DNA of 64,000 bases, from positions 41,579 through 105,578 of the forward strand of contig JAKSZP010017391.1 of assembly GCA_022478985.1 (NCBI GenBank), written 5' to 3'. A program made the translations under genes and the position numbers. The stretch is from Massospora cicadina (lineage: Eukaryota > Entomophthoromycota > Entomophthoromycetes > Entomophthorales > Entomophthoraceae). Shown here piece by piece: positions 1 through 64,000 of the stretch. Within the stretch, counting starts at the first letter, position 1; each line of letters starts with the position of its first letter. The notes under the pieces were generated by a model. It saw only the letters and a list, made by a program, of their open reading frames with translations, was not told where the DNA came from and made no database searches.

Positions 1-325
1 AGGAGCACAAATTAGAAATGAATATAATAAGATGTAAATCCAAAGTAGAGGCTTCACCATATAGGGTGAATCCTAACACAAATATTGGCTATACTTTCTA
101 ATCTTTTGGTTGAAGATCTATTGCTTCACTGGGCTATAAGGATAGTACTGAATTAGCTTCAATTGAGGGAGATATCAAACTGGTTCTTTTTAATTCATTA
201 TAATATCAAGCAGAAAAGTTGTATCTCAGTTTTAAACTATATTCACTTCTTCCACTCCTTTTTTTTCTTTATCCTATAATAATAATGTCATTTGATGGTT
301 AAAAATATTACCCTAGCTATGCTTC
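1..325. other. AT-rich sequence, no gene seen
   Basis: I see no coding or RNA signal here. The last 25 bases (301-325) are the imperfect left target-site duplication of the element that follows. Confidence 0.6.
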
Positions 326-2836
326 AATAACTAATACAATTTAATTTTAATTTTTAAAATATTTATGCTCAACTGCCTTTAAGCCCATGCCTTTCCAAGC
401 CTATGTTGACTCATTGATGCATGCTGCCCCCACATGGGGTGGTAGTGCACCACCTCGTGGTATCTATTGGCCACTGCTGAAACGCCCCTGGACTGGCTCA
501 TCTAGACTCTTGAACACCTCTAGTTACTAAATCCCACCTCAAGAGCTGACCCTTTACCTTGCATGCTCCCAGGCGGTGCTCCTTCAGGACAACCTGCATT
601 TCAGCCTTTGGGTTGAGTATGGGAACCTTTTCTTTTATGTGAGTGTGGCCATCATCAAGTTGACCGCAGCGGTTTACAAACCTGCTAAATTAATAGTTTT
701 TCACCCTTTTTGAGGGTACTTTGATATTGGCTTCTATTTTGAAGCCCGCACCATGGCAGCAGCACAGATGCCTTTTGTGACAGATTGTGGCAAGCCTGAT
801 CTGCACATCGACCTTGTGAGTATTGATTCAAATTTGTATACAAATTCAGAGGTTGAATTAAGAAAATTGGATTAATTTCAAAGATCATTAGAAAAGGCGA
901 TCATAGGTAAGGATTTGAGGATCGTGGACTGGGGACTGATCCAGCGCATTATGTGTCCAGTGTCCCAAATCCTTCAGATGGTCATCATGTGGGATATGGG
1001 ACTTTCCCAAGCCACAGTTTGGATGTCTCTTGAAAGCTAAATTTAGGGCTTTTTGCAATACTTTAAACTATCAAAAATGCTTTAAAATGGAGGAAACAGT
1101 AACTGAAAATAAAGTTTTGTTTTATCAACCAAGAAAATCATAATGAAATCATATTGCTTGCTTCAAAATTTTATTTAAAAGTTATTTCAATCAAAACCCC
1201 AGAACAATGAGCTCAGCAAGTGAGCTAGGTCAGGCATTGGCCTTGTTCACAGCCCTAACGTGGGGGCAGGCCATGCTGCTGGCTTTCAGCATCGCTGGAA
1301 CCTTGGTCCACAAATATGTGGCAAATTCTGGAAATAGCGCATGGGTGAGAGGGTGGTTCTGAGCGAAATTATCAGTCATGTGGTCAGTAACATGGCTGGT
1401 GCTGCCCAACTCATTTGTCATGTATTGGCAAGAGCCCGTGCATTACACCTTTAATATGTAAATTATTTTATCCTAATCATACAAACTCACTTTCCAGATG
1501 AGGCCACACTGGTGGTCCAGTTTGCAGATTACCATCCCACCTCTTCCCCAAACGCCTTCATCACAAACTCATGGAAAGCTTGCCTGCCTACAGTGACAAC
1601 ACCATGTTGCAGTTTATGGTTCCCAACAACACTTTTGTCTCACAGAGCCTCACATGTTTGTGATGATCTTCCCCTTCTGTCATGACACCCAATTCACAAT
1701 ACCCCCATGCCATGTTCAGATCCACCCCTGATCATCTTCTGGGCACATGTCAAAAACAGGTACACCATCAATCCCTTGTGCTATAAACTAGACCATTTGA
1801 AGTGCAAGTGCCTAGCAGTTTCCGCTGAAGCTTCCACCATCGCTCCACCCTCTGACATCAACCTTAAATCAGTCTAAATAAACTTTTTTAGACGGGGATC
1901 AATTCCCTCCACCACCCTCAACTGCCATATGTGCTGCTCTGCTTCTCCGCCCAACCATATATCCACCTCCAGAAATATCCCTGAGCAGATGACAGCTCAT
2001 GCACCAGTGGATTCGCCATGGTCCACTGTGCGCAGCCAATCAGCATCTTCCACCCAACCGCCTCCAGTCGCTGGCCCAGAGTTGGCCATATTGAATCCTT
2101 TTGAGGATCTTGAATGGATTGATGACAAAGAGTGAACTTACAGATTCAAACCTGACTTCAACTGGCCATAATTTTCACACAACCCCCCAACTAAACTCCC
2201 TGACACCATTTCCATCCTCACAAAGATTGTCCAGTATATAAAAAATCTATGAAAAAGCTGTTGAAGCAGACGCTGCCCCATCAACTCATTCCTTTGCTAA
2301 GCCCTCCTTATGACAATTGAGCCACTCTTTGTGGGTATTTCTCATCTCAAAATCCCCATAGATTTCCCAGATGATGAAAAATATCATATTGAAGAACTCA
2401 CGTTTTCAGTAGGCTGTGTATGAGTTGATGCAGTGAGATCATTGTTTTTTGATCCCAACTAATATCAAAATCGTCAATGCATCAAATCATTAACTTTCAT
2501 TCCTTAACTCCTCACCTTTGCTGAACACCAAAATTCTCAGTACTTAAGGAAAAGCACACCGCTGGCCTCATTAATAAGTAGAACACTAACCTCTTTCTCC
2601 TGCTGCCCCATGCTGCTGACGCTCCACCCCTTTTTGTCCACATTTGCTCACCACCTAAAGAAATTTAAACCAGATGAAAATCTCCCTAAACCTTCTTCCC
2701 CTTCTAACATGAATGCTTAGGCCAACGCCGTGGTAAATTAGGATTTGTTTATTTTAACTAATTTCACATTTGTTTGGCACAATGCAAATAAAGATGAGTG
2801 GAGGACACCCCCTCTTGGGTTAAGCACCACTAGTAC
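326..2836 (+). mobile_element. ORF1-only LINE derivative, copy A
   Basis: This is a non-autonomous retrotransposon-like unit. It holds a decayed ORF1 (gag-like) gene and a 3' tail ending CACTAGTACTAAAAA, with no endonuclease or reverse transcriptase sequence. Bases 301-325 and 2836-2860 are similar (about 20 of 25 identical, starting AAAAATATTA) and look like an old target-site duplication. The 3' end from about 2740 matches the 3' end of copy C near 8620-8712. Copy A is the most decayed of the three and about 600 bp longer than the others, so it may contain an unrecognised insertion, or its 5' boundary may be set too far out. Confidence 0.65.
417..2720 (+). pseudogene. ORF1 (gag-like) remnant of copy A
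   Basis: This was a LINE ORF1 protein, which in the family binds element RNA. Reading from the ATG at 417 gives M-H-A-A-P-T-W-G-G, homologous to the starts of copies B (4329) and C (6902), followed by the shared IPP...L and FDIGF segments. A knuckle-like segment near 1770-1812 (PLCYKLDHLKCKC) lacks the first Cys present in copy C. The C-terminal domain (near 2340-2720) matches copy C: EPLF.GI, IEELTFS and FAEHQ are recognisable. Several stops and frameshifts break it, so it cannot make the full protein. Confidence 0.6.
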
Positions 2837-2860
2837 TAAAAATATTAACTTAACTATGAT

Positions 2861-4231
2861 TCTATAGAGTCCTCCAAACCATACTAAGAACTGATTCCTT
2901 ATGAGAAAATCATGATGATTGTACTTAGATTCCACAGCTGGGCTGGACAGGAAAGTGCGCCAAATTGTAATATTAGTGTGCCATATGAGTCCCAAGCTTA
3001 AGTTTATTTATCCTCAGAAATTTTAATCTAGCTGGGTATTCAATATCCAGTGCAAACTTCAATCTATTCATAATTATGATGACACAATTTTCATTATTTG
3101 AGACAATGATGACTTGATTCACAATTTAATTGATTTCAGGGATCAAGGCTACTCAAAATAAACTATGAAGTAAATGGTAGTAAAGCTGGCAGAAGTCAAA
3201 TTGAGACTTTTGAAATTTCACTTGGGCTCAAGAGAGTTTATGAGAGTGATTTCAGCCTTGAGGCCAGTGCTCTAAGGCCCAAGGATTAAATAATCCTAAT
3301 TTATGCTTTATAATACCCAAAGAGGCAGAAAAACACTTCAAAAACAAAATTAATACTATAATTCAGAAAATTGTCTTTTATACATCAGCTATTAACTAAA
3401 AGCTATCAGACTTAGTTAAATTAAGTTAATAATTAAATTTAACTTATTTCTCAAGAGTAGGTTTAATAAAATACTGAAGCATTCCATAAATGAAACAGCT
3501 TTGAAGCCCTGCATATAGTCAGGCCCTTACCTTAGACGACTGATAATGATTTAACAGGTATGCTAGTATTCAAGTCTGTAAGTACTTTGACCTGGTGAAT
3601 TGTTAGTTCCACTTTTGTGATGGATTTTACAATTAACAAGCTTTTAAGGCTATTGCGCTGACTACTTAACTGAATTACCCTAACTCTTTGGAGAGTTAGG
3701 AATACTTATAAGATTCAGGTGATTATGTTCTTATTGTACGATTTTATTAAAGGTATCATCAACTAATCTTTCAGCATCTTCTATGGACTAAAAACTGGGT
3801 TGGCTCTGAAAAATGAGACAAATGGATTGTTCTGAGAGTTCATAGTTTTCATTAATTGGCCACAGATGGAATGTAGCACTTAATTAAGGACTCTTTACAC
3901 ATAGTAACCAGACTCTATTTTATTAGACCAGGTTTTTCATCATCAATTCTATTGGTGTATCTTCACTCAATTTAACTGCCTTGACTTCTTCTGTTTTGTC
4001 CTTCTTTTATTATTTTGGCTTTATACCAACCTCCAAAAATGTTCTTCTTGTTGACAATATTTGCACCTGAACTTGGTTGGGTTGGGTACATCCATTTGGT
4101 GGGGTGGTAGACAAACCTTTTAAATTTTTCTTCGTGACTTTGGGCTATTTATACATTTTTCATATAGGTCTTTGAATTTTGAGTTACTGATGCTTAATCT
4201 CAGTCTTTTAGGTGGTTTTGGTATTAATAAA
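2861..4231. other. AT-rich spacer, nothing recognised
   Basis: This is about 1.4 kb between two LINE-derived elements. I found no long reading frame, RNA gene or repeat boundary. It may be old transposon sequence beyond recognition. Confidence 0.5.
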
Positions 4232-4243
4232 ATCCTACTTTAT

Positions 4244-6146
4244 CTTTCCACTTGACATCAATTTCAAGTGAATATTAGAAAACAAGTCGAATTTCCACCA
4301 CCACCTCATTGCACCAATCTCCTAATTTATGTCCTCAGATCCACCACCTGCTGCCCCAATATGGGGCAGTGGTGATCCACTTGCTAGCATTTACCGCCCA
4401 GCAGGCAAACGCGTGCAGACTAGATCATACAGTCCACCAAATAAATCTGACCTCTATGTCCCTCCAAGGAACTTAGCATTCCACCTTGCACAAGCCCACC
4501 CAACCCGCCCCCATCCCCTAGCTCTACCCTGATCCAATATTTTCTTTTGCCTCCACATTTAGTACGGACGCCTCTTCCCATATGCCAGCAAAGCAATAAT
4601 AGATCTGATAATGGCCACCTTTGCGCCAGCAGGGTTTATCAACTTCTGCCCTTACAAGGGCTGTTTTGATATTGGATTCCCCACAGAAGAGGATGCAGCC
4701 GCTGCAGCAGCTAAGCCACTAACTTATAAAAATACCCCATTACCACCAGCCAACACGTCTCCCAGAGGACACTACACTTGTAATAACCTTTGCAAACCTC
4801 CCCTCACACTTCCTCCTCAAACACTTTATGAAGAGTTGATGTCAGGGTTGTCCACATATAGTGAAAATCCTATCCTCCAATTTATTGTCCCAAGTGATGC
4901 TGAACGCCTTGCGGCACCTCAGGCAATGGCCATCATTACCCCCACCAGCTTAACATGGCCCAATATCCAACCACATGCCTGTATCCCATCAGCACCTGAC
5001 CACTTCTTTTGGGCCTGCACCAACAATGGTCGCATAATTTTCCCCTTTGCTAAGAATTGGACCACACCAAAAAGGCATGTCAATATAATTCATGCCCCAT
5101 GAACATGGCCAACTTCACTCATGAGGCCACACCAACAGTGTTTAAGTGGTGATTTTGGCTGCCCCCACCCCACAGGCCATGAGCTCAAAGCAGAAACAAA
5201 ATCTAGCACCTCAAACCCAAGCTAGCCAATGCACACCAATGCCAACCAATCAGGAGCAGGATTGGACCTATGTTCAATCCAGAAGATCTCCCACCCCAAA
5301 ACCTACCCAACCAGAATCACCTACAACCCAATCTTCCCAAATCAACCAAAATCCCTGGAAATTATTGGATGTAGTAACTGAATTGGGTGAAATTGTCCCA
5401 CCACCAAATTGACCATTTGATTTAACACCTTATCTAAATTCAGACTTTAAGGCCCCAACCCAACCGACCAATATTTCCACAAACCCAAAGTCTCCTCTTT
5501 CCAAAGTGACCACCAGCTTGTTGAGGCTGCGTTGGTCTATCCTAATAATCCCCATATTCTCAAAATGTGTGCAAAATTTGTCAAAGAAATAAAAAAGGGC
5601 TTCACCATCCATCATTATCCTCCAAATTTCCTCCTACTGCAAAAGAGGAAATCCAACAAAAATATGAAACTGCCGCCACCACTGTCAAGCATGTCACAGA
5701 ATTGGCAGATTTTCCGCATCCACATGCACCACAAGTGCCAATACTGCAAAAATGGAAAAACTTCTTGATGCCCACATCCAGGCTGAACACCACGTTGCCA
5801 AACTCATAAAGGCATTAATCCAGGCCCAAATTCCTGATCAAAACGACTATATACTTCACCTTGACCCTCATCCCACAGATGCCTCAACCCCTTTACTTTC
5901 AGCATTTATTGGCCTCTTTAATGCTGAGCCTGATGATGACCCACCTGATCCCCCTCCCCTCCACTATGATAGGATAAGTGGCTCACCGCTGTGTCACCTG
6001 GCAGGTTATTTTCTTATTTCTTTTTGTGTTTTGCTGCCCAAAAAGGGTGGTCAATTCACGTTTTAATTTTTAGTTGGTTTAGTTTTGGAATATTAATTTT
6101 GGTATTGTCTGTCCCCCTGGTCAGCTTGACTCAGTCAAATAAAAAG
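4244..6146 (+). mobile_element. ORF1-only LINE derivative, copy B
   Basis: This 1.9-kb element is bounded by a 12-bp exact duplication, ATCCTACTTTAT, at 4232-4243 and 6147-6158. It encodes the same kind of ORF1 protein as copies A and C. Its 3' end differs: it finishes CCTGGTCAGCTTGACTCAG then TCAAATAAAAA, the tail type of the LINE fragment ending at 17274 and of the full LINE at 50083-55342. It therefore appears complete at both ends while lacking ORF2. This makes it comparable to mammalian HAL1 (half-LINE) elements in organisation only. Confidence 0.75.
4329..6066 (+). pseudogene. ORF1 (gag-like) of copy B, lightly broken
   Basis: This is the ORF1-type protein of a LINE derivative. The ATG at 4329 opens a Pro-rich N-terminus (MSSDPPPAAPIWGSG). 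The frame continues after two stops near 4530-4560 into YGRLFPYAS and then a long open stretch, 4611-5102, carrying GFINFCPYKGCFDIGF, an RRM-like region by comparison with the LINE ORF1. Near 5000-5090 it has SAPDHFFWACTNNG, but the knuckle cysteines seen in copy C are replaced (IIFPFAKNWTTPKRH). A frame change leads to a Pro/Gln/Ser-rich linker (5146-5412), and a C-terminal domain follows at 5752-6066 (HVAKLIKALIQAQ). Because the knuckle is lost, this copy is probably inactive. Confidence 0.65.
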
Positions 6147-6158
6147 ATCCTACTTTAT

Positions 6159-6784
6159 GGACTTTAATTGATCAGCTGGCTTCTATACTATGGCCATGTT
6201 CATCATAAGTTGGGGATGTAATTCTTACAAACTATTAAAAACCATAAATTTGGTGACTAGGTCTAAGGCACAAATGGCATGAGGCTGCTGTTTTGAGATA
6301 GTAACAATTTTATAATCAACCAATTACGTTACATATCCACATTCTCACGGTGAGAAACTCTTGTTTTGTATTTTAAAGTCTTGAAAAACCATCTAGTACT
6401 AAAAAAAAAGTCTTGAGAACTTCTAAACTCAAATGTAAGTTTCTTTTTAACTTTGGCCCTAAATATGGTGAGGTCAAACAATGCCCCAAAGCTTCTTGAG
6501 CTTCTATGCTCATACATCCCTGAATATAGTGAGCCTTCTGCCTATTACTGCTAAATCCATAGTGGTCTTTTAGATCTGAAGTATTAAGTCATATTAACTT
6601 CACTAGGAGTGAACTTAGTTTTAACTTATAGTCTATAGTTTGGGTCATCCTAAAGTGCTTTAATTTACTAAACAGGTTAAGTATTTGTATTGAGGTGCCA
6701 TTATTGACTTTGTGCTCTAATAAACTGGGTGAATGTCAATAAGTTAATTGATGCTGTACAACATGCTATTTTATCTGAGCTTAC
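6159..6784. other. Spacer between copies B and C
   Basis: No gene is recognised. The stretch contains one micro-insertion at 6385-6406, listed separately. Confidence 0.5.
6375..6416 (+). mobile_element. Micro-insertion 1, about 22 bp, with TSD
   Basis: AAAGTCTTGA occurs at 6375-6384 and again at 6407-6416. Between the two copies lies AAAACCATCTAGTACT plus A residues. The insert is the last few bases of the CTAGTACTAAAA tail with a short poly-A. This is what an extremely 5'-truncated target-primed reverse transcription event leaves. Confidence 0.75.
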
Positions 6785-6801
6785 AATAATCCAGTTGGCC
6801 A

Positions 6802-8712
6802 GGATCTTTCTCTCCCTTCAATACCCAAATCAAAGCCAAATTCAGATTTTAAAAAAATACAAAAAACAACCACTTGATCAAGCCAAAATTTACCAATGTT
6901 GATGCAATTTACGCCTGCTACCCTAACTTGGGGTGGTGGTGCACCGCCATCTGGCATCTTTCAGCCACCACTGAAGCGCTGGGCTGGCTCTGCTAGCCCT
7001 CCTAATGCTACCAGGCGTTATGTCCCCCCTTGGGACATGGCCCACCACCTCGCAAGCTCTCAGGCGGTGCTCTAGAGCCCTTTGGTGCTCCCATGGAGTA
7101 ATTTGTGTTTCAGCCTCTGGGTCAAATATGGAAATATTTTCCCATATGCAAGTGCAACCATCATTGAGATGGCCATGGTAGATTTCAAACCTGCCAGCTT
7201 TATTGACTTCCACCCCTTTAAGGGGTACTTTGACCTCAGCTTCAACTTGGAAGCTGATGCAGTGGCAGCAGCCAAGCTGCAATTGATTTATAACAAAAAT
7301 TCCGCTCCCCACCATTTGCACCCAGCTCCCAGATGAGACCACTTTGGTGGTCCAGTTCACTGGGTTGCCCTCCTACCTTTCCCCTAAACGCCTCCACAAT
7401 GAGCTCAAGGAGGGTTTGGCCATTTATGGCGTAAACCCCATGTTGTAGTTTGTGGTTCCCAATGGGGCAGATCTGTTGGCAAGACCTTGCACCTTTGAAA
7501 TGATCTGCCCATTTCATCGCAACTCTCACCTTGAAATTCCCCCCACACACCATGATCAGATCCGCCCCTGATCACCCATTATGGGCACGTGTCAAAAATG
7601 GCTGCACCATTTGTCCCTTGTGCATTGAGCTTGACCACTCAAAGCACAAGTGCCCCATGGCTGCCACTTCTGCCACATCCACCGCTCAGGGCTCAGGGTG
7701 CCACCTCAGCAGCTGCCTTGCCCCAATTTTTGAATGGGGCTCAATCCTCCCACCCCCAACGTTGGGGAATTCTGGCACTGCTTCCAAAGCGGCAGCCAAT
7801 CAAAATTCAGGCAGATTTAAATTTTTTGAAAATTTGACCAGATTATCCTGAGTTGATGGCTGAACCAGTTATAGCTGAGATGCCATGGTTGAAAACACGT
7901 GGCTAATCAGCTCTAGCCACAGCCCCAATTCCTGTGGCTGGCCCAGTGCTGGCCAAATCCAATCCATTTGAGGCTCTCAAATGGATTGAGGAGTATGGAT
8001 GGCTGTGCCACGTGAAACCAGATTTTGCTTTAGAGGAGTTCTTTGTTATCCCTCCTGAATTTACATTCCCACCATTTTTGTCCAAAAAACGGGTTTCCTG
8101 TTTATAAAAATATTAACACAATGGCAGTTGCAGCTGCAGCTGCCCTGGTCAACACCATCATCCACCAGCAACTCCATGGGGCAATGGAGCCCCTTATTGA
8201 GGGTATTCCTATCCCCAATTTTACTCATGATTTTGAGGAAGATGTGAAGTACAAAATTGAGGAGCTTGCTTTTAGTGCAAGCCATTCTTGTATCGATGCA
8301 GCAAAAAATTCTCTTTTCAACCCCAATTATCCCAAAACCCACCGGCACATCAAGTCATTTACTTGTGTGCCAGCTCTCATCATTTTTACTGAGCATCAAC
8401 TTGCTCAATACATTGAGGCGATGGACACCGCTGGCCTCATTAACAAAGAAAACCCCCAACTATACCTCCTTATGCCCCACGTTGCTGATGCTCCCACTCC
8501 AATGCTGTCCGCCATGGTCCGCCAGCTAAAGCGTGCGCCAGACAAAAGTTTTCCTCAAAGCCCCCTCGCCATCTGATATGGCTTCCTAGGCTGATAACCT
8601 AGGGGCTATATTAGGATTTTTTAATTTATGATAAATCCCTTTGTTTGGCCCATTTGTAATTAAAGATGCATGGCAGCTCCCCCTTTTGGGTTGGGCACCA
8701 CTAGTACTAAAA
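6802..8712 (+). mobile_element. ORF1-only LINE derivative, copy C
   Basis: This is a 1.9-kb element flanked by an exact 17-bp duplication, AATAATCCAGTTGGCCA (6785-6801 and 8713-8729). It has a decayed ORF1, a 3' UTR and the tail GGGCACCACTAGTACTAAAA. Both ends are defined by the duplication, so the absence of ORF2 is a property of the element and not truncation by the window or by later insertions. Copies A and C share this tail type, and copy B has the other. Confidence 0.8.
6902..8576 (+). pseudogene. ORF1 (gag-like) of copy C with CCHC knuckle
   Basis: The ATG at 6902 starts MQFTPATLTWGGGAPPSG, and the frame runs to 7336 with one TAG near 7073. An RRM-like part follows (FIDFHPFKGYFDLSFNLEAD). 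The frame then changes. The open segment 7531-7851 carries a complete zinc knuckle, CX2CX4HX4C (CPLCIELDHSKHKC, 7612-7653), in the same relative place as the knuckle of the LINE ORF1 at 54470-54511. A third segment, 8043-8576 (177 aa), is an Ala-rich, probably helical C-terminal domain without a recognised fold. It is also found in copies A and B. RNA binding is inferred from the knuckle. Confidence 0.7.
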
Positions 8713-8801
8713 AATAATCCAGTTGGCCATTGTGGTATTCAAACTTGTAGTTAATCATATTTAAACTCTGGATAGTATAATTGTTCTTTATCTCCATAAT
8801 A

Positions 8802-8876
8802 TAGACTCTATCTTTTTTTTAGTACTAGGTGGTCCCAACCCAAGGGGGGGATTCATCGATGTTTAGACTCTATCTT
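8802..8876 (-). mobile_element. Micro-insertion 2, 49 bp, with TSD
   Basis: TAGACTCTATCTT occurs at 8802-8814 and 8864-8876. The insert between them reads, on the minus strand, ACATCGATGAATCCCCCCCT, then TGGGTTGGGACCACCTAGTA, then CT and poly-A. It has nearly the same 5' limit as micro-insertion 6 at 41105-41154. Confidence 0.8.
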
Positions 8877-10522
8877 TCTATTGGTTCACCGCCATTTTCC
8901 ATAAGTTGTGCTGCAGCAGATGGTTTACTTCTTGACAGCTCATTTAGCAACTAAATCACTTATCACTTCAATTCATCAATTTCTCGTGTCAAACTTTCCA
9001 GATTTTGATTATCTGGGACTTCATCTCCATAATACACTTACATGATATCTTCACTAATAATTCATAATTTCATAATGGCGCCCCCTTTAGTGAGCGCCAA
9101 TTATCACAATCCTAACCCTCTCGCTCATCTGATGATAATGCCATAGTGTGGGACAGAGGCAACAAGCTTTTTATTTGTCTGTATGGTGCACCTTCAGGAA
9201 ATCTGGAAGCATTCTTTTAATTAGCATAGTACCTTTACTCAAAATTAAGCGTGTTTTATAGTTTAAACCTTGTAATGGCTTTGACAATGACTTCTTATAA
9301 GCACACTAGGATCCTATTATTTCTACTTGATAATTAGTCCAAGTCCTGAACCTCTTAAAGTAATTTTTCCACAATTTTATCAACTGTTATTAACTTTAAA
9401 ATAAGATAAACTGTTAACCAATAGCAGATTCTGTGAGATAAAAAGCATGTTTACTGAAAAACTAAAAGTGAGATATACAGCAAATTTAGGAAGGTCAGGG
9501 TTCAAAGAAGACATAAATTTTCTTGATAAGTCTCACCCTTGTTATAGTATTCCATTTCAGTGCTTTTATCTTAATTTTTAGAATCTGAGGATACCAAATC
9601 CCAGATTTTATTTGGTTTTTTGGTTTAGATCTCAATTTTAACTATAGAGTTTAAAATTGAAATCTTGGTGTTTTTGTTATTACTGTATTTTACATGACTC
9701 TAGTGGTACTTGTGGCTCTTTGGATGCTGCTGATTGCTTCAGTTTAATTAATTACTACCCAATATGGTAATATTCTATCTTATGAAGACTATATTTAATT
9801 GAGACTCATTATATACTTAGTATTGAATTATGATTATGATTTAATTAAATTTTTATTAGCTTTAATTGGCTGTAAAAACTGATTTTGGCTATTATCTGAA
9901 GTTATCAAATTATTTCTGTCATCAGTGGCTATTAAGGGTTATTTATTTTATGTAGCTACTAAATTATTCAGCCATTATCATAGTTATATGTTGTTCTCAG
10001 CCAATATCATTGACTTAAAAATTATTTTTGCCATCAGTGGCTATAAAGGGCTTATAGTGTTTATGCAGTTACCAAATTTATCAGTCATCTTGTGGCTATA
10101 AATTGATCTCAGCAACTTTGGTGACTATCAGATTCCCTCAAAGGTTGGTACTTTATAAAAATTTATTATTATTGCTTGGGTTTTTTTTAAGGGTGAGAAA
10201 TTAACCTCAATGTTAAGCCTCACTCAGAAAATGTTTTTAGAAGTTTTATCAGCTATTTTTTAACAACTTTTATATATCAGAAACTTTATAGCTTCTCTAT
10301 AACTTACTCATGCTTTTATACTAGTGGACTCCATACCCTTAGTGTTTGGACTCCTTTTACTTTTGGTCCTTTAAAAACAGCATATTGTTGCTTCCCCTCC
10401 AAACACTAGTCATCTACTAATCCTTAGTGGCACTTCTAAATCTTTTCTGATTCTTTTGTATTATATATGTTTCTCATATTCTAAATTTACTACATTTATT
10501 ATGCTTTACTAAGTGCCATAGA
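8877..10522. other. AT-rich spacer with small repeats
   Basis: No gene is seen. Two minor structures occur. One is a short inverted repeat near 9072-9102 (TGGCGC ... GCGCCA), CG-rich against a CG-poor background. The other is a tandem duplication of about 115-120 bp at 9908-10130, listed separately. Confidence 0.5.
9908..10130. repeat. Two-copy tandem repeat, unit about 115-120 bp
   Basis: CATCAGTGGCTATTAAGGG (near 9920) recurs as CATCAGTGGCTATAAAGGG (near 10033). Both are followed by similar AT-rich sequence containing a GTAGCTACTAAAT/GCAGTTACCAAAT match and CTCAGCCAATAT/CTCAGCAACTTT. The units are diverged. Confidence 0.5.
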
Positions 10523-11731
10523 TGAGGCTGCAAACAGATCAATGGATCATTCCTTGACCAGTGGAATAAGTAGGGTTCACCCCAAACTGGTAGAGATGCA
10601 GGCAACCAACCTGCCGCAGATGGTAATTAATAAGCCCCTTTTATATATTTGGGTGAACAAAGAAATCTTTACCAAGATCAGAGTGATGTTATACAGAACT
10701 TTCGCCCTGACGCATCAGAGAGTTTGTTTAGTTCAGATGATGATGTTGCCAAAAATCCATGTGAAAATCAATTCCCTTTTATACCTTTGGGGGCCATATA
10801 ATTTGCAATCTGCTAAATGTGAAAATGACTTGACTTAATTATCTGAAGGGATAAATCAAATCACCAGATTTGAATATCACCAAATCAGGAAACCAACGAA
10901 TTTTGAGAGTTTCTCAAAGACTCAATGAATGCTTATTGTAGGAGCGTCATTGCTTAAACCTGAAGTCACCCAGAAGTTTTAGCAGATTTGATAGAAAATC
11001 AATGTTGGAGGAAGATACAACCACCCAAAACCCAGAATCAGGGACTGATTAAATGGGCCCTGGACATTCAGGTTTAGGGATAACCACTGCAAGAAGGAGC
11101 TCGCGGCTGAAAGAATTATCCCAAATGGATGAAGCCACAAAAGCAGCAGTTATATGACATCTAACTGGGAAAACCCAAAAATCCGCATATATTGATAACC
11201 ATCTTCACAACTTTTTAAATAATCATTCATTTAATATCTTGATTCTATTTAAAATATGAAAGTACTTCACTTTTTACTATATTAAAAACTTTTCAACAGA
11301 ATTTCAGTTGTATCTTTTTATTTTTAATTTGAGTAATTTAAATTGAACTAATCACCATTATCCATTCTGAGATTAGCCATCTACCAGAATACAGTAACCA
11401 GCCTGGGATCTGCTTTGTTTAAACAAGGACACTCTCTATCTTGAATACCTTGGAGCTAAGCTGCTAAGGGAGATGTTGGATTTGCTTCCGTTGAGTCCTG
11501 AGGGCCAATGTATAACAAATGCGTCTAAGAGTGTAAACAAGAGACTCTCCATGGGTGCAAACAGTTTACTGAATAGATTGATGCTACAAAGAGTAGCATC
11601 AGAGGAGTACATGTTTACAAGGATGATTGTGATCTAAGAGGAGGTTTTCTGGTGCCTAATCTGTGCGGAGTAGACCTCCTGAGCAGTTATTCAACCTCAC
11701 ATGTTAAATGAGCCAAGGTTGGTGAGCTGAA
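10523..11731 (+). repeat. 5' LTR of element 3
   Basis: It begins TGAGGCTGCAAACAGATC and aligns along its length with 38366-39573. Shared words include GTAGGGTTCACCCCAAACTGG, AGGAAGATACAACCACCCAAAA and GGACACTCTCTAT. It ends GGTTGGTGAGCTGA just before the primer-binding site. Confidence 0.75.
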
Positions 11732-11733
11732 TG

Positions 11734-11750
11734 TGGTGCTCACTACAGAG
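11734..11750 (+). promoter_or_regulatory. Primer-binding site of element 3
   Basis: TGGTGCTCACTACAGAG lies 2 nt after the LTR. It begins with TGG, the complement of a tRNA 3' CCA. The first 15 bases are identical to the site of element 1 on the minus strand and differ at one position from those of elements 4 and 5. Confidence 0.6.
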
Positions 11751-11851
11751 GTGGCATCATCAGGCCCTAGTGGGGATCATTAGAGTTCTCATGAGCAGTT
11801 CAACAATGAAGCAGATATGGAAGCATATCACAGAGAGGATTCTCTGAGATT

Positions 11852-12854
11852 ATGGTGAGGGAGAAGGATACAATCTGTTCAATACTCTGTTCCTTAGAAA
11901 TAGAAGTGCATGATCTATGCAACAATTGTGATTACATCATGAAAACTGCCAGAAAATCACAAATTGCCTCTCCTCCTATTGTAAGAGGACCATCACCTAT
12001 TATAAGATTGGAATATAATTTCTATAATCTAGAGAAGAGAATTGAATCCTCCAAAAAGAGAGCAGCAAAATTATCTGCTCTTTGAATAACTATGGAGAGC
12101 GCTTGGAATAGCTTGACAATATGCTATTTGTTATTGACAAGAGTATAGATGATTTGAAGGCACAAATGCTTACTTTACCAGAACCTACCTTAATTCAACC
12201 ATTAAATTGATTGGAGGCACATATATGGTCACTCAACATAATTTAACAACTGGTCAGAGCTGTTAAACAACTGACCATGATGCACGCTGACCCTGTTTAA
12301 GAAGATCCTAACTTTATTCCTTACTTTAAGACCATTTACAAACCTGGAGAAAGAACAATTTCTGGTTTACACCAGATGTATGAGAACAGCATGAATGGTC
12401 TAGCAATCACCAAAGGGCTCACCACGTGCAAAGGGTGTATGAGCTGTGAGGGCCAGGAGATTCTTGGTGCGAGCCTATGACCTGGAATATCTTGGACCAA
12501 CGTGAAGAGTATCCCACTTCAAGGGTTTGGTAGTGAACAAGACGTAAAATATGGTACAAGAGTTCCTCCTGATGAAAAGGGAAAAATTAACCAGTCACAA
12601 ATTATGCCTTTCAATACTATCTCAAGGCTCAACGATCATGGATTACAGGAACTGTGAATTTATCTAAAGCAAGAAACAGTTATGTTGAGTTCATTGGAGA
12701 TGCATCCTAACTTAAAGATGCATATGACTCTAACGGTTAAGAGCACGTTGTCCCTAAAGGCACTTATGGAAGCATTACTTAATTTACATGGAACTTATAA
12801 AATGGAATACAAGGCCATGATAAAATCACCCCCTTGACAAATTAGCAAGGCATC
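11852..12854 (+). pseudogene. gag N-terminal part of element 3
   Basis: An open stretch (11852-12085, 77 aa) is rich in charged residues and probably helical. Decayed frames follow up to the point where element 2 is inserted. The gene resumes at 31144 on the far side of element 2 and reaches the zinc knuckle at 31230. The assignment as gag rests on position between primer-binding site and knuckle, not on a recognised domain. Confidence 0.45.
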
Positions 12855-13942
12855 TGTTAATTATAAGCACTAGATACTCTGAAATTTGAGTACCAAACAT
12901 AATTTTCTGGCGTGTATCTCACTTTGGCTCTCCAGTTAACTGCATAAGTTCTTAGCAACCCCGTTGATTTAATTGTTGATATTAAATAATGAAGGTAGTT
13001 AAAAACATGAAGACTATTACTCACTTGAGCTCACTCAAAAACCAGGGTGAGTGTTGAGTCCAACACTAAACAGGTGCTTGACCTTTCACAATTAAAGGTA
13101 TCTCTGGAATAAATAAGGAACTTCTCCCACTGTCCTTTCTCTCTTATAACAGAGTCTGTGGAGATATTGATAGCCAATATACTACAACCAAATGATATCT
13201 AATCTTTAAAATATTATCTCAATAACTAACTATGCAACTAAAGCATAAAAGTCTTAAACTATAAAAATAATTACGCTATTTTTAATCTTAGTTTATTTAC
13301 TGTGAGGTCAGGAAATTTATAGGTGATACAGCAACCAACTCTTCTGTTGGCGCCTCACTAAGAATCAGCAGCTGTTGCCAGTGGATTAGCCCTCTGAGAA
13401 CGCACCCTTGAGGACCATCCTCATTTGCCTAGTTGTCTTGCACCGCCAACTAGAGTTGCACCCTATATATGGTTGATTTAAGAATGTGCCCCATAATCTT
13501 CAATCAGCCTCAGCGGTGTATCCTCTTTAGGCTATCAATATGCTAGTTATGGAACTTTACCCATCAACTGCAGACTGAAAAACCTAAGGCAATAGACTGT
13601 GAGTTACTTTCAGAAGGGTGTCAAGGCTTCAGCAAATAAAATAGATTCTCAAGTTGATTGGTGACAAACCTCAGTTTAGCTACTATGATTAAATTACAAA
13701 TTAGTTAATTAAAAATCCAACAATAAAGTAAATACATTTGTTGGCAATTTTCCTCAATGAAACATGACCAATATGGTGGATCAACAATCAGAGGATAAGT
13801 AAAAATTCAGAATAATTTGCCAAGCGATAGGTATTATCAAAAAATGATAATTCCCACATTCACTAATGATATAATCCCCATGTGGGCAAAACAGCTATAT
13901 GTAATCTAATTGGCTGGATAATATGAAAAGCAAAACCCAACA
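12855..13942 (-). repeat. 3' LTR of element 2
   Basis: On the minus strand it starts TGTTGGGTTTTG (13942) and ends near TAATTAACA (12855). It matches 27280-27618 plus 30388-31143, which shows where the foldback element entered the other LTR. The uninterrupted length is about 1.09 kb. Confidence 0.75.
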
Positions 13943-13954
13943 TATTACCCCCGC

Positions 13955-16220
13955 TTGACAGATTACTCAGCAAAATATAAGAAGATAGGGAAAGGATGCC
14001 ACCTCAGCCCAGGGACATTATTCTTCAGTACAACTTCAACAGAGCTTGGTATGTCCTGCACTCAATGCTCTCAGGCCCCTCTTCAGCAATGCAGCCCCTC
14101 TTCCTCGTTTCTTACCCACTGTTGCCTCTCTTGAGTGCAGTTCCCACAGCATCATTACACGCTAGAACTGTCAGACATCTTTGCCAAAAAATGAACTAGT
14201 CAACCTTTACTAACCCAGGACAGGTTTCAACGACTCCTCATCATTCACAGGATCCTCTCAATCAGCTTTGCTGAGTCCTGTACTAGTGCCCTAGTACTAC
14301 TAATGGTGGACCCATTTTTAACCTGAGCTGGTCCTCCCAAAAATTTATTCAAAAGGACTCTTCTCAGCAGATCTAGTTTCAGCCTGTCCTGATACTGCTG
14401 ATAATCTTTCATTTAGGCGTCTCAAGACTTCTTCCTGGTAGACCCAGTTGCAACCCAAGATGACACTTCCAATGACATTGGTCTTCTATGTCATAACTCA
14501 TCCCCCCTCATTACTTTGGGCAGATGGATCACCGCTGATGCTCTTCATTGCAGTCAAAATAAAATCTTGAAATCATTATATAATTTTAGCACCTATTTCT
14601 CTTTTATATATTTTTCCTTTATATCTTTAAAGTTTTATATTTATATTTATTATTTTTTATCTTTTATCATCTTTTTTTCTTACATTAATATTTTCTCCTA
14701 AGTTCAATACTTTAAGTATTTTGCATGGACTCTATTTACTATAAAACCATCCTCAATGTTTATTGGTTTTATAGGCATCAGTTGACAACTTGGAAATAAC
14801 CTTGAGCAGAACTGACCATAAGGCGTACAACTTGTTTTTTCCCCAAACCCATGGGTATCACAATAGGCTACCCTATCTCTCACATAGTATTCTTTCAGCG
14901 TTGGGAGATTTTTTTTCATCCATTTTCTTTGCTTTGCTCCTCTTCTATAGCATTATATCAAATGCCAGAGATTTTAAATCAATCATAATGTTAGTCAATC
15001 ATGTTAGGTAGTGTTTGTCACTCATCCCCAAAGCTGTTTCAATGGTGGAATACAAAATTGGCGGTTTGCAGCTCTTCATTTATGTAGTAATTTAAATGAC
15101 GTTTTCCCAGTTGCCAAATGGTAGCTGTTATATGAAAAGTAACCAAACTCAGATAGGCTCCCCAAGTGGAAGTTATCATGTGGCAAGTTTTTATAATGTT
15201 TTGGATATAGTTGCATTTATTCTGTCCACTATGCCATTTATATTTTGGAAGTAGTTAATGGACACTACTCCTTGTAATCCCATCAGCTTGTTCAACCTGG
15301 GATCACATAGGACATGAAGTTGGTCCTGTTTCCACTTATTAAAAATTGCAGGAATCTGTGTCAGTATACCAATTGGTCAAAAATGAATTTCATCATGCTC
15401 GTGGCATCTCCTCTGCTTAGGGCTTTTGTTTAACCCATCTACTTAGATGGTCTATCATGACTACTATATACTTCACACCTCTGGTACTGACACTCAATGG
15501 TCCCATAACATCTATGGACACCATATGACACGTGAAATCAGGGCATAATAGGCAATATCCCGCTACATTCTTGGCAGCTTGTGGAGTTGACACTCCACAC
15601 AAAAGTCCAGATAGTCCGCGACATCACAATTTATTGACTCAGTGATAGTACTGGTAAATCTATTTCATAGTCTTCCTTAGGCCACCATGACCAACGATTT
15701 TGTTTTTGGCTCATATAAGAAGTTTAGGGAATAAAAACTGATTTCTGTAAAATTGCTTTATATAGCTGACTTCTTAAATCAGTATTCTCAATCACTTTCT
15801 TTGGAGAACTCTGAATTTCTTGAGTCCCCTGATGTACCCTTCAATCATCCGCTGGAAAAACTCATTAGCATGTATATATATATTCTGAACGGCAGGCAAT
15901 TTATGACAGTCTGACATTGTTCTGATGCGCGGCTCATAATCTGTAGATAACTTTGAAGTCATATGCTTGCATTTTTTAAGTCTAACATGCCTATCGGCCC
16001 TATGAATCCTTAGAGTTGTGTAGCCTGCGCAGGGATTAGTGTTCATTTACAACTTTAAAGTGCAACATGTATGTATACTATAATTGTTTGCAGATGTGAA
16101 GTACATCCAGGAATTCTTGCTCTGTAACAGTATAATTCTTTTCTGCTGAATTATGATATGCTCACAAAGCCAGATGTTTTCCCCATTGTCATCCACTTGA
16201 CTTAAAATGGCACCAATTGC
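13955..16220 (-). pseudogene. Integrase and 3' pol of element 2
   Basis: Two open stretches are recognisable on the minus strand. At 15792-16046 (84 aa) there is sequence leading into the integrase. At 15417-15602 (61 aa) there is an integrase core: a zinc-finger-like YCLLCPDF, then VSIDVMGPL with the first catalytic Asp, then YIVVMIDHLSRWV. The rest, down to the polypurine tract, is too decayed to parse. The upstream part of pol lies beyond element 1, from 23610. Confidence 0.6.
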
Positions 16221-17868
16221 TGTTGGAGTTCCAGCTTTTGGGCTGCTTGCTGGTGCATTTTTACACTGGAATAACAGAAATTATTGGCAGCAAAGTATCA
16301 CTCTCTACTGCGGGATAATTATTCTTAGAGGGGATTTTAAAGACCACTTATACTTAAAATAATAGTAATTGATATAAACAAAATAATCGACCATCACTAC
16401 CACTGGTACAGTGCAGGGAAGGGGATGACCCAAATCCCACTTTGTATTACAAAAGCCAGAAGACCGCTTCCACAAAGACATACTTGCCACGACCCCAATT
16501 ATCGCCAGAATCAACTACCTAGACGCTTTGGACATCCCCTATGACCTGGCTACATAGAAGGCAATATGGAGGATGACGCACCATCCACTCCTCCAGCTGA
16601 GGGTAAAGTCCAACGCCTGGCGCTGCCTAAGAAGGACCTACAGAACAGCGGACCACACCCACTCCCTCCACGAAACCTGCACAGTATGTGGAGGAGAGGG
16701 CTCCCTACACCACCGCTTAGAAACATGCCCCCCATCCAGAGCCATATGGCGAGAAGTTGAGCGCCTGCTTAATATCCAAAAAAAACCAGGATTTCTCTAT
16801 CTCAAAGAGCTTTCTCGCAATCTAACTTGAATCCCCAATCCTTTCTACCCTGCTCTCCCTATTGATACCCATTGCAATGTGGACAATCCACACTATTGCC
16901 TTGGATGCGTTCAAGGGCACAGTCCCTATCATCCATGGGGTTGTCAATAGTTTCCACGTTTACTTACTGGAGCATTTCCAAGCCTGGCTCTATGGGTATA
17001 TGAAGCCAAGGCAACAGAGACTCATAAAGTCATTGTTCCCACTCTGGTTCCTTCACACAGACCCCTTCCTTCACACCTGCTCCATAGCAGGGCAACCCCC
17101 TTGGAGTAGAGCACCAACCCCCCATATCTGGCGGTCCCAGCTGGCAACAGGGGTAACCTATGTAACCCAGGGTGCCCAATCCTCTCTAATCATCGCTTTT
17201 CTTCCCTCCCCTCCAATTTCTACACACATATCAGTAATGCCCATCCCTTGGTCATCTTGCCTCAGTTAAATAAAATAAACAAAATTGTCAATTCTATAAG
17301 ATTTATTAATCAGCGTCTGGGGTCAAGAAGCAAACCCTATTAATATCTCAATCCTTAGTATACAAGATGTATTGGAGATTGAAATGAGTTGGACGGGAGA
17401 TTCAGTATTAGCTGGGTGCATCCAAATTTGGTGGTATGGGCTTTCAACCTATTGGAGGTATTAAAACTTGCCTTGCTTGGACGGAACAGCCAATGGAATG
17501 TTGGTAGCAGGTAGGTTATATCCATGAGTCAGTGTTATATTATATTTGACTCAGTCATTGAGTTTGGAAAATATTTGTCTCTGGCGAAACCCCCCTCCAA
17601 AGCTATAAAAGAGGGTGGTCGCGGTGTAGGCGTTTGAACTAAATTATAGAGAGATTGAGAACCCATTGGAACAACTCCCTGCAATTTTACCTGAGTTTGG
17701 CATAACCCTGCTACTATATATAGGACTATTCAGCTGATGATTGGGGTCAATAGTATTACCTCAATTTGCGGTGTTCCCCTGAGAATTGACCCAGTTTTTT
17801 GCCAATGTTACTTAAATCAAAAACTTAAAACACTATTATTGCAGTATTGGACTTGTAATTGTCCAACA
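16221..17868 (-). repeat. 3' LTR of element 1, split by a LINE fragment
   Basis: On the minus strand it begins TGTTGGACAATTACAAGTCC and ends near GGAACTCCAACA at 16221. Its sister LTR (22868-23609) lacks the 890-bp LINE fragment at 16385-17274, so the pair gives a direct filled/empty comparison. Confidence 0.85.
16385..17274 (+). mobile_element. 5'-truncated LINE fragment in the LTR
   Basis: This is the last 890 bp of a LINE, flanked by ATAAACAAAAT at 16374-16384 and 17275-17285. The coding remnant reads YLDALDIPYDLAT, HPLLQLRVKSNAWRCLRR, a zinc-finger segment CTVCGGEGSLHHRLETC and, after a frame change, IAMWTIHTI and HFQAWLYGYM. These match the C-terminus of the LINE ORF2 at 50134-50829 segment by segment. 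The 3' end CATCCCTTGGTCATCTTGCC then TCAGTTAAATAAA is the tail type shared with the SINEs. The 5' truncation is typical of incomplete reverse transcription. Confidence 0.85.
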
Positions 17869-17875
17869 TCACCCC

Positions 17876-19330
17876 CTTCAAGACTTCTAGGGAAAGAATA
17901 ATGCCACAAGTACCGGCCATGTGCTTGGTTATCATTGACTCCAGTAGCAAGGGATTTGATGGAGACTTTCCCCTCGCTTGTAAGTGACTACAAAAGGTCC
18001 TTCCCAAATAGACCCAAGTTTCTTTCTTATAGGGGTGATGAAATTGTTGTAGAACAGCACCAAGTCAGATACTTGAAGGGAAGGAATAGGAGGCCAGAGC
18101 TCACATTGGTTTGACCCTCTTTTGTGACAGTTTTAGATATATTAGTCATAGCCTCTGATTGTATCTGAATGATGTGCTGGGCCAACTTCTTCATGACTTG
18201 CTCAGGGTCAGTCCTATCAGTGAAAATGTCGTTGGCTAATAATGCTGGCACCCCAAGTTCCCATCCATACAACTCATGGAAAGGAGACATCTTAAAGATT
18301 AGTGATGGCTGATTTGATAGGCCATGAGGACACTGGGTAAGTAGAGATCTCAGTGAAGAGGGTCTGAAGAGGCCAGCTTTATTAAGATAGAGACCAAGGT
18401 TCCATTAGCTCTCTCTTTGGTACCATTGGTGGAAGGGTTGTAAGGGAGCTGTAAAACGTTGCTGGGTTTCATAGAGGTGGCTATAATCTTGATCACTCTG
18501 GTGAAGTTTTTACCATTATCACAGAGAAGAACCTGAGGGCAACCATGGCGAGTGAAGATACGCTGGTGGCGGAAATAGCAGTGGTTTTGGCTGTATGAGC
18601 TGGAAGAGCCACAGCCTCAACCCGTTTTTTAAGTTATCAATCCCTACCAATATACCAGTTTCCACCCGTAGTTTGTGGTAGGGGGCCAACCATATCTAGT
18701 CTTATTGTGTGGAAGGGCTGTTGAGGAGTGGATAGGTTGATATTAATATCTTGTTCTGAAACTGGATTGCTTTTTACATGTCAGACAGGAATCCATAATT
18801 TTGATGATGGTCTCTATGACTCTCTCCTAGTAGTAGCATTCTTTCACCCACTCATGGGTCTTCCGCACTCTGCTATTCCCTAGGATAGCATGAGACTCCA
18901 TAATGACAGGTAATCGCTCTGATAGTCGATTGTAGGTAACCATTTATACCTACTTTTTTGTATAGCTTCCCATCATCCACCTATGTGTTGTGGGAGAGTC
19001 AAGCTAGCATCTTCTGAATGGGTTCATCCTCATCCGCCCAAGCGTCAAGGGTCATTAGGAGGACATGTAGCCTCTCATCTTCACTATTGTCTAAGTGAAG
19101 GACTGGCAGTAGGTCAACCCATTGACATTCATGTAATTCATACCAGATCGGTGCTCAATGGTCATATCATAGTGCTGAAGCGTCAAAGCCCAGAGTGTCA
19201 ACTGCTCAGTGGGATCTTTCATATTCTGTAACCACTTTAAAGAAGAGTATTCAGTAACTACTGTGAATGAGGTATATATAGGAAAGGTGGTATTATTTGA
19301 CAGCAGCCAGGACAAAAAGGCACTCCTTCT
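17876..19330 (-). pseudogene. Integrase and RNase H end, element 1
   Basis: On the minus strand, 19091-19315 carries the end of RNase H (YSSLKWLQNMKDPTEQLTLW, then MTIEHRSGMNYMNVNGL). A zinc-finger piece IMDSCLTCK follows near 18790. The integrase C-terminal region lies at 18027-18290 (MSPFHELYGWELGVPAL), with decayed sequence down to the polypurine tract. Stops and frame changes interrupt it. Confidence 0.65.
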
Positions 19331-20290
19331 TAGTGACGCTATAGTTGCGTTCTGCCTTAGAAAGCATCTTGCTTAATTATGAAACAGGATGATCAACCCC
19401 ATGCTCATCCAATTGAGCTAAGATAGCTCTAACAGCATAGTTGGAGACATTGGTAAACAGCATGAATGGTTTACCATAGTCATGATGGCGTAGGATTGGC
19501 CGCCGTTGCAGCAACTTTTTTAGAATTTCAAATGCAGCCTTTTGTTCCGCTCCCCAATGAAAAGGTGTATTCATAGCTAAAATTCGCATAAGGGCTCACT
19601 GAGATGAGCAAATTTGAGGATGAATTGATGGTAGTACCCAATCATGCCCAGGAACACCTGGATATTGCGTAGGGTTTTTGGCGCAGAGATCTTGGCTATA
19701 ACTTCAACTTTATCGTGAGGAGTTTGAATCTCATCTTGTGAGATGGCGTGTCCCAGAAAAAATTTTCTTCTGGAAAAAACGTATATGTAGATGCCAACAG
19801 CTTTATGTTGGATGCCCACAAGTATTGAAAAACTTCCTTCAGATGTGCGAGATGCTCATTAAAGTTTTAGAGAAAATAGTGATGTCGTCAATATAGATAA
19901 TTAAACAACTCAAATTAAGATCCTGCATAATGTGATCCATGGCCTACTAAAAAATGGCAGGCGCATTACACAATCCCTGAGGTTTCCAAGTGAATTGGAA
20001 CAAACCCTCGCTGCAGATGAACGCACATTTCTCCTGGTCTTGTGGAGAAAGGTCCATCTTCCAGTATCCACTAGCTAGGTCTATGGCGGAGAAGACCTTG
20101 GATCCATAAAGTTGAGCCAGAGCATCATCAATTCTGGGGATAGGATAACTATCCTTTTTGGTGAGGTTGTTAAGTTTGCGGTATTCCATAACTACTTAAT
20201 GACCTCCATTACACTTTTTTATAAGCAAGAGAGGAGACTACCAAGAGCTTTGAGAAAGCACCAGCAGCCCCGCGTCCATTTAACAGTTTA
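19331..20290 (-). pseudogene. Reverse transcriptase, element 1
   Basis: At 19947-20189 the RT fingers and palm read EYRKLNNLTKKDSYPIPRID, then VFSAIDLASGYWKMDL and FQFTWKPQGLCNAPAIF. The catalytic YIDD lies at 19884-19895, outside the longest open stretch because of a frame change. At 19577-19819 there is FLGHAISQDEIQTPHDKV and IQVFLGMIGYYHQFI, the connection region. At 19377-19589 the RNase H start reads FHWGAEQKAAFEILKKLL. Catalytic residues are visible, but the frame is broken at several points. Confidence 0.75.
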
Positions 20291-22867
20291 AGCTCCGTCC
20301 TCATCTAAAATCTTAACTTTTGATTTATGATAGGACTTGGATTGAATAGGGTGTGCATCACCACCATCAATGGTGTAGCTCCAGTCCTTAATATGCCCAT
20401 AGTCAGTATCAGATTTAGAGAAGATGTCAATATAGAACTCTAGTAGAGTGTAAATTTTTTGAGCTCAGCGGGAGTTAGATCATTGGAAATTTGAACATTA
20501 GGCAAGGTGCATAACAATTGATTAACAAGTAAGCCCATGTCTAACATAGACCTAATACAATGGACATGTCAGATGTCCTCAATTGGAATCAGAAAGGCTT
20601 TTCCAATTTCTTAATGCTTCTTTACAACCATGTCCTTGTTAGTAAGATTCCCCAGAAAAAGATTGATGGGTCGCTGGTAGGCAAGCTCTAAAATACCTGG
20701 CAGCACCCAAGGTTCCAAAGGACTTATCCCCTCAATGCTTGTTAAGTGCAGAAGGCAGTTGTGGAGGATTTACACAGTAATCTTGGTGTCTATCGCCTTT
20801 TGTTCGCACGCCTTGATGGCTACCTCCTTTGAAGCATATAACGGAAGGCCCTCTGAAGCATCATGGAGTCTGACAGCTTTTTTGAATTTCTGCCCAATGT
20901 GGTATAAAGTAAGGAGAGGACGTAGGAAGGGTACTCAACTATGCATGTGTATTCTATCTTCTTAGGCTCATCATTGGTAAAGACTAGGGGAACTTCGTAA
21001 ATTTGAAGGGGGAGAAATCCATGTTTCATGTTGATAATTTCGTCATACTCAATCATTAATTGAGTGCCAATGAGCAGGTAGTATGCGTTTATTGTCCAAT
21101 GCCACAGCGGGGGTGGACAGGAGGAGCTTCCCAATATGTATGTGTAGAGAAGAGTAGGCTCCAATAGCTCATGTGCTGTTGGGTTCTGCAGTTCCAAACT
21201 CTTGCAAATAGTCCAGGTCAGGCACCAACTTAATTTTATTGATGATCTTTGAAGAAACCACATTAACTGGAGAACCTTTAATAAGGATGGCTAGAACTTG
21301 CATCTTATTGATGACACCTCTATCTTGGTTATAGTGCTACCAAAAGTAGGAGAAGGGCTAGAAGCTCCCTCAAATGGAGAGAGGAGGCAAGGCGTTGAGC
21401 CAACGCAGGTTATCTATCCTTAATATATTGGAGTATATGAACTTGTTGGGTTGATCATATCATGTACCTATAATATGGTCAGCATCACTGGCAGTATCAA
21501 TCATTTTTGAACACCTCAACACCTGCTGGATATAGGCCCATTGGGGTAATATGGTCATATCTATTCTTTCAATCCTCGACCTATCCGTTATCTGCACTTT
21601 CATTGGGGCTCCTAGGACATAATAGCCCGCATCTTCACCACCCCCTTCAGACTCGTCATCAAAGGGGTTGTTAATGCATATCAAGAGTTTCTAAGAGGGG
21701 GCTGAGAAACCAGCTTATTCTCACAAGGGGGCCTTTTGGCGCTCATCTACCCTTTTGGCTTTTAAAGTGAGCATCATAGTTGCACTAACTTTTGGTGCCA
21801 CTTGAAGAGAAGAATTCTTCAGGTGCGTGGTCAGAGGGAGCCCGTGGTTGTTATGGAGAATGGCTTTGAGGGATGGGAGGATGGACTACCATGATGGACC
21901 CCTTAAAGGAGTGAGCAGGGGGCAGCGAGAACACTACCAATTTCAAAAGACTTGAAGGTGGGTGCAGCTGAGGGAGAGAGAGCCCGACCTTGTCACCCCT
22001 GGTTCTCTCTGGCCAACCTTTAATGGAGGATGGTAGTCTTGTTGGGATTCCCCATGGGAACTGGCTTTGGAAGGGTAGTCGCTCCAGAGGGATCAGTAAA
22101 GTCAGCGTAGACTCCTTCTGCTAGGATATAGTGGGTAGATCCTCAATGGTTAAGGCTTGCAGGTTCAACACCACTCCTTGGGGGTCTCAACTTCATAAAT
22201 ATCTGCTAACTCCAATAAAGCCTCCTTTATATCCCATATGCTTCTGAAATGCCTTTTGATTGAGATAAGTTTCCTTGATAGGAAAGAATGAGAAGTCAAC
22301 CCGCTCAGAATGGCAGCAATGGCGTCATCAAGAGGCAGTATTTTTTGCAAGCAGCAAGGGATGAGCTTCACTGTTGCACTGATCAACAAATGAAGTAACT
22401 GATTCGCCTACTTTCATGCTAAAGCGCATAAAAGCCTGTTTTCTTCTCTTTAAATTATGTGGGGAGATGAACTCATTTATAAGCATATCTTTAACCTCTG
22501 CACAGTTATTAGTGGTGCCCATGTATGAAACTACTACCTCTTGGGCCAATTGACTTAAACAGGAAAGAATATACTTAATTTTTTGATGTTCAGTCATGCC
22601 TTCCATAGCCAAATCATAAATGAAGAAGAACAAGGCAACGTTATCATTTACTGGGGCAAACTTATCATGAAAATGTGTTTTTGAGATAGATAAGGTGGAG
22701 TGCTGTTAAAAATGTTTTAAGTTGGGACAGAACACTGGCTAGCTGCTGTTCCAAAGCAGCTATCCTTAGTTCTATTGCGCGGGGAGGCTAAAAGGGTTAA
22801 TTCCTCCAAAAGCCTCCATAATATAAGAAAGTTTGTGATGTGCAGGCACCCTGTAGTGAGCACCATT
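20291..22867 (-). pseudogene. gag and protease region, element 1
   Basis: The open stretch 22328-22633 (101 aa) fits a Ty3 gag core: MTEHQKIKYILSCL, then LINEFISPHNLKRRKQAFMR. A second reading (22165-22389) continues the same area in another frame. At 21460-21684 and 20820-21263 there are acidic and aspartyl-protease-position segments without a clear DSG/DTG motif. I therefore assign the protease only by position between gag and RT. The primer-binding site (minus strand TGGTGCTCACTACAGGG) sits just below the 5' LTR, near 22849-22866. Confidence 0.55.
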
Positions 22868-23609
22868 TATTGAAATTCCAGCTTTTGGGTTGCTCGCTGG
22901 TGCATTTTTACAACGGAATTACAACAATTACTTGCAGGAAAGCATCACTCTTTAACTGCGGGATAATTATTCTTAGGGGATTTTTAAAGACCATTTATAC
23001 TTAAAATAATAATTACATTTGAACTAAATGGTTGATTTTATAAGTTTTATTAATCAGCATCTGGGGTCAAGAAGCAAACTTTATTAACTTCTTGATGCTT
23101 AGTATTTAAAATGTATTGAAGCTCAAAGTGAGTTGGACAAAATTTGGTATAAGCTGGGTGCGTCCAAATTTGGTAATATGTGCTTTTTAACATATTGGAG
23201 ATTTTGAGACTCGCTCCACTTAGATAGTTAAGTCAATGAAGGGTTGGTAAGAGGTAGGATATATCCATGAGGAAGTGATATATTATGTTTGCCCCAATCA
23301 TTGGGTGGGAAAGTATTTGCCTCTAGTGAAACCCCCTCCAAGGCTATAAAAGAGGGTGGCTGCAGAGTAGGTGTTTGAGCTAAATTAGAGAAAGATTGAG
23401 AACTCATTGGAACAACTACCACAATTTTGCCCCAAGTTTGGCATAACCCTGCTACTAGCCATAGGGCGATTCAGTCGAGGATTGGGGGCAATAGTATTAC
23501 CCCAATTGAAGGGTTCCATCAAGATTTGATCATAGTTTTTTGGCCGATGTTGCCTATACTGAAACCTAAAACACTCCTATTGCAATATTGGACTTATAAT
23601 TGTCTGACA
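22868..23609 (-). repeat. 5' LTR of element 1
   Basis: On the minus strand it begins TGTCAGACAATTATAAGTCC (23609) and runs to TTTCAATA (22868). It is the uninterrupted sister of 16221-17868 and matches it on both sides of the LINE insertion (AGCTTTTGGG...; CATCTGGGGTCAAGAAGCAAAC). Confidence 0.85.
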
Positions 23610-23614
23610 ATTGC

Positions 23615-25400
23615 CATTAATGAGGCATCTGGCTAAATAATATTCTTAAATAAAAATTTGGGTACTTCAGCACAAGGCTACCCATTAAATATCTTTGGAG
23701 CTTGTTGAACAATTTCTGGGCTTCATCTTTTCACATAGATCCTTTTTTCAGATCCTTTAATAGATGAGATAATGATTTGGTGGTTCTAGCAAAATCCTCA
23801 ATGAATTGGTGATAGTATCTGACAATCCCAGGAAAAACTTGAATATCTTGAATGCTTTTTGGTACTGACATCTGCTTGATTGCTTCTATCTTCATTGGTT
23901 GCAGCTGTTATCCGGTGGAGTTTGTTACAAACCCTCAGTATTAAGGCTTTTTTATAAAAAAATGGCACATTCTCAGCTTAATTTTGAGATTGCCGTTTCC
24001 AGGTGCTCAGATACTTCTTTCAAATGCTCTAAGTGGTCAGTAAAGGTCCTTCTAAAGACATTGATATTGTTAAATATACCAGCACACAGGATATATTCAA
24101 ATCAATGATTGTTGAATACATGGCCCTCTGGAATGTGACTGGCGCATTGAATAATCCTTGGGCCTTCTAATTGGCTGATGCAATTCATGTGCAGTGATTA
24201 TCACAAATTTTTCTTGATCTTCCTTTGGCAAACCAATTTGCCAATAGCTTTAAATCAAACTCATAGCCAAAAAATTACTTTGCTTCACCTAGGCGATCAA
24301 GTGCATTGTCAATCCTTGGATGTGGATAAGAGTCCTTTTTAGTAATTTTATTTATTCAGCAATAATTGATCACTACTCAATTTGATCTACCTTCTTTTTC
24401 ACAATTAGGATTGGACTTGCCCATTGATTTGACAATGGAATGAATAGCTCATGCTCTATTTCTTTGCTGATTTCTTTGCTGATTACACCCTTAGCAGCTT
24501 TAGATCAGCGGACTAGTTGAATCCTTATTGGAAGATATTATCCATTGTCAACCTTATGGATTACATTTTTTGCACATCTGAGGTCATAGTCATCTTGGGT
24601 GAATATCACCCACTATTTTTCAAACAGTCAGGCACCTCCACTTGCTGTCATTCAAATATACCAGCCAATTGCTCCTTATCAACCAATACATTGACATTTT
24701 TAGCAACATCTGCTTATTTTTTTTTTTTTAGTACTAGATGGTGCAACATCTGCTTATAATACCATTTTGGGTAACGTTCCAAATCATGAAATTCATTAAG
24801 TTCCACCATCAAAATCAAATGCAGATATGCAATGACTTTATTTTTTCAACTTTCATTGTTTTTTACCCTGGTTGTCTAGTACTCTTATTTCTCCATGAAT
24901 CAGCATAATAATTTGTGGCACCACCAATGTCTTGATCCTCAATTCTTTCCATGGGCTGAAGATCTCTCCATATAGTTTTTCTGTGAGTTTGAATGTTAAC
25001 CCAATGTTAACTATCTTTTGCGTTCATGGCAGAATAGTGTTCAACATATTCAAACTTAAAGGTATTCCACGATTCTCCATGATTTTTGTCAGCATTTCTC
25101 TCCATTTTTATCCAACTACCTTGTACAAATTTGGTATAATGAAGTCATTGTAAATAATGTTTTAAATTATTCCTATTCATCAGTGGGGCCTCTCCTTTCC
25201 ACTGATACTAAAGGCAGGGTCTGCCCCAATATTGTCAGAGCATTTTCTTTAAAATTACACTTCACACCATACATCCTTTGGAACTCCATTACAATGAGTA
25301 TGTCATGATTTGGATTAGCCAGCACTATGGCAGGAGCTGATACCACCACTGATCTAAACAAAGTAGTAGCTCACTATAGGCTCCACATTATATGGTGATA
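23615..25400 (-). pseudogene. RT and protease region, element 2
   Basis: This is minus-strand pol that continues across element 1 to 16220. Around 24100-24170 RT-like sequence reads QGLFNAPVTFQRAM, followed by a degraded catalytic box in place of YIDD. The connection region near 23800-23860 resembles that of element 1. At 25173-25361 an open stretch (62 aa) with NPNHDILIVMEFQRMYGVK lies at the protease position. No long intact frame remains. Confidence 0.5.
24703..24757 (-). mobile_element. Micro-insertion 3, 25 bp, with TSD
   Basis: An exact 15-bp duplication, GCAACATCTGCTTAT, lies at 24703-24717 and 24743-24757. The insert on the minus strand is ACCATCTAGTACT plus poly-A. It lies inside element 2, so it postdates that element. 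Confidence 0.85.
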
Positions 25401-27279
25401 TCTGGTCCAGCGGTTCCATATTCTTTTCAATTCTCTAAATCTGGCGAATTCTTCAATTATTTCACTGATTTAATTGAAATGATATTGATAAGCGCTCCAC
25501 TATCAATTATTTCTCATAGTCTTATTAATTAATTAGGACGTCTACATAGGTACACTTAGATTAATGCAATAAGGTATTTACTGAGTGAATAGTGGCATTA
25601 TTTTCTAGATCTAGAGTGTAATTTGATTGAGCATATAGTTCATGAAAAGACTCCTTGATTGCACTTATAGGTAAGGAAACATTCGCCCTATCCAACTTCA
25701 TTTTAAACTTAATATTCATGGATTTCAGCGGAATTGGTTTTCACTGATATCTGTTGAGCGTAAGGCTGAGCAATCCCCTTCATGTTTTTGGGGTCAATCC
25801 CTTTTGCATTATATTAGGTAATCACGATGACTTATAAATAAACCAACTGGTGAAGTGGATCAGGTGCGTCATCTTCCACAAATACGTCAGAGGTGCCAAT
25901 ATCATCATTCATTATAGATAGGAATGACAGGTTTAACAGCAGTACTAGATTGTTTCTTACCTAGACTTCTGGTTTATTCCTGACTCTGGACAGGCTTCTT
26001 TTTCCTTGATCTGAACAAAATTAACTTGGTCCTTTGGCTTTTTACCATAGCATTGGAAATTACATGGCCATGTGTTTAACTTTGGAAACAGTGGATTGGC
26101 TTTTTTTCCACTCATTTTTGTAAAGTTTACTTCCCATTATGACTCAATTCTCAGGTTCCTTCTGGTTCTTGGCAAATTTAACAATATTCTGGGCTTTCAT
26201 TTAGATCAATTTATAGGTTCAAATGGGAGCTTTGAAGGTTTATCTGAGCATCTTCAGATTTCTCACCATCTCCAAGGTCAAGGTTTGATTTTTGTTCTGA
26301 GGCCATAATCTAATGCAGCTTGCAGTAAGGCTGAAGTGCCATCTGCAAGGATATGAACGCATCAAAGTCTGTAAGAACTTTCTCCCCAGCCAGGATATGT
26401 GAATCCTGATAGAATCAATCAGCAATAGTGGTTAAGGTCTTGTCCTTCCAATATTGTATAATTACAATTTCTTGCTTGCGATTAACCATTCTAGAGGACT
26501 CCCAAATTTGGTCATGATCGCTTCTTTTGCTTCTGGCATATGACCAATTGTCCCCATTAAGGTGGAGCAACACATTTTTAAAAATTAGTGTTGAGGCAAT
26601 TCATTACGTTACCACTTATTGGAAGTTTGCATGGCTAAACATAGTCATCCTGAAAAGATGAAAAACGCCTGAGTGTTATCCCAGTGAAAGGTGGGTAATT
26701 TAGGGTATTCTGAAACTCTTTGGTCGCTCCATTGGCATTGTATTCTGCCCAAGGACTCAACTAACTATATGCGTTGCCTCAGAAGTCATCTCCAATTTGT
26801 CAGCAAACAAGTTAGACATAATCTGGGTAGGAGTGTCTTTCAAACTAAAGTTTTCAGGTATTTTTGTCAGCTTCATTTGCTTCTAGTTAAGCACAATCAC
26901 ATTTGTGATTTTCTACCTTTTCAATATGCTTCATCAATTTTTCTATCACCTCCTTAACATGGAAAATCTTTCTAAGTCTGCTTCACATTCAGTTTTTTGG
27001 AATAAATTTTTTGATTAATTTGTTTCTTTTCACTTCTAAGAGGCTAACTTCCCACAAAAGTTGTTATTCACTTTCTCAACTGTTCAATTATTTCTTAAGC
27101 TTTGGTTAAGTATTCTTCCAAGATATTGACATTGTCTTGTAATGATGAGCTGAGAACTTTTTGGGTGAAGGTCTCCAACTCCATCCAGAGCTTCCAAAGT
27201 TCATTCTTATATGAATTATGGATATTAATTCTTATGAATTTGGCCTTTAAAACTCAACTACCCTATAATGATCACCAAA
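25401..27279 (-). pseudogene. Presumed gag of element 2
   Basis: This stretch lies between the protease-position segment and the primer-binding site at about 27257-27276. Only short open stretches remain and I do not recognise a gag domain with certainty. A Cys pair (CNFQC) near 26060 on the minus strand could be half of a knuckle. The assignment is by position. Confidence 0.35.
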
Positions 27280-30200
27280 TGTTAACTTTTATGTGTAGGT
27301 TACTCTGAAAATTGAGTACTAAATATAATCTTCTGGTTTGTGGCTTGATTTGCTCTCCAGTTAATTGCACAAAATCTTAACAACTGTGTTGACTAAAATA
27401 TTGTTACTAGATAAATGATAATGGGTAGTAATAGTATGAAGAATATTACTCAGTTGAGCTCTCTCAAAAACCAGGATGAGTGTTAGACCAACGTTAAACA
27501 GGTGCTTGACCTTACAACAATTGAAGGTATCTCTGGAACAAATAAGGAACTTCTCCCTCTTTCTTTTCTCTCTTATCACAGAGTTTGTAAGATCTTGATA
27601 GACAATATACTACAACCAAAGGATGTAACAAATGAGCCCCAAGGCCCTATTTGCCACCTTGGCATATGTAAGCCTGTGTCAGAAGAGAGATGCCTCGATT
27701 TTCTGAGCAACAGGGTTGCATTGGCATGCAAATCCCCTTTTTAACGTCCAACAGAATGGTCAAATTACACTGCGTTCAGGAGGTCCAGATATTGCTCATG
27801 GGGCGATATCAAAATATGCAAAATATGCTGACCCCTGGTCGAGATCTGGAAGATCCAACCTGCCTCCTCTTACCTCTCAGATTCACTTGGCTGTACTCTA
27901 CTACAGCCTTGTCACGACCCTGACCTTGTCATGTTGTGCAACCACTTTCCACGGCCCACTGGAAGTTGAATGCTCCCTCCTAACCCTGGTTTATTGTGAC
28001 CAAGGTCCCCAAAGAATATTTTTAAATTAATAAATTTATAATGGCCCTAAATATAAGTAAACGGGCTTTATTTTGGAAGGAGACCAAAATAATGTAGAAA
28101 AAATTAAGTGAGGTAAGGTAAATGCATCCTCACTTTTTAGATAAGCCCTGCATGAGCTACACAAATTAATAATAATTTATGCATGTCCAAAGCTTAACAA
28201 ATGCCAGCATTCCGACCTTAATCTGCTGGAGGATCAAGGAACCTAAATAAAATAATATCCGTCTTAAAAAATGATATTTGAATTTATAAATGATCCCAAA
28301 GTGCATCGTCTCATCAATTAAGTTGAGCTTGGAAAATTGGGATCAGCAACCATTGTTGTAGTGGATTTCCTAAGTCCCAACCTTAGGAAATCCATGCACA
28401 ATTATTGATTGTTACATTACACCCTTGAAAATAGGAATCCCAGAACAACACCATGCCATGTGGGGAAATTATGATCAGGTGATTTTTTCAACAGGTGGCT
28501 TTATGAGAGGGAAAGCTCAAAAGGGTTGACCAGAAATCCAAGGTTTGCAGAAAAAATTGATGTTCCCCCTAGAGGTCCACTGCCAGGTGCAAGAGGCCTC
28601 AACTGCCAGCGGTCCAACTTTCTTACCTCCAAACTCCCCATCCCCTTTTCTGGAAAGCCAGCGCAACAACAATGAGGATTTGAGGGCTCAGAGCGGTGCT
28701 TGGGACATTTGACTCTATGCCATCATGCAAGCTGCCTGATACACAGCTTGCCATGAAAGGTTGACTTGTGAATTATGTATTATTTTGGTCTCCTTCCAAA
28801 ATAAAGCTGTTCGCTTATATCTAGCGCCATTATAAATTTATTAATTTAAAATTATTCTTTGGGGACTTTGGTCACAATATACCAGGGTTAGCGGGGCATA
28901 CAACGTCCAGTGGGCTGTGGAAAATGGTTGCGCAACATGACAAGGTCAGGGTCATGACAAGGTTGTAGTAAAGTGCAGCTGAGTGAAGCTGAGAGGTGAG
29001 AAGAGGCAAGTTAGATCTGCCAGACCTTGACCAGGGGTCAGCTTATTTTTATATTTTGATATCACCCCATGAGCAATATCTGGACCCCCAAATGCAGCGG
29101 AATTTGACCATTCCGTTGGATGTTAAAGAGGGGATTTGCATGCCGGTGCAACCCTGTTGCTCAGAAGATTGAGGCGGCTCTCTTCCAATGCAATCTTGCA
29201 TATGCCAATGTGGCAAATAGGGCCTTGAGAGCCCGTTTGTTACATAATTCACAAGTCAATCTTTCATGGCAATCTGTGCACCAGGCAGCTTGCAAGATGG
29301 CATAGAGTCAAGTGTCCCAAACACTGCTCTAAGCCCTTGAATTCTCTTTGTTGTTGCACTGGCTTTCCAGAAAAGGGGATGGGGAGTTTGGAGGTGGGAA
29401 GTTGGACCGCTGGCGGTTGAGGCCTCTTGCGCCTGTCAGTGGACCTCTAAGGGGAACATCAACTTTTTCTGCAAACCTTGTATTTCTGGTCAACCCTTTT
29501 GAGCTTTCCCTCTCTCAAAGCTACCCATTGGAAAAAATTTTGGTCATGATTTCCCCACCTGGCATGATGGTGTTATGGGATTCCTATTTTTAAGGGGTTA
29601 ATGTAACGATCAGTGAATGTACATGAATTCCTAAGGTTGGGACTTAAGAAATCCACTACAACAATGGTTGCTGATCTCAACTTTTTGAACTTGACTTAAT
29701 TGATGAGCCAATGCATTTTGGGATCATCTATAAATTTAAATATCAATTTTTAGGACGAATTTTATTTAACTTAGGTTCTCTCTATCTTCCAGAAGATGAA
29801 ATTCATAATGCTGACATTTGTTAAGCCTTTGACAAAACTAAATTTTATTATTCATGTATCTCATGCAGGTCTACTATTTAACAAGTGAGGATGCGTTTCC
29901 CTTACCTCACTTGTGAATTCTAAATTATTTTGGTCTCCTTACAAAATAAAGCATGTTTGCTTATATTTAATGCCATTATAATTTATTGATTTAAATTTAT
30001 TTTTGGGACCTTGGTCACAATAAACCAGGGTTAGGAGTGAGCAGACAACGTCCAGTGGGCCATGGAAAGTAGTTGCACAACACAACAAGGTCAGGGTCAT
30101 AACAAGGTTATAGTAAAGTGCAGCCAAGTGAAGCTGAGAGGTGAGAGGAGGCAGGTTGGATCTGCCAGACCTCGACCAGGGGTCAGCATATTTTGCATAT

Positions 30201-31143
30201 TTTGATATCACCCCATGAGCAATATCTGGGCCCCCAAATGCAGCGGAATTTGACCGTTCCATTGGACGTTAAAGAGGGAGTTTGCATGCCAGTGCAACCC
30301 TGATGCTCAGAAGATCAAGGCTCTCTTCCAATGCAGGCTTGCATATGCCAATGTGGCAAATAGGGCCTTGGGAGCCCATTTGTTACTAAGGATATCCAAT
30401 CCTTAAATTACTATTTCAATAGCTAACTATACAATTAATGCATAAAAATTTAAACTATAAAAGTAATTACGCCATTTTAATCTAGTCTATTTACTATAAA
30501 GTTAGGGAATTTATAGGGGATACAGCAACCAAATCTTCTGTTGGCGCCTCACTAAGAATCAGCAGCTGTTGCCGGTGGATTAGCCCTCTGAGGACGCACC
30601 CATGAGGACCATCCTCATTTTTCTAGTTGTCTTGCACCGCCAACTAGAGTTGCAACCTCTTTATGGTTGATTTAAGAATGTGCCCCATAATCTCAATCAA
30701 CCTCAGCGGTGTATCCTCTTTGGGCTATCAATCTGCTAGTTAAGGGAACTTTACCCATCAACTGCAGACTGCAAAGCCTAGAGCATTAAACTTTGAGTTA
30801 TTTTTTGAAGGGTGTTGAGGCTTCAGCAACTAAAAATAGATTCAAAAGTTGATTGGTGACAAACCTTAATTCACTTACTATGATTAAATTACCAATTAGT
30901 TAATTGGCAATCCAACCATAAAGTAAATACACTTGTTGGTAATCTTCCCCAATGAAACATGACCAATCTGGTGGTTCAACACTCAGCAGATAAGTAAATA
31001 TCTAAAATAATTTGCCAAACAATAGTTATTATTAAAAAAAATAATGACTCCTAAATCTACTAGATGATATAATCCTCTTGTGGGCAAAATAGCTATATGT
31101 AATCTAATTGGCTGGGTAATAGGGTCATAACAAAATCCCAACA
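27280..31143 (-). repeat. 5' LTR of element 2, split by a foldback element
   Basis: The LTR parts are 27280-27624 and 30388-31143, equivalent to 12855-13942. The two parts join at AAGGAT, which is present on both sides of the inserted element (27619-27624 and 30388-30393). Confidence 0.75.
27625..30387. mobile_element. Foldback element with kilobase inverted arms
   Basis: The ends are GTAACAAATGAG... and ...CATTTGTTAC(T), with a 6-bp AAGGAT flank duplication. The arms 27625-28765 and 29244-30387 are inverted copies of each other over about 1.14 kb. The centre (28766-29243) is a third copy of the terminal unit of about 470 bp, in the orientation of the right arm, and it also ends ...GTTTGTTAC. 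I see no transposase. Similar open stretches in two arms (27716-28030 plus; 29939-30262 minus) follow from the duplication and do not resemble a known protein. Transposase superfamily is unknown. Confidence 0.75.
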
Positions 31144-32463
31144 CCATCTATGTCATTAAAAATAAGGGTGACAAAACTGAAGTTTAAGAGTAAAAGCCTC
31201 CTGAGTGCTTGCCTCATCAAGAGTTAACCTGCAATAAGTGTCACCAACCTGGGCACTTTTATCAAAATTGTCCATTACATGATGCAGAAAAGAAGTAAGC
31301 AACCCCTAAAAAAGATACCCCAATGCTGTGAACTGGGTGAATCTCCACACTGAGGGTGAAGATGATCATGAGGATAACAAATTGGCTATTACAGGGTACC
31401 ACATTTTATGGGCTCCTAATCCGGTGGCTGTGCCCACTATATTGAGAGTCCATAGCACTAATATTTTAGTAAAGTGATACCTACCTAATGTAAGCAAATC
31501 ACCCTACCCGGGGTCACCAATTCAGTTGAGGAAGGAGAGCAGTTAGTTATGGCTACCTTCAAGAACTTGGCATCAGAGGGCGAGGATACTGTAAAAGCTA
31601 CAGCAAGTGCTGCTTCCTTAGACAGTTTCAAGAATCTGCTACTGACATATTGACTGCTGAAAAATCTTTTGGTAAGAGATTAATGAAAAAAGAAAGTAAT
31701 CACCCAGAAGATGCGCGCCTTGGCAGTACTGGACATCAGGGCTCCAGTCAACATCATATCATCTAGTTCATGAAGAAGCTGAAGTTTTTCTCATTATCAA
31801 CTATAATGTGAAGTAATTCTCTGCAGGACCAAACGTCACCCGCATTTTAGGAGCCTATTGAGTGATACCCTTACACTCTGGGCACATGGTCTTAATGGCA
31901 CTAGCAGTTGTTTTAGACAATGACTACTATAACTTCTTGATTGGGACAAAGTTTCTTTGGAATTTAGAGATAAGATTAATTTCACATCCAGCACTGTGAA
32001 CATTTTGAGTTACCAACTTCCACTGGTATTTAAGGATAAAGATGTCAAACTGTGGAAACAATGAACATGATTGGTATAATGTACCAATCTATTTACCCTA
32101 TCCATTATACCCTAATGGAGAAGGGTGTGAAGAAGTTACCACCTACTGTTAGCGTGGAATAAGGTCTCCCGTTGAGCGTTAGCATAACTATAAAGATTCA
32201 ACCAGGGAATCAACGCAGGATGACCCTGTCAATTAATGAAAATTTTTTCCTGATAACATATTGTAGGTATACAGCCGTGACAAGATCTGCAAACACAAAC
32301 CTATAATACTACCAGGGTTTTATGACACACAATACTCTGTAGAGTTATCCATCATTTTTGGGAAACACCACTACCAATCTATCAGAGTTGAAAAAAGCCA
32401 AGTTGTTGCACTGGCCTGATTGACCAGTTGTTAGGACATTGAGTCTGTACATGAAGTAGGGGT
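31144..32463 (+). pseudogene. gag end with zinc knuckle and protease region, element 3
   Basis: This stretch resumes the plus-strand gag after element 2. A complete CX2CX4HX4C knuckle, CNKCHQPGHFYQNC, lies at 31230-31271. In retrotransposons this motif binds RNA during packaging. The following 1.2 kb should hold the protease and linker. It is riddled with stops and I cannot point to the catalytic Asp. Confidence 0.65.
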
Positions 32464-32559
32464 TTTTGATGAGCTCAGGTTTGGAGATGTGAATCTTAAA
32501 CAGCAGAAGGATTTTGATGAGCTCAGGTTTGGAGATGTGAATCTTAAACAGCAAAAGGA
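32464..32559 (+). repeat. 48-bp in-frame tandem duplication in RT of element 3
   Basis: A 48-bp unit beginning GATGAGCTCAGGTTTGGAGA occurs twice in tandem, with one difference (CAGCAGAAGG / CAGCAAAAGG). It adds 16 residues (DELRFGDVNLKQQKDF) without changing the frame. Confidence 0.9.
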
Positions 32560-33511
32560 TTTTGATGAGCTGTTGGACAAGCTCAGTGACATCTTTAGTA
32601 CTGGATCCAACAACTATGGTCTATGCAAGGGTGAGGTCTACAAAATGGATACTAGTTATGCTATACCCTATAAAGATAAACACTACCGCCTCTCAAAAGT
32701 AGAGGGTGCATTTATTGCTCAAGATATGGACCAACAATCTGAAGCAGAGCTAATCAGACCATTGAAGAGTCCATGGGCATCTCCATTGTTGCATGTGCGA
32801 AAAAAGAATGGAATCCATAGAGTCTTTATGACTACTACTGCTTAAATGAGATAAATAAGAGGGACTTGTACCCTCTCCTGTGCATTGACAACGCTCTGAA
32901 ATTACTGGGTGACTTGGAGTAATTTTTGTTGATGGATCTGGCCAGTGGCTTCTGGAATATCAAAATTTCACCAGAAGATTAGGAGAAATTAGCCCTAATC
33001 AGTAGCCAGGGGTTGTTTGAGCCTAAAAGAGTGCCGCAGAGGGTCTTAAACGCCACTTCTACCTTCCATCGCAAGAATAAATTACATTTTTAGCAATGTC
33101 AAGTTATTGATCATGTTGATATATCCTAAAAACATCACTGTATTCAGCTGAACATTTTAAGAGCATCTGCAGAATCTACAAGAAGTCTTTATATGGCTCC
33201 GCATATTTTCCTGATGTTGAAACAAAGAAATTGCACTTTTCTCAAGAGACAGTTAGAGTTCCATGGGCTTGAGATCAGCCTCAGTGGAATCAAGCCTCAA
33301 AACGGGAAGGTGAACGACATTGTAGCTATGAGCCACTATGGAGCATGAGAGATATCCAAATGTTCCTCAGAATGGTGGGATACTACTGCAGTTCATCCCT
33401 CATTATGTATACTTGGCGGCACCCCCTACATACATGCTCACTAAGAAAATGAAGTTTGATTTGGGCCTGAAACAGGAGTAGGCCTTAGCAGAGTTAGAAG
33501 TCATAAGAGTG
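32489..33511 (+). pseudogene. Reverse transcriptase, element 3
   Basis: The open stretch 32489-32845 carries the RT lead-in: IPYKDKHYRLSKVEGAF, then IRPLKSPWASPLLHVRKKNG. Beyond it, in shifting frames, NEINKRDLYPLL and LLMDLASGFWNIKISPED are clear RT fingers and palm. I could not find an intact YxDD. FHGLEISLSGIKPQNGKV and a connection-like WWDTTA follow. The frame stops at the LTR-only insertion near 33512 and RNase H resumes at 35210. Confidence 0.65.
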
Positions 33512-35209
33512 TATATAACTCGCCAGTTCCCAGCGAGGTGGTGCACGGTGCACAGCCCCAATTCCAGGGAACTCGTCATCAGTACTAGGGTGAAGATAGC
33601 CCAAAAGAGGGTGTGGGAGCCAAAGTAACATAAGGCGATGGTGTTCAACGTGGTGTAAATTAATAGATATTGTGTAAATAGAAATATTTGGGTGGACCCT
33701 CAAAGAGGAGTCCATATCCAAGAAGTGATCTGGACAGGAGTGCAAGGATTCTTCTGTCACAGCTAGTGACATATTTCCTGGAATTAACCGCCCTTCTAAA
33801 GCCAAGTCCAACAAGCCCTTAGGGCAGAGACCAGAACTCCTAAAAGTCACCAATGACCTATCTAAGGTCATTGAAAAAAAATTGGTTTTGGCTTTGCCTT
33901 CCAGGGCTGAGGAAAACGCTTATCTGAGGCAAAAGCCCAGGTGGGAATCAAACTTAAGACCCAGAAAATCACAAGATATGAGGTTACAAAATCTGGCCAA
34001 ATTTGAAAAATTTTGATTTTGTTGAAAAACGACGAATTTATAGCTCATATCATATTCCAATAACCACTGGAATCTTCATGAAGCAACATCCTATAAATTA
34101 AGTCCCAAGATTAGAAATGCTTTGCTTTTCTCAGATATTCTGATCACATTAATAAAGTCTAGAAATTTTGGGCCAAATTCCTGTATAATTTTTGCTTCCT
34201 TCAACAAAAAAATATACTTCTCCAAAGATCTGTGATAGCTGGAGTTCGTTTTTCACTCTGGTTTGTACCCCATGCTGTACGTGAGCCCTCCGCCCACTCT
34301 GCCACTTATTCCACCAGCCCCGCCTCCTCATATTTCTCTGTACTTAGCCTTGGATTTTACGCCACTCTTCCCAGCTCCCAGGTCCTCTTGTCCCTGATTA
34401 TTGTGGCCAGTTTGGTGTGCGTTTTGCTCCAAAAATTTATATGGAAACACAATACTGACCGTTTAGGACATCTCTTTATTTTGTTGGGTCACTTGGCCTA
34501 GTTGTATCACCTTTGGCCTGTGTCTTTCCCTCCAGCGACCTCCTGCGCTCCAGTTTTCCTGACAGCTTTGGTCTTTAGGGGACCAGGGCAGCTTAGCAGA
34601 TCACCAAATGTGAGGGTGGAATTTGTACTATAAAACAGCTAACAATGTGAGAGACCTTCTCAAAGAGGTCTGCGCACAGGTTTGCACAAGTTAACATAAG
34701 AAAAATATAACAAACGAGAGGTTTTGTTTATGGGAGGATAGCCAACAAGGAAGGTTGGTCTTAAGAATCATATTTAAACAATTTTTGGGAAATCAATTGA
34801 TTGATGGAAGTCGTGCTACACCCAGGTGCACCAATAAGCGCACACTTCCATTGGACAGGGTACTATAGCTATTAATTGACTAAACTTGGGTTATTGATTG
34901 AAGGCAAATCCAACCTAAGTGAAAAATTTTGAAATTGAACAGGTTTTTGAAATCCCGCCTTCCTATCAATCAAACTGAACTGTCATGGTTAGTAAGGTAA
35001 CTAACCCCGTTTTAACGCCAGAACTGTAACATGGGTCTGGGCGTCATGCACTTCATCTGGACCAACCTGGGAATATCTGGATTGCACCCAGCGTTGGTCC
35101 AAGGTGTGCTTTAGGTCAAGGAGGTCCTTCAGCTTGACCTTTTGGGCCTCCTGACGCCTAGCTTTATCTTGGCTGTTTGTTCTTTCAATTAAGTGATTTA
35201 ACCATGACA
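33512..35209 (-). mobile_element. LTR-only insertion of the element-4 family in pol
   Basis: On the minus strand it starts TGTCATGGTTAAATCACTTA, like the LTRs at 41382 (TGTCATGGCTACATGTC) and 62898 (TGTCATGGTTGGATGAC). Its far end (CTGGGAACTGGCGAGTTA) matches 63754-63770. It carries an open stretch (35001-35237 minus) with DQRWVQSRYSQVGP shared by those LTRs. It splits RT from RNase H of element 3. It is about 1.7 kb against 0.8-1.0 kb for the other family LTRs, so it either holds extra sequence or is a longer variant. The low-coordinate boundary is approximate. Confidence 0.65.
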
Positions 35210-35547
35210 CTAGAGTTAAGATTGGTAGATGCGACAATCTTAGCCTATTTTTGGCTTCAACTAAAACAATCTACTTCTATACTAACGCCAGTGATGTGGG
35301 ACTTGGTGCAATTTTGCACAAGTTATAGATGGGGTAGATCACCTAGTTGACTACTACTCAAAGGTGTTCAGCAAAGCAGAAAAGAATAACATGGTCACTG
35401 AGCGCAAGTGCTTGGCAGTGATCAGAGTGGTCAAACACTTCAGACATTACTTGTACATGATACATCTAAGGTAGAAACAGATCACATGTTGCTTTTCTGG
35501 TTGCAGAATATGATGGATCCTGATGGACGCTTTGCCCGCTGGGCTTT
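35210..35547 (+). pseudogene. RNase H of element 3, first half
   Basis: It reads ILAYF, then YTNASDVGLGAIL (first catalytic Asp region), SKVFSKAEKNNMVTERKCLA and HFRHYL, then TDHMLLFWLQNMMDPDGRFA. It stops at RWAF, where a second insertion begins. The sequence resumes at 37039 as LQGYDFELIY. Confidence 0.7.
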
Positions 35548-37038
35548 TGTTGAATTTTTAATTTTCTCAATAATAGGTGACTCTATTAGTGTGCTGGGCC
35601 AAACAGTATGAACACTGCTGGCCCTTGCTCTTTTGTCATCATTGGTGACCTTTCCCTATAAATTTGCAGGGCAACCCACCAACCCAGCAGACCAACAACT
35701 TCTCCTTCTGAGGCTTGACCACTTGTTATGGCTCAGGGGTCCTCTCCTGGAACTTGTCCAATAAATTGTGGTTCAGCAGCCTCTATTGAAACCTTAGGGT
35801 TCCACCCCCTTCAATCCTTCCAGTTCATCATTGTTGCTTCTAGTTTCCCAAGTTCTCATGGGGTTTCCATCTAGGTCAAGGTTGAGAGTTGGTTGTGCTA
35901 ACCAATCCAAGTTTTTTATCCCAGAACCTAACTTCCTGGAGATCTTAAGTTCAACCTCTATCAGCTAAGCTAACCTCTGTCCACCAAAAACTTAATAAAG
36001 GTAGGAAAATAAAAGATAAGATATTCTATTAAAGGGGAGATCAAACTATTTATAGGCTTTTCTTGCCTGTACGCATCATTGGCTTTTAATGCCATCATCG
36101 TCAGCACTCACTGGCAATTCTCCCTGCATAATATTTTTTCTGCACTCTCACTGGCGATTATCTCTGCTTAACTCAATATCCTCTAATGTCCATGATTACG
36201 TCAATCCTTAATTTGTCATAATCCAAATAAAATTAGATATATTGACAACATTGACATAAGTCATTAGTGTCAAATTTACCAGAAATATGTTATTGGGTTT
36301 GTTCATGGTACTCTCATAAAGTAAAAATGTGATTCAAGTTTATTTAATTAATATTAAATGGTTTGAAATGCTCAGCATAAGTCACTGGTGTCAAACTTGA
36401 CTAAAAACTCTATTAGGATTCTTTCCCAAATACTCTTATCATTGAATTTAATCAATTTGCTAACTTAACTGATAATATTAATTACCTGACATCCTCTTCC
36501 TCAGTTACTGGTGTTGAGACCCACCAATTTCTATTGGGGACAATCCCCAATGCTTTCTTGATCCTGAGGAGCAAGATAGCTCAACCAACCAAATGGGGAC
36601 ATGAGATTGGGGTATTATCACTAAATGATAGACTTGAATATAATAAATAGTCAGCAACGTTCTCAACTAATTAATACACTAATTTTGTTTTTGTTTATTT
36701 GAGGCAAGCTGACCGGGGGATGGACATTACTGAAATAGAGAAAGAAATTATTGACATGAAACCTGAGCAGGGTCAACTCTGTTGTAGAAAGTTTTTTCAC
36801 CTCCGGATCAGGACTCAGATTTTTCTGGTTACGTCATGGGTAAGGTTTTCGTGTTATTGTACCTACTAACCGCCTATAGTTTCCTTCAGCTGGCACCCCA
36901 ATTGATGTGCAAAGGGCGGGAATCAAACCTGCAACCTTCAGGTTGGTAGCCGTACACCCTACCAACTCGCCTTCCACCCCCTAATACACTAATTTTGTTA
37001 ATATGTGAGGAATATTATTTTGGGTAAAAAATTCAACA
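35548..37038. mobile_element. Second LTR-like insertion in pol of element 3
   Basis: The ends are TGTTGAATTTTT (35548) and AAAAATTCAACA (37038), a 12-bp terminal inverted match with TG...CA ends typical of an LTR. Flanking it, the RNase H reading is cut between RWAF and LQGYDFEL, so the boundary is fixed by the interrupted gene. No coding sequence is seen inside. Without the nested SINE it is about 1.2 kb. A solo LTR of an otherwise absent family is the simplest reading. I could not establish a clean 5-bp duplication. Confidence 0.6.
36690..36981 (-). mobile_element. tRNA-derived SINE 1
   Basis: An exact 18-bp duplication, TAATACACTAATTTTGTT, lies at 36672-36689 and 36982-36999. The minus strand begins GGAAGGCGAGTTGGTAGGG, with an A-box-like GAGTTGGTAG and a B-box-like GGTTTGATTCCCG, so it would be transcribed by RNA polymerase III. 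The body is unrelated to a tRNA. The 3' end TGTCCATCCCCCGGTCAGC then TTGCCTCAAATAAA matches the LINE tail at 50083-50125, which suggests mobilisation by that LINE. Confidence 0.85.
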
Positions 37039-38343
37039 TCTGTACTTCTTCAAGGCTATGATTTTGAACTCATATACTGAGCCTAAGACAAAAACCTAAA
37101 TGCTGACAGCCTATCATGGTTACTGGTGTTCCACTTGCAAGCTCCAGAATGATCAACTTTATAATTTAATTAGCTACCAGAAGAGGCCTAGAAGGACGAA
37201 ACAGAGGAATTTTAGAGCATCCTGAGGAGATGTTTCAAAGACACCAGGCGTGTCAATGGAAATCTATAGAGGAAGATTCAGAACAGATGGTACCCTTATA
37301 TTAAGCCTATTGACTGCATGGAGTTGGTAATGGAGGCTCATAAGCGTGGGCCACAGAAAATTTAAGTAAATGCTGGCATACCTGATAGAGATATTCTACT
37401 GGGTGTTCAAGTCTGACAAAGTGCACCAAGCTCTGTAGTTGTTCATACCTTGTGGAGTTTCTGCCCACTAAAAGATGTTTGTTTTTACATTATTCTCCCC
37501 TACAGCACCCTTCAGCTATGTCTCAATTGACATGTTAGGACCTATACTAACTGCATCTAGAAAATTTAAGTTTATCCTATTTCAATTGACCACTTCACCA
37601 AGTGGGTAAGGCCTCCATGGTCAGGATGTATACTGCAAACTCTACTGCTTGCTTCCTATTTAATCAAGTCATCACAAGTTACGGTTGCCCTCAAGTTTTA
37701 CTTTCAGATAATGGGAAGAACTATATCATGGACTTAGTGAGAAATTTGATGGACCTAGTAGGAGTGAAGCAGCAAAGTCGCTACCCCTATATTACATCCT
37801 CAACTAAAGTGTCAAGTGAGTTAATGGCTTTTTAGAAAAATTTTGAAGGAAATGGCCCTCATTTATAAATCAAAATAAGATCATTTTCTGACCTCAGCGT
37901 TGTTGGCTTACTATATGAGCCACCAATGAGTCATTAGAATGTCCTTTTCAAAGCCTGTATGGGCTAGAGACAGCTCTGCCAATCCTCTTGGCACTGATTA
38001 TCACAAATGGACCAGAAGAACCTGCTGCCTGGAATCTATCAGCAGGAGTTAGCTGATGGACTTATAAGAGTTCAATTAGGAGCTTTGAACAATATTGAGG
38101 CGACCATCCCTCAAAGTCAACAGGAGAATCAAAGATGAATTAGGCTAATAGAGTTCAGCCTAGGATACAAGGTGTTGTTCTATCATCTGTGGAGAACACA
38201 TCCTGAGATTATACAGGCTATTTGGACTGGGCCTGAACTGTTTTAATGAAGAGAGGAGCTGAATACTCCATCCAGTATGATGATATAACATTATGTTTTA
38301 TATATTTCACACCCAGAATTTGAGGTCATTCCCCAGTCTCATC
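37039..38343 (+). pseudogene. RNase H end and integrase of element 3
   Basis: It starts LQGYDFELIY and LNADSLSWL (RNase H end). Integrase follows near 37500: FSYVSIDMLGPILTASRKFK with the first catalytic Asp. The open stretch 37602-37835 has CPQVLLSDNGKNYIMDLV with the second. Frame changes and stops occur throughout. The C-terminal region, including ESLQSLYGLE-like sequence near 37940, runs to a purine-rich tract at 38344-38360. Confidence 0.65.
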
Positions 38344-38360
38344 TTGGGAGGGGAAGGGTC
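38344..38360 (+). promoter_or_regulatory. Polypurine tract of element 3
   Basis: TTGGGAGGGGAAGGGTC lies just upstream of the 3' LTR, the expected place and composition for plus-strand priming. Confidence 0.65.
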
Positions 38361-38365
38361 ACATA

Positions 38366-39573
38366 TGAGGCCATTAACGGATCATTGGATCATTCCTCAA
38401 CCAGTAGAATGAGTAGGGTTCACCCCAAACTGGCAAAGGTGCAGGCAACCAACCCACTTCAGGTGGGGGTTAATGAGCCCTTTTATATCTCAGGTAATCA
38501 AAGGAATTTTAACTAATATCAGAGTGACGTCATGTGAAATAATTTTTCGCCCTGAAAAATCAGAGGATTTACTTAGTACAGATGATGATGTCACTAAAAA
38601 TTCATATGAAAATTGATTCCCTTTTGTATCCTCAGGGGCAAAATAATTTGCAATCTGCTAATGATGCAACAATAAATTGACTGAATTACACTGATGGGTT
38701 TTATCAAAGCACCAAAGTAAATATTATAAATCAGGAAAAAAACCAATTTTGAGAGTTTTTTCAAAAATATGATGTGAGACGCATCATAGGATTGACATCA
38801 CTCAAACTTGAAGGTGACCAGCATATTACCAGATTTGGTAATAGATCGATATTGGAGGAAGATACAACCACCCAAAACCTAGAAGCAGGGACTAATGAAA
38901 GGTGCCCTGTACATCCAATTTCAGGGATGACCACTGCAAGAAGGATCCTCTAGCTACAAGAATTACCCCAGATAGACAAATCCATGAAAGCAGCAGTTAT
39001 ATGCCATCTAACTTGCAGATACAGAAAATCTCATTTTGATACCCATATTCCAAACTTAACTTCAATATTTTTTTATTTATACCTTTTTTTCATTTGAAGT
39101 ATAAAATATTTTAACTTTTAATCTAATAAAAAATCTTTCCAAAAGATCTCAGTTTTATCTTTTGTTTTTACTTATTGTGGTTGAAGTGAACTAATCACCA
39201 GTATTCAGTCTGGGATTATCATTGAACAGTTTGTAATAACCAGTCTGAAATATGCCCTGTATAAATGAGGACACTCTCTATTGCGGATACCTTGGAGCCA
39301 AGCTTCCAAGGGCAATGTTGGATTGGCTTCCAATGAGTCCCAAGGGCCAATATAAAAAAACATATCTAATTGTGTCACTGAGAGAATTGCCATGGGTATG
39401 AACAGTTTACTGAGGAGATCAATGCTACAAAGCGTAGCATCAGAGGATAATTTTGCCCTACAAGGATGATTGTGATCTTAATGAAGGTTGTCTGGTGCCT
39501 AATCTGCATGTAGTAAACCCCCTAAGTAGTAAATCAGCCTCACATGTTAAGCAAGCTAAGGTTGGCAAGCTGA
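38366..39573 (+). repeat. 3' LTR of element 3
   Basis: It begins TGAGGCCATTAACGGATC, ends GGTTGGCAAGCTGA and aligns with 10523-11731 throughout. Substitutions and small gaps are numerous, consistent with an old insertion. Confidence 0.75.
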
Positions 39574-40452
39574 CTTTAAGTATAATGAAGATAGTGATAC
39601 TTTGGCATTACTTGCCATGTAAATTCATATAAATTGGAGAGTTTTAGAAACTATTATAACAGATATAACCTCTTTATATCAGTTATAAATCTGGCAACTT
39701 CAGCTTTATCTGATAAACAATGGATAAACTACTCAGTATAAGACTATTAGCTTTAAGTCATCATTCTTTTAAAGAGTCAACTTTAATATTATTATAGTAA
39801 TAATCTAAGTGATTATAATTACAACAAAGCAAATCTTGAAGTGAGATCTAGTATCTTTAGGTACTGCTATGAAAAAAATCTGATACAATATCTATACTAA
39901 TCTAGCTAATATGGCTTTAGACTCAGTACTGATAAATTTGACTAAATCATTAATGCAAAAAAATTGCAACTAAGACAATCAGTTTTTACATAAATTGTAC
40001 TTTATTCTGTTTAGGCAACAATGAAATTTTTCTTAGACGATTGTTACTAAGCAAGATTAAAATGTATATAGTATCAGTTCTACAACATAAAAACACTAAT
40101 TCAAATATAATTTATATGATTAAGCTGTATACTAGAATACTAGTTTAGTTTATTGTTTGCATCTGCTTCATATTGCTAGTTTTCTAATAATACAGGGGAA
40201 CAAAAGAATCATCTATTGCATGAGAATTTCAACTGTTTCTTTTTATTTTGCCATCGGTGAATCACATATATATGGAGTCAGTTTTTCTGTGCATGCTCTA
40301 GTTTTCATTAAATACAGCTGAGACATAATCATCTTCCCATCACATCATATTAATCTTGGCTTAGTGAAGCAATTTTTAAAGGCTCTGAATACTGAAAATG
40401 AATGTTTTTAACACATTGTTTCTGCTTTTCATGTGCTTACATTCAACAAAAT

Positions 40453-40502
40453 AAAAGCAGGTGCGTTTTGGGACCATCTAGTACTAAAAAAGCAGGTGCG
40501 TT
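40453..40502 (+). mobile_element. Micro-insertion 4, about 20 bp, with TSD
   Basis: AAAAGCAGGTGCGTT occurs at 40453-40467 and 40488-40502. Between them is TTGGGACCATCTAGTACTAA. It is the same tail as the other micro-insertions, cut at a different 5' point. Confidence 0.85.
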
Positions 40503-40696
40503 GATGGTACTTACATTTAATCCATTATACATGACAAGGAATTTGTCAGGAAGATGTATCAAAAAAAGAGCAGCATAGATTTCTTTTGTAGAAGTTATAT
40601 ACAACTTCCTTGGTAACTAGAAGGCAGAAAACTATGTGCCTATGGTCTAAAGGATGCTAAAGACACCTTGTGATCTTGAATACAACATGTTATTAA

Positions 40697-40920
40697 GATG
40701 CACTTCCTGAATAGCTATATTGATCAAGATCCTAAAACCTTGAGGATTTTAGTGATGAGAAGGGGAACGCTTCCATCAAGACCTGAAGATAATGATAGAG
40801 CGTTATCAAGAGCGATGGGATACACATATGATGGCAGACTACTGTTGGAGTATCAAACAAAAACATCCAGAGCAAGTTCACAAACGCAAGAGTTACAAGT
40901 GCAAATTCATGCCTGAATGA
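40697..40920 (+). pseudogene. C-terminal remnant of a repeat-associated protein
   Basis: Read through two small frame changes, the fragment gives KMHFLNSYIDQDP, then EDFSDEKG, then RFHQDLKIMIERYQERW and MMADYCWSIKQ, ending HKRKSYKCKF and TGA at 40918-40920. From memory this resembles the end of a protein family (KIHFLHSHL...MMADYCW) that is widespread and often repeat-associated in eukaryotic genomes. I cannot name the family or its function with confidence. Nothing upstream of about 40690 extends it. Confidence 0.45.
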
Positions 40921-41092
40921 GTTTTGTATGCCCTCTATGTCACATTGCTACATTAATTAATTTCTTTTATCTGTATACACATATCAAACTATAGTTAAGG
41001 AAATTGTATATTTGTATTTAATAATTTTTTATCTCATATTTATGCTTAAAATAATTGATTTTATTCCTTTTCATTTCAAGACTGTATGCAAA

Positions 41093-41166
41093 ATTGTATA
41101 TCATTTTTTTTAGTACTAGATGGTCCCAACCCAAGGGGGGGATTCATCGATGTTATTGTATATCAT
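41093..41166 (-). mobile_element. Micro-insertion 5, 50 bp, with TSD
   Basis: ATTGTATATCAT occurs at 41093-41104 and 41155-41166. The insert on the minus strand begins AACATCGATGAATCCCCCCC and ends in the CATCTAGTACT tail plus poly-A. It is nearly identical to the insert at 8815-8863, with nearly the same 5' limit. Confidence 0.85.
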
Positions 41167-41381
41167 TATATTGGTTTAATTGAATGACTTATAGTATCAC
41201 CACAAAGGTGATTAAGATATTAGCCTACATCTGTAAGTTGAGATAGATGCTGAAAAGTGCAAAAAAATTATATTGATGTGAATAATTGCTAAAAACAGAT
41301 TGCAGAAAAAACTGTCTTGTAAAAAAAACTAACTCTATATAAGAAATAAGGTCACTAGATTAGCTAAGAACAATTGTATTT

Positions 41382-42191
41382 TGTCATGGCTACATGTCAT
41401 AATTGAGGGAACCAATTGAAAAGACAAGGCTGGATGTCAGGAGTCCAAAAGATCAAGCTGCAAGATTTCCCTGGCTTAAACCATACCTTGGACCAACGCT
41501 GGGTGCAGGCAAGATATGCCCCAGTTGGTCCAGGGGATGTGCGTGATGCTCAGCCCTGTGTTACAGTAAGGGCATTAAAGCGCACCAGCTATCTTATTGA
41601 TGATGAAGGTTTGATTTAATTTCTCAGAGAACGGGGTTTCAAACCTGATTAATTTTAAAAATTGCCAGATCAGGATGACTTTACCTGCAATCAATAACTT
41701 GAGTTTGGTCAATCTCAAGTTACAGTACCCTGGTAATGGTAAGGTGCACCTATTGGTTTGCTTAGGTTTAGCACCATTTCCCCTGATCAAAATCTTAACT
41801 CCCTTGTTTAAAAGTATGATTCATGAGACCAACTTTCCACTTTGGTTGACTTCCTTGAATAAATTTCCGTTAGGTTTACATTTTCTATGTGCATTTATCT
41901 AGTACAGTTTGCTGACCTCCAAGAGGTCCAAATTAACCCAATGTATGTCATCCTTGCATGGACCCTTCTGTGCACTATCCTTGTGGGCAGTGCTTTGTTT
42001 ATCCTTAACTCAGCGGAGTGTACATAGCAGTGAGTTGTGCCCTTCCCACCACCTCTACTGGAACTGGAGCGTTACAGACAAACTCCTGACATTAGTCACC
42101 CACCCATTTTAATTTTACATGCATCAGAATAATTTGAGTGGAGCTTTCTTTATATGTGTAATGGGTGTAATTGCCATTTGTCACAGCTTCT
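41382..42191 (+). repeat. 5' LTR of element 4
   Basis: It starts TGTCATGGCTACATGTCATA and ends just before TGGTGCTCACCACAG. It matches 47111-47835 (for example TCAATAACTTGAGTTTGGTC and GACCTCCAAGAGGTCC at the same spacing). Its first third carries a conserved protein-like stretch, 41416-41619, with LDQRWVQARYAPVGPGDVRD. Confidence 0.8.
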
Positions 42192-42192
42192 A

Positions 42193-42207
42193 TGGTGCTC
42201 ACCACAG
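42193..42207 (+). promoter_or_regulatory. Primer-binding site of element 4
   Basis: TGGTGCTCACCACAG directly follows the LTR. It is identical to 63893-63907 and one base different from the first 15 bases of the sites of elements 1 and 3. Confidence 0.65.
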
Positions 42208-44200
42208 TTTTTAGTTTAGTTATGTTTTGGTGAATTTTGGCATTATTTTTTGCAACTACCAACTGGGAAGTGCCCACCCTTTCTAATCATACCTGGTGGC
42301 TTTCAGACTGTTCATGATCCTGTGGTCATGATTCATCGACTATTCTCCAAAATTTACTTTAAATTACAACAGGCACTTGCTACCCTCTTTCTAGAAGCCT
42401 CTTCTATCAATAACAAAATGCCAGGTTCCTGTCCACCCTTGCAGGGGTGGGCTGATTGTATTGACTGTCTCCTGAGGTACATGACTGGGTTTTCGCAGAG
42501 TTTCACAAACAGCTGCTTTTGTGGAAATCTGTGGATGGCTTAGAGCATGTCCTGGAGCAACATCAGCCGTACATGTCATCTTTCCAAACCTTATAGCCAT
42601 TCTTTGCTATGTGCCCAGAAGGTTTCCCGGTCAAATTACTTTATAAATGAAATTAATGACAGGGCCCATACTTACCTTTGCCCAACGTCATTAAAATGAT
42701 ATTTCTTCGTTCTACTTTGGACCTTCCTGCAAGTGATGCCCCAGTGTGGCAATCGCCTTCTTCCAACTTTGACCAGATGATTAAAGCCTTGGGGGAGATT
42801 TTCCCGCTCTGATCCAAAAAGGGCCAGGTAATTTGGCTGTCATGGTTTCCCCTGGGGCGGCCCCTATAAATATGGGCCCCAAAAATTTGCTCATGCCTCT
42901 CAAAAGGAGGATTCTTATCCTTCCATCCCTTTAGGTTCTGCCAAATTTGAAGTCATGCTGGGGACTAGCCCCAGGATTAAAATAAATGTTTCAGTTGATT
43001 CCACCGCAATGATATCACCCATGGCAGCCCTTATTAATATGGCGTCCTTAAATATTGACTTTCACTTGAACAGGGCAGAGCTCCCACTGATTCCTTCCTC
43101 GTTTTGGCAGAATTTGAGGATCTGGGAGAGCCTAGCATAAAATTTGACAAATGACAAATCAAGTAAAATGATTTTTCTTTGCACTGCATTTCTGCAATGC
43201 AGGCTAAAGCATTTACAAAGGGCTTGGTGGTGATTGCCCTGGATAACGAACTACAACTGGCCAATAAATCTTACATTGGGTCATTAACACCAGAAAACGC
43301 GTTTTATAATGCAGATTCCTTAAAAACCAATTCAAATATCATCTCTTGGGACTCTAACATGAAACCCATTTCTGTATACCAGATTACCCAGAGGAACCTG
43401 CGCTTGACCCCTACCATGATCTGCAGAACATAGGAGGTGAAAAAGTAGTTAGGATTACAATATAAAAATACTATGCAACTGCGGAAGATATGGTGGGATA
43501 TATGACCTTAGTAATAGTGGTGGCTGACTATCCCTCTCCATTTTATGATGCAAAAACTTATCCTGGAGGCATGCTTATGCCAGATAAAGAATTTTCTAGT
43601 GGAGTGTTGGCGTTGTCTTCTATGAATAAAGACCATTCTGGTTACTTTTTGTTGACTGCTCTCCTTTCATCCCTGTTAGGAAAACCAGCACCACTAATTT
43701 GATGAATACATGAACCTCTGAGAATTTTATTGATCAATATTTGGCCGACTACCTTAGGTTGAATTATTTTCCAGGTGTTATGGTTAGGGAGTGGCATTTC
43801 AAGGTATTCCCACGTTGAAGGTTCTGGGGTTAGTGGATTATCAAGTTGGCAAGTATCATTTGGCTGACCGTTCCCAAGCAATCAAAAACCTTCTGTACAC
43901 CATTATTTTGAGATTAGAGTGGTGGCGAAAGTTTGACATCAGAACTGATTTGACGGACAACATCTTGTCCTTAACTTTGAAGAATAATCAATTAGCTGTC
44001 CCCTTGTCTGAAGCGAACTATCAGGGCAATTTGCTCAATTGCCCAAGGTCAACACACTCAGTCTAGATCCGCTGCTGAAGCCCCCTTTGGAGGTACCCTT
44101 ACCTTTCTGTTTGGAGGGGCTAAAATTTTTGTTTGATGCAACTTCATCCAGTATACTACCATCTCATTCTAGTTTTAATGCAAGTTCAAACTCACCGTTG
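42208..44200 (+). pseudogene. gag/protease region of element 4
   Basis: Only short open stretches remain (42250-42543, 42955-43140, 43179-43433, 43490-43702, 43791-44066). INVSVDSTAMISPMAALINM near 42980 sits where a protease would be and has a DS pair like the DSG of aspartyl proteases, but the Gly is absent. No zinc knuckle is visible. The assignment is by position. Confidence 0.4.
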
Positions 44201-44202
44201 AC

Positions 44203-45190
44203 TTGTTGCATATATCTTCTCCCAATTGCCCCTTGACTGTATGGGAGGAAGCAGCGTTAGATGTGTGGGTCAAGGTTCAGTTAGCCAAAGGCAAAATATT
44301 TCAGCGTACCTCTCCAGTCTGCTCCCCACTCCTTTTTGTGGAGAAAGCTGATGGTACTCTAAGGCCATGCGTAGATTATGGAAACCTAAACAATGTCACT
44401 GTACCATATTTGCATCCTATACCATTGGACTCTCAGATTGCTCGCTATGTGGAGAAGGCCAGAGTTTTCTCCAAAATGATAGCTTAAAGGCATTGAATCA
44501 GATCTGGATCAAGAAGGGCCAGGAGTGGCAAATCGCATTCTGAACCAGAAAAGGAATTTCCAGTTTCAGGTTATGTCCTTTGAGCTTAAAAATGCGCTTG
44601 CTATTTTCAAACGTTGTATAGACGCAGCTTTGGGAATCTGCTAGGTTTGTGCGTGGTGTCCTACATTGATGATATTCTGGTGATTTCCCACAATCAAGAG
44701 TCCCATGCAATACACCTGTGGCAAGTTGTAAAGAGTTTAAGGGCAGCCAACTTTACGCTGAAAATCAGTAAGTGTGAGTTTTAAATCCCAGGTCACCTTC
44801 CTAAGCAACATTGTGCTTGCCCATGGACACATTATAACTCCAAACAAAGAGAAGGCAATTTGCAAGTGGCTCACCCTACTTTAGTCAAGAAATTGATGAG
44901 AGTTTTTTGAGGACGTGTACGTTCCTTAAGAAATTCACACCAAATCTTTCTGAAGTGGCAGCGTCCTTATATAAGGCGAGTTGGGCAAAAAGGCTACAGT
45001 GGTCCCCAATTTTGCAGGATGCCTTCCAAGAGGTAAAGTGCACCCTTTTGTCCATCCTTCGCCACGTAGATTCCAAAAGGAGTTTATTGTGGCTTCATAT
45101 GCCACCAACTTCACCATATTGTCTGCCTTATTACAAGTAGGCAAAGATGGAATAGAGCATCTGGATGGATATTTTCTCAGAAAATGAATT
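44203..45190 (+). pseudogene. Reverse transcriptase, element 4
   Basis: The open stretch 44203-44487 carries SPVCSPLLFVEKADGTLRPC, then VDYGNLNNVTVPYLHPIPL. The frame breaks near 44487, in the segment that normally holds the first catalytic Asp. After it come QEWQIAF and the active-site box YIDD at 44662-44673 (followed by ILVIS). The connection and RNase H start (LRTCTFLKKFTPNLSEVAA; DAFQEV) lie at 44907-45060. The pattern is typical of fungal-type Ty3 chromoviruses. Confidence 0.75.
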
Positions 45191-45490
45191 GCTTAAGTTA
45201 AACTAAGTTATGACAAGAAGTTATTAGCAGTGGTTGAGGCGTTGATTTATTGGCGTCATCACTTTTATGGCACATCCCAACCCTTCTGCGTTGTACAATT
45301 CACCATGCCTTGTTGTACTACCGTGCACCTCATGTCCTGACCCCACAGCAAACCCGCTGACATGAGGCTCTGGCCCAATTTATGCTTTCTTATAAGTTTA
45401 CAAAGGGCCTGAGAATGATTTGGTAGATGCTTTGAGCTAAAAACCTGCGTTGGCTCCAGATCTGAAGGAGGTAGAGGTACACAACATTCA
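45055..45490 (+). pseudogene. RNase H of element 4
   Basis: It reads FIVASYATNFTILSALLQ, HFYGTSQPF, HALLYYRAPHVLTPQQT, LAQFMLSYKFTKGPENDLVD and LS.KPAL, with frame changes and stops (Arg codons apparently turned to TGA). Confidence 0.6.
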
Positions 45491-45689
45491 CTTGATGATT
45501 CCACCAAGTAAGATTGTGTCTCATCATCCCTCCACATGACTCATGGGTCAGCACTTGCTCCTCTAGAAAATGCGGAGGAATATGGTATGTTCAGAAAAAG
45601 AGTATTTTCACAGCCTTTGTCATCTGAGTATACCATGGTCCTCGCCAAGAGCAAATTGAATCAGGAGGATATTACTAAGGGTTAACACA

Positions 45690-46390
45690 TTAATGACAAG
45701 ATGATTTGGTCTTAGGGATGCCTATAGGTTCTGGCAGGACCACTCCACCTGGAAATCATTTGGGACCATCATGATGGAATCACTGTGGACACCTGGGTGA
45801 AGCCTAAGACTCTGGAACTGATCCGCTTCACTTATAATTGGAAGGGATTAGCCATGCAGGTTGCCAGGTACTGTAAGGAGTGCATTGTCTGCAATCAAAT
45901 GAAGCCAAATTACCAGCCCCTTGCAGGGTTGTTGGTACCAGTTTAAAAGGCTAAAGGGCCTTGGACTTCCTTATTGGTGGATTTCATTGCAGAGCTAGCT
46001 GCATATGAAGGCTACAATGCCATCATGGTAGTTCTGGATCTTAGTTTATAAAGTTAATCCACTTTATTCTCTGAATAACCACAGTAACCATGGCTGATAT
46101 AGCTAGGCTCTTTGTATTGCATGCGTTTTCACTTCATATGGTTCCCCAAGAAATAAATAGTGCTCATGGGCCACAGTTTACTTGGATCTTCTAGGAAAAG
46201 TTGTATAAGACTCTTAAAATTTGCCCTTGCCATTCAACTACCTATCATCCATAATCAGATGGGTAGACTGAATGAGTGAACCAGTGCTTGGAGCAATCCT
46301 GTGGTGTTATACTGCCACAGATCACTTGGATCAGGTCCTTATCTCCCCATGTCTCAATTTGGTTATAACAATACCCAACATATATCAATC
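45690..46390 (+). pseudogene. Integrase core of element 4, one catalytic Asp lost
   Basis: The zinc-binding part reads WKGLAMQVARYCKECIVCNQ. The core begins DFIAELAAYEGYNAIMVVLD, with the first Asp. The second catalytic segment reads NSAHGPQFTW, where the family has SD.GPQF. The Asp codon is GCT (Ala) at 46162-46164. TTYHP.SDG.TE.VNQCLEQ follows with stops in place of Gln and Arg. The protein could not catalyse integration. Confidence 0.7.
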
Positions 46391-46392
46391 GG

Positions 46393-47088
46393 TTGCCCCC
46401 TATCGCCAACTATAGATTCAATCCTGCCTTCAACATGGAGCCCAGTTGTGGATCCAGGGTGGAAGCGGTGGTGGACTTTGCAAAAACTATCAAGAAAGTA
46501 CACCAAGGGGTAAACCCCAATTTGGATTCAGCTATGCAAGCTTACAAGGAGAATGCTGATGATAAGAGACAGGTTGGTCCCACATACAAAAAAGGTTACC
46601 TCATGATGTTGGATGCTAAAAATATCCCAATCAAGCATCCATGCAAAAAACTGAAACCAAAGAGGATAGAGTCATACTACATTGTCAAAAAGGTGGGCTA
46701 TGCCTCATACCAGTTGGATCTCCCTTCCTCATTCTGTATCTTTGCAGTCTTCTATGATGTTAAACTTATAAAGTTTGAGGGTCCCCTACCAGAGACTCCA
46801 GAGTCTTATCTCATTGATGGGGTGCTAGAGTGGGAAGTGGAGGAGATTTTAGCATCCTATCATATAAGAAGAAGACTTGAGTATCTTGTATCCTGGAAGG
46901 GATTTGATGCAGCAGAGGACAGTAGGGTACCAGCGCGTGACTGCACCTATGTCCAAGATCTTATTGAAGTTTTCAATGAGCATTTCCCAGAGGCTGCAGG
47001 ATCTAAGTCCAAGAAATCCATTGCTTCCATAAATTTGTCTCCTTCTCACAAAAATTTTTCCTTGGTGAATGCCCCTGGAGGGAGGTAG
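46393..47088 (+). CDS. Integrase C-terminus with chromodomain, element 4
   Basis: This is the longest undisrupted frame of element 4 (231 aa). It is the C-terminal part of an integrase and was not a separate gene. Residues about 1-110 hold the integrase tail (VGPTYKKGYLMMLDAKNIPI, KLIKFEGPLPE). Residues about 135-195 form a chromodomain: EWEVEEILASYHIRRRLEYL, then VSWKGFDAAEDSRVPARDC. The usual Trp of the SWEPA-like segment is Arg (AGG). Chromodomains guide integration to modified histones in this family. The ATG shown is internal, and the true frame starts upstream in the broken core. Confidence 0.7.
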   Translation: MPPIANYRFNPAFNMEPSCGSRVEAVVDFAKTIKKVHQGVNPNLDSAMQAYKENADDKRQVGPTYKKGYLMMLDAKNIPIKHPCKKLKPKRIESYYIVKKVGYASYQLDLPSSFCIFAVFYDVKLIKFEGPLPETPESYLIDGVLEWEVEEILASYHIRRRLEYLVSWKGFDAAEDSRVPARDCTYVQDLIEVFNEHFPEAAGSKSKKSIASINLSPSHKNFSLVNAPGGR

Positions 47089-47110
47089 GGCCCAAAAAAT
47101 GAGAGGATAA

Positions 47111-47835
47111 TATCATGTTTACATAACAGAATAGAAGAAAACAAATGTAAAGATAAGGCTGGATGTCAAGAGTCCAAAAAAGGTCAAGCTTCAAGACCTC
47201 CCTGACTTAAAACATACCTTGTACTAATGCTGGGTGAAGGTGAGATATGCCCAGGGTGGTCTAGGGGATGTGCATGATGCTCAGCCCTGTATTACAGCAA
47301 GGCTATTAATATGCACCAGCTATATTATTAATGATGGTTCAAAAATGGTTGCTCTGAGAATGGGGTTTTAAAACCTGTTCAATTTTTAATACTTCCAAAT
47401 CAGGATGTCTTTACCTGCAATCAATAACTTGAGTTTGGTCAATCTCAAGTTACAGTACCCTGGCCAATGGTAAGATGCATCTATTGGTTTGCTTAGGCTT
47501 AGTACCATTTCCCCTGATCAAGGAATCACCTCCCATTGTTTAAAGTATGCTTTCTGAGACAAACTTTCCTTGTTAGTTGACTTCCTTGAATAAATTCCCA
47601 TTATGTTTATGTAGAAATGTGCAACTATTTAGTATGGTTTGCCAACCTCCAAGAGGTCCAAATTAACCCAATGTGTGACATCTTTGCATGGACCCTTTTG
47701 TGAACTGCTCTTGTGGGAAGTGTTTTGTTTACCCTTAACTCAGTGGAGTGTTTTTTAGCAGTGAGTTGGGCCCTTGCCCACCACCTCTACTGGAACTGGA
47801 ACATTACAAATATGCTCCAGACAGTTTTATCAATG
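47111..47835 (+). repeat. 3' LTR of element 4, truncated
   Basis: It starts TATCATGTTTACATAAC (TG changed to TA) after a purine-rich GAGAGGATAA and follows the 5' LTR closely to about 47835. The last 70 or so bases of the 5' LTR have no match. Confidence 0.65.
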
Positions 47836-50063
47836 CAATGAAAATTTTGTTCCGCTATATAATCCATTAAGTTTTATACTTACTTTTTTACCTGTTAACA
47901 ATGCATATACTTCTTGAATTTTGCCATAGCCATATAAATGATATATAAGGTTAACTTTATAGATTTTAATTTTCAATCTATAAAGTTGAAACCTACGCTT
48001 GTGTCAATTTTTAACTTATGGTCTAACTTCTCTAAGGCTTTTTACTAGTTCACTAAAGGTATTTTGGGTTCATTTAACTATCCAATATAGCTTCTCCCAC
48101 ATGCTCCTATTATTACAGTGTCTTATTTTTCTAGTGCTTGTACATTGATGCTTAGATGCTAATTAATAACACAAAGTGTTAACACTTCTAGACTGATAAG
48201 TAAGGACTCATGTTCCTCATACCTAGATGAGCTATTAATACTATCATATTTTGATAATATACATTAAACTATTTGATATTGAGTAGAGAACTATAGATAC
48301 AAGCTTTTACAATTGCATCATAGTCAAGCAGCAACTAATGAATGATAGACATACCATCTAATGCTAAAATATGATCAATAGACATATGAACAATAGCTTT
48401 TGCCAAACTCATTCTACTTCTAAATGTTTCTTAGTTCTCACTGGCACAGTCTCCATTTGGCCACCAGCTACGCTGGTGACCTCTTTCTGGTAGCTGTGCC
48501 ATAGCTATGCTCTAAGACTCATTTATCTTAAAAAAACTATCAGTTGTGCCACTTGGACTAACAGCTTTTCTGTTGCCCTTGCAGCTAGGAAAATTGTAGC
48601 TAACTCCAAATAAAAACTTCATGATATAATTTAAGCTCACAAACTTAAGCAAACTGAGTATATTAGTAAGACTAAGTGATTTAGTGCAGATTAAATATAA
48701 TTATATAAGGTTATCTTTTAGGTGATGTATAGTAGGATCAAAGAAATAGATATCAGGATAAGCCAAATATTAAAAGAGCAAACACTTCAATATAGCCATA
48801 ATAGAATAGAAGCAATAACTCCAAAATTAATTATTATTATACTGATTAAATTGTTAGAATATTAAAACCTGGAGAAAACTAAGCATAATTTTAATTTGCC
48901 ACCTATCTATCACAGCTCAAAATAAGCAATTCATATATTGATGTAACATAGTAAATCAGGTAGAAAAGACCAAAACTTACTTTGAAAATGATATTAGCAA
49001 ATATTTAGGATGGTAACAGCTTATGGTGAAATCAAAATCAGCAAAAATACTACTTTATATTAGATCAAATTAAATTATTAAAAACTTAGCCTGATAAAGT
49101 TAGTAAACATAGAAAATTACAAATGTTTATGCTGAAATCAAAATTAATAAAGCAACTAAAAATATTACCAAATAAGAAGCAAAACTCACCTTAAAAAATA
49201 TGTTTGCAATCATTTCAGATGATCAAAGATGATCATATTTGAAACAAACATCTGGTGAAAATAAGTATAATCATCAAAAAACTTACCTTGAATATAACAA
49301 TAAACAAATTAGATCACAGATGGTCATTTTGGAAACAAATTTATAAATATTTGTTAAATTAATAGCTATAGATAGTAAAAAATAAGTAAAACCAATAAAA
49401 AGCTTACCTTAAAATGAGCTCAGTAGCACTCTTCAAATTTAAGAATGTCATTCTGGGATCAAGATATTAAAACTAAAAGTACTTTTTACTGCCAAACTAA
49501 TAAAAACATACATTTAGTGAATATTTTTCACAAATGACCAAACTATTAAATGCTTACCTTTGTGTTAGAAATAAAAAACTGCAAATTAAATGAGCATAAT
49601 AAAGATATCTGTCTAGTAAAAGTTTTTCAAAAACCTAAATAACCAAAAACTAAAAAGACTTACCTTTGTGTTGAAATTACAGTTCTACAATTTAAGTGAG
49701 GATAAAACAACAATCTAGTTAATATTTTCCCTAGAAAAATCTTAAATAACTAAAAACTAAAAAGTGCTTAGTTAATATTTTTAAATCTTAAATTACAAAT
49801 CTGAAATTTAAATCTGGGGACAATCAAACTATAATCTAGTGAATGGTTTCTTAAATATTTAATTGCTGTTGACTAAAAAGTGCTTACCTTTGATTCAAAA
49901 TTATTATAATACTGCAATTTAGGTGAGGAGAAATACTGTAAACAAATATCAAATGAGTGAATTTCCTAGATAATAAAACCTATTAAAGTGCTTACCTTTG
50001 CATTGAGTTTCATAATTCTGCACTTAAAGTGGAAGTGTTATACCATATACTTAATAAATAATC
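47836..50063. repeat. AT-rich repeat block X1
   Basis: From about 48430 this stretch matches 56290-57930 in the same orientation. Examples are AACTCCAAATAA, then AAACTGAG, then AAAAGAGCAAACACTT (48600-48790 against 56895-57100), and TAAAAA.ATGTT near 49195 against 57505. Its second half (49180-50010) is a degenerate array with a unit of about 100-150 bp marked by GCTTACCTTTG (49404, 49552, 49659, 49881, 49989). A hairpin sequence AACAGCTTTTCTGTT lies at 48560-48574. No coding sequence is seen. The bases before 48430 are unassigned AT-rich DNA. Confidence 0.65.
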
Positions 50064-50133
50064 TTTAATCTTTATTTGTTTTAAATTTATTGCGGGGAAG
50101 GTTGACCATGGGATGGACACTTCCAAATATGAC

Positions 50134-53100
50134 TCAGAAGAGACAAAACTTAGTACCAGGGGAGGCACCCCAGAGAAGCGATGCTATCTCTTGTTGCCAG
50201 CGGGAACGCCATTTATGGGGAGGGGAGGAAACGTGTGAAGGGGCCATAGCCACAATTGAGCACGTGTGGAGGAAGGGGTCTGATTTGATGAACCAGACTG
50301 GGAACCAGGAAGAGACCAGCTGTTGGCAATGTGGTGGGAGGTATCCAAACATCCACGCTTGAAAGTGGTCCACCAAATGGGACTGGAATCTGTGTACCGC
50401 TTCTGGGAGGGTAGGGGTGGAGCCTGCGATGGCATCTAAGACAATTGTGTGGATGGTCCACATGGCGATTGCAACCACCAAAGCATGAAGGGAGGGCAGA
50501 AGGGGGGAGGCCATTGATAGAGAGAACATATCTCTTGACAGACTGAAGGGATGCGTTTGATCCTGGCCCAGAAGACGTTGAACTTCGCGCCATATCACTT
50601 TAGAGGTAGGGCACTTCTCCAGGCGGTGAAACAGCGTTCCATACTGGCCACACATGACACAGGATGAGTGTAAAGCATTAGAGCGCTCAGCTGTATTATA
50701 CACCCGCCTCAGGCAGCGCCACACATGGGAGCGGACTTGAGGTTGCAACAGAGGATGGTTTACATATGTCCAGATATTTTTTTGGGTATCAATGGAGTAA
50801 GGGATGTCCATCATGTCCAGGTAGTCCACCCTGGATAGGACATGGGGTCAAATGGGGATCACGCCATCATGGATGGGTAGCCCCTGTACCTCTTGTGTGA
50901 ACTGAGGAGAGGGGCGGCCTCTTTGGGTTGTATGTCCACTAATACGAATTCTCCACTCAGCGCTCCACATGGAGAGGAGGATTTGTTTGTAGTGGGTTTT
51001 AGTCCCGTGAGGACCTGTGGCTGATGTATGTGAAGCGAGGTATTTCATCAGGTGGGGTTTGATGGATTGTTGAGGCCCAAGGCGCGGGAGAAGTTGGAGC
51101 GGGCTGCACGGGACCAGTGTTGGGAGGAGTGTAGGGGTGGTGACAGCCACAATCCAGGTACCCAGGATCTTGGTGGCATGGGCTTTGAAGTCAAGCAGGC
51201 CCATGCCACCATGATGTTGAGGGCCAAACATGACCTCTAACTGCACTGGTGGAAGGCGGCCTGACCAAAGCCATCCTTGTAGCAAGGTGTACAAGGATTT
51301 GTAGAAGCTTGGGGAGAAGGGGATGGCATGGGCTCCAAACCAGACTTTGGAGAGGAGCATGGAGTTGGGTAAAACTATCCTGCCAGTAAGGGAAGTAGGG
51401 TGGGCTCTGAGAGAGGCGATTCGCTTCATCACGTTATCCAGAATATGGCACTCCATTACTGCTGACGTGTATCCGCCTGCCTCCATCCACATGCCCAGAT
51501 GGCGTACTGGTCCTATGGTAGGACGTGGCATGAAGGGGAGCACCAGTGGGGCGGTGCGTTTTGAATTAGTAGGACGAGGACGTGGGCGATCAGATGGGCC
51601 AGGTTGGGAACTAATTGTTGGGGTCCAGCAGTTCTGAAACTGACCAAGGAGGATGATTTCAGTTTTGAAAGCGTTTAGTGCTGCGTTGCTTACCTGGGAA
51701 TACTCCTGGATGAGAGCTTCAAGCGCGCGTGCATCTTGATTATTAGATACCCCCACCACACAATCATCTGCAAATGCCATTATCTTAACTGGGGCTTGGC
51801 CTGGCATGTGGACCCCAGTGAGTTGGGCGTTCACATTTTGCAGTAGTGGGTCAAGGCTGAAGTTATATAAGAGTGGTCTGAGGGGGTCCCCTTGTTGCAA
51901 GCCCCTTTGAGGGCAGACTACTTCCGTTAGGAAGCCAGGGCCACGCACTGCCAGAGTTGCCAATTCTGTGAGCAGCATTACCCAGTTGATGAAGCGAGGG
52001 GGTAGGCGGAATGATGGAGGCAGGCCCTGAGGTATTCCCAGCTTACTCTATCATAGGCCTTTGTTGGTCCAAGAATACAAGTGCCCCAGAGGCTGTGGCT
52101 GATATACATTAGCCACAGAGTGCACATTATTTAAATCGACCTTCTGGGGATGAAACCAAATTGTTCTGGGGAGATGGTGGCAGATGCTACAGTCCCTAAA
52201 TGGTTAGCCATGATTTTTGTTAAAATTTTGATGTCTGTGTTTGTTAGAGAGATGGGGCACCAGTTGGCTAAGTCTAGCTTATCCCCTTTTTTAAAGAGTG
52301 TGACAGTGAAGGCCTCATGTTCTCCTGGTAGGAGGCACGTTTCCATCAGGCTTTGGTTAAGTGAGGTGAGCAGCAATGGGGATATATATCTGAAATATTT
52401 TTTGTAGAATTCATATGGAATGCCATCTGGGCCTGGGCATTTTTGGTTTGGTGCACTGCAAATGGCTGTCCATAATTCGTTTGGAGTAATCAAATTCATT
52501 ATTTCTGGGTATCAGAAAATGGAGTGGATGTGGGCTCAGTTGAGAAATTCTGCCACTTTGGCCAGCTGAATTGGGTCAGAGCAGTACAACTTGGAGTAAT
52601 ACTGTTGCATTTTGATTGCCACTTCAGCCGGTGTATCCGCAATGGAATTATCCGATCTTTACACCTGTGTGCAGGCCACACTCTGGAATGGTGCAAAGTT
52701 TTTTTTAAAGAAATGTGCGGTGCACTTGTCACCTTTTGTGATGCGTGTGGCCCTGTACTGAACACAAACCCGATGTTTGTGTTGTCTTTTGAGTGCGTTG
52801 AGGTGGGCAGCTGCCTCCACCCACTTCCATCCCCATGCAGAGCTGTATCCTGTAACTGGGATGTTGGACTCTAAGTGTGCCAATTCTGCCAGAGCGTGTG
52901 AGATAACCGCTGATGTGGCTTGTGAGCATCTGGAGGAGAGATGGCGAGAGTGGCAGATGGTGTCATCTTTGAAAGTTGCTCATGTGAAAATGGGGTCCAC
53001 GCAAAACAGTGTAACAAACTTTTTTGCCATAGTTGCCTCTTCTACCCATGTGGAAAATCCTGGTGACCCGAGCTTGGGGGGGCAGATTTTGTACCAATGT

Positions 53101-53830
53101 GAGGCCTTAGCAGCTGTGACAGGTAGGTGGTAGGTTAGCAAGACCATTTGATGGTCGGAGAATTCCAATTTTGTTGTCTTGAAGTGGGAGATGTGGGGTT
53201 GGAATCTCGCTGGCGTTAGAATAATGTCAATGTGGGTCATGGACCTTAATTGGCCGTTGTGGACGTGGGGCTGTGTCATGTTTTCGAGCAGCAGGGCATG
53301 CTGTGGCAGCGCATCCATTAACCCAAGGGTGGCCTTTAAAACGTGTAGTTCTACGTGACCCTGGGGGCGTGGGGTGAGGAAGGCCACCAGTCCATTGGTG
53401 TGTTTAGCCAACAGTTCATGTCACCGACTATGAAGGAGTCTGGGGGTAGCGGGAGGGATTTGATCAATGAGAAAAATTCCTGATGCTCACATGCACTGTT
53501 TGGGGCATAGATGTTGATGATTGCGTGTGCTACGTCAGCCCACGAGAAGGTGACAACAAGCACTTGGCCATTTAGGAATGTTTCTGAGGATAAAAATTTG
53601 AAAAAATTATTTTTCCAAATTAGCACCCCACAGTGCATTGACCAAAAGGATAGGGATGGGAGGAGCATTGTTTTCCAAGCTTCCTCAGAACCTCATGGAC
53701 AGTGGGACTCCTGGATGGCCAGGATATCCACAGGTATATTGTGTTGTAAAAAACTCAGTTTCCTAGCTTGGGACGGGGAGGCCTTGAGTCCAGCAATATT
53801 CAACATCCCTATGGTGAAGGTTTCCCCCAT
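50134..53830 (-). pseudogene. LINE ORF2: endonuclease, RT, Cys-rich end
   Basis: The ATG at 53830 lies 6 nt after the ORF1 stop. The APE-type endonuclease reads FTIGMLNIAGL, VDILAIQESH (followed by an in-frame TGA), IINIYAPN, FIVGDMNCW and, after a frame change near 53400, LEFSDHQMVLL. RT starts near 52499 with CPGPDGIPYEF, ISLTNTDIKILTKIM and EQFGFIPRRS. After another break comes the segment 51978-50848, with QRGLQQGDPLRPLLYNFSL and the catalytic FADD (51763-51774). The C-terminal part, 50829-50134 (231 aa), has a Cys/His segment CVMCGQYGTLFHRLEKC like the zinc fingers that end many L1-type RTs. Few lesions, so it is relatively young. Confidence 0.8.
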
Positions 53831-53836
53831 CACACC

Positions 53837-55048
53837 TTAGGTGTGAGGGGGTGGGCACCTGGGCCCACCATCCTCTTCTAGATCCCCATGGGCCTTCACA
53901 GCAGTGCAGGTGTTATCAGTAACACTATCGGAGTTTTTGTTAATTTTTGTGGAAAGAGTTGCATTGGCTTTAGCCTTCACTTTTTGTTTTCCCGACGTCG
54001 GACAAATTTTTTGCGGTGCAGGTGAGTTTGGTGCACCGTTGAGTGGGTCAAAAAAATTTTCAGTTGGGATGGGTCCCAAGTCAGTTTCAATCAGAGCTTG
54101 GGTGCAACGATTGGGTGAGATCAAATCTCCCATTGGATCCTCAGATTGAGTGGCCCGCTCAGCATGGGCTTCCCAATCTGATTGGTTGATGGATTCCCAA
54201 GTTGCTTCTACCATGAAGGTCTCCATGTCCTCCTGGCGTTGTGAGTGTGGGATAGCAGTGGTGGCTTTGGCCACTTCCTTGGCCACAGCCCTACAGGCTT
54301 GCTTGGCCTTCTTCCACTCTTGTGGGGAGATAGGCTTTACCAGTAGGTAGCAGCCTTGTGCTCCCCACGGGAAGGCCTCCTTGGTGCTTGCATTTGGTTT
54401 GTAGTGTGCCTCTCCGCTGGCCATGGCTGCCGAGGGGTGCTCTTGGAATGTGATGCCCTCCTTGATGGGGCATGCATGTGCCTTATGGCCAAATGCATCA
54501 CAGTGGGTGCAAATGGGGGGTGCACTGTCCACGGTCACCCGGAATGGGTGGGTGGTATGCCCTGCGATATCAATAAAGGTGGAGTGCAGGATCTGGGTTA
54601 GGTCCTTTGCAATCTCCTCAGTTGGGGTCAGAACTGCAATGGCTTTGCCAGTGCACAGGTGTGGCATCAGTGTGAAGTGTTGCATTTCAAAATATTGTAT
54701 TTCGCCATATATGGTGAGACCATCTTTCAGGTGTTGTTCCAAATTGTCACATTTTACCGTAGTAGGCAAAAAGTCAAACGTGAGGAAAATTTGGTTGGAT
54801 TTTGTCCATCTGGTGCATTTAGTTTTGATGACCCATTGCCCTTCGGGGAGGTTGACCACTATGCGCACCACTGCAGCCTTGTCTGCTGCCATTCTGCTTT
54901 TAAAACCTAGGTCCAGCCAACCGTGTGACATGGAGTGAGGTGCAACGTACACCGCGGTTGGGAAAATTGTGTGTACATCTTCACGAAATTTTTCCCATAA
55001 GGCCGTTTTTTGGATGTCCAGAAACACGCAGACTCCTAATTCCACCAA
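53837..55048 (-). CDS. LINE ORF1, RNA-binding gag-like protein (intact)
   Basis: This open frame of 403 aa is the least damaged gene in the window. By family role it coats the LINE RNA and acts as a chaperone in the ribonucleoprotein. Residues about 1-165 look like an RRM-type domain (GWLDLGFKSRMAADKAAVV; FLTFDFLPTTV). A CX2CX4HX4C knuckle, CTHCDAFGHKAHAC, lies near residues 180-193 (54470-54511). The rest is a charged, Pro/Asn/Ser-rich tail. The stop (53837-53839) and the ORF2 start (53830) are 6 nt apart, so ORF2 is probably reached by reinitiation. The ORF1-only elements at 326-8712 encode relatives with the same order of parts. Confidence 0.8.
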   Translation of the reverse strand: MVELGVCVFLDIQKTALWEKFREDVHTIFPTAVYVAPHSMSHGWLDLGFKSRMAADKAAVVRIVVNLPEGQWVIKTKCTRWTKSNQIFLTFDFLPTTVKCDNLEQHLKDGLTIYGEIQYFEMQHFTLMPHLCTGKAIAVLTPTEEIAKDLTQILHSTFIDIAGHTTHPFRVTVDSAPPICTHCDAFGHKAHACPIKEGITFQEHPSAAMASGEAHYKPNASTKEAFPWGAQGCYLLVKPISPQEWKKAKQACRAVAKEVAKATTAIPHSQRQEDMETFMVEATWESINQSDWEAHAERATQSEDPMGDLISPNRCTQALIETDLGPIPTENFFDPLNGAPNSPAPQKICPTSGKQKVKAKANATLSTKINKNSDSVTDNTCTAVKAHGDLEEDGGPRCPPPHT

Positions 55049-55439
55049 TGAATGTGGCTGGGAGTGTGGTGTGTTAATGTACTGGTTGCATTGTGCTTGC
55101 CATGCGAGTATCTCTAGGTAAATAGTGACTGCCAGTTTTATAGTATTTTTGACAATTCTGCCGGATTCTCTGGGGCATTTTCAAACATTGGAGGCTGCGG
55201 GGCTTCCACCTGCTCCTCTTACCTTGCTTGCCCAACTGCTCCCTGACATGGGCGCAGACTAATCTCCTCTATGAGATTATCAAACTAGATTCTGTCTTGA
55301 ATTGAATAGGTTGCAATAGTGATTGCAATGAGAAAGAAAAGTTTTAATATTTATTTGTTTTTATTCTAATACTTAGGTTGATATCTATTGTTATAAATAA
55401 CTTACCTAAAAATGCAATGATTATTTATGCATTAATATT

Positions 55440-55728
55440 TTAAATTTTAAATTTTTATTCAAGGTGGGCTGACCTGAGGATGATACCACACCAATTAGGG
55501 AAGTGAAGAAAATAGGAAAGGAGGATAAAACCTGGAAAACCTCCATGTGCAGCATATGATAGGCCAGAAACTCCATGGACCGCCTTTGCTATTTGCTATC
55601 TCAGTTTAAGTATTGGCGCGCAAAACCAACACAGCCAAAATAATCCCCTACCCAAAGTCCATTACCAGGATCAAACTTGGGAGGCAGTGGTAGAGGGTCC
55701 ATACTCTACCACTGGGGTATCCTCCCTT
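55440..55728 (-). mobile_element. tRNA-derived SINE 2
   Basis: It is flanked by TTATGCATTAATATT (55425-55439) and TTATGAATTAATATT (55729-55743). The minus strand starts GGGAGGATACCCCAGTGG with an A-box-like AGTGGTAGAG and a B-box-like AGTTTGATCCTGG. The 3' end reads ATCCTCAGGTCAGCCCACC then TTGAATAAA, again a variant of the LINE tail. The tRNA head differs from that of SINE 1, so these are different SINE families or subfamilies using one tail. Confidence 0.8.
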
Positions 55729-55743
55729 TTATGAATTAATATT

Positions 55744-56279
55744 GTTAATAGGTTTAAGTAACCAGGTTCCAACAATAGCTTGTCAAGCTCATCAGTGGAG
55801 CTTAAATAGGGGCAATTTAATTGGTTAAAATTTGTGTTTAAGTTTCTAAATTATAAATTATATACTAAATAGATTTGAATTATCTTTTTCAAATCTTTAA
55901 TATCTCTAAAATTTATTATTAATATTGGAGAATTGGAGAATCAATTTTACCTTGTTTTTTAGAATCTCTGAATACCTCTGATTGGTATAGTTCACCAGTT
56001 TGGGGGTGCAAAAGCTATGTATATTAGCTAATTTGCCCTACTAACAAAATCTAAAAATCCAATTGGCATCAGTTTAGAATTTGAATCACTGCTGATTTGA
56101 ATTACTGAATCACACCTTAATAAATTTTAAATAAAATTGACTTGAAATCCAAAATTATCAAACAATTTAGACTTAGCGCCACTATTAGCAAATCAATCTT
56201 TGACATCATAAAACAAAATAAAAAGCCATAAAACCCCTCAAAACAGCACCCTGAGCTTAAAAAGGGTGACCCCAAGAAA
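55744..56279. other. AT-rich spacer, nothing recognised
   Basis: This is about 0.5 kb of AT-rich sequence without coding or repeat signals that I can name. Confidence 0.45.
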
Positions 56280-57930
56280 ACGTGCATGAATCTCATGACC
56301 TAGCTGCGGATGTTGAAGATGAGCTTGCACTGGCACAGCTAAAGCTGTGCCTCCACTATGCTCTGAGCCCCATTTACCTTTGAAGAAACTATCATTTGTC
56401 CCATCTGGACTAACAGCTTCACTGTTGCCCTTGTGCCCTGTGAGCTAAATCTATTACTATTAAATATAACTCAAAGAATAGCTCTAAGGTTCAATATACT
56501 AAAATATTATAGTATAATACCATAAAAACTATCATCTATGCCACTTGGACTAACAGCTTTGCTGTTGCCCTCAGCCTGTGAACTAACTTATTATTAGAAA
56601 AATATATCTCTAAGAATTGCTCTTGGGTTCAAATTACTAAAATAGTATAGTTTGATACCATAAATGCTATCATTTGTGCCACTCATATGATATATTACTT
56701 TAAAAACTATTATTTGTTCCACTTGGACTTAAAGCTTTGCTGTTGCCCTCATGACCTGTGAATAACTTATTAATATTTTTAAAAATATCTGATCAATGTG
56801 CTAAAGTAAAACACATATCATATTAAGGTATAGTACCATAAAAACTATCAGTTGTGGCACTCTGACTAACAGTTTTGCTATTGCCCATGTAGCCAGAGAA
56901 ATAGTAGCATAACTCCAAATAATAAAGTTTATACTTTAATTAAGCTTACAAACTCAAATAAACTGAGCATAAGCAACATGATCAAGTGCCTTAATACAAA
57001 TAATATATTTAGTCAGGGAAGCTGATTTAATTGAAGTATAGTAGAGATAAATTAAATATGTTTCAGTATAAGTCACCTATTAAAAGAGCAAACACTTTAA
57101 AAATTCATATTAAACTAAAAGCAATATAAATAGCATAATATTAGATAAATCATTAATCATGGTTAGTTTATTTAGAATATTAAAAAATCTGAAAAAAACT
57201 CAATATGATAAAAATTTTATTACCAAGCTATCACTTCTTGCTAGTAACCAATTATTTTAAAGTTAAATTTTAGTAGATAGAAAAAATAATTAACCATGCC
57301 TTGATGATATTAGTAAAAATATATGATAACAATTAAAATATAATGAAATCAAAAATAAAATTACTAACTTATAGTAGATCTATTAGAAAGATAAAAGCTT
57401 ACCTTGAAATTAATAAATATAGTTAAAACAGATAGTTTAAGCTGAGATCAAAATCAATACCTTTACTAATAAATATTACCAAGCAGGAAACAAACCTTCC
57501 CTTAAAAAGATGTTCATAACTATTTCAGATGATTACAGATGGGCAAATCAAAAACATAACCAACAAAACTAATTTATCACCACCAAAGGCTTACAGTGAA
57601 AAGATATTAATCATTTCAGATTTCTAATGTTCATACTAAAATCAATCATCTAGTAAAGCATCAAAATTAAATGCTATAGTTTATAAAATAAGTAAACTAT
57701 CAAAAAATATTCTAAAAAGATATCAATCACTACATCAGATTGTGGATGTTATACTGGAAGCAAACATCTAGTAAAGTAAAACATCAGTATCTATAAGTAA
57801 TGAAAAATGTAAAATTATCAAAAAGTCTCAAAACAAGATGAAATTGATTTACATATCAGTCCTAAAATATTTATTCTTACCTTGGTGATGAGACCATAAT
57901 TCTGCAATTTAATTAAGGAAGTTATTTATA
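56280..57930. repeat. AT-rich repeat block X2, sister of X1
   Basis: It is a direct repeat of about 48430-50050. It opens with GATGAGCTTGCACTGGCAC and GCTGTGCCTCCACTATGCTC, which recur inverted at 59640-59735. A degenerate sub-repeat of about 140-180 bp with a small hairpin occurs four times near 56412-56882. The remainder follows X1, ending near CTTACCTTGGTGATGAG (57876). Confidence 0.65.
56380..56900. repeat. Hairpin-bearing sub-repeats, four copies
   Basis: The core reads AACTATCATTTGTGCCACTT, then GGACTAACAGCTTTGCTGTT, then GCCCT. AACAGC-TTT-GCTGTT is a perfect stem-loop. Copies centre at 56412-56426, 56552-56566, 56730-56744 and 56868-56882. A fifth lies in X1 (48560-48574) and a sixth, inverted, at 59657-59671. 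Changes on one side of the stem are not always compensated. Confidence 0.6.
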
Positions 57931-58379
57931 AAATTAATTAGTTATTACTATGTAAACTTTATACTTTATTATCATGATGAGTTAAGTTAAAAGTTGTCTG
58001 GCCTAGCTATAAATATGATTGCTATTTATATATTAATAGCATTGATAAAAGCAACAAATAGTCAATCTATAGTATGATAGTAATTTATACTTCATATTCA
58101 TCAGTGAAGCTAGAATTTGGTATGATTTTATTGGTTGAAAAATGTGGGTAAGTTTTACAAATATAAAACTACAGATTGATTCAAAATATCTGGTATCAAA
58201 TCATCTATATAACTGATAAGTATTTAGAATCATAGTACTTATTTTACCAAATTTTTGGGATACTCCAATTATCCCAGAAGGGTCTATATTAGAGTGGGGG
58301 TACATATTATTAAATTAAACCTAAAACTGTTTCTATCAGATTAGACTTATTAGATAATGATAGATCATATAATAGTAAA
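57931..58379. other. AT-rich spacer, nothing recognised
   Basis: Sequence between block X2 and the next array, with no gene or repeat boundary seen. Confidence 0.4.
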
Positions 58380-59060
58380 ATTTATCCAATTGGCTACATA
58401 AATATGGGCTAAAACTCTTCATATTAGTCTAAACTAAAGTTATTTTTAGTAAGATTAGATTAATTTGATAAAAATTACCTATTATATTAATAGATTTTTC
58501 CAAAAGTTATGTGCAATAAAATTTATTACTCTAGGTATTCAATCTAAACTAAACTATTTTAATCAGGCTAGATCATTTAAATAATGGTAAGCATCATTTA
58601 TACTAATATAATTTGTCCGATTGGCTTCTTATGATATAGGTTAAAACCTTAAACTTTAGTTTTAGATCAAAACTAAAGCCATCTTAATCAGATTAGATGA
58701 TTGATTTTAAATCATCATTTTTATAAATAATTTCCCAATTAACTGCATTTGATTAGTTTAAAACTTTAAATATACATTAAAACTATTCTAATCAGATCAG
58801 ATCAATTGATTATGTAAATCATACTTATAAGTAAAATTTATCCAATTGGCTGTATTTATATTTTTTATAAAAAAGTTAGATCAAAGTTTACCATTTTTAA
58901 TCAGATTAAATTAGTTAGGTTAAGTTAAATCATCAAACATATATAATTTATCCAATTGACTGCATTTGATATATTCTAAAGCTTAAAATTTAGATCAAAA
59001 CTTACCATTCTATCTAGTACTAAAAAAAACTTACCATTCTAATCAAATTAGATCAATTAC
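58380..59060. repeat. Degenerate tandem array, unit about 110-120 bp
   Basis: About six units are marked by ATTTATCCAATTGGCTGCAT at the start and ATCAGATTAGATCAATTGAT near the middle. Landmarks lie near 58381, 58613, 58730, 58848 and 58950. The last unit is split by micro-insertion 6. Confidence 0.6.
58997..59040 (+). mobile_element. Micro-insertion 6, 14 bp, with TSD
   Basis: The 15-bp AAAACTTACCATTCT occurs exactly at 58997-59011 and 59026-59040. Only ATCTAGTACTAAAA lies between. It is the shortest insert of the set. Confidence 0.8.
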
Positions 59061-59090
59061 AAAACTCTAAATCTATATCTATATCTACTT

Positions 59091-59144
59091 AATAAAACAC
59101 ATTCACTATCTAGTACTAATAAAAAAAAATAAAACACATTCACT
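59091..59144 (+). mobile_element. Micro-insertion 7, 20 bp, with TSD
   Basis: The 17-bp AATAAAACACATTCACT occurs at 59091-59107 and 59128-59144, with ATCTAGTACTAATAAAAAAA between. It lies under 100 bp from micro-insertion 6. Confidence 0.85.
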
Positions 59145-59159
59145 CACTCACTGACTGAC

Positions 59160-59600
59160 ATCTGAAACCTTCGAGTCTGATAGGGTCAATCTATTTGGGT
59201 GAGTTGGTGAGAATTGGCGAATCTTATCGAATCTGAAATCATCGAGCCTGATGGGTTCAATCTATTTGGGCGAGTGGGTGAAGATTGACAAATATCATTG
59301 AATAATTCACCAAATTGCTCACCAGAAGCTAATCGAGTCTGATAAGTTTAATCTGTTTGGGTGAGTGGGTGAGAAATGGCAAATAAGATCAAATCTGTAA
59401 ACTAAAGAGAATATGATAGGTTCAATCTATTTGGGTTAGTTGGTGAGAATTGGCGAATATTATCTAATAATTCACCAATTTGCTCATCTAAAGCTAATCA
59501 AGTCTGATAAGTTTAATTTATTTGGGTGAGTGGGTGAGAATTGGCAAAAATTATCTAATAATTCGCCAAATTGCTCACCTGAAACTCAACAAAAATCAGT
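59160..59600. repeat. Tandem array with alternating spacing
   Basis: CTATTTGGGTGAG (variants) begins near 59191, 59262, 59353, 59427 and 59518. The spacings alternate 71, 91, 74, 91, so the true unit is a dimer of about 165 bp. Other shared words are GAGTCTGATAGGTTCAAT, GAGAATTGGCGAAT and AATAATTCACCAAATTGCTC. Confidence 0.65.
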
Positions 59601-59639
59601 ATTAGAGTTTAAGTAGATTAAGTAGTTGGGATAATCAAC

Positions 59640-60240
59640 TCACCAGCCACGAGAGCAACAGTGGAGCTGTTAGTCTGAGTGGCTCGAGAGTAGTGCTGGC
59701 ACAGCTTATAGGCTACGATGTGAGCTTATCATCTGATAAACTTTAAATACTGTAGCGAAGCACGGGTATCTGGATGTTAGGTTTATATATTTTAAAAACC
59801 TGTCTAATTTGGTTCACCTAATTAATAAAATACTTTTGGCAAGTTAAGTAAAGTTGATTTAGTAGTTTTGAAGATGTCACAATGATTTTATGTATAAAGA
59901 GATGTTTCGGGTAGCAGGTTAGTGTTATTTGATTGATTCGATAGGTTTTTTTGTTTGGCCGAGAGGTTGATGACTTTTGTTTGAATCGATAGGACACAGT
60001 ATAGTTTTGAGGGGTGATTAGTTATTGGTTGTTTTGATAATTTCAGTTAGGTTTGCCTAAGTGGTTGGTGGTTTTTGGTTGCTTCGATTGAGCAATTGGA
60101 TTTGGCTGAGTGGTTTTGTTTGTCTAATTATAAAATCTAAATTAATAAATTGAAAATTTAATTTTATAGATACCGTATCGAAGTACGGGTAAATCGGCTA
60201 GTCTATATATATAAAAATGAATGTATGTGTGTATGTATGT
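59640..60240. mobile_element. Helitron-like ends (Helentron type), tentative
   Basis: CTGTAGCGAAGCACGGGTAT (59753-59772) and ACCGTATCGAAGTACGGGTA (about 60173-60192) can each fold into a short hairpin (CCG..CGAAG..CGGG). They resemble the hairpins near ends of Helentron-type Helitrons. The second is followed at once by CTAGTCTATATATATAAAAA, then TGAATGTATGTGTGTATGTA and TGTCCCGAATGCATTCC, a start I associate with the same group. Bases 59640-59735 are an inverted copy of the start of block X2. No Rep/helicase gene is in the window, so any element here is non-autonomous. Confidence 0.4.
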
Positions 60241-60737
60241 CCCGAATGCATTCCTATACCATTCATCCAATTGTGATGAAACTTTGGTGAGTTGTTGTGT
60301 GCATGCCTGAGAAGGTTTATGAATTTTAAAAAATATTATTTTAATAGTAAAATAAAAAGTTTTATATGTAACAAGTGAAAATCCTATATATACTTCGATG
60401 GTATTCGCTATATTGTTACAGCTGAGCAGTTTAAATTTGTTTGATTTGATATTTTAAATGGTTTTATTAAGTGGTTAGTGGTCATTCGGGTATTTAACAA
60501 GTTTATCGTAAATCAAAACTTTGAATCAAAAGTCCAATTGATTTTAAAAATACCTCCTCTAGCATAATCGGCTCTTCTCTCTCTCTCAAATATCACTTTT
60601 TATAACAAAAAGTGAATTGAACAAGAATTGAGAGAGCAATCAACTGCCATAATGCACTGCAATTTTATAGAGCAGTGAACAAAGGCCAACCAATCAAGTG
60701 TAGGGAAGTCTAGCCACCCATCTGTGCACAGCACATA
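60241..60737. other. Spacer before the repeat-protein gene
   Basis: The first part continues the Helitron-like start region (GATGAAACTTTGG, 60277-60289). The rest is AT-rich with no recognised gene. Minus-strand reading frames over 60600-61192 are antisense to the next gene and look fortuitous. Confidence 0.4.
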
Positions 60738-63100
60738 GAAACAGATGACTTGCCCACACCAATAGTGAGTTTTATTAATAATAATACCAAGGTTGCTGAG
60801 ATGGATGAACCATCTGCTGACCTTCCCGCTGGCCCAAGCCCTGACATGACTAGAAATGGGGCTGGGCATTCCACCATGTACATGCCAAGTAACAAACTGG
60901 TGACACAAATGACAACAAAATGAACAAACGTGTCAATGGGTCATGGAGCCCTAACAAATAGCACAAATGATGGGGTTGACTCCCTAGGATTGATGCCCAC
61001 TGACACCCAGATGACAAGTGCAACCTTCCTGGGAGTGAGGCCCAATGCTGAGAACAGCAGAGTTGGGAATATTCCCCAGTGAACCTCAATCAGCAGGGGG
61101 GACTGGGGCCTTGCAGGGTGAGAAAATTCTTGCCAATAATGCAAAAAACCTGGATGAGGTATTGGTAGGATCCAAAACTGACTCAGATTCAAATAACAAA
61201 AATTGGCAATTCAAACCAATGGAGTCAAGCAATAAAAAGCTTTCTTCTGACATGGAGAAACTTACCAAATCAGCTTGGGGTATTTAGGTGAAGAACAAGT
61301 CAGATGCCAATCCCAAAACAGCCCAGTTGGGGGGGGGGCAAATGGTCCCCAACCAAAATTGATTCAGTAGCATGAGTAACTCATTGGGTGGAATGCCCAA
61401 TATACAATCAAGTGCAATCCCCAATGAAGGCATTCTGACAGGGGGCCATAGCTTGACAATGTATCAACAGCTGACCCCAAATATCCAATCACTGAACCAA
61501 GCTGATCCATTGAGGACCAACCAAAGTGGGGGTGACTCTATATCAGGGACCAAATCTGAGGGATTGGACACCTGAGAGGGATCAGCAAAAAAACTTAAAG
61601 TATTACTGGAAGGGGCAGAAACCCCAACAGCGGTCAAGTCAATGGCCAGGGCCCCAGTTAAATTTACACTGATCCAGTCAGACATGTTAGCGCATTGAGG
61701 CGTGTCCACCCATGAGGTCAAACAATGGGAGGCCCTCCAGTTTCCATACTCTATGGTGACTCAGTGGGTCTCTAAAGGAATCAAGCCAGCCATTGCAGCT
61801 ATATGGTGCGACCATAAATTTTCTGCTGGAGCAGCCAAACGCTGGCTCAACACCCAAATCTCAATCAATATGGCAGTACAATTCAAGGCATCCCAAGTTT
61901 GAACTGAAGATGCCCTGGAGTGGATGAAAATCCCCGTGGACTACAAGGTGATAGAGGCTGCCATCCGCAAAGATTTAAAACTGGTGGATGCAAAAGCCTG
62001 GATGGAGGCCAGCATTGACCTATTAAATGTGATGGAATACAACAAGGTGGGCATTATGGCACATTATGCCCAAGCTGTTGGGAGCTTGGGCCTCAACCCA
62101 ACAAATTTAGCTGAATATGCTAGACATTTCCCAAATGCATCTATGGCCCTCAAATGGGCCAGACACTCCATTCTGGTGGACATGGTGCTGGAATGGTACA
62201 ACACTACCTTCTCCCCAGAGGAAGCACTACCATGGATTGTGGCCAGGTTCAAGGCAACTGAGGCCTTACACTGGCCATATACCCATATTCCACCTGCCAC
62301 TGCATCAGACCTGATGAAAGCGGGCTGGACAAAGGAAAAGGCAATGGAATGAGGACCCTTTAAGGATTGGTCACTGGAAGAGGCCATCAACTGGTCTACC
62401 AACAGATTCACACTGATGGAGATGAAATACTGGTTCTGAGCAGGGGCCAGTATGGACCTAGTGCATGAATGGGCAGAACTGGGGGTGACCAAGTTGATTT
62501 ACAAAACCCTCAGAGGCCACCCATTTCCAATCACAAAGTGGAAAATCTGGTGTGATGCTGCAACACTTGCTGAGGCTGCAGACTGGGATGTGGTGGAGTT
62601 CCCCCCAATCAGTCCAACCGTGGATAGAGCATGAGATCTTGCCACAGGCAGCAACAGCGATGAAAGGGGTCACAACCTTAGACTTGGGCCAAGAATGGCT
62701 CAAAGTGGGGATCTGCATTGAAACTATCCAATATTGGAAGCAATCCTTCCCGGAACTGATGATAGCTACCCTATATGTTACCAAAGGCTTCACCCCCTCA
62801 GAAGTGTTCCAATTGTGTGAAGCAGGGGTTCCAGTGGACATGGCATGGGTATTCACAGATGGGGGCTGGAACAGCATTACTGTAAGGGACTGGTGTCTGT
62901 CATGGTTGGATGACATTATAGTAGGTACTGATGCTAGAGATAAGGCTGGGCAACAGGAGGCCCAGAAGGTGAAACTTCAGGCTCTTCCTGACCTGAAACA
63001 CACCTTAGATCAACGCTGGGTGCAAGCCAAGCATGCCCAGGTTGATACTAATGGGGTGCAAAACGCCCAGCCTCTTGTCTCAGCCCAGGCACTGAAATGA
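60738..63100 (+). pseudogene. 13-residue Trp-repeat protein, running into an LTR
   Basis: I do not know this gene by name. A polar, Ser/Thr/Asn-rich N-terminus (60738 to about 61720, one frame change near 61078) precedes an array of about two dozen 13-residue units, starting at Trp 61726: WEALQFPYSMVTQ, WVSKGIKPAIAAI, WCDHKFSAGAAKR, and later WYNTTFSPEEALP and WIVARFKATEALH. The consensus is W-x3-G-[F/I/V]-x3-E-A-x2, probably short helices in a solenoid. The frame is constant from 61045 to about 62602 except for one TAG (61285) and six TGA (61360, 61573, 61696, 61900, 62350, 62437). A C-run near 62602 shifts it, and it then stays open to 63100, crossing the LTR start at 62898. The true start is unknown. 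The stops make it a pseudogene unless TGA is read through. Confidence 0.6.
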
Positions 63101-63891
63101 ACAATTTACATTTTAAATGAAGATGGTTCAATTTGCTTGGTTGGAGAGCAAGGGTTTGAGTCCCACTCCAGCCATGAAATTTTAAGCTCAGATAAAATAT
63201 GGTTTCATTCAATTACTCAAGTGAAGGCACTTTTGGCGTATTTTACTAAAATGGACAGAAGCATCTGTTTATTGGAGCATCAAGGCTTGGGCGCACTTCC
63301 ACAGAACCTGAATTTCCCCAGCCCACTTTAAATATGTTTTTAGGACCAACATTCCTTGTTGGTTGACTTTCTTAAATAAAAACCCCGTTATTTTACATTT
63401 TTTTATCAATGGTTCCTTGGGCAAACTTGGTGATGGACCTCTTTGGGGAGGTCTCCAACCATGTGGGCCACTACCTTATCTTGCAATTTACCAAAATCCC
63501 AGGGGCTTCTGTGGGCCACCCAGGTCCCCTCCAGATTGAGGCACCCAAGCCCCCTGACTCCAAGCTACACTTGATTATGGACGCCCCTCTGGGGTCCACT
63601 CAAGCGGTGATGTTCCTTACTTACCTGGTATTATATGTTGCTCTTTACACCCTTGCCTGGGGTACCCTTTGCACTGGCACCATTCAAGGTGCCTTCCTTC
63701 CCATTCTCCTAATAGCTAGTTCCCTAGCAATGTGGGTTTGCATTCCACATCACCTTGCTGGGAATGAGAGAGTTACAGACACTCTCTTGACATTAGTCAA
63801 CCAACCTTTTTATCATATGAGCATACAAATTATCCATGTGGGACTTCCAATATTAATAAATTGGGTGTGCTGGCCATTTATCACTGCCACA
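62898..63891 (+). repeat. LTR of element 5 (element-4 family)
   Basis: It starts TGTCATGGTTGGATGAC and ends TCACTGCCACA before the primer-binding site. It aligns with the LTRs at 41382 and, inverted, at 35209 (DKAG.QEAQKVKL and LDQRWVQA in protein; GAGAGTTACAGACACTCTCT; ATGGTGCTCACCACAG). At 994 bp it is longer than the element-4 LTR. Because a primer-binding site follows it, it acts as a 5' LTR of an element running past the window end. Confidence 0.75.
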
Positions 63892-63892
63892 A

Positions 63893-63907
63893 TGGTGCTC
63901 ACCACAG
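63893..63907 (+). promoter_or_regulatory. Primer-binding site of element 5
   Basis: TGGTGCTCACCACAG follows the LTR by one base and is identical to the element-4 site at 42193-42207. The next stretch (TTTTGCAACTACCAATTGGG near 63949) also matches element 4 (42247-42266). Confidence 0.65.
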
Positions 63908-64000
63908 TTTTCTCATTAGGTTTTGTATTAATACATCTCAGCATTATTTTTGCAACTACCAATTGGGAAGTGTCTATTGGACTTTTGCAATCATCTTGTC
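63908..64000 (+). mobile_element. Start of the internal region of element 5
   Basis: This matches the leader of element 4 after its primer-binding site (42208-42280). The element is cut by the window end, so no coding sequence is visible. Confidence 0.6.

What the first reader, a model, noticed from the sequence alone, without database searches (positions are those of the whole stretch)
6375..59144. Seven micro-insertions of about 14-50 bp, each with its own target-site duplication
Seven separate sites (6375-6416, 8802-8876, 24703-24757, 40453-40502, 41093-41166, 58997-59040, 59091-59144) show the same structure. A 10-17 bp duplication surrounds a scrap that always ends CTAGTACT plus A residues, in either orientation. 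Five have scattered 5' ends (14 to 25 bp long). The two 49-50 bp copies share nearly the same start (ACATCGATGAATCCCCC). This is what target-primed reverse transcription would leave if it aborted almost at once. The inserts are far shorter than usual LINE or SINE truncations and below the detection limit of standard repeat annotation. Seven in 64 kb implies a very large number genome-wide. The two equal 49-50 bp copies raise the option of a complete ultra-short element.
Basis: partly seen in the sequence, partly recalled or inferred. Interest (0 to 1): 0.88.

Follow-up and report, generated by a model that had tools for sequence, protein, structure and literature searches.

The report
Tiny aborted LINE insertions in Massospora
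A jumping gene in a giant fungal genome has left what looks like tens of thousands of 10-54 base scars, because its copying enzyme usually stops almost at once; some of the scars have a precisely defined start and may be copies of a leftover RNA stub.

Summary
In detail: all seven sites carry exact 10-17 bp direct repeats around 13-49 bp inserts that end CTAGTACT-A(n). The window lies in a 1.47 Gb genome that matches Massospora cicadina MCPNR19. There CTAGTACTAAAA occurs 40,235 times, against 534 for the reversed control. Of 107 distinct sites examined, 84 are TSD-flanked micro-insertions; exact TSDs of 12 bp or more occur at 68 of 107, against 0 of 2,123 mismatched pairs. Five inserts have clear paralogous empty sites. 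The parent is an L1-type LINE (endonuclease, RT) whose 3' end is predicted to fold into a hairpin just upstream of UAGUACUAAAA. Five-prime ends are not random: of the 84, 61 fall in the linker or 3' arm of the hairpin, 2 in the loop or 5' arm, and 21 in a class near its 5' base. In a separate set of 40 that class is nearly nucleotide-precise: 34 of 39 with a TSD are compatible with a start at ACATCG. Best reading: abortive target-primed reverse transcription gives the tiny class, and a defined template boundary gives the 40-54 bp class. What sets that boundary is unresolved.

The parts
6375..6416 (+). Micro-insertion 1: TSD AAAGTCTTGA 6375-6384 and 6407-6416, insert 6385-6406 (22 bp, with extra A bases at its 5' end)
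8802..8877 (-). Micro-insertion 2 (hairpin-end class): TSD 14 bp, insert 8816-8863 (48 bp, starts AACATCGATG on the minus strand)
24703..24757 (-). Micro-insertion 3: TSD 15 bp, insert 24718-24742 (25 bp)
40453..40502 (+). Micro-insertion 4: TSD 15 bp, insert 40468-40487 (20 bp)
41093..41167 (-). Micro-insertion 5 (hairpin-end class): TSD 13 bp, insert 41106-41154 (49 bp, starts AACATCGATG on the minus strand)
58997..59041 (+). Micro-insertion 6: TSD 16 bp, insert 59013-59025 (13 bp)
59091..59144 (+). Micro-insertion 7: TSD 17 bp, insert 59108-59127 (20 bp; tail AATAAAAAAA, so not counted by the CTAGTACTAAAA pattern)
6785..8729 (+). Old long relative ('half-LINE'): TSD AATAATCCAGTTGGCCA at 6785-6801 and 8713-8729 around a 1.9 kb element with a CCHC-like knuckle seen by eye in ORF 7504-7848 and a 3' end GGGTTGGGCACCACTAGTACTAAAA; no Pfam domain found in the two ORFs tested (7504-7848, 8034-8573)
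300..2866 (+). Second, more degraded copy of the half-LINE; degraded flanking repeat 300-329 / 2837-2866 (83%)

Best explanation
The micro-insertions are products of target-primed reverse transcription by an L1-type LINE of Massospora cicadina. The LINE endonuclease nicks A-rich DNA and the RT primes at the 3' end of the LINE RNA, which reads hairpin, then UAGUACUAAAA. Most insertions stop while the RT is still in the linker or the 3' arm of that hairpin (0-16 nt before CUAGUACU), yet the second strand is still cut and joined, which leaves a 10-33 bp scar inside a full-length TSD. Copies that pass the 3' arm rarely stop in the loop or 5' arm. About two thirds of those that reach CAUCGAUG then end close to one nucleotide, at ACAUCG, which is 5 nt 5' of the stem and the last A of AAUAAA. 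I read this second end as a defined boundary of the template: an RNA stub whose 5' end is fixed by the hairpin or its bound RT (as 5'-3' decay stops at a structured RNA), or a block at the AAUAAA signal. Shown: structure, TSDs, 3' identity with the LINE, the distribution of ends, and paralogous empty sites. Inferred: the hairpin as the cause, the abortive step, and the nature of the boundary.
For: 40,235 CTAGTACTAAAA places against 534 for the reversed control. Of 107 distinct contexts, 84 have a TSD (score 9 or more, up to two mismatches) and a short insert; 59 of the 84 are perfect and most are 15-18 bp. Mismatched null at exact 12 bp or more: 0 of 2,123, against 68 of 107 observed; no null was run for the looser criterion. 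Of the 84, 63 have 20 nt or fewer before CTAGTACT and 21 have 28-35; by region 61 lie in the linker or 3' arm, 2 in the loop or 5' arm, 21 at 28-36; P about 6e-13 for 2 of 63 under even spread over 28 positions. CATCGATGAATCCCCC occurs 6,725 times but AATAAACATCGATGAATCCCCC only 2,207 times. Of 40 fetched places lacking AATAAA, 39 have TSDs; 34 of these 39 are compatible with a start at ACATCG and 5 begin at AACATCG. Parent LINE: PF03372 and PF00078 (6e-34) above cut-off, zf-RVT just below; best PDB matches include human LINE-1 ORF2p; compared with L011, six other copies are 90-98% alike over their last 410-520 bp, and L021 99% over 332 bp. Hairpin predicted; same geometry with different pairs in the old family, 7 of 8 pairs in 5 of 7 copies. 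Empty paralogous sites, e.g. L036 against six other loci at 90-91%. GGGACCATCTAGTACTAAAA: 19,101 of 40,235.
Against: The predicted hairpin is no more stable than shuffled sequence (z -0.5 to -0.9 for the young family, +0.5 for the old), and minimum-energy folds of some copies (L089 and several old ones) differ from it. A stem-breaking variant (CATCAATG) raises the long fraction only from 32.8% (2,207 of 6,725) to 36.9% (231 of 626), p = 0.041; its stem-neutral control was half answered (811 places; the companion count never came). In the fetched samples the outer stem is changed in 3 of 13 long and 2 of 23 hairpin-end copies by my reading, not significant. Some ends do fall in the loop or C run: L037, L138 with filler bases, and perhaps L033 and L042, for which no TSD was called. 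No RNA data exist here, and only one genome, assembled with R9 nanopore reads, was available. The main sample is the first 100 places in contig order (five contigs), not random.
Confidence: 0.85

Rival explanations
1. The 40-54 bp class is copied from a distinct short RNA: a 3' stub of LINE RNA left by 5'-3' exonuclease decay that stops 5 nt before the hairpin (or its bound RT), or by endonuclease cleavage. In effect it is an ultra-short retroelement with a defined 5' end, mobilised in trans.
For: 5' end nearly nucleotide-precise: 34 of 39 compatible with ACATCG, 5 at AACATCG. The start lies 5 nt from the predicted stem, about the distance that I recall for exonuclease stops at resistant RNAs (recalled, not from a call). 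Extra 1-3 nt at some 5' junctions (7 of 39) would fit run-off at an RNA end.
Against: No RNA evidence. The stem-broken variant still yields 395 of 626 copies without AATAAA, though many of these may have mutated after insertion. The tiny class has extra or variant 5' bases at a similar rate (17 of 63), so these do not single out run-off.
Confidence: 0.4
2. The 40-54 bp class is a strong stop: a protein bound at AAUAAA (cleavage and polyadenylation factors) blocks the RT on full-length LINE RNA.
For: The stop falls on the last A of AATAAA. AATAAA or ATTAAA lies at a similar place in both the young and the old family.
Against: Requires the factor to stay bound in the target-priming complex. No variant of AATAAA was tested.
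Confidence: 0.3
3. The tiny inserts are later deletions of longer LINE insertions.
For: L072 and L073 are paralogous copies with inserts of different length at the same target place, which a deletion could explain.
Against: 63 of 84 inserts are tiny with the first TSD copy whole and joined directly, or through a few extra bases, to the insert, and 59 of 84 TSDs are perfect. Repeated deletion to the TSD edge is implausible.
Confidence: 0.03
4. A DNA transposon, introner-like element or replication slippage made the inserts.
For: Short inserts flanked by direct repeats.
Against: Fixed 3' end with A tail, variable 5' end, variable TSD length, identity with the 3' end of an L1-type LINE; by eye, no terminal inverted repeats. 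In 262 kb only 3 other repeat pairs met the same criteria, and these look like local tandem repeats.
Confidence: 0.02

Closest known systems
5'-truncated L1-type LINE insertions (target-primed reverse transcription)
   Same: Fixed 3' end with A tail, TSD of about 15-18 bp, A-rich target, endonuclease plus RT parent, 5' truncation; a TSD peak of 14-16 bp is reported for human full-length L1 (PMC2912911, passages read)
   Different: In the sample most copies are 10-54 bp; ends cluster inside or just upstream of a 3' hairpin; one class has a nearly nucleotide-precise 5' end
Ylli LINE of the yeast Yarrowia lipolytica (PMC5014426, passages read)
   Same: Fungal LINE with many short truncated copies; that paper counts 104 fragments of 30 bp to 1 kb in one strain
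   Different: The paper says that no target-site duplications have been identified for Ylli, and the numbers are hundreds of times smaller
SINEs mobilised by a LINE that shares their 3' tail (recalled)
   Same: A short sequence shares the 3' end of an autonomous LINE
   Different: No separate 5' region; the insert is LINE 3' end only, about 43 nt plus A tail
HAL1-type half-LINEs of mammals (recalled)
   Same: The older relatives at 330-2836 and 6802-8712 carry an ORF1-like knuckle and end in the same tail; no RT was recognised
   Different: Fungal and unrelated in sequence; RT absence judged only on the ORFs tested

Membership tests
5'-truncated LINE insertion made by target-primed reverse transcription | Constant 3' end shared with a full LINE, followed by an A run | tested here: met
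5'-truncated LINE insertion made by target-primed reverse transcription | Target-site duplications beyond chance | tested here: met
   68 of 107 against 0 of 2,123 at exact 12 bp or more
5'-truncated LINE insertion made by target-primed reverse transcription | Parent encodes APE-type endonuclease and RT | tested here: met
   PF03372 3.2e-9, PF00078 6e-34 in L021; LINE-1 ORF2p among the best PDB matches of the L019 RT
5'-truncated LINE insertion made by target-primed reverse transcription | A-rich endonuclease target | tested here: met
   TSD starts A 81, A 75, A or G 69, A 62 of 84; the first position is favoured by how TSD edges are called
5'-truncated LINE insertion made by target-primed reverse transcription | Empty sites | tested here: met
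   Paralogous empty sites at 85-92% for five inserts (L036, L044, L002, L025, L047); orthologous strains not available; of the six window sites asked only one had a paralog in the sample, a weak one (70%)
SINE | Own 5' module with RNA polymerase III promoter | tested here: not met
   Hairpin-end inserts match only LINE 3' end; no Rfam match at gathering threshold in the window; no dedicated promoter scan was run
SINE or complete ultra-short element | Defined 5' end shared by independent copies | tested here: met
   34 of 39 compatible with ACATCG; holds for the 40-54 bp class only
Exonuclease-resistant RNA stub | RNA with 5' end at ACAUCG in cells | not testable with these tools
Exonuclease-resistant RNA stub | Depends on the hairpin | tested here: inconclusive
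   Long fraction 231 of 626 with broken stem against 2,207 of 6,725, p = 0.041; control count missing

The most novel reading that the evidence does not exclude
The 40-54 bp class is a retroelement of about 43 nt plus A tail with a defined 5' end: a decay-resistant 3' stub of LINE RNA, kept whole by its hairpin or bound RT, that is integrated thousands of times in one genome. Alongside it, the tiny class is a genome-wide record of abortive initiation by a LINE RT, showing that second-strand cutting and joining do not need a long cDNA.
Probability: 0.4. Interest if true: 0.86.

Novelty: new variant of a known kind. Interest (0 to 1): 0.72.

Why it matters
Abortive products of LINE target-primed reverse transcription are not expected to leave a record. 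Here roughly thirty thousand (extrapolated) seem to be preserved with full TSDs, so initiation, pausing, template boundaries and end joining of a LINE RT can be read from sequence at nucleotide resolution. It suggests that second-strand cleavage and repair proceed even when only some 10-25 nt have been copied, and that TE surveys of such genomes may miss a large class of insertions.

Tried and rejected
Considered a 5S rRNA or other ncRNA origin from a recalled resemblance: no Rfam match at gathering threshold in the window, and a permissive scan of 8600-8900 gave only three weak miRNA models far below their thresholds. Considered the LINE at 50137-55180 (minus) as parent: the roughly 800 bp downstream of its last ORF read lack the tail. 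Considered microhomology-driven joining: 17 of 46 exactly templated tiny inserts have 1 nt or more of microhomology (37%), against 24% in a mismatched null, so at most a minor driver. Considered internal deletion of long copies (see rivals). MAFFT aligned old and young hairpins out of structural register, so pairs were counted in a fixed geometry by script; there two of seven old copies reach only 5 of 8 pairs, and single old copies are marginal or not significant against shuffles (P 0.036 to 0.96); of the eight young copies seven have P of 0.013 or less and one 0.10. A resemblance of TACTAA to a branch-point motif was not pursued.

Literature: searches (open PMC papers only) listed no title or abstract start that describes such micro-insertions; a claim of absence rests on these alone. 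One search returned no paper.

Not done: counts for GGGTTGGGACCATCTAGTACTAAAA, for the old-family tail GGGCACCACTAGTACTAAAA, and for the AATAAA companion of CATTGATG, because the genome search was busy; so whether the old family also makes micro-insertions is untested. Of 107 sites, 8 had no TSD called (one, L087, looks like a chance match), 8 were long young LINE copies and 7 were old half-LINE copies. Identical 120-bp contexts were counted once. Of the 2 inserts counted as ending in the loop or 5' arm, one (L013, 19 nt) owes its length to bases that do not match the LINE.
Full report
1. The observation. All seven sites are present as described: exact repeats of 10-17 bp flank inserts of 22, 48, 25, 20, 49, 13 and 20 bp that end CTAGTACT plus A residues, four on the plus and three on the minus strand. 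TAGTACTA occurs at ten places in the window: the seven sites, the 3' ends of two long elements, and one unrelated place.

2. Source. The only protein found for the ORF at 8034-8573, and the best of three found for the window's RT ORF, are from Massospora cicadina. The window lies in contig C15028 of a 1,469,884,898-bp assembly of 16,968 contigs. Its contig C1, 1,107,499 bp, matches the longest scaffold (1,107 kb) of M. cicadina MCPNR19 in PMC9584336 (text part 1 of 3 read), which reports 1.488 Gb and 92% transposable elements. PMC11105155 (passages read) gives M. cicadina 6.3% L1 LINEs and calls it unique in this among the fungi compared.

3. Genome-wide test. CTAGTACTAAAA occurs 40,235 times, against 534 for the reversed pattern. 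I fetched the first 100 listed places; with the window's own they give 107 distinct contexts. Exact TSDs of 12 bp or more within 60 bp: 68 of 107, against 0 of 2,123 mismatched pairings. With up to two mismatches, 84 of 107 have a TSD and a short insert; no null was run for this looser rule. The other 23 are 8 long young LINE copies, 7 old half-LINE copies and 8 with no TSD called, one of which (L087) looks like a chance match. TSDs are mostly 15-18 bp, 59 of 84 are perfect, and they tend to start A-A-R-A. If this sample is representative, about 31,000 micro-insertions exist (84 of 107 times 40,235); this is a rough figure, since the sample is the first places of five contigs. Another 20 sites, chosen for GGGACCAT before the tail, gave 12 tiny, 2 hairpin-end, 1 odd (L138) and 5 long copies.

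4. Empty sites. Among fetched loci, five inserts have clear uninterrupted paralogs with a single copy of the TSD: L036 in six other loci at 90-91%, one of them window 50296-50813; L044 in L002/L003, which are overlapping stretches of one place (92%); L002 in L043 (88%); L025 in L026 (87%); L047 in L020 (85%). Further pairings at lower identity are listed in that call. Six of the window's seven sites were asked; one had a paralog in this sample, at 70%. Strain-level empty sites could not be tested.

5. The parent. L019 and L021 carry a LINE with an ORF1-like frame that has a CCHC-like motif seen by eye (no Pfam match), an APE endonuclease (PF03372, 3.2e-9), an RT (PF00078, 6e-34) and a zf-RVT match below its cut-off. 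The L019 RT's best PDB matches include human LINE-1 ORF2p. Its 3' end reads, with variation between copies, AATAAACATCGATGAATCCCCCCCTTGGGTTGGGACCATCTAGTACTAAAA. Compared with L011, six other copies are 98.5, 97.3, 96.2, 95.1, 93.9 and 89.6% alike over 411-518 bp, and L021 99.1% over 332 bp. The two long elements in the window (about 330-2836 and 6802-8712) are older relatives of a different family: 62% alike to each other, with a CCHC-like motif in ORF 7504-7848, no Pfam match in the ORFs tested, and a tail with CACCACTAGTACTAAAA.

6. The ends. The LINE tail is predicted to fold as GAUG-aa-UCCC...GGGA-c-CAUC just before UAGUACUA. The energy is not exceptional (z -0.9), but the old family keeps the geometry with different pairs in its outer stem: 7 of 8 pairs in 5 of 7 copies, 5 of 8 in the other two; minimum-energy folds of several old copies and of L089 differ. 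Of the 84 micro-insertions, 61 have their 5' end 0-15 nt before CTAGTACT (linker and 3' arm), 2 at 16-27 (loop, C run, 5' arm) and 21 at 28-36. Even spread over positions 0-27 would give 2 or fewer of 63 in the gap with P about 6e-13. Possible further ends in the C run are L138 and L033 and L042, which have no called TSD.

7. The sharp class. CATCGATGAATCCCCC occurs 6,725 times and AATAAACATCGATGAATCCCCC 2,207 times, so two thirds of such copies do not continue through AATAAA. Among the first 100 places listed, 65 lack AATAAA; I fetched the 40 of them that lie on contigs C8-C38. Of these 39 have a TSD. In 34 of the 39 the junction is compatible with a start exactly at ACATCG: 21 with one A between TSD and CATCG (in at least four of these the TSD also ends in A, so AACATCG is possible too), 7 ambiguous because the TSD overlaps, 6 with one to three extra bases; 5 start at AACATCG. 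This looks like a template boundary, not gradual loss of processivity. Sequence variants in this class (TTGGG, TCAGG, TCGGG; C-run length) are also found in long LINE copies, which fits many LINE source RNAs rather than one separate master; C-run length may also reflect nanopore error.

8. Mechanism (inferred). Tiny class: the RT starts at the A tail and mostly stops while opening the 3' arm; once past it the 5' arm is free and few stops occur. Sharp class: either a stub RNA with a fixed 5' end (5'-3' decay or cleavage stopped by the hairpin or its bound RT), or a block at AAUAAA. A stem-breaking variant gives 231 of 626 long copies, against 2,207 of 6,725 for the intact stem (36.9% and 32.8%, p 0.041). 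The effect is small, many such variants may be later mutations, and the control (CATTGATG, 811 places) lacks its companion count. I leave this undecided.

9. Novelty. Five-prime-truncated LINE insertions are well known, and the yeast LINE Ylli has many short fragments (104 of 30 bp to 1 kb, no TSDs identified; PMC5014426 passages). I found no report of a LINE family dominated by 10-54 bp insertions, nor of a class with a nucleotide-precise internal 5' end (searches; listings seen, plus passages of four papers and one text part). A scan of 262 kb (window and L009-L028) found no other family making such inserts (21 with CTAGTACT, 3 others that look like tandem repeats; the 21 is inflated because L009-L028 were chosen for the tail).

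Noticed in passing
330-2836 and 6802-8712 (+), also L010, L011 1-846, L041, L057, L063: An older ORF1-bearing 'half-LINE' family with no recognised RT in the ORFs tested that shares the LINE 3' tail and keeps a similar hairpin geometry with different base pairs.
   Followed up: partly
8034-8573 (+): A database protein named translation initiation factor 3 subunit b of M. cicadina matches this element (81% identity over 35% of the query), so that gene model seems to include transposon sequence.
   Followed up: no
50137-55180 (-): A second, degenerate LINE (ORF1 with CCHC, RT, zf-RVT) of another family; its ORF2 holds one of the empty-site paralogs of the insert in L036.
   Followed up: partly
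27623-30386 (+): Large inverted-repeat structure, longest arms 85-91% complementary, next to a stretch at 30388-31143 that is 86% like 13191-13942.
   Followed up: no
56386-59650 (+): Array of diverged tandem repeats in which two of the seven micro-insertions (58997, 59091) sit 50 bp apart.
   Followed up: no
L072 about 395 and L073 about 390 (minus strand): Paralogous copies carry inserts of different length at the same target place: two independent hits or an internal deletion.
   Followed up: no
46369-47085 (+): ORF with Tf2-1-like SH3 and chromo domains, as at the integrase end of Ty3-type elements.
   Followed up: no
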